Below are positions 1 through 26,154 of a stretch of 26,154 nucleotides of DNA, in pieces (the stretch's first letter is position 1; each line of letters begins with the position of its first letter). The position numbers and the translations under genes were made by a program. Under the pieces are notes generated by a model. That model was not told where the DNA came from. It did not search any database and worked only from the letters and a program-made list of their open reading frames with translations. The DNA lies in the IMG/VR virus record IMGVR_UViG_3300014914_000035, positions 1 to 26,154 of that record. The stretch is one strand, 5' to 3'. This stretch comes from a virus.

Positions 1-11
1 CACTTAGTGCC

Positions 12-185
12 TAAGTTCTTCGTTCTTACACTTAGTGCCTAAGTTCTTCGTTCCAACCCTAGTGCCTAAGTTCTTCGTTCCAACCCTAGTGCCTAAGTTC
101 TTCGTTCTAAACCAAACAACCCTAGTACCTAAGTTCTTCGTTCCTAACCTTAAGTTCTTCGTTCCTAACCTTAAGTTCTTCGTTC
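12..185. repeat. Array of short direct repeats (core TAAGTTCTTCGTTC)
   Basis: Seven exact copies of the 14-base core TAAGTTCTTCGTTC start at 12, 40, 67, 94, 130, 151 and 172. Successive distances are 28, 27, 27, 36, 21 and 21. The 27-bp unit adds a CCAACCCTAGTGCC-like linker. A longer block that continues into CTAAACCAAAC occurs twice, ending near 118 and 196. The array ends at a small palindrome (ACCAAA-C-TTTGGT, 189-201). Because most periods are multiples of three, both strands stay open and give repetitive translations, but these look like artefacts. The array may extend left of the window. Function is unknown: it could be a protein-binding array, a recombination scar or a host-type intergenic repeat. 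Confidence 0.9.
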
Positions 186-257
186 TAAACCAAACTTTGG
201 TGCATCGCGCCCAAATTTTCCCGGAATTTTTTCTTATTTTTGAAAACCTAACAAGGG

Positions 258-281
258 TCCTCACAGAGGATTCATTTATTT
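258..281 (+). terminator. Weak hairpin plus T-rich run upstream of P1
   Basis: TCCTC (258-262) pairs with GAGGA (266-270) across a 3-base loop and is followed by ATTCATTTATTT. The layout matches the clear terminator at 4085-4117: both have GGGTCCTC, a complementary GAGG, TTCATTT and then the promoter. The stem is only 5 bp, so termination is doubtful; it may be a decayed terminator for an upstream unit. Confidence 0.4.
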
Positions 282-282
282 A

Positions 283-311
283 TGTACTTTGTATATATAA
301 TGTATTATAGT
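283..311 (+). promoter_or_regulatory. Promoter P1 for the packaging/procapsid operon
   Basis: A -35 hexamer TGTACT (283-288) and a -10 hexamer TATAGT (306-311) are separated by exactly 17 bp. The bases after the -35 read TTG, giving the TACTTTG block shared with P2 (4119) and P3 (17220). It lies 38 bp upstream of the first packaging gene. A second TATAAT at 296-301 has no matching -35 in the same register. Sigma70-like geometry is visible; the polymerase used is inferred. Confidence 0.7.
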
Positions 312-348
312 ATGATTATCAATTAATTTTCTTTCAAAGGTGAACAAA

Positions 349-603
349 ATGTCGAAGGACAACGCGTTATTAAAGCTAATTCAGGACAAGTATGGTGCTG
401 ACGAACACCCGATCTTGGTGATGGCTGAGATAGCGTTTGATAAAGATAGTGACGCTAAGCTTCGCCTTGACGCGTCCAAGTCTATCATGCCATATATTGA
501 AGCTCAGAAGAAAGCTATTGAAGTTAAAGCCGATATCAATGCTAATGTAGGCCTACTTCGTGTGTCTATGATCGAAGACGAACTATTGGTAGAAGACCAA
601 TAA
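349..603 (+). CDS. Putative small terminase subunit (DNA packaging)
   Basis: 84 residues, the first gene after P1 and directly before the large terminase, where the DNA-recognition subunit normally lies. The pattern HPILVMAEIAFDKDSDAKLR, then a short helix ending in PYIEAQKKAIEV, resembles short helical proteins placed before TerL in many siphophages; this is recognition by pattern and position. No helix-turn-helix is obvious. An in-frame GTG at 340 exists but lies inside the ribosome site AAAGGTGA (336-343); that site is correctly spaced for ATG 349, so 349 is preferred. Small terminases are often larger, so a different packaging-associated role is possible. Confidence 0.55.
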   Translation: MSKDNALLKLIQDKYGADEHPILVMAEIAFDKDSDAKLRLDASKSIMPYIEAQKKAIEVKADINANVGLLRVSMIEDELLVEDQ

Positions 604-628
604 TTACCTCCAAAGGTATCCCGACCTT

Positions 629-2041
629 ATGGATTTAAAATTACACAAGAAGCAAATAACTGTTGTTAAAGCAATTGATAAAGGTATCGCGAACTCCATC
701 CTATTTGGTGGTGCAGTGGGTGGTGGTAAGTCTTTTTTGCTACGTGCTATTGCTATCATATGGGCTATACGTGTTCCTGGTATTAACATATACCTATTTC
801 GTAGGTTGGTTAAGGATTTAAAAGCTACACACCTTCAAGGTGCGATGAGTTTTCCTATACTTCTTAGAGAGTACATGGAAGACAAACTGGTAAAAATCAA
901 CTTCTCTAATTCGATTATAGAGTTTACAAATGGATCCACTATATCTCTTTGTCATCTACAATACGACCACGATGTTAATAATTACCTTTCTCGTGAGATG
1001 AATATAGGGTTGTGGGACGAAGCCACTACGTTTACCCCGAAGATGATTAAGTTTATGAACTCTCGACTACGTCTGGGTTCATTAGATATACCAGATGAGT
1101 TTAAAGGTTGCTTACCATTTCAATTATATGCTACAAATCCTGGTGGACCAGCACATCACTATTTTAAATCTGGTTGGGTAGATGCTGCAGATCCTATGGA
1201 GTCATTCGTATCTCCAGTAGAAGATGGTAGTATGACGCGGATGTTTATCCCTTCGTTTTTAAGTGATAATCCGTCTCTTACCGTAAATGATCCGAACTAT
1301 GCCACTCGCTTATTAGGTATGGGCGATCCTGAAAAGGTTAAAAGATACCTGAAAGGTGATTGGTCAGCTGTTGAAGGGTTAGCGTTGCCGATGCTGAATC
1401 GGAAGCGGCATATGATACCTGAGCGGAGGTTGCCGATTGGTTGGAAGAAGCATGTAGGGTATGACTATGGTTATTCAGCTCCGTATTCAGTGTTGTTTTA
1501 CGCGGTAGCCAGTGGGGAGAGTGATGATGACAAGTTTAATCCACCTAAGGGAACGATCGTCTTTATCGGGGAGATATATGGTGATGACGGTCGAGAAGGT
1601 GGTCTGAAAGAGGATGTGAAGGTTACTGCTAGGAAGATATTGAGGTTTCAGAACGAGAGGAATTGGCATGTGCTACCAGGGCCTGCTGATAAGTCGATAT
1701 TTTCCAGTGAACGGGGTCCATCCATTTCAGAGATATTTGCTGGTGTAGGGGTGATTTTTAAACCTAGTGACAAATCTCCAGGGAGTAGAGTTAATGGGCT
1801 ATCACAGATACGGACGAGGTTGCATGCCGCGAATGATGATGGACCGATGGAAGCTCCTGGTATATTAATAATGGATAGTTGTCCTAGGTTATTCCAGCAT
1901 TTATCAGCTTTGGTTACTGACGAGAAGAATGATGAAGACGTAGATACTAGCTCACAACCTGACCATGACTATGATGTTGTAAGGTATATTGCGTTGGACA
2001 AATCAATGGAAATAATAACGATAGGTTACGAAGGTACTTAA
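629..2041 (+). CDS. terL: Terminase large subunit (packaging ATPase/nuclease)
   Basis: 470 residues, normal length for TerL. The motor that pumps DNA into the procapsid and cuts concatemers. The N-terminal ATPase has Walker A GAVGGGKS (residues 28-35), Walker B IGLWDEAT (126-133, acidic pair D130/E131) and a coupling-type ATNPGG (168-173). The C-terminal RNase H-like nuclease shows VGYDYG (D279), PGPADKS (D354) and a final acidic cluster PDHDYD near 444-449, consistent with three metal-binding acids. ATG 629 follows an AAAGGT at about 12 bases, a loose spacing, 25 bp after the small subunit. The stop at 2041 is one base before the portal start, implying coupled translation. Confidence 0.95.
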   Translation: MDLKLHKKQITVVKAIDKGIANSILFGGAVGGGKSFLLRAIAIIWAIRVPGINIYLFRRLVKDLKATHLQGAMSFPILLREYMEDKLVKINFSNSIIEFTNGSTISLCHLQYDHDVNNYLSREMNIGLWDEATTFTPKMIKFMNSRLRLGSLDIPDEFKGCLPFQLYATNPGGPAHHYFKSGWVDAADPMESFVSPVEDGSMTRMFIPSFLSDNPSLTVNDPNYATRLLGMGDPEKVKRYLKGDWSAVEGLALPMLNRKRHMIPERRLPIGWKKHVGYDYGYSAPYSVLFYAVASGESDDDKFNPPKGTIVFIGEIYGDDGREGGLKEDVKVTARKILRFQNERNWHVLPGPADKSIFSSERGPSISEIFAGVGVIFKPSDKSPGSRVNGLSQIRTRLHAANDDGPMEAPGILIMDSCPRLFQHLSALVTDEKNDEDVDTSSQPDHDYDVVRYIALDKSMEIITIGYEGT

Positions 2042-2042
2042 T

Positions 2043-3338
2043 ATGTCAAGCGTAATGAGACACTTGCAGAATATAGACTTACCGTTTACTTTGAACGCAT
2101 CGTATGCAGTGACGGCGCCTCAGTGGCTTAGGATCAGGGACGTCTTAAAAGGTTCTGATGCGGTGAAGTTGGCCGGCACTGAGTATCTACCTCAACTGTC
2201 TGGCCAAGACGATGATGAGTATAAAGCGTATAAAAAGAGAGCTGTATTTTTCAATATCACCTCACGGATATTGAGCACGAACAGTGGTGTTATCGTCCGT
2301 AGGACACCAAGTATTGAGTACAATGATCGTCTAGCTTATTACTTTGAAGATGATAGGATCGATAAAGTTACTTTCCATGAACTATTTCGGTACTCTGTTC
2401 GTGAAGTAATATCTACAGGTCGTGTCGGCATTCTAGTAGATGTGATGAACGATAAACCTGCAATTCATAAGTTTCCTACTGAGAGCATTTTGAATTGGGA
2501 GATGAATTTGGATGGGTCGATTAAGCAGATTTTACTTATGTCCACTGAGACTACTCTCGATCCAATTACCTTTGAAGAGGTTTCGGTGAAGGTATTTTAT
2601 CGTCTTCACCTGGTAAATGAAGTATACTCTATCACCAAATATGACGATACAGGTACTCCAAAAGGTACGACTCAACCGTCTGTACACGGGCGTACATTAA
2701 AGTATATACCGTTTACATGTATCACAACCTTTGGTTTAGACTTAGAACCAGTCAAGTCGCCCATCCTTGAGATCGTTGACTTAAATCTAAGCCACTATCT
2801 ATCCAGCGCAGATCTCGAGCATGGAAGGCATTTTGTAGGATGTCCCCAACCGTATATCACAGGTGGTACGTCAGAGGTCAAACTGAGAGTAGGTAGTGAA
2901 GTGGCTTGGGTCGTACCGAATGAGAAAGCGAAGGTCGGATACCTTGAGTTCCTTGGTGCTGGACTTTCTAGTCTTACTGATGCGTTGAAAGAGAAGCAGA
3001 GCCAGATAAGCCAGTTTAGTGCTCAGTTGATGGATACGAGTACAAGAGGCTCAGAAGCTGAAGGTACTGTTCGGATGCGATATAGTTCGGATGCTGCGAA
3101 TCTGAGTGATATCGCCTTGTCAGTAGAATCTGGCTTAGGTGAAGTGTACAACACGATAGCAGATTGGCTTAATGTAGATAACCCTACTATCGTGTTGAAT
3201 AAGGACTTTATCAGTACGAAGATGAGTTACCAAGAGCTTAACGCTCTCACAAAGTCTTTAGTTGATAAAGCTATAACACCTGAAATCTTTATGTATAACC
3301 TGGAACGCGGTGAGATGCTGCCTCCAGAAAATCAATAA
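2043..3338 (+). CDS. Portal protein, DUF4055 type
   Basis: 431 residues. The dodecameric ring at the capsid vertex that carries TerL during packaging and later the neck. The N-terminus carries a pattern typical of DUF4055 portal-like proteins: W..IRDVLKGSDAVK (28-42), AGTEYLPQLSGQ (44-55), EYKAYKKRAVFFN (59-71) and later GVIVRRTPS (82-90). The helical stretch near 300-330 (SSLTDALKEKQSQISQFSAQ) fits the wing/stem region. Position between TerL and scaffold supports the call. It is somewhat shorter than many portals, and no MuF-like head protein follows it. Confidence 0.88.
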   Translation: MSSVMRHLQNIDLPFTLNASYAVTAPQWLRIRDVLKGSDAVKLAGTEYLPQLSGQDDDEYKAYKKRAVFFNITSRILSTNSGVIVRRTPSIEYNDRLAYYFEDDRIDKVTFHELFRYSVREVISTGRVGILVDVMNDKPAIHKFPTESILNWEMNLDGSIKQILLMSTETTLDPITFEEVSVKVFYRLHLVNEVYSITKYDDTGTPKGTTQPSVHGRTLKYIPFTCITTFGLDLEPVKSPILEIVDLNLSHYLSSADLEHGRHFVGCPQPYITGGTSEVKLRVGSEVAWVVPNEKAKVGYLEFLGAGLSSLTDALKEKQSQISQFSAQLMDTSTRGSEAEGTVRMRYSSDAANLSDIALSVESGLGEVYNTIADWLNVDNPTIVLNKDFISTKMSYQELNALTKSLVDKAITPEIFMYNLERGEMLPPENQ

Positions 3339-3356
3339 TCACCGAGGAGAATCAAA

Positions 3357-4064
3357 ATGCCCAAGTTTATTATGGCTGAAGAGGATATGGCGGATTTGTC
3401 CGATGATGTTAAAGCTTTGTATACAGAGCAAGAGGACGAAACATTCATCCTGACAGGTATTGAAGGTATCGTACCTAAGACGAAGCTTGATGAGTTTCGT
3501 ACGAACAATATCGAGTTGAAAAATACACTCGATACGTTTAAAGACATTGACCCTGTAAAGCACGCTGAAATGGTTACTGAAATTGATGAGCTGAAGATAC
3601 GGCTTAATAACAGTGACTTCGACGATGATGCCATTAAGAAGATCGTTGAGAAACGTGTTCAAACTATGCAGGATGAGATGCTCGTTAAAGAGCAGAACAT
3701 GAAGAACACTATCGGTACTCAAGCCCGCCAGATCGAAACCATGGTTATTGATGGCCAGGTTAAGTCTGCAGCCCTTGAGCACGGTATTGCTGAAAATGCC
3801 ATGGATGACGTTACTCTTCGCGCGAAGAGTGTCTTCCGTATGGAGGAAGGTAAAGCTGTAGGTTACAATGGTGAGAATAAGATTTACGATGACACCGGCG
3901 TTGAACTTCAGAATATTAATGGTTGGGTTAAAGGTCTTGAGAAGACCGCGGCCCATCTCTTTAAGGCATCACAAAGTAGCAACATTAACAATGGTGATAA
4001 TACCGCCCTTGGCGATGTAAGTAAGATGTCGCCAGTAAGTAAGATTCGTTCGGCTTTAAGTTAA
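3357..4064 (+). CDS. Capsid scaffolding protein
   Basis: 235 residues between portal and major capsid protein, the standard place of a procapsid scaffold. It is highly charged and mostly helical, with an acidic N-terminal part, a heptad-rich coiled-coil segment at about residues 50-130 (TKLDEFRTNNIELKNTL onward), and a basic C-terminus (KMSPVSKIRSALS) of the kind that docks on the capsid shell. A strong GAGGAG lies 8 bases before ATG 3357. No serine or other protease motif is visible, so the scaffold is probably not fused to a maturation protease. The operon ends here with a rho-independent terminator. Family assignment rests on composition and context. Confidence 0.8.
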   Translation: MPKFIMAEEDMADLSDDVKALYTEQEDETFILTGIEGIVPKTKLDEFRTNNIELKNTLDTFKDIDPVKHAEMVTEIDELKIRLNNSDFDDDAIKKIVEKRVQTMQDEMLVKEQNMKNTIGTQARQIETMVIDGQVKSAALEHGIAENAMDDVTLRAKSVFRMEEGKAVGYNGENKIYDDTGVELQNINGWVKGLEKTAAHLFKASQSSNINNGDNTALGDVSKMSPVSKIRSALS

Positions 4065-4084
4065 GTCGAACTTCACATAAAGTC

Positions 4085-4117
4085 CCTCCAGGGTCCTCCC
4101 TGGAGGTTCATTTTTTT
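4085..4117 (+). terminator. Rho-independent terminator after the scaffold gene
   Basis: CCTCCAGGG (4085-4093) and CCCTGGAGG (4098-4106) form a perfect 9-bp GC-rich stem with a TCCT loop, followed by TTCA and seven T residues (4111-4117). It sits 20 bp past the scaffold stop and directly before promoter P2, insulating the capsid unit. Confidence 0.9.
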
Positions 4118-4118
4118 A

Positions 4119-4147
4119 TTTACTTTGGGATATTTCTGTATTATAAT
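4119..4147 (+). promoter_or_regulatory. Promoter P2 for the major capsid gene
   Basis: -35 TTTACT (4119-4124), 17-bp spacer, -10 TATAAT (4142-4147, perfect consensus). It shares TACTTTG and TATTATAATATCCT-type sequence with P3 and TACTTTG with P1. Transcription would start near 4154 and give a leader of about 110 bases before the capsid ATG. Confidence 0.82.
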
Positions 4148-4169
4148 ATCCTTAGAATATATATACAGG

Positions 4170-4234
4170 TTCATTCGGGTCGAATGAACTTTCTGATTTT
4201 GTCAGCCTCCCGGTGGGATGCTTAATTTATTAAG
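4170..4234 (+). promoter_or_regulatory. Hairpin-rich 5' leader of the capsid mRNA
   Basis: Three successive inverted repeats lie between P2 and the capsid ribosome site: TTCATTCG/CGAATGAA with a GGT loop (4170-4188, perfect 8 bp); TCCC/GGGA with a GGT loop extended by AGC/GCT across one mismatch (4204-4222); and CTTAAT/ATTAAG (4221-4234, sharing two bases with the previous stem, so the two compete). The ribosome site AGGAGG (4250-4255) remains free. The leader may stabilise this highly expressed mRNA or regulate it; neither is demonstrated. Confidence 0.55.
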
Positions 4235-4262
4235 CCATTAACTAACCGCAGGAGGTATTAAA

Positions 4263-5183
4263 ATGGCATCTGTAACCCTTATTGAATCCGCAAAACTTTC
4301 CCAAGATATGCTTGTTCGAGGTGTAATCGAGACGATTATCACCGTCGATCAGTTTTTCGAAGTTCTCCCTTTCATTGATATTGAAGGTAATGCTCTCAGC
4401 TATAACCGTGAGAACGTGGCCGGCGACGCAGGTTTCTACGGCGTTGGTGATACCATTACTTCCAAGGGCGCTGCAACCTTTACCCAGGTCACATCCAATC
4501 TGACCAAGATTATCGGTGATGCAGAAGTCGACAAGATGATCCAGGCTACCCGGTCCAATTTCAACGACCAGAAAGCTGTCCAGATCGCATCCAAAGCCAA
4601 AAGCGTTGCTCGCCAGTTTGCCAGCACACTTATTAACGGCGACGGCACATCCGAAACTTTTGAAGGTCTTTTGGCACTCCTTGTTGCCGGTCAGACAGTC
4701 GACTCTGGTGTCAACGGTGCAACCCTTACCTTTGAACTGATGGATGAGCTCGTTGATCGTGTAACAGATAAGGATGGTCGTGTTGACTATATCCTTATGA
4801 ACTCTCGTGAGCTTCGTGTTTATTACTCCTTGCTCCGTGGCCTTGGTGGCGCAACCATTGGTGATGTTGCTACTCTTCCCTCTGGCGCTCAGGTTCCTGC
4901 ATACCGCGGTACTCCCATCTTCCGTAATGACTACATCCCTGTAGATCAAGATAAAGGGACATCCACTGGTGTCTGCTCCACTATCTTTGCCGGTACTATT
5001 GATGAAGGCTCTGAGGATACTGGCATCGCTGGTATTACTGCTCGGAACGCATCTGGTATCAATATCGAAGACGTTGGTACTTCTGAGACTAAGGACGAGG
5101 ACATTACCCGTGTTAAGTGGTACTGCTCCATGGCCAACTTCTCTGAGCTCGGCCTTGCGGGTATTGACGGAATCCATCCCTAA
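4263..5183 (+). CDS. Major capsid protein
   Basis: 306 residues. The shell subunit, most likely with the HK97 fold. The segment from FASTLINGDG (about 118-127) through FEGLLALL, and the early FFEVLPFIDIEGNALSYNRE, match a common siphophage major capsid family. AGGAGG is ideally placed 7 bases before ATG 4263. Arginine codons are almost all CGN and many codons end in C, unlike the AGA/ATA-rich tail genes; this fits selection for very high expression. It has its own promoter and terminator, so it can be transcribed apart from neighbours. No N-terminal delta domain is needed at this length, as the separate scaffold would replace it. Confidence 0.92.
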   Translation: MASVTLIESAKLSQDMLVRGVIETIITVDQFFEVLPFIDIEGNALSYNRENVAGDAGFYGVGDTITSKGAATFTQVTSNLTKIIGDAEVDKMIQATRSNFNDQKAVQIASKAKSVARQFASTLINGDGTSETFEGLLALLVAGQTVDSGVNGATLTFELMDELVDRVTDKDGRVDYILMNSRELRVYYSLLRGLGGATIGDVATLPSGAQVPAYRGTPIFRNDYIPVDQDKGTSTGVCSTIFAGTIDEGSEDTGIAGITARNASGINIEDVGTSETKDEDITRVKWYCSMANFSELGLAGIDGIHP

Positions 5184-5209
5184 TCGATAGTTGTAAAGCG
5201 TATTATATT

Positions 5210-5247
5210 AAAAATCTAACCTACCAAATTGGTAGGTTAGATTTTTT
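5210..5247 (+). terminator. Strong terminator after the major capsid gene
   Basis: An 18-bp perfect inverted repeat (5210-5227 with 5229-5246; core CTAACCTACC/GGTAGGTTAG) ends in TTTTTT. The A-rich left end and T-rich right end could allow function from either strand. It lies 26 bp after the capsid stop. Genes downstream have no visible new promoter until P3, so read-through must supply them. Confidence 0.9.
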
Positions 5248-5275
5248 CTTCAACATCACCGAAAAAGGTTCTAAA

Positions 5276-5578
5276 ATGATTAAGTTAACAATTGTAAGTG
5301 GTAAGAAAAATCGGGTTATTCGAAATGTTTCATTCGTAGATGGTGAAGCGATGATCCAAGATCATCTCGTTCCTAAAGCGAAAATGATCTGCCGATACTA
5401 TAGTGTTGAAGCGGAGTTAGACGGCGAACCTCTCTTTGTAAATGCTGACGTGGACGCCGATAACGATGCTGACGCCGATAACGATGCTGATACTGATACT
5501 GATGTTGATGCTGAAGGTTCTGACGGCACTGAAGGTTCCGAAGGTTCCGTCTTTGGCTCCAGCCTCGAAGGGGAGTAG
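5276..5578 (+). CDS. Small protein with hyperacidic repeat tail (unknown)
   Basis: 100 residues, not recognised. The first ~57 residues look like a small beta-rich domain (MIKLTIVSGKKNRVIRNVSF onward). From about residue 59 the chain is almost only Asp, Ala, Asn, Thr, Gly, Ser and Glu, without a basic residue. That tail is built on an 18-bp tandem duplication (GACGCCGATAACGATGCT at 5453 and 5471) giving DADNDA twice, then TDTDVDAEGSDGTEGSEGS. Position between the capsid protein and the first connector suggests a head-associated role such as decoration or a DNA-mimicking tail, but that is inference. AAGG lies 7 bases before ATG 5276, and the stop is 3 bp before the next gene. Confidence 0.75.
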   Translation: MIKLTIVSGKKNRVIRNVSFVDGEAMIQDHLVPKAKMICRYYSVEAELDGEPLFVNADVDADNDADADNDADTDTDVDAEGSDGTEGSEGSVFGSSLEGE

Positions 5579-5581
5579 TCA

Positions 5582-6028
5582 ATGTCTTTAGAGGTAGGTG
5601 TTAACTCATACGTTACCGAAAATGAAGCAGATACATACTTCGATGATCGGTACAACGGGTCTGATTGGGGCGAAGTACCTGATACAGAGATCGCACTAGT
5701 TAGCGCTGCGGACTTGCTCGACTCTGCCTTTTCATGGTATAACGATAAGACAGAGTCAACGCAGGATCTTGAGTTTCCGAGAAATGAAGAAACAGATGTA
5801 CCACAAAAGGTTAAAAACGCACAATGTGAATTAGCATTAGAGATTCACTTGTCAGAAGGTGCAGTACTACTTCAAGTACCTAAACTCATTAAAACTGATA
5901 AAGTAACGACTGAGTTTTTCCTAAATTCGAGTGCATTTCCAACACATATCAAAAATCTTGTAACAAAATATGGTAGGTTTAAGTCTAACACTGACAATGC
6001 TGTAATACCTGTTAAACTAGAACGATGA
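5582..6028 (+). CDS. Head-tail connector/adaptor (DnaT-like family of phage necks)
   Basis: 148 residues. The pattern NSYVTENEADTYFDDRY (8-24), then a W, AADLLDSAF, LEFPRNEE and VPQKVKNAQCELALEIHL is typical of small helical proteins (Pfam DnaT_2-like) found just after phage capsid genes. They are generally taken as the first ring under the portal, despite the ssDNA-binding name given by similarity. The last four bases overlap the next ATG (ATGA), so translation is likely coupled. Function is inferred from family and position. Confidence 0.78.
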   Translation: MSLEVGVNSYVTENEADTYFDDRYNGSDWGEVPDTEIALVSAADLLDSAFSWYNDKTESTQDLEFPRNEETDVPQKVKNAQCELALEIHLSEGAVLLQVPKLIKTDKVTTEFFLNSSAFPTHIKNLVTKYGRFKSNTDNAVIPVKLER

Positions 6029-6381
6029 GTAGAATTATTCAAAATGCGATTAGAGCTTCTCAAAACTATAATCGAAACGATCTAGTAGTTATAAAGATTA
6101 AGGAAGACGTAGTAGGTACCTATGATCCACTATCAGGTGAGAGAGGTAATACGAGTCAAGTATTAACGACAGTTAGAGTAACTCGTCAAAGCATAAGTAC
6201 GTCTGAATTAACAGATTCAAAGATACGATTTGGAGATACTAAACTCTTAATACAAAGTCAAAAAGTTAAGGACGTAAGATTTTACGTAGATATGAGTGTA
6301 GAAGTTAACGGTGTAAATATGACCCTTAAACACTCATATTTAGACCCTTCAAATTCACTGTATATTATATATGTTCGATAA
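6025..6381 (+). CDS. Head closure / stopper-like neck protein
   Basis: 118 residues. Weak resemblance to small neck proteins that form the stopper ring: a GTYDPLSGE motif (about 31-39), a beta-rich body (TSQVLTTVRVTRQSI), an acidic loop, and a C-terminal strand ending LYIIYVR. In comparable siphophage clusters this slot, between the adaptor and the HK97 gp10-like protein, holds the head closure protein. Start overlaps the previous stop by 4 bases; its own end overlaps the next gene by 11. Confidence 0.6.
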   Translation: MSRIIQNAIRASQNYNRNDLVVIKIKEDVVGTYDPLSGERGNTSQVLTTVRVTRQSISTSELTDSKIRFGDTKLLIQSQKVKDVRFYVDMSVEVNGVNMTLKHSYLDPSNSLYIIYVR

Positions 6382-6778
6382 TATTAATCTGTTTATAAAC
6401 GCACTAGATGAGTATGAGAAAAGAATAAAAGATGAGCTAGACGCTATAACTACTGCCACGGCAAAAGTATGGTTTACAAATTTAGTAAGGAGAACACCGA
6501 AGGATACTGGATTTGCAAGGATGAATTGGCATTTTACAATTAACGACCTTCCACCTTCAAATGTAATTTATAGTCCTAAAACAAGATCTACTTATGCTGA
6601 TGCACAGATACCTTCGTTTAGAAACGTTAATTATGGAGATGTTATATACTTCTTTAACAACGTAGAGTATATTGATAAGTTAGAAAACGGATGGTCAGAT
6701 CAAGCTCCTCATGGTATGTTAGCAATATCCATGCATGAGGCAAAAACACACTTTAATAATGCTATTCGATCAATGTAG
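6371..6778 (+). CDS. HK97 gp10-like tail completion / neck protein
   Basis: 135 residues. Typical of the HK97 gp10 family: an N-terminal helix (FDNINLFINALDEYEKRIKD), RTPKDTGFARMNWHF (about 41-55), then FFNNVEYIDKLENGWSDQAP (93-112) followed by HGML, the signature Y-x-x-x-L-E-x-G-x-S-x-QAP-x-GM. It acts where the finished tail joins the head. No Shine-Dalgarno site is visible before ATG 6371, so translation probably depends on the upstream overlap. Confidence 0.88.
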   Translation: MFDNINLFINALDEYEKRIKDELDAITTATAKVWFTNLVRRTPKDTGFARMNWHFTINDLPPSNVIYSPKTRSTYADAQIPSFRNVNYGDVIYFFNNVEYIDKLENGWSDQAPHGMLAISMHEAKTHFNNAIRSM

Positions 6779-7142
6779 AGTAGATGTTGAAACTGAAATC
6801 CAAGCGAACTGGAATGAAACTCATGTCGTATACGAGAACGAAGAACTTAAGTACGCAGATGAGTATATTAGACCAGCAATAATCTATGGTGAATCCAACC
6901 AGGTAACTTTAGGACCTAGTGGTACACATAGAAGATTAGGGGTACTAGTTATTCAAATATTTGTGAAGGAAAATACAGGTACTAGGCGTATTAAATTTTT
7001 AGCGGATACACTTACACCTTTATTTAAGTCTGTAAAATTAGGTATTATACAGTTTGAATCTCCCACACTTATTCGTGTAGGACAAAATAACGGCTATTAT
7101 CAAGAGAATTTTCAAGTCCCTTTTTATGTGGACATTTGTTAA
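6759..7142 (+). CDS. Tail terminator protein (DUF4128-like)
   Basis: 127 residues from ATG 6759, or 135 from ATG 6735. The product (LFDQCRVDVETEIQANWNET, VVYENE, then GTHRRLGVLVIQIFVKENTG and LADTLTPLF) matches the tail terminator family that caps the tail tube and binds the neck. ATG 6759 is chosen because the protein then begins where relatives do, immediately before the first helix; neither start has a good ribosome site, and both overlap the previous gene (20 or 44 bases). The last residues (GYYQENFQVPFYVDI) fit the family C-terminus. Confidence 0.78.
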   Translation: MLFDQCRVDVETEIQANWNETHVVYENEELKYADEYIRPAIIYGESNQVTLGPSGTHRRLGVLVIQIFVKENTGTRRIKFLADTLTPLFKSVKLGIIQFESPTLIRVGQNNGYYQENFQVPFYVDIC

Positions 7143-7156
7143 CGGAGGAGTGATCA

Positions 7157-8344
7157 ATGGGAGCTTCAAGTAATAGGACAGGCGTAGCTTTAGTTAAGGA
7201 AGTATCTTGGGGTGTAAACCCGGGTACAGCATTAAAAGATACTAACTTTGAAGGTGAAAGCCTGTCATTCAACGTTGAAAGTATCACATCGAATTCTATT
7301 CGAAATGATCGTCAAGTAACTGACCTGATTCAGACAGGTGCAGACTGCTCTGGGGGTTTAAACGTCGAGTTACAATACGGCGGGAGTGATGAATTTATTA
7401 TTGGTGCGTTATTCTCAGATGGGTGGGTCGGTGTGGGTGGCGGAGCAGTTGAAACACTTACCTCAGGTGAAGTAGGGAGTAATCTCGATTTTGACCTTGA
7501 TGCTACAGGTAATACCATTACGCTCGGATCAGGTGTAACACACGCTATGATAGTAGATCAATGGTTTCAGCTTAATGGGTCTACAACAGACGACGGTTTT
7601 CACCAGGTAGTGGCTGTTGCAGGTCAAGAGATTACTGTAACGTCTATTACGACTACTGAGGTTCTTGACGAGTCTGATACTGCAACAATTTCTGGGTCTT
7701 ATGCTCGTAACGGTACTACTCGGTCCTCTTTTTACATCGAAAGATCTCATGAAGATATCACTCAGTACTTCCAATATGCAGGTATGGTTGTAAATACTAT
7801 GTCTTTGGACTTTTCTGCCTCATCAGTATTGAAAAGCTCTTTCAATTTTATTGGTAAATCAGCTACAAACTCTCAAACTACAGAGGGTACAGGATCTAAT
7901 GATGCAGCTGAGACTACTGAGTATATGAACTCTGTTAGCAACGTCGGGGACGTAAACATCGATGGTACAGCTGCTTCAAGTTGCTTACTCCAAAAAGTAG
8001 GAATAGAGATAAATAATAACGTACGAGGTCTGACGTCTATTGGTAATTTAGGCTTCTGTGGAGTTTCAGAAGGTGAGGCTAATATCAGTGGGTCACTAGA
8101 CATGTACTTTAAAGACGAAGTTATGTACGATAAGTATTTAGCTTCGACGGCCTTTAGTTTGTCCATCAGAGTAACATCTAACAATAATGATACGTATATT
8201 TTTAGTTTACCCAGCTGTAAGTTGAACGCAGACACTATAAACGCTTCTGGTAAGAACTCAGACGTTATGGAGAATGCTACATTTCAAGCTATTATGGGGA
8301 GTGAAGGTTATACTTTCCAGATAGATAAGATTCCATCACCTTAA
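7157..8344 (+). CDS. Major tail tube protein
   Basis: 395 residues, the subunit of the tail tube. The opening SSNRTGVALVKEVSWGVNPG, a following SLSFNVESITSNSIRNDRQV and then GGLNVELQYGG are characteristic of siphovirus tube proteins (Phage_tube_2 type). Beta-strand patterning continues throughout, with an inserted beta segment at about 110-180 (ITLGSGVTHAMIVDQWF, ITVTSITTTEV), which makes it longer than the minimal tube fold. GGAGGAG lies before ATG 7157. Position before the G/GT chaperones and tape measure supports the call. The terminal codons CCT TAA are followed by 81 bases open in the +1 frame; see the finding on a possible extension. Confidence 0.9.
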   Translation: MGASSNRTGVALVKEVSWGVNPGTALKDTNFEGESLSFNVESITSNSIRNDRQVTDLIQTGADCSGGLNVELQYGGSDEFIIGALFSDGWVGVGGGAVETLTSGEVGSNLDFDLDATGNTITLGSGVTHAMIVDQWFQLNGSTTDDGFHQVVAVAGQEITVTSITTTEVLDESDTATISGSYARNGTTRSSFYIERSHEDITQYFQYAGMVVNTMSLDFSASSVLKSSFNFIGKSATNSQTTEGTGSNDAAETTEYMNSVSNVGDVNIDGTAASSCLLQKVGIEINNNVRGLTSIGNLGFCGVSEGEANISGSLDMYFKDEVMYDKYLASTAFSLSIRVTSNNNDTYIFSLPSCKLNADTINASGKNSDVMENATFQAIMGSEGYTFQIDKIPSP

Positions 8345-8444
8345 TTTACCCTACCGTGTTTGGGGCGTGCATTTCCTCGGTGACGTTGTAGGGGCGAGTG
8401 CACGTGCTCAAGCTTTAATATAAATCCTAATTACCGAAGGACTA
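8345..8444 (+). other. Non-coding spacer with GC-rich, possibly structured segment
   Basis: This 100-base gap between tail tube and chaperone genes is richer in G+C than its surroundings. CCCTAC (8349-8354) can pair with GTAGGG (8388-8393). GGGGCGTGCA (8362) is repeated as GGGGCGAGTGCA (8391), and GCACGTGC (8400-8407) is a perfect palindrome. No promoter matching P1-P3 and no terminator with a T run is present. It may be an RNA structure, a binding site, or translated by frameshift from the tube gene. Confidence 0.5.
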
Positions 8445-8843
8445 ATGATGAAAATTTCAAGTTTAGCAGTAGATAAGAAGAAAGAAGAAGAAGGTGTATG
8501 GAGTGACATCGGCGAAGGGGCAAAAATTCTAGTTGCGAGATCTGGAAACTCTAAATACCAAGAGTGTTTAAGGTTATCTATTAGGCCGCACCAGAATAGA
8601 TTGAGACGAAACTCTCTCCCAGATGATGTACTCGAAAATCTAACGATTAACGCGATGTCTCGACATATTTTACTCGATTGGTCAGGTATTTTAGACGATC
8701 AAAACGAACCTATTACTCACTCTATTGAGATGGCTAAAGATTTACTTACAGACTACCCTGAATTTAGAGAGATTGTATCATCTGCGTCGTCTGATTTTGA
8801 GTCGTATAAGTTAGAGCAGATTGAGGAGATTTCGGGAAACTAA
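8445..8843 (+). CDS. Tail assembly chaperone, G-type
   Basis: 132 residues. It equals lambda gpG in position (between tube and tape measure) and in having a frameshift site at its very end. Motifs: WSDIGEGAKILVARSGNSKY (18-37), YQECLRL, then a helical C-terminal part with DWSGILDDQNEPITHS. GAAGGA lies just upstream; ATG 8448 is spaced slightly better than ATG 8445. The last two sense codons GGA AAC, with the preceding G, make GGGAAAC (8834-8840), right before the TAA stop. Most ribosomes should end here and make the short form; a minority shift to make the GT fusion. Confidence 0.85.
   Translation: MMKISSLAVDKKKEEEGVWSDIGEGAKILVARSGNSKYQECLRLSIRPHQNRLRRNSLPDDVLENLTINAMSRHILLDWSGILDDQNEPITHSIEMAKDLLTDYPEFREIVSSASSDFESYKLEQIEEISGN
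8834..8840 (+). promoter_or_regulatory. -1 ribosomal frameshift slippery site GGGAAAC
   Basis: The heptamer reads G GGA AAC in the frame of the G-type gene, exactly the X_XXY_YYZ form required for tandem -1 slippage, and is followed immediately by the zero-frame stop TAA (8841-8843). The -1 frame is then open for 109 codons. Lambda uses GGGAAAG at the same place. Confidence 0.9.
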
Positions 8844-9169
8844 AGGATGTCCTTGATTTTTATTTAGAGATTGGGGACAAACTAGATTGGTTTTTAGATC
8901 TAGAGTGGGACGGTCATCACATAAAAGAGCTAGATAATCGTCCTACTTTATCCGCGGCAAATACGTTTTACTTTAAGGTTTTCCAAGCCCTGTCAAATAG
9001 ACGGCAGGTAGGGATGTCGATTAATAAACTTTCTATATCTGATATCTTCAAATATCTAGATCTGATTAGAGTAGAGAGTGAATCTGAGAGACTATTCATT
9101 TTCGAAATTATTTCAAACGTAGATGACCACTGGGTAAAAAATGCCAGCAAAACTAGAAGCGATACTTGA
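8840..9169 (+). CDS. T-type extension of the tail chaperone (made by -1 frameshift)
   Basis: 109 codons in the -1 frame, beginning CTA AAG GAT after slippage and ending at TGA 9167-9169. With the upstream 132 residues it gives a fusion of about 241 residues (join 8445-8840, 8840-9169). There is no usable start codon or ribosome site at its beginning; the first ATG in frame (9014) is mid-domain. The product begins LKDVLDFYLEIGDKLDWFLD; later parts include LSAANTFYFKVFQALSNRRQ and a C-terminal FEIISNVDDHWVK, resembling GT-type C-terminal domains, which bring tube subunits to the tape measure. It overlaps the tape measure start by 29 bases. Confidence 0.88.
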   Translation, partial: LKDVLDFYLEIGDKLDWFLDLEWDGHHIKELDNRPTLSAANTFYFKVFQALSNRRQVGMSINKLSISDIFKYLDLIRVESESERLFIFEIISNVDDHWVKNASKTRSDT

Positions 9170-12100
9170 TACTGGAAAATTCTTACGGGGTGCGAAGCAG
9201 ATATCCACCTCATTTGATAAGATGAAGGTCCAAGTACGGTCTATAGCAAACTCAAGTAAAGTATTTTCGAAGTTCGGGTCATCCTTCCATTCAATGGTAC
9301 AATCTGTTGTTGGCGCGGCATCAATGTTAGCCGTTCAATTAGCCGCAGCATTTTCGTTTTCAGAAATTGTCGATGCAGTCACAAAAATCCAGAAGTTTGA
9401 AGCAACTATGGCTTCATTCACCGGATCCTTAAGTTCATCTAGGAAAAAGCTAGATGAAGTCTTTGAAATTTCAAATAAGCTAGGTATATCTTTTGAAGGT
9501 GCCGCGGCACCTTTTTCAAGATTCGCCGCAGCAGCCCAAGACTTCTCAGATACAGAAATAACTCATGTTTTTGAATCTTTTGCTACGGCAGCATCAGGTT
9601 TACAGATGAACATGAACGACGTCAATGGTACCTTTCTAGCTTTACAGCAGATCGTATCGAAAGGAAAACTCTCAATGGAGGAATTACGTTTGCAGTTAGC
9701 GGAACGTATTCCTGGTGCAATGCCTAAAGCTGCTCAAGCTGCCAAGATGAGTATGGAGCAGTTCGAAGAAGCTGTAAGAAAAGGAACCATAAACACTAGA
9801 GAGTGGTTACTATCGTTTTCCAGTATCGTAAAAGAAGACTTTCTTGAGGCATCAATGATTGCGCGTAAATCACTTGCCGCATCGATGAGAAGATTTGCAA
9901 ACCAGTTTTTACAGTTTAAAGCGAAATTAGGAACAAGTGGTGGGGCTGCTAAATCTTTTGCAGAAGTATTAAATACTATAACTGAAGAGTTTCTTAAGAA
10001 CGAAGACGCTATAAAGAGTGTAAGTGCGTTACTAGGTACTTTCGCCAATATAGTTAGTGATGTTACAAATAGTGTAATAGTAGATGTTTCAAAATCTACA
10101 AGTCAGATTAGTCACCTCACAAAGGTAGTATCTTTTCTATACTCAACATTAAAGAATTGGTTTGAGATATTTTTTACTCTAGGAGACATTATAGGCACCG
10201 CTACTGTATCAGGTGTAATGAAGCTTTATTTTGCGATTACGAATATATCTAGTGCGTTTAAGTCAGTTTATGATTTAGGTTCATTGACTTTTAAGTTTTG
10301 GGTTGGTGAAGCTAAAGCTGCGGCTGACTTGATAAGCGATAAATTCATGTCTTGGGTACACATTTTTGGTGAAATATTTAAACTTATTAAGGACTCGTTC
10401 AAATCACTATTAGATAGTATGATGGGTGAATTTGCAAACTTTATAGGTGGTATACACGATAAAATACCAGATATTGGTATGTTTAACCAATTAAGGTACT
10501 CACTAGATAAAGCAGCAAGTGGTATACGTGGAAATATGTCAGAAGACCCTATTGCACCTTTAGTTGAAAGAGTTAAAGTGAGTAGTGCAAAAATATTAGA
10601 TGTGAAAGAAGACCTTAAAGACCAATCGAAAAAGTTTAATGAGGATTTTCTAAGTAATGCTACCGCAACCGCGGACAAGATGAGTGAGATATATAAGAAA
10701 AGAATAGAGGACGGTGAAAGATTCAATTTAAACCAGAAAACTATAAATGATATATTTTTCGAAAATCTAAATCAGGCGTCTTCTAAGTTTAAACTTGATA
10801 ACCCGTTTGACTTTTCTTACGCTATAAACCCAGATGATCTCAATATGAAAGACCCAATTGAGAGTATGAGTAAAAATAGACCGAAGGTAGAAGAGCTAAA
10901 TGATAGTCTAGGTATAACAAGAGATATACTGAAAGAGATATTTGTATCATTTACAGACGTATCAACTAATATGGCCGATTCGTTTGGTAAAGCTGGACAA
11001 GCTATAGACGATATGACAAGCTCAATCCAATCTAGTATGGACAGTCAAGCCAAGATCTATAAAGATCTAGCAAAGTTTGAAGAACGGCATGCTGATAATA
11101 CAGAAGCTATAGAGCTTGCAAGGCAAACAGCGGCTAAAAAATCTGCGAAAATACAAATAGGATCCTATGGCGATATGACAAGTGCAGCTCAAGGGTTTTA
11201 TAGTGAGGGTAGTGAGGGTTATGAAGCATTAGGCGCCGCAGCTAAAATATTTAGGGTTATAGAAATGGCTATGGCTATAGAATCAATGACAAGCCAACTA
11301 GCTATGGATCAAACCCTTGGTACATCTAAAGCAAGTTTAGCCGTAGCTAATCAAGCATCCGGAGGTGACCCATACTCAGCGTGGGTAAGGATGGCAGCTA
11401 TGGCTGCGTCTATGGCTGCTATAGGGTATAGTATAAGTACAAGCTCTGGCCCGAATACTGGTCCAGATTACGACAAAATAAGGGAGTCTAATAGAGAAGA
11501 CCAAACTACAGGTACAATACTTGGAGATTATGATGAGTCTTCAAACTCAATAATTAATGCACTAGAGTCGCTTGTAGATATCGCAGAGATAGAGTTACAG
11601 TACTCGTCACAAATGTTAATAGCCCTTCGAAGTGTGGAACAGACTAGTGCGATAAATATCAAATCTGCGTCAAGTTTAAGTGTATCCGCACGAGATACTG
11701 TTAATGAATATTTAAGTGATTTAAAAAGTGAGTCTCCGTCTAGTGTGGTGGTATCTAAATCTTATAAGGCGGACATTGTAGATTTCGGAATTAAGATTCA
11801 AAATCAATCGGTAGAATCGATCCTAAATAGTACAGCGCTAATAGATGGATTTGTTGACATCGTTAGGAAGATAACCACTGCAACCCGAGTGAACGCATGG
11901 ACAAGTAAGAAAAACGTTAGACTACAGGTCGACAGTGATGACGCATTCATGGTTACACTCACTACATCTATAAATTCTATATATGAGACATTAAGTCTAG
12001 CTAGTAATGCAATAGGTATAAATAGTGATATCTTTAATGACCAAATTGATAATTTTGTAATAGATTTAGACGCGTCAATGAAAGGTCTTAAAGGAGAGGA

Positions 12101-13613
12101 CCTTGCGGAACACCTCAATCAGGTCTTTAGTAAGTTAGGTGATGAAATGGCTGAGCATTTATTCTCCGATTTTTTAGGTTTCCAAAAAGTTAGTGAAGGT
12201 TTTTTCGAAACTATTACAAGGGTAGCATCAGGTGTTGAGCAGGCGACTTCAGCTCTTAATCTTCTAGGTATAGAGACGATTAGGTTAGAGGACGTAATTA
12301 ACACTCAAGGTATTGTAGCTGTTGAAATATTTAAGCAGTCAATTGAGGTAGCCTATGGTAGTGGTTCTGGGTTATCAAGCATAATAAATACCCTTGATTC
12401 TGACTTTGAAACACTTAATTCAACATTCAAACAACTTCACTATACATTAGATTTATTGACTGCAGCAGGTCAATCAGACATATCTCAAACGATGATATCC
12501 GGTGCAGGTGGATTAGACATACTAACGTCAAGTCTTGAAATATTTACCAGTAAATATTTCTCTATAGAGGAGCAGTTAGTTAGTACTACCGAAGTGATGG
12601 TTCGTGAGTTTGATCGATTAGGTGTAGCACTACCTGATAGTGCAGCAGGCTTTCGAACTTTAGTACAATCTATAGACACTACTACTGATGCAGGTCAATC
12701 GCTTTATGGTGGATTAATATCACTAGTTGAAGGGTTTGGAGGTTTAACAGATCTTCGTGAAAAAGTAATAGAAGAGCAAGGAGGATTAACACCTGATGGA
12801 TCTAGTACTAGTGCATCAATAGTTGATCAGTTATCGGGTGTAACTGAAGGGTTCGATAAAATCATTAGAGAATCTGCGATGGACGAATACGAGATTGCTC
12901 TGTATAATGTTAATGCTAAATTCCAAACTTTTGCGGATACTATATTAAATTTAGGAGTATCTCTTGAAGATACAAATTGGCATCAAGCTAGAAGTATAGA
13001 GATTAGTAAGATTGAGGCGAAAGAGATATCAAGATTAGAATCAGAGTTAGCAAAAGAACAAGCTGATCGACAACGAGCTATAGAACAAGCCCACTCAGAA
13101 GCGACAAAGACAGTTGAGGCGAGTATCTCAGCTCTTAGTAGTTCATTATCAATGCTTGAAGATGCTAGATATTCGATGAAGATAGGTGGTGGAGTAATAC
13201 CTATCGGATCTACTCGTCAAGAGGCAAAACTTGAGCTTGATAACGTATTACGTGCGGCGAGAAGTGGGGATTTATCAAGTATCAATACACTAGATAAACC
13301 TTTAAACTTATTAACAGATTCTAGTGCTAACTTGTTTTCTACGTTTGAAGATTACCAGAGAGATTATTGGGATACGTATCTAAAGATTGAAGAGCTTGAG
13401 CATTTAACTAGTGATCAATTATCTATTGAGGAACGCTCTCTACAGATGATAGAAGTACAGACGACAGCGATTAATAATATGAGTGAACAACTTGCGTCAA
13501 TGCGACAAGAACTCGCTGCTGCAAATTTCGCTATCGCTAGGAATACTCAAAATACTGCGAACCAACTGAAACGATGGAATGGTGATGGTATGCCAGAGGA
13601 ACGGCCTGCGTAA
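9141..13613 (+). CDS. Tape measure protein
   Basis: 1490 residues, the largest gene, which sets tail length and is ejected ahead of DNA. Residues ~75-260 match the tape measure N-terminal domain: SFSEIVDAVTKIQKFEATMA, LGISFEGAAAPFSRFAAAAQ (115-134), LQQIVSKGKLSMEELRLQLA (168-187) and then ERIPGAMPKAAQAA. Hydrophobic segments occur at ~52-72, ~340-385 and a methionine/alanine-rich stretch around 700-770, possible membrane-crossing parts. A coiled coil (EISRLESELAKEQADRQRAI) lies near 1300, and the C-terminus holds another helical heptad region. At roughly 1.5 Å per residue the tail would be near 220 nm. No good ribosome site precedes ATG 9141; coupling to the chaperone reading frames is likely. 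The stop overlaps the next ATG (TAATG). Confidence 0.93.
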   Translation: MPAKLEAILDTGKFLRGAKQISTSFDKMKVQVRSIANSSKVFSKFGSSFHSMVQSVVGAASMLAVQLAAAFSFSEIVDAVTKIQKFEATMASFTGSLSSSRKKLDEVFEISNKLGISFEGAAAPFSRFAAAAQDFSDTEITHVFESFATAASGLQMNMNDVNGTFLALQQIVSKGKLSMEELRLQLAERIPGAMPKAAQAAKMSMEQFEEAVRKGTINTREWLLSFSSIVKEDFLEASMIARKSLAASMRRFANQFLQFKAKLGTSGGAAKSFAEVLNTITEEFLKNEDAIKSVSALLGTFANIVSDVTNSVIVDVSKSTSQISHLTKVVSFLYSTLKNWFEIFFTLGDIIGTATVSGVMKLYFAITNISSAFKSVYDLGSLTFKFWVGEAKAAADLISDKFMSWVHIFGEIFKLIKDSFKSLLDSMMGEFANFIGGIHDKIPDIGMFNQLRYSLDKAASGIRGNMSEDPIAPLVERVKVSSAKILDVKEDLKDQSKKFNEDFLSNATATADKMSEIYKKRIEDGERFNLNQKTINDIFFENLNQASSKFKLDNPFDFSYAINPDDLNMKDPIESMSKNRPKVEELNDSLGITRDILKEIFVSFTDVSTNMADSFGKAGQAIDDMTSSIQSSMDSQAKIYKDLAKFEERHADNTEAIELARQTAAKKSAKIQIGSYGDMTSAAQGFYSEGSEGYEALGAAAKIFRVIEMAMAIESMTSQLAMDQTLGTSKASLAVANQASGGDPYSAWVRMAAMAASMAAIGYSISTSSGPNTGPDYDKIRESNREDQTTGTILGDYDESSNSIINALESLVDIAEIELQYSSQMLIALRSVEQTSAINIKSASSLSVSARDTVNEYLSDLKSESPSSVVVSKSYKADIVDFGIKIQNQSVESILNSTALIDGFVDIVRKITTATRVNAWTSKKNVRLQVDSDDAFMVTLTTSINSIYETLSLASNAIGINSDIFNDQIDNFVIDLDASMKGLKGEDLAEHLNQVFSKLGDEMAEHLFSDFLGFQKVSEGFFETITRVASGVEQATSALNLLGIETIRLEDVINTQGIVAVEIFKQSIEVAYGSGSGLSSIINTLDSDFETLNSTFKQLHYTLDLLTAAGQSDISQTMISGAGGLDILTSSLEIFTSKYFSIEEQLVSTTEVMVREFDRLGVALPDSAAGFRTLVQSIDTTTDAGQSLYGGLISLVEGFGGLTDLREKVIEEQGGLTPDGSSTSASIVDQLSGVTEGFDKIIRESAMDEYEIALYNVNAKFQTFADTILNLGVSLEDTNWHQARSIEISKIEAKEISRLESELAKEQADRQRAIEQAHSEATKTVEASISALSSSLSMLEDARYSMKIGGGVIPIGSTRQEAKLELDNVLRAARSGDLSSINTLDKPLNLLTDSSANLFSTFEDYQRDYWDTYLKIEELEHLTSDQLSIEERSLQMIEVQTTAINNMSEQLASMRQELAAANFAIARNTQNTANQLKRWNGDGMPEERPA

Positions 13614-14506
13614 TGAAAGTCATTAGACCTATAGAGATTACGGATAGTAATCTAGATTCTACGAATGTCTCTGAAGACGAATATAGCTTGTGGGTTATAG
13701 GCACTACGTATGCAGAAGGTGACATAGTTATAATGACTACAGGTGTTCATCGATTATACGAGTCTTTACAAGATTCAAATACAGGTAATAACCCATCATC
13801 TACGAGTGGGTTCTGGCTCGATATTGGAGCTACGAACGCATGGTCAATGTTCGATGAATCTGTAGGTAACGCTACTTCTAATAGTGATACGATCGAAGTA
13901 GAGATAACTCCTGGAAGGATAAATAGTCTTGCGCTACTAGAGATCTCTGCAAACAATATAACTATAGTACTTAATGACCCCAGTGCTGGGGATGTATACG
14001 ATGAAACAATAGATATGGTTTCTGATAGTGGTATAACAGACTGGTATGCTTATTATTTTGAACCGATCGTCCATAAAACTGATCTTGTTATAACTGATTT
14101 ACCAATGTTTGGAGACGCATCGTTAACGGTCACTATAGATTACACAGGTAGTACTGCAGAATGCGGAAAGATGGTTGTAGGTATATATAAAGATTTAGGC
14201 GAAACTCAGTATGGCTTACAGTCCGGGATCATGGACTATTCTCGAAAGGAGACAGATGACTACGGTAATACATCTGTAACATTACGTCGGTACGCTAAAA
14301 CTGCACAAGTAGATCTCTTTATTATGAATAGTAATATAGATGCGACTCAACAAGTCCTTACAGAGTTACGGTCAACCCCTGCAGTATGGGTTGGCTCGAA
14401 TGATTACTCATTGTCTATTATTTACGGTTTCTATCTTGATTTCAATATTGTTATTGAGGGACCAAACCATAGTGAGTGTAATTTAGAAATTGAAGGGTTA
14501 GTCTAA
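13613..14506 (+). CDS. Distal tail protein with N-terminal carbohydrate-binding-like module
   Basis: 297 residues, first gene after the tape measure. Residues ~27-70 (WVIGTTYAEGDIVIMTTGVH, then Y, NTGNNPSSTSGFWLDIG) have the aromatic/glycine layout of CBM5/12-like modules. It continues NAWSMFDE, a motif common in phage proteins that follow the tape measure, then a beta-sandwich-like domain. The C-terminal part (RRYAKTAQVDLFIMNSNI through AVWVGSNDYSLSIIYGFY and LEIEGLV) is conserved in relatives as far as I recall. It could be the distal tail protein or a tip component; no exact family name is certain. AGAGGA lies upstream and the stop overlaps the next start by one base. Confidence 0.65.
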   Translation: MKVIRPIEITDSNLDSTNVSEDEYSLWVIGTTYAEGDIVIMTTGVHRLYESLQDSNTGNNPSSTSGFWLDIGATNAWSMFDESVGNATSNSDTIEVEITPGRINSLALLEISANNITIVLNDPSAGDVYDETIDMVSDSGITDWYAYYFEPIVHKTDLVITDLPMFGDASLTVTIDYTGSTAECGKMVVGIYKDLGETQYGLQSGIMDYSRKETDDYGNTSVTLRRYAKTAQVDLFIMNSNIDATQQVLTELRSTPAVWVGSNDYSLSIIYGFYLDFNIVIEGPNHSECNLEIEGLV

Positions 14507-15171
14507 TGGCTACAACTATTCCAGGTATAACTTCTTTACCTACAGCGCCTGCCAGGACGGATTCACCTAGTGTATTTATTACTCGTGCGGATGCATTTGT
14601 AGATGCGTTAGAAAACGATTTTGATGGCGAAATGAATGCATCTATTACAGCTATAAATATCGTAGGTGAGGAGATGGAGGTGTTAAGCTCTTCAGCTGAA
14701 GAAGATGCATTAACTGCTGAAAATGCAGCCGCTAATGCTCTTTCTTCTGCTAACGCCACAGTATATACTGATGTAACCACTTATGATATCGGAGATACTG
14801 TAATCGGATCCGACGGCCAAGCGTATCGTTGCTTAACTGACTCAACGATAGGTGATGACCCTGTAGGTAGTGTAACAGGCGATTGGCAGCAGGTCACAGG
14901 TTTACAACATGCAATTGATGTAACTAGTAGCTTTACAGCTTCATCAGGCAACAGATATCGACTTAAACATACCGCGTCAATCATTGTAACACTACCAATC
15001 AATGGTTTAGGTACGATAAAGTTAATTGAAGACACAGACCCAAAAGACTATAGTATTGAAGTATCCCGGAACGGGAAAACTATTATGGGTTTAGCAGAAA
15101 ATATGGATATTACTGAAACTTTTCTCGGAGTAGAATTAGTCGGTGATGGAACAAACTGGAGGATTTCATAA
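14506..15171 (+). CDS. Tail fibre/tip protein with CBM-like module
   Basis: 221 residues. The N-terminus (TSLPTAPARTDSPSVFITRA, DAFVDALENDFDGEMNAS) has the helical P-x-x-P-x-R-x-D pattern found at the head of many phage fibre proteins. A helical alanine-rich linker (60-85) leads to a CBM-like module at ~88-131 (TTYDIGDTVIGSDGQAYRCL ... DDPVGSVTGDWQQV), in which the usual first tryptophan is replaced. The C-terminal ~85 residues are a beta-rich domain ending VELVGDGTNWRIS, typical of phage virion proteins that close on such a tip. GAAGGG precedes ATG 14506. Probably part of the tail tip or a side fibre. Confidence 0.68.
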   Translation: MATTIPGITSLPTAPARTDSPSVFITRADAFVDALENDFDGEMNASITAINIVGEEMEVLSSSAEEDALTAENAAANALSSANATVYTDVTTYDIGDTVIGSDGQAYRCLTDSTIGDDPVGSVTGDWQQVTGLQHAIDVTSSFTASSGNRYRLKHTASIIVTLPINGLGTIKLIEDTDPKDYSIEVSRNGKTIMGLAENMDITETFLGVELVGDGTNWRIS

Positions 15172-16688
15172 TGAGCAACATGGTTGATTTTTTAGGTCAT
15201 CAAGGAACTATTACTAAACTATATACTGCTGAGGTAGATATACCTGCTAAGTCGCCTGTTAAGTTTAATTATTACACAGGTAAGGTTTCACCTATACTAG
15301 AGTATAATCAACCTTTTAATGAGATCACAAGTAGTAACATGATAAATGGTTGTATAATATACTTGGATTCAGATCATTATATGTTTCTTACAGCGATAGG
15401 TTCACAAGTTTTAATTGTGAAAATGGACACTATCTCTAAGTTTCCCGAAATAGTATACTCTGAAATACTTATAACCGGCTTAGAAAATTATAGGCCAATA
15501 TCTGGGTGTAAAGTCTCAGACGGGAAAGTTATTATAACCTCTTTTGATACAAATATAGGTCAAAGTGTTAGGTCTCTTGCATACGACACATCAAACCCTT
15601 CAGTTACTCTTGATAGTTCAATTATTACTGTCGGTACAGCAAATCCAGAGTATTTGGATGATGTAATGACGAACGGTGCAATAGCTAGTTCGACAGAAGG
15701 TAAAGCGTGTATTATTTATTGCCAAAGTGATGGTAGTAGTCATACAGGTGTTTATTGTACTAATGTTCAATTAACAGGTAGTAGTTTAGCATCTACGGGT
15801 GTAGCAAATCAAATATTTGCGTATAGTTCGATTACAACAGACAATGCGATTATAGGTATCGCAGAGTGTGGAGAAGATAAAGTAGCGGTCTCACGAACTG
15901 ACGAGATAAATAGTGGATCTATAGTTCGCGTTGTAGATTTTTCAGGTACAACACCAACTACAGGTTCAGAGCTAGCGCTTAGAACGTCGGGTACTACCTC
16001 AGCGGGTGACTGTCTGATAATGGATATAGGACGAACAGATGCTTTCTTAGCATCGTATTTGGCGACTACTGGTAACTATGAAATGGCTGTTATCACAGTA
16101 TCAGGGACAACATGTACAAGACAGACACCGACGGCTTTAACGTCTCAAGTTAATAAGAGTTTGTTTCAGAAGAGCTGGCAAAGATCAGTAATCTTAGAGA
16201 CTGATGTTATTCTGCTTTTCGAGGTCGGAGGAGGTATTGGTGGTATTATTACCTTATCCGGGAACACTGTAGATTTATCTGATATAGATAATGGATCACA
16301 CTCCTTAGGACGTTACGAATTTTTAGTAGACGTAATCAGGGTTGGAGACCATGAGGTGTACATCGTAGATGAGTTTGGTCATGTTTTTTATACAGAGTTC
16401 GACGCTAACTACGCAGCACCTAGAGGTTCAGGCTCTTATGATATTATAGGTTGGTCTACTGAAGCATCTATAGTAACCGCAGGTAATGAAGTTCGTGTAA
16501 TGTTAAAAGGACTTCTGAAGGATCAAAGGCAGCAAGGTAGTGATGATGACTATGTATCTTATTTTTTCGAACAGCCAGGATATATGATGAACATGTATGA
16601 AGTAGGTGGAACTGCAAATTCTTTTTACTACAATAATAACACTCTTGCTACATATCGTGGAAACGATCTACTAATAAAGGGAGTCTAA
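15171..16688 (+). CDS. Large beta-rich tail-tip/fibre protein, possible beta-propeller (unknown)
   Basis: 505 residues, not recognised as a named family. Only the first ~45 residues (MVDFLGHQGTITKLYTAEVD, IPAKSPVKFNYYTGKV) look like a docking segment. After this, strand-turn-strand units repeat with similar content: YMFLTAIGSQVLIVKMD, KVIITSFDTNIGQSVRSLAY, KACIIYCQSDGSSHTGVY, GEDKVAVSRTDE, DAFLASYLATTGNYEMAVIT, VILLFEVGGGIGGIITL and HEVYIVDEFGHVFYTEFD, each about 50-60 residues apart. This is what a six- or seven-bladed propeller would show, but that is inference. GGAGGA lies 7 bases before ATG 15171, inside the previous gene. Confidence 0.6.
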   Translation: MSNMVDFLGHQGTITKLYTAEVDIPAKSPVKFNYYTGKVSPILEYNQPFNEITSSNMINGCIIYLDSDHYMFLTAIGSQVLIVKMDTISKFPEIVYSEILITGLENYRPISGCKVSDGKVIITSFDTNIGQSVRSLAYDTSNPSVTLDSSIITVGTANPEYLDDVMTNGAIASSTEGKACIIYCQSDGSSHTGVYCTNVQLTGSSLASTGVANQIFAYSSITTDNAIIGIAECGEDKVAVSRTDEINSGSIVRVVDFSGTTPTTGSELALRTSGTTSAGDCLIMDIGRTDAFLASYLATTGNYEMAVITVSGTTCTRQTPTALTSQVNKSLFQKSWQRSVILETDVILLFEVGGGIGGIITLSGNTVDLSDIDNGSHSLGRYEFLVDVIRVGDHEVYIVDEFGHVFYTEFDANYAAPRGSGSYDIIGWSTEASIVTAGNEVRVMLKGLLKDQRQQGSDDDYVSYFFEQPGYMMNMYEVGGTANSFYYNNNTLATYRGNDLLIKGV

Positions 16689-16689
16689 T

Positions 16690-17211
16690 ATGTTATACAG
16701 ATATACTTTTAAACCTGGTATCTTTGAAGTACTAGAACCCAACCAATCATGGACTAGAAATGCCCAAGGTAGACTTAGCTTTCTTAGGTCTATGGACGTT
16801 ACAGTTCAAGGTATAAATTCAGATGGAAGCTGTTGGTGTGTACTAGATAGCTACTATGAAAAAGATCTAAAAGGTACGAGATATACTCGTAGTACAGATA
16901 TAGAGCATACGAGTTATTATATAACGTTACCTGAGTTTTATGGTAGATTCCCAAATGCTAAAGCTGATGCGATTTACGCTGCGGCTAATCCATTACCTAC
17001 TGAGACTTCTCCTAACATTCATGCAGGAAAAATCAAACGTTGGTTAGATGAGATAAAGGCGATGGGTTACACGACAGGTGTAGACTTGATGCACCTAAGA
17101 ACTATATCCGGAATTGAGGGTTTAATCACTTTAAATTTCTTCGATGCTTCAGATAGCTTAATCATCCTTGCTAAAGAGAAAGGTCAGAGTATACCTTTCA
17201 ATGTAAAGTAA
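16690..17211 (+). CDS. Unrecognised 173-residue protein of the tail-tip cluster
   Basis: No family is recognised. It starts one base after the previous stop, with AAGGGAG at good distance from ATG 16690, so it is cotranslated with the propeller-like protein and may act with it. Visible features: a beta-rich first half with two nearby cysteines (GSCWCVLDSYYEKDL), a tyrosine-rich stretch (TSYYITLPEFYGRF), a central amphipathic helix (AGKIKRWLDEIKAMGYTTGV) and a C-terminal beta segment (LITLNFFDASDSLIILAKEK). There is no signal peptide or membrane segment. It closes the operon segment before promoter P3. Confidence 0.6.
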   Translation: MLYRYTFKPGIFEVLEPNQSWTRNAQGRLSFLRSMDVTVQGINSDGSCWCVLDSYYEKDLKGTRYTRSTDIEHTSYYITLPEFYGRFPNAKADAIYAAANPLPTETSPNIHAGKIKRWLDEIKAMGYTTGVDLMHLRTISGIEGLITLNFFDASDSLIILAKEKGQSIPFNVK

Positions 17212-17219
17212 AACAACTA

Positions 17220-17248
17220 TTTACTTTGTGTAATTAATATGTTATAAT
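17220..17248 (+). promoter_or_regulatory. Promoter P3 for the fibre/adhesin block
   Basis: -35 TTTACT (17220-17225), 17-bp spacer, -10 TATAAT (17243-17248) preceded by TG (TGTTATAAT, an extended -10). It shares TTTACTTTG and TATAATATCCT with P2. The previous gene ends 9 bp upstream with no terminator between, so fibre genes get both read-through and new transcripts. Confidence 0.82.
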
Positions 17249-17289
17249 ATCCTAAAGGATTCATTCAGGAAATCTTTAAAGGAATTAAT

Positions 17290-19107
17290 GTGGCCACTTA
17301 CGCGACAGACCTACAGACAGTTAATTTATGTGATTCTGACACGGATTGGACTGAGTTGTCAGGCCATCAAAGTGGAGGGGCTCCTGCAGATGACACAGAA
17401 AACTTTATTCACAATGATACGTCTATCTCACAATCTACAGGTCAAGCTACTGGCACCAATGCAGGTATGCAGTACGACTATGGTAGCAACATCTCCTGGA
17501 CATCAGGTGATATCTTCTTAGTATGGCAATTTTACGCCGCACCTACTAACTTACAACCTTGGGCCTCAGGAGGTATGAGGTTTTGTGTTGGCTCATCTTC
17601 AGGTAATGTAAGGTTCTGGAATGCTTTAGGAGACAATTTCGGCAACTACCCATATGGTGGTTGGCAAAATACAGCTATTGATCCTGAAGTGACGGGTGAT
17701 GGGTCTGATGATGGCTCACCTACAACAGGTAACTATCGCATATTCGGGTCTCTTCCGAATGTTAGAGCAAAAATCACAAAAGGTACCCCTCATGCTGTAG
17801 ACGCGATACGTTACGGTAGGGGAGAGTTGCAAGTCACAGGTACATCCGCTACCTTTTCAGGTATGGCGACTGCAAACGACGCTGATACTGCTAGATGGGG
17901 GTTGTTTCAAGCCTCAGGTGGTGGGTACCTTTGGAAAGGTCTAATGAGTCTTGGCTTGTCAGGTACTTCTGCTACATTTAGTGACTCAAACAAAGCAATA
18001 AGAATTGATGATACTCCAAGAGTAGTCGCAGGATTCAACAAGATAGAAATTAATAACTCGTCTACAAGCGTTACCTGGACTGGTGTTAGTATTTCCGGAG
18101 TGCAGACATCAATCAATGGCTCAGCACCGGTCTCTAAAGGAGATTTTGAAGCTGTAGACGATGCGACTGTAGATATCAACTCATGTACCTTTACTGATAT
18201 GGGTACTTTCGTTTTTCAATCAAATTCAGATGTAGATGATTCAGTATTTAGAAGGTGTGAACAAGTAACTCAAGGAAGTGCAACGTTCGATAACTGTATC
18301 TTCGATAATCCTACAGGTACTGTAGCTCTCTCTGCTAACGCAATAGGAAGCGTATCAGGTTGTACTTTCAACTCTGATGGTACCGGACACGCTGTAAACC
18401 TCGGTACAATTTCAAGCACTCAAGCTGTAGATTGGGAAAATACTGAATCAGGGTATGCCTCAAGCGATGGATCAACAGGGAATGAAACAATCCTTGTGTC
18501 TGTAGGATCCGGTTATACTTTAACAATAAATGTAGCCACAGGCGCTTCAACCCCAACTATCTATAATACAGGATCTGGTAATGTTTCAGTAGTGGCAGGT
18601 ACAGTAAGTACAACGGTCACAGTAAAGGATGCAATCACAAAGTCAGTAATTCAAGGTGTAGCAGTAACTATCACAGCTGCCACTACTGGACCTCTTCCTT
18701 TTGAAGATTCAGTTACTATCTCTAGAGTAACAACTACTGCAACTGTATCACACACAACTCATGGTTTATCGACAGGCCAGAAAGTTAAAATCGCAGGTGC
18801 GGTTCAAAACGAATATAATCGAATTAAAGAGATAACAAGGATCGACAATGATTCTTATTCTTACACTGTTACAGGGTCCCCAACAGCCCCAGCAACAGGG
18901 ACAATTACCGCCACTGCCATAGTAATCGACGGCTTAACAGACGCATCAGGTCAAATATCAGATTCAAGGACATTAGATAGTGACCAGGATATTACAGGTA
19001 TAGTTCAGAAAGGTAGTACGGCACCTGTATATAAACCTCAAGATATTTCCACTACAATAGATTCAAGCAATGGGGTGTCAATCTCCCTTTTATTAATCGC
19101 AGATTAG
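17290..19107 (+). CDS. Virion surface/fibre protein, beta-helix with Ig-like domain
   Basis: 605 residues. The start is GTG 17290 with AAAGGA upstream; it overlaps an out-of-frame ATG at 17288 that gives only a short ORF. The resulting N-terminus (MATYATD) resembles that of the next gene (MATYYNA). Residues 1-~200 look like a ConA-type beta-sandwich. Residues ~250-390 carry short repeated strand-turn units (VDINSCTFTDMGTFVF, FRRCEQVTQGSATFDNCIFD, VSGCTFNSDG) typical of a right-handed beta-helix. An Ig-like domain (VVAGTVSTTVTVKDAITKSV) contains an inserted module at ~475-545 (ATVSHTTHGLSTGQKVKIAG ... EYNRIKEITRID) found in many phage tail proteins. Probably a tail-side adhesin. Confidence 0.72.
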   Translation: MATYATDLQTVNLCDSDTDWTELSGHQSGGAPADDTENFIHNDTSISQSTGQATGTNAGMQYDYGSNISWTSGDIFLVWQFYAAPTNLQPWASGGMRFCVGSSSGNVRFWNALGDNFGNYPYGGWQNTAIDPEVTGDGSDDGSPTTGNYRIFGSLPNVRAKITKGTPHAVDAIRYGRGELQVTGTSATFSGMATANDADTARWGLFQASGGGYLWKGLMSLGLSGTSATFSDSNKAIRIDDTPRVVAGFNKIEINNSSTSVTWTGVSISGVQTSINGSAPVSKGDFEAVDDATVDINSCTFTDMGTFVFQSNSDVDDSVFRRCEQVTQGSATFDNCIFDNPTGTVALSANAIGSVSGCTFNSDGTGHAVNLGTISSTQAVDWENTESGYASSDGSTGNETILVSVGSGYTLTINVATGASTPTIYNTGSGNVSVVAGTVSTTVTVKDAITKSVIQGVAVTITAATTGPLPFEDSVTISRVTTTATVSHTTHGLSTGQKVKIAGAVQNEYNRIKEITRIDNDSYSYTVTGSPTAPATGTITATAIVIDGLTDASGQISDSRTLDSDQDITGIVQKGSTAPVYKPQDISTTIDSSNGVSISLLLIAD

Positions 19108-19117
19108 GAGTTAAATT

Positions 19118-21496
19118 ATGGCAACATACTATAATGCACCTTATGATAATGAAGCATCAGGTCCATTTGTTGAGGAAGGTACTAATGTCACCTGGACTGG
19201 TGGCGTTGGATTTATTGTAACACTTATTGATCGAGGCTCTACAGGTATACTTATCTTAGGTCTCGTATCTGGTGTACCACCTACAGATGGTCTAGTCCTG
19301 ACTCAAGGGTCTACAACCGCCGATGCGAATGGTGATGCTCGTTTGATGCTGTATCCAGGTTATTTTCGCGAGGATGTTGCAATAGCCTCCACTGGTGCAC
19401 TGACTTGGACCGGACCTACTCTTGGTGCGACACACTCATTCTTCTTTGATGGTCAGACAGGTAATGTATCTGCCGCAGATACTTTAACTTTCTCAGGTGG
19501 TCATGAAGCTGAAGTAATTACCGTTGAAAGTGACGGTGGCGCGGATGGTGAATTATCAGTACGGTTTATCTCTGATATTGATGCTGGAGTCCCTGCAGAC
19601 AATGATACCTTTAGTAACGGTGCCTCAGGCGATGGTACCGTAAATGGTATGATCCACCCTCGTGCCTACTCTCCTTTAGAACTGCATCGTCTCCTCTCTG
19701 ATTTGAACGATGATGAGGATATCCAATCCGGAGGTGATGATCTTTCTCGTGTAGATCCTACTGCTTCAGGTAAGGATACGGATAAGATTGTTAACCTCTT
19801 AGGTGATGTAACAATTACAGATACAATCGCACAACATATGTACGATGGATCTGTAAGCCAGGATGGTGGTGCTACTCTGTACTCTGGAGCGAATATCCAA
19901 GTAACGTCTCCAAATGCGGATACTCAACCTATCCTTATCCAGAATGATGCGATCATTACTGATTACTGGAAGAATGCCTACATGCCTCACTCCATCGATG
20001 GTAATGTTCGTATCTTGAAGAAGACTCGTGAGGATGGTGTAGATATCGATGGTAAACGTATCCGAGGTGTGCTCGCAGAATTTGGTGATTCATACTTTAT
20101 GGGTGGCACGACTCTGGGTGCAGGTACTGTTGCGTTGGCACTCTTCTCCTCTACAGACGGTAATAATACTACAGATTCCGGCACTGTATCCGCTTACTCC
20201 CCAGTTCAAACTGAAGGGTTACAGCTCATCGACTTCAACAATGGTAACGGTACTACTGAGTATGCCTACTCCATTGACTATGACACTGAAAATGCGCTAG
20301 AGACGTATGAATATACAAAATATATCCAGCGTCGAGGAACAGCTGAAACGCTTTTTGGACGTGACGCGTCTCTCTTTGTTGGTGTCAACCTTAACTTTGC
20401 TTACTCCGCGGAAACTGGTGCTTTAGCTGAAGATGAGATTATAGCTTGGGGTATCGAAGTTATTTACTCTGGCCAGGCGGTTAGTAACTTTACTATTGAT
20501 GAAGTAGTAGATTTCTCTCCTTCAGGCGCTAAAGGTCGAGTTCTTTATGATAATGATGGTGGTACATCAGGTACCATCATTATCAGTGTTGAAGGTTCAG
20601 TAGTACCAGATGCAGCAGATACGATCCTTGCTGTTGATTCAGGTACAACAGCAGACGTCGATTCTGTAGTCACAAATTCAAGTTATGGTACAGCCCTCCT
20701 TGTAGCTAAAGATGACGATGGCACAACTGGTAATCTATATTGCCAACAGCTTACTGGTTTAATCCCTTCAAATAGTCAAGAAGTACATGGTCGAACTTCA
20801 TTTAGTTATGCAACCGCTGGCACGCCTGCTACACGAACTGTCAACAATCAGTATATCGGTGTCTTTACAGGTACGAACTTCCAGACTAATTTTGGTCTAG
20901 CCATCGATTCTAGCGACGCTATCGTAGGTGATAAGTTACTCAACCTCGCTGGAGTTGCTCAAGAACCTCCTAATAACCAAAGTGGTGTTGTAACTGGACT
21001 CCTCGCAGGTGATACTGTTACTTGTTTTCCTTGGGACGGTACAAGCACTGATGCTGTTGGTGACCCTGAACCAGACTACGATGAGACGACACTTGATACT
21101 GCTCTTGTCGCAGCTTCTTCAACGGATGTTGATGTTGGAACCATACCTGATAATACTCCAGCGTCTGGCTATCTCCGTATTGAGCGAGACTCAGATGGTA
21201 ATATGGATCTTGTAGAGTACTCCTCTTATACAGGATCTATCTACACTTTGGTCGGTACTGCGCCAAGTGCAGCAGCTATTGGTAATAACGTAATGAGAGC
21301 CTTTATTGACACTGAGACCACTACGACTCAAGAGAGTTATACAGCAGTTAAAGGCGCAGGCAATACTCAATGCGTAGTCAAAGTCCAGAATGGTTATGGC
21401 GCGATTCAGAATGGACCTATTAAACCCTCAACTCAGACACCTACCTTTGGTTCAGCAGGTTTCTCCGTAGGTGCTTCTCGGATATCTGATTCATAA
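19118..21496 (+). CDS. Large virion structural protein of the fibre block
   Basis: 792 residues, beta-rich. TAGGAG precedes ATG 19118 at proper distance. The N-terminal ~180 residues contain WTGGVGFIVTLIDRGSTGIL and later beta-hairpin-rich modules. A central part (SPLELHRLLSDLNDDEDIQS, then DILSRVDP-like linker and DKIVNLLGDVTITD) matches large structural proteins of environmental siphophages as I recall them; no specific function is known to me. Arginine codons are almost all CGN with only one AGA, as in the capsid gene and unlike genes on both sides, suggesting high copy number in the virion. It could be a capsid or tail decoration rather than a low-copy fibre. Confidence 0.68.
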   Translation: MATYYNAPYDNEASGPFVEEGTNVTWTGGVGFIVTLIDRGSTGILILGLVSGVPPTDGLVLTQGSTTADANGDARLMLYPGYFREDVAIASTGALTWTGPTLGATHSFFFDGQTGNVSAADTLTFSGGHEAEVITVESDGGADGELSVRFISDIDAGVPADNDTFSNGASGDGTVNGMIHPRAYSPLELHRLLSDLNDDEDIQSGGDDLSRVDPTASGKDTDKIVNLLGDVTITDTIAQHMYDGSVSQDGGATLYSGANIQVTSPNADTQPILIQNDAIITDYWKNAYMPHSIDGNVRILKKTREDGVDIDGKRIRGVLAEFGDSYFMGGTTLGAGTVALALFSSTDGNNTTDSGTVSAYSPVQTEGLQLIDFNNGNGTTEYAYSIDYDTENALETYEYTKYIQRRGTAETLFGRDASLFVGVNLNFAYSAETGALAEDEIIAWGIEVIYSGQAVSNFTIDEVVDFSPSGAKGRVLYDNDGGTSGTIIISVEGSVVPDAADTILAVDSGTTADVDSVVTNSSYGTALLVAKDDDGTTGNLYCQQLTGLIPSNSQEVHGRTSFSYATAGTPATRTVNNQYIGVFTGTNFQTNFGLAIDSSDAIVGDKLLNLAGVAQEPPNNQSGVVTGLLAGDTVTCFPWDGTSTDAVGDPEPDYDETTLDTALVAASSTDVDVGTIPDNTPASGYLRIERDSDGNMDLVEYSSYTGSIYTLVGTAPSAAAIGNNVMRAFIDTETTTTQESYTAVKGAGNTQCVVKVQNGYGAIQNGPIKPSTQTPTFGSAGFSVGASRISDS

Positions 21497-22806
21497 TGAC
21501 TATTTCTGTTGATTGGGCGAATACTAAAGTCATATCGGTTGAGAAATCAGATATGGTTTTAGTACAAGCTACACCAATAGAGGTCTATGATTTAGACCTT
21601 GATAGTTTTAGGTTAACCCTTCTGGATCTACAAGATGATCCAGAAGGTAGGCCTTGGCAGCGAACTTACCGGCATAATACGGAAGTTTTGCTTGGCGGTT
21701 TAACTTATGCTCGAACTATTGAAATCTTAGAGCCGTACACGGTAACATTCGAAGACGGCCAATATGCGGTCAACCTTACAGGTGCTAACTCAAATGTTGG
21801 TGACCGAGTTAATGTAAACCAAGTCTCTGTAAGATCTCAAAACTCCGCAGGTATGACGTCTTCTCCAGATATCGAGTATTCATCTTTTAATGGAGGGGTT
21901 ACATATAACTCTGAGTCACCGTATAGTGGTACAGCGTTTCCTGTTGGTACACCTAGGCAGCCTGTAAACAATATTAGTGATGCACTATTAATCGCATATA
22001 TTAGAGGTTTCCACACTGTATTTATCGAAGGTGACGCGACAGCAACCTCTGAAATTACCCTTGACGGTACGACGTTTATTGGTTCAGGTAAAACAAAATC
22101 TTTATTCACACTTGAAGATTCAGCAATAGTAGAGAATTGTACGTATGTAGCTGCCACAGTAACTGGTTACTTAGATGGCGCTTCAAGACTTAAAGGTTGC
22201 GTAATCGACAATTTAAACTATATGAATGGGCATATAGAAAAATGTATACTATCACCTGGAACTATCACGCTAGGTGGTTCTAATACTGCACACTTCTTAA
22301 ATTGTTTTAGCGGTGTTCCAGGGACAGGTACTCCGACAATCGATATGGGTGGTAGTGGCCAACCTTTAGCGCTTAGAAATTATAATGGTGGAATAAGACT
22401 GATAAATAAAACCGGGCCAGAAAGTGTAAGTATAGATTTAAATAGTGGCCAAGTTAAATTGAATATGGCGACAGTAACGAACGGTACGATTGTAGCTAGA
22501 GGTATAGGTAAACTAATAGATGACATAACAGGAGAGCATATCCATTCTGGTACATATGGATCGCTAGTAATTTTAAATGAATTAGTAAACGTACCTGAAA
22601 TTGTTGATCAAGTATGGGATGAAGATCTAGAAGTAAACTATTCTGCAAAAGAAGTGATGAGACTCTTAGCTGCAGCCGCAGCTGGAAAACTTAATATTTC
22701 GGGTAACACTGTAACGATTAGAGATATGAATGACGGACTTGATAGGATTACTGCAATCACAGATACAAACGGTAACAGGACTGAGGTGACTCACGATGTT
22801 TCCTAA
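21496..22806 (+). CDS. Tail/fibre protein with beta-helix-like core
   Basis: 436 residues. ATG 21496 overlaps the previous TAA (TAATG), with no strong ribosome site, so coupling is likely. The N-terminus (VISVEKSDMVLVQATPIEVY, LRLTLLDLQDD-like segment, and WQRTYRHNTEVLLGGLTYAR) looks like an attachment domain. The middle (~150-330) has parallel strand repeats (HTVFIEGDATATSEITLDGT, VENCTYVAATVTGYLDGAS, LKGCVIDNLNYMNGHIEKCI) of a right-handed beta-helix. The end (QVWDEDLEVNYSAKEVMRLL, AAAAAGKLNISG, TVTIRDMNDGLDRITAITD, then GNRT) recurs in siphophage virion proteins that sit beside small RYF-type proteins. Probably binds or contacts host surface sugars. Confidence 0.7.
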   Translation: MTISVDWANTKVISVEKSDMVLVQATPIEVYDLDLDSFRLTLLDLQDDPEGRPWQRTYRHNTEVLLGGLTYARTIEILEPYTVTFEDGQYAVNLTGANSNVGDRVNVNQVSVRSQNSAGMTSSPDIEYSSFNGGVTYNSESPYSGTAFPVGTPRQPVNNISDALLIAYIRGFHTVFIEGDATATSEITLDGTTFIGSGKTKSLFTLEDSAIVENCTYVAATVTGYLDGASRLKGCVIDNLNYMNGHIEKCILSPGTITLGGSNTAHFLNCFSGVPGTGTPTIDMGGSGQPLALRNYNGGIRLINKTGPESVSIDLNSGQVKLNMATVTNGTIVARGIGKLIDDITGEHIHSGTYGSLVILNELVNVPEIVDQVWDEDLEVNYSAKEVMRLLAAAAAGKLNISGNTVTIRDMNDGLDRITAITDTNGNRTEVTHDVS

Positions 22807-22972
22807 TCGTTATTTTCAACGTACATACTTCAATAATCGATTTTGGGGTCGAAGATCTCAAGCTGTAGTAGGATTCATTGTAGGGTTAAAACGTTTTTTC
22901 CGTAAAGCAGTTAACCCTAAAAACGCTATAGCTAAACCTTCAAACGACAAGGTAACTCAATGGCTTCCATGA
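22796..22972 (+). CDS. Small Arg/Tyr/Phe-rich virion-associated protein
   Basis: 58 residues, below common ORF length cut-offs. GAGGTGA (22783-22789) is ideally placed 6 bases before ATG 22796. It overlaps the preceding stop by 11 bases and the following start by 13, so it has a full set of coupling signals. The N-terminus MFPNRYFQRTYFNNRFWGRR repeats an aromatic-arginine pattern; a short hydrophobic stretch (AVVGFIVGL) and a basic helix (KRFFRKAVNPK) follow. Similar tiny proteins lie between fibre genes of other siphophages as far as I recall; the role is unknown. It could be structural glue or a membrane-active peptide. Confidence 0.72.
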   Translation: MFPNRYFQRTYFNNRFWGRRSQAVVGFIVGLKRFFRKAVNPKNAIAKPSNDKVTQWLP

Positions 22973-23280
22973 CAAAAACAAAAAAACAACCTTACGAAGC
23001 ATATTTTGTCTATGGTGACTTTGCTCCTGTAATGGACGACGCTGAAACGATTGATATATTTACTGCGACAGCAGTAGACAAAGATGGTGCAGATGCTACA
23101 GCTGACGTGCTAGAATCAGGGTCTATACAAGTAGGTACTGATGACAATGTTCATAAGGTTTTTGTAAGGATCATCGATGGTGTAAACTCTTTAAGCCCTT
23201 ACAAGTTCACTATAAAAATCGAAACCAGTACAGGTAACAAATGGGAAATCGATGGTATCATTAAGGTGAAAGAGATATAA
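22960..23280 (+). CDS. Small Ig-like / beta-sandwich tail protein
   Basis: 106 residues. ATG 22960 follows AAGG by 7 bases and overlaps the previous gene. The sequence (KKQPYEAYFVYGDFAPVMDD, then AETIDIFTATAVDKDGADAT and YKFTIKIETSTGNKWEIDGI) shows the alternating pattern of a single Ig-like fold, as found in small phage proteins next to fibre genes. It may decorate or link fibre proteins. Its stop overlaps the next ATG by one base (TAATG). Confidence 0.7.
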   Translation: MASMTKTKKQPYEAYFVYGDFAPVMDDAETIDIFTATAVDKDGADATADVLESGSIQVGTDDNVHKVFVRIIDGVNSLSPYKFTIKIETSTGNKWEIDGIIKVKEI

Positions 23281-25769
23281 TGAGACCTATTAAATTTATG
23301 AATGATCAATTTGCGACTAATACTTTAACATTCATATGCGACGGGTACAAAGTTGTAATAAACAAAACGTTCGGTAATTTCTTACGTATACTTGATAATA
23401 ATGATAATGTACTATTCGAAAGCCCAGATGCACAGTTGAATGTCGGCTCTACACCTTATTTTTACTGTGGAGATTCTGGTATTGATTGTACTGTACCTAT
23501 TACTAGAGATAGCTACACTAAAGCTTTTCTCGTAGGTAACTGGAATGATACTATAGGTTCAACAGGAAGCTATCTCACAAACTCTAATTTCTATATTTAC
23601 ATTGTACATATATATATTGACAGGATATTTGTAGAAATCAGACAAATTAATAGTGGTACTGTTACGCTTGATAACGACAGTGACAATTGTCTGTTTAACT
23701 TAGTACCAGATAGTCAATATACTAATGGTCGATTTTGGTATGAAAGTTCAGATTCAGAATTAGAAGCTAGTGTAAGCACAAATTACGACTCAACAAAATC
23801 TTTAGTGAATACGAGCGATAATGTAAATATACAAGTGGTAAGGACTCACAGTGATATCAATGGTACGGCATCAGACATCCAAAGGTTTGGATCTGATACA
23901 GATGGGGACATAAGAATAGGTTGGAACAACGGTACCATACTATCTGGTGATAGCCGTTTTGGTTTTGCTATTATTATAGATTCTATAGATAGAGAGGACA
24001 CTACACCATCTATAGCGTGGTTGACAGCCACTGTTTACTCCACTGAAGATTTACGAGTTAATAATGGTATAGGTTACGAGTGTATATCCGGTCATACTTC
24101 AAGTGCAACAGATGAGCCCGGGACAGGTGCGAGTTGGGAAACATACTGGGTACAATGTCATAAGTATACTTCAGCAGACCGCATTGAAATTTGTAATCAG
24201 CTTTTATCTGGTGTACCGTATGATATTAATGTTGGGTCTTCAATTACAGATTCACAAACACCTTTATACATAGGTAATGGGTTAACTATAGATGGCCAAT
24301 ACAACATTGGCACGAATGCGAGTAACCAGGCTGATATAGATTTCAATAAGAGTATCCATAGTCCAATTATTCAATTACATGATAGTGCTAGTTTACGTGT
24401 GGGAGATATCTCAAACCCGACTGAACTGCTTGTAGGCCATTGGTTATGTGATGACAACGCTGCAAGTACCGTAATAATAGACGAAACAGGGAACAATAAT
24501 GGCACGTTAGAAGGAGGTGATAATACGTCTACTATTTCGAGTACAGATTCAAATAGTGTACGATCCCTTCAGTTAAATGATACAGATGATTATATCGATC
24601 TTAGTGCTGTGATATCTAGTCTAGATGACCCAGGCAGGTTCACATTAAGTTTCTGGTGGAAACCAAATTACGATTTAAATGTATCAGGTAATAATAATAT
24701 ACTTGAGCTATATTATGATGCAGATAATAATATAAGAATCACAAGAGTAGACGGTTTCATCCAACTTCTAATATCCGCAAATAGTGAAGATATTGGTGTA
24801 GTTATAATGCCTCAAAACACCGTAAACGAAATACTGCAAAACGAATGGCACTACATTAAAGTATCAGTAGATATGAATTTAAAGATAGTTATGTTTACAT
24901 TCGCAACTGAAATTACAAAATGCTCAAATATACTTGGAGGATTGTTCAGTAACGATTTTACAAGTTTCAGATTTGGTTATAGCGCAAGTGCAGGTGATGG
25001 AGACTGTCATATATCAGATATTCGATTATATAACTCATGTATAATGGACGAATTGTCAAGTATCCCTGGAAATATACCTTCATATTCAAAAGTAAGTGAT
25101 GAAGTTACTTTATACATGAAAGGTGACGAAAGTGATAAGGATCCATTTAGAATAGGTGAAGGTAGAGTCAATTTACAATCCGTAGCTCAGACAGAAACAA
25201 ATGTCTTTAACGAGGCTAACTCTTCATTTAGTCTTACATCTACATCTTCTGTAGTTAATATACCTACAGCGAATATCGACTACTCAAAATTCACATTAAC
25301 ATTTTGGTTTAAATTTAGTAGCTGGGCAGTTGGGGATTACTTATTCTCTGACTCAGCTTCACCTTCAAATTTATGTTGCTTCTTACAATCTGATAACGAA
25401 GGTTGGTTTTACAATATTAGAGTCACAGTTAATGGTGTATCAGAAGATTACGGTATATTACCAGTTTCTCAATACGTTTGGGTTAACGATGATACATGGA
25501 GGAGATTTAGTTTAAGCGTAGATTTAGCTCTTAATTTTATATTTATAGGTATTTTAAGCATAAATGATGAAGCCCTTAGTACTAAATATGATTTTAGTGC
25601 ATCATCGCCTGTATCTCAAGGTGATTTTTTACAGATGGGTAAAAGTGCAGGTTCAGAATCAGTAATAGTTGATTTCTGTGAGATACAGATATTGAATTCA
25701 TCATCCAAACCTACTTTACCCGTATCGTTAAATAGAGGTAATATACATACACCTGTGATTAAAGGCTAA
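23280..25769 (+). CDS. Large adhesin/fibre with two LamG-like domains and a CBM-like module
   Basis: 829 residues. The first ~240 residues are a beta-rich domain (NTLTFICDGYKVVINKTFGN). A CBM-like module lies at ~246-291 (TATVYSTEDLRVNNGIGYEC ... PGTGASWETYWVQ). Two concanavalin A/LamG-type jelly rolls follow: ~381-590 (LVGHWLCDDNAASTVIIDET, then RFTLSFWWKPNYDL, EWHYIKVSVDM, ISDIRLYN) and ~655-805 (FTLTFWFKFSSWAVGDYLFS, TWRRFSLSVDL, FCEIQILN). These features are classic for phage receptor-binding or environmental glycan-binding proteins. No intramolecular chaperone or lyase motif is apparent. ATG 23280 overlaps the previous stop. Confidence 0.8.
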   Translation: MRPIKFMNDQFATNTLTFICDGYKVVINKTFGNFLRILDNNDNVLFESPDAQLNVGSTPYFYCGDSGIDCTVPITRDSYTKAFLVGNWNDTIGSTGSYLTNSNFYIYIVHIYIDRIFVEIRQINSGTVTLDNDSDNCLFNLVPDSQYTNGRFWYESSDSELEASVSTNYDSTKSLVNTSDNVNIQVVRTHSDINGTASDIQRFGSDTDGDIRIGWNNGTILSGDSRFGFAIIIDSIDREDTTPSIAWLTATVYSTEDLRVNNGIGYECISGHTSSATDEPGTGASWETYWVQCHKYTSADRIEICNQLLSGVPYDINVGSSITDSQTPLYIGNGLTIDGQYNIGTNASNQADIDFNKSIHSPIIQLHDSASLRVGDISNPTELLVGHWLCDDNAASTVIIDETGNNNGTLEGGDNTSTISSTDSNSVRSLQLNDTDDYIDLSAVISSLDDPGRFTLSFWWKPNYDLNVSGNNNILELYYDADNNIRITRVDGFIQLLISANSEDIGVVIMPQNTVNEILQNEWHYIKVSVDMNLKIVMFTFATEITKCSNILGGLFSNDFTSFRFGYSASAGDGDCHISDIRLYNSCIMDELSSIPGNIPSYSKVSDEVTLYMKGDESDKDPFRIGEGRVNLQSVAQTETNVFNEANSSFSLTSTSSVVNIPTANIDYSKFTLTFWFKFSSWAVGDYLFSDSASPSNLCCFLQSDNEGWFYNIRVTVNGVSEDYGILPVSQYVWVNDDTWRRFSLSVDLALNFIFIGILSINDEALSTKYDFSASSPVSQGDFLQMGKSAGSESVIVDFCEIQILNSSSKPTLPVSLNRGNIHTPVIKG

Positions 25770-25772
25770 GTT

Positions 25773-26154
25773 ATGGCTGAGCAAAAAATAGGTACAGATT
25801 ACAGGTTAACGCGCCATAATGGTGAATGGGTTTTTACGTTTAATGACTCATATGTCAGTGATGACCCTATAGTATTCGGGACGAGCTATGAAGGTATCAA
25901 TTTAGTTTCTAACATTACAGTTACATCTAATAGCTCTGATATCGACCTCGACCTCGGTGCTGTACAGTTAACCTCAAATGTCACAGCAGCGTCAGATACC
26001 TCCGACGTAGATCTGACGTCTGTAAATGTATTAACCTCAAATGTCACAGCAGCGTCAGATACCTCCGACGTAGATCTGACGTCTGTAAATGTATTAACCT
26101 CAAATGTCACAGCAGTGTCAGATACCTCCGACGTAGATCTGACGTCTGTAAATG
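25773..26154 (+). CDS. Repeat-rich tail fibre/adhesin, cut by right edge of window
   Basis: The first 127 codons of a gene that stays open at the window end. AAAGG lies 8 bases before ATG 25773, and the gene starts 3 bp after the previous stop. Residues 1-43 (MAEQKIGTDYRLTRHNGEWV ...) form a leader; then a degenerate 22-residue unit (44-65: LVSNITVTSNSSDIDLDLGA) and three 21-residue units starting at L66, L87 and L108, the last reaching the edge (consensus LTSNVTAASDTSDVDLTSVN). Ser/Thr/Asp/Val-rich short strands suggest an elongated beta-structure or stalk. Only the leader and the repeats can be described; full length and function are unknown. Confidence 0.8.
   Translation, partial: MAEQKIGTDYRLTRHNGEWVFTFNDSYVSDDPIVFGTSYEGINLVSNITVTSNSSDIDLDLGAVQLTSNVTAASDTSDVDLTSVNVLTSNVTAASDTSDVDLTSVNVLTSNVTAVSDTSDVDLTSVN
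25968..26154 (+). repeat. 63-bp tandem repeat inside the last gene
   Basis: Units start at 25968, 26031 and 26094. The first two are identical over 63 bases; the third differs by one base (GCG to GTG, Ala to Val at about 26116) and runs off the window. The near-perfect DNA identity, including synonymous positions, indicates recent duplication or ongoing gene conversion. The period is divisible by three, so copy number can change without breaking the frame. Confidence 0.93.

Follow-up and report, generated by a model that had tools for sequence, protein, structure and literature searches.

Three promoter-like sites in an uncultured virus, P1 to P3, share a −35 element that departs from TTGACA, and the locus raises the question of what reads these sites and why the departure is conserved. 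The window, by which we mean the whole stretch of DNA analysed here, is a linear IMG/VR virus fragment of 26,154 bases. Based on PHROG matches, its gene set is siphophage-like, with terminase, portal, scaffold, capsid, and tail genes, and its capsid protein shares 60 to 66% identity with the capsid proteins of the Acinetobacter phages Effie, HHU4, and MD-2021a, of Mesyanzhinovviridae, and of numerous uncultured viruses. The portal protein retrieved no relatives when used as a search probe. Coordinates are collected in Table 1.

Table 1. Promoters, terminators, RNA hairpin, and genes discussed in the text
Feature	Genome	Position	Strand	Evidence
T1, intrinsic terminator-like hairpin directly upstream of P1	Window	255..273	+	−9.7 kcal/mol, z −2.75
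P1 promoter, TGTACT-N17-TATAGT, before packaging genes	Window	283..311	+	Read directly; pattern; matrices
Small protein, first gene after P1	Window	349..603	+	phrog_15261 (unknown function), E 1.6e-06; ATG at 349 behind AAAGG
Large terminase subunit	Window	629..2041	+	phrog_979, E 2.5e-28
Portal protein	Window	2043..3338	+	phrog_145, E 2.3e-86
Head scaffolding protein	Window	3357..4064	+	phrog_206, E 2.5e-19
T2, strong intrinsic terminator, ends packaging unit, directly before P2	Window	4085..4106	+	−19.2 kcal/mol, z −4.5
P2 promoter, TTTACT-N17-TATAAT, capsid unit	Window	4119..4147	+	Pattern; matrices
Capsid mRNA leader hairpin, 11-bp stem, GGU triloop	Window	4167..4191	+	Fold; relatives' leaders
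Major capsid protein	Window	4263..5183	+	phrog_212, E 4.9e-71
T3, perfect palindromic terminator, 17-bp stem, closes capsid unit	Window	5210..5246	both	−22.0 kcal/mol, z −8.4
P3 promoter, TTTACT-N17-TATAAT, before distal, probably tail-fibre, block	Window	17220..17248	+	Read directly; pattern; matrices
First gene after P3, 605 aa	Window	17290..19107	+	phrog_9998 (unknown), E 8.7e-08; GTG start behind AAAGGA
HTH1, small early HTH-like protein	Effie	926-1429	+	
HTH2, small early HTH-like protein	Effie	2607-2963	−	

All three sites were read in the sequence where the initial annotation had placed them, with spacers of exactly 17 bp and with TATAATATCCT common to P2 and P3. They lie on the coding strand in the non-coding 4% of the window, each facing genes, and the base preceding the −35 is A in every case. 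Spacer and −10 (TATAAT or TATAGT) have σ70-type geometry; the −35 (TTTACT or TGTACT) matches TTGACA at four or three of six positions, which is too few to count as close. Searching the window for TACTTTG-N14-TATARTRT returned three forward and zero reverse matches, with zero in the control, and the shared pattern TKTACT-N17-TATARTAT was seen three times against 0.0025 expected per window under a third-order Markov model. In leave-one-out matrices, each of the three outscored all other positions (17 to 20 bits vs. ~11 for the next). A matrix built from the capsid promoters of distant relatives (eleven TKTACW sites, none of them from the window) ranked P3 first (22.0 bits), followed by P2 (21.0) and P1 (15.5), with the next position at 9.3. 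A generic σ70 scan found 57 promoter-like sites in the window vs. 56 in shuffles, and because these counts are nearly the same, such a scan alone could not have revealed P1 to P3. The window holds three TKTACW sites and no TTGACW site (TKTACW:TTGACW = 3:0). We regard it as very likely that P1 to P3 are σ70-type promoters of a TKTACW class resembling the early promoters of T4. An exact search with the extended motif in 2.9 million viral contigs gave a single match, antisense of a microvirus-like capsid gene, which we took as chance.

Each promoter would head one transcription unit, namely packaging, the capsid with its own terminator, and a distal block. PHROG matches agree with the initial annotation that P1 precedes packaging genes and P2 the major capsid gene, and from its position upstream of the large terminase, the ORF at 349..603 occupies the place of a terminase small subunit. 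P3 precedes a distal block, but the proposal that this is a fibre block found no backing, as its first gene falls in an unknown family and the ORFs at 19118 and 21496 had no PHROG match. Features that went beyond this annotation were the terminators directly before P1 and P2, the homology of P1 with P2, and T3. The T-rich tail of T1 extends into the P1 −35, and T1 with P1 is homologous to T2 with P2 over ~60 bp, with an alignment score of 73 where shuffles reached at most 42. Judged by this alignment, a single terminator-promoter cassette is present twice, at P1 and at P2. T3 was absent from the consensus scan because its T run forms part of the stem; since this palindromic terminator stands downstream of the capsid gene, P2 would mainly serve that gene. 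A head/capsid/fibre split of late transcription had been considered less common than one long operon. However, the terminator-promoter junction before the capsid gene recurs in relatives (for example, loci L007, L008, L013, and L047), so a capsid split is not unusual in this group, and the order of terminator, promoter, structured leader, and capsid gene is repeated in relatives as well.

The structured leader is itself a recurrent feature. NGN-triloop hairpins were found in 68 of 87 related capsid leaders (L004-L113), compared to 9.5 (maximum 16) in shuffles, and 21 leaders had two or more, compared to 0.6. The central base of these triloops is G (GGU, GGA, GGG, UGA, CGA, and AGA), and paired hairpins often share the same loop. 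The capsid leader matched no Rfam family in searches covering six sources. These hairpins might be where capsid synthesis is autoregulated at the level of translation. In the window, a second leader hairpin at 4208-4218 is weak and missing from the minimum-energy fold.

Several other elements of the window were recorded along the way. Seven direct copies of TAAGTTCTTCGTTC, with 21- and 27-base periods, occupy positions 1-190 upstream of P1, and one inverted copy lies near 6836 inside a tail gene; these repeats could serve a packaging, origin, or regulator role. Between the tail protein and chaperone genes (8345-8444), the complementary blocks CCCTAC/GTAGGG and GTGCA/TGCAC possibly form a structured or attenuating RNA. 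A slippery GGGAAAC at 8834-8840, where the tail assembly chaperone ORF ends, is typical of a −1 frameshift into the open stretch downstream. At the right end (25968-26154), three 63-base tandem repeats that are 99% identical lie within an ORF running off the fragment.

The deviation from TTGACA follows lineage and is not noise. Capsid promoters of the window's relatives have the same geometry and two kinds of −35, TTGACW (G-type) and TKTACW (T-type). One change on the capsid tree is enough to separate the 14 T-type promoters from the 24 G-type promoters, and none of 500 shuffles gave a value as low. The window sits on a long branch on the T-type side, together with Effie and HHU4, its exact placement being tentative; Effie's own capsid promoter is outside the TKTACW class. 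Across the complete Effie genome (50.0 kb of unique sequence and an exact terminal repeat of 3.6 kb), the TKTACW:TTGACW ratio at 17-bp spacing was 9:0 in unique sequence, where 0.5 sites are expected by chance, and 15:0 including the terminal repeat. This bears on whether the motif falls randomly with respect to gene starts, an outcome that the initial annotation had named as telling against it: five of the nine unique sites are intergenic as annotated, and the other positions are mostly in the early terminal-repeat region. Ratios were 6:1 in HHU4 and 7:0 in MD-2021a. In 20 related virus records, a non-random sample picked through a shared HTH2 protein, there were 64 TKTACW and two TTGACW sites, compared to six and three for reversed-pattern controls. 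Together with the relatives' matrix, this last ratio bears out the earlier observation that the −35 differs from TTGACA and shows the difference to be conserved. Barton, a phage that infects the same strain as Effie but is unrelated to it, had a ratio of 0:4.

In Effie, TKTACW promoters precede early and replication genes on both strands. The same is true of the phage contigs C86 and C79, which contain nine to thirteen TKTACW sites depending on stringency. These contigs (C86 is JASJBC010000013.1) come from the same 'Acidimicrobiia' MAG and are apparently two parts of one phage genome, C86 being the virion module and C79 the replication and modification module. Because relatives use TKTACW before early genes too, the element is not a late-specific switch. 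The initial annotation had suggested a phage-set late promoter; a promoter type specific to the phage lineage is what we see, but the term "late" does not fit the early and replication genes of Effie and C86/C79.

Early promoters of T4 (GTTTAC-17-TATAAT) share with the window sites the T at the third −35 base, the TAC core, the 17-bp spacer, and a TATAAT-like −10 followed by a purine, and they likewise occur at many sites per genome while TTGACW is absent. Across the whole T4 genome, TKTACW:TTGACW was 23:0, and the first 50 kb contained eight TTTACW and no TTGACW. Whole-genome ratios were 20:0 in RB69 and 29:0 in 44RR, and the Acinetobacter T4-like phage AB1I1T had 18:0 in 50 kb. By contrast, whole genomes of RB49 (3:25), RB43 (1:3), KVP40 (4:8), and Aeh1 (3:13) favored TTGACW. 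Early promoters of RB49, RB43, and Aeh1 are of this TTGAC type, with the same geometry and host polymerase but with G at the third −35 base, a preference at −33 that Nolan et al. 2006 had contrasted with the T of T4 and for which they proposed a role of Alt (PMC1524935).

The resemblance to T4 is not complete. T4 early promoters begin GTTTAC, whereas the window sites have A at −36; among the window's relatives, G was present at this position in 5/9 sites of Effie, 5/6 of HHU4, and 8/9 of C86/C79. TGTACW variants are absent from T4 but common in the window's lineage, and the window sites drive virion genes, whereas late genes of T4 are transcribed from separate promoters of the gp55 sigma. T4 middle promoters likewise place a phage-specific sequence instead of a −35 ahead of a host −10. 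However, their MotA box is centred at −30 and lies 11-13 bp from the −10, whereas the window element is at the σ region 4 position, with 17 bp. The spacing is not MotA-type, as 14 bp separate the end of TTTACTTTG from the −10 and 17 bp separate the hexamer from it. By sequence, then, the window promoters are of the same class as T4 early promoters, and reading by the host holoenzyme is predicted. According to passages of PMC6024815 and PMC2988021, T4 early promoters require no viral factor and are read by unaltered host σ70 polymerase. Because promoters with the same −35, spacer, and −10 need no viral factor there, the activator or modified polymerase invoked by the initial annotation is unneeded.

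To this pattern of T- and G-type phages corresponds a pattern of cytosine-modification genes. A gp42-like dCMP hydroxymethylase is present in T4, RB69, 44RR, Effie, HHU4, and MD-2021a, all favoring T at the third −35 base, and AB1I1T carries a hydroxymethylase along with a beta-glucosyltransferase. No gp42-like enzyme above the cut-off was found in RB49, RB43, KVP40, Aeh1, or Barton, in which this base is mostly G. With gp42 as the tblastn query, matches ranged from 1e-13 to 1e-18 in Effie, HHU4, C79, and genome G001. Pooled TKTACW:TTGACW counts were 142:2 in phages with the hydroxymethylase vs. 12:58 in those without it, a difference with p ~1e-5 at the phage level when kinship is ignored (Mann-Whitney); the gp42-bearing T4-type phages may be one clade, and independent switches may number as few as two. 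dCMP hydroxymethylase and the T-type −35 co-occur in two unrelated phage lineages. Opposite types were found in phages of the same host for E. coli (T4/RB49), Aeromonas (44RR/Aeh1), and Acinetobacter (Effie/Barton, on the same strain), and because these host-matched pairs differ, the host does not set the third −35 base. A host-set −35 was thus ruled out by these pairs and by the MAG, in which neither motif was enriched outside C86/C79.

The genes of the window's relatives also indicate what the modification may be. The residue equivalent to 177, which is Asn in canonical enzymes, is Asp (dCMP-specific) in gp42 and in all aligned thymidylate-synthase-like proteins of the group. In the relatives, this Asp-177 enzyme is accompanied by a NodU-type carbamoyltransferase, a PRA-PH protein, and a dCMP deaminase, and the modification gene set comprises PF16861, PF02543, PF00303, PF01503, and PF00383. 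The carbamoyltransferase PF16861 occurred in 12/12 related virus records of at least 44.7 kb, as well as in C79, and in 0/9 capsid relatives outside the group. Passages of PMC8670742 report a demonstrated 5-hydroxymethylcytosine carbamoyltransferase activity for the same five-family gene set and tie it to 5-carbamoyloxymethylcytosine. The phages described there match the window's relatives in gene set, the modification of the relatives being predicted from genes alone, and promoters are not the subject of those passages. The 26-kb window is a fragment outside the modification region and contains none of these genes, so its cytosine modification is a prediction from relatives.

Phages with other modifications gave too few sites to be informative (SPO1, with hmU, 3:2; 9g, with modified G, 2:0), as did lambda (0:0). 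LR756500 (L216, L217), a 462-kb uncultured jumbo phage with a gp42-like hit, had nine TTAACW vs. 2.8 and no TTGACW at 17-bp spacing. This would be another −35 lacking G at the third base, but the signal is weak, and although TTAACW was mildly raised, LR756500 was uninformative as a third lineage.

We propose that P1 to P3 are probably host σ70 promoters whose −35 gave up its G:C pair in response to hypermodification of the template cytosine. From the major groove, σ region 4.2 recognizes the third −35 pair. The host housekeeping RNA polymerase (σ70/σA) would read P1 to P3 through the −35, the 17-bp spacer, and TATAAT. Cytosine in these phages would be substituted at position 5, with 5-carbamoyloxymethylcytosine predicted in the window's relatives and glucosylated 5-hydroxymethylcytosine as the T4 counterpart. 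A bulky C5 group on the template cytosine at the third −35 position would occupy the major groove and interfere with recognition by σ region 4.2, and selection would then have swapped G:C (TTGACA) for T:A (TTTACW or TGTACW). The C of TTTAC would be tolerated through the contact made by its G partner, and early or late timing would be set elsewhere than in the TKTACW element. That cytosine modification caused the change at the third −35 base seems to us likely, if by no means assured. The broader claim that hypermodification replaces this G:C by T:A in every cytosine-substituting lineage, independently of host, has in our view slightly better than an even chance of being correct.

The −35 could instead be set by a phage factor, with HTH1, HTH2, or an unseen sigma-appropriating protein binding TKTACW and recruiting host polymerase in a MotA/AsiA-like manner. 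Effie, G001, and C86 share both conserved HTH proteins, which match no known family (G005 also has HTH2); a TKTACW promoter stands just upstream of HTH1 in the first three genomes, and TKTACW is used by 20/20 HTH2-bearing records. However, the HTH2 association follows from how these records were selected. T4, RB69, and 44RR share the −35 without a homologue of either protein, and because T4 lacks both, neither is necessary for the promoter class. The 17-bp spacer is also the exact contact geometry of σ region 4, unlike a MotA box, and the early terminal-repeat region of Effie uses TKTACW as well. We therefore consider such a factor unlikely and retain HTH1 and HTH2 as candidates for timing. 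In a tblastn search of 50,697 phage records, the two proteins were found only in the Acinetobacter group and Xp15; homologues occur in L064, C86, G005, and Xp15. A phage sigma factor was rejected, as no Sigma70_r4 domain was found in eight related virus records.

It is rather doubtful that these are plain host σ70 promoters in which the T reflects lineage inertia or strength tuning, unrelated to DNA modification. T4 early promoters are active on cloned, unmodified DNA too, which counts for this reading, as does the grouping of T-type promoters by descent on the capsid tree. Yet the identical base change occurs in unrelated lineages with different hosts, while host-matched phages without the hydroxymethylase retain G. 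Moreover, random weakening would spread over positions, and instead the third base is fixed and TTGACW is at background.

A role for Alt, in which T at −33 is favored through contact with the ADP-ribosylated alpha subunit, was proposed to explain T4 and RB69 vs. RB49, RB43, and Aeh1 (Nolan et al. 2006; PMC1524935). For the promoters considered here it is improbable, as a tblastn search for Alt and ModA in Effie, HHU4, C86/C79, G001, and the window found no homologue, the best E being 0.57. That the element is a late-specific phage promoter is scarcely credible: its three window copies all stand ahead of virion genes, but early genes lie outside this fragment, and in relatives the element also heads early and replication genes, on both strands.

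That T4 early promoters have an odd −35 has long been known, and how they differ here from RB49 and Aeh1 was put down to Alt (PMC1524935). A chemical cause is indicated because a second unrelated group has the same base change, lacks an Alt homologue, and is predicted to modify cytosine differently. We found no earlier statement linking the third −35 base to cytosine modification in the open-access literature, although one could exist. If hypermodification of the template cytosine is that cause, it would account for the odd −35 of T4 early promoters, and the third −35 base would be a sequence-only marker of cytosine-modified phages, this phage included. Predicting such phages would be useful for restriction, CRISPR, and cloning. 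It would also mean that a virus that alters the chemistry of its DNA has to rewrite the signals read by the host polymerase as well.
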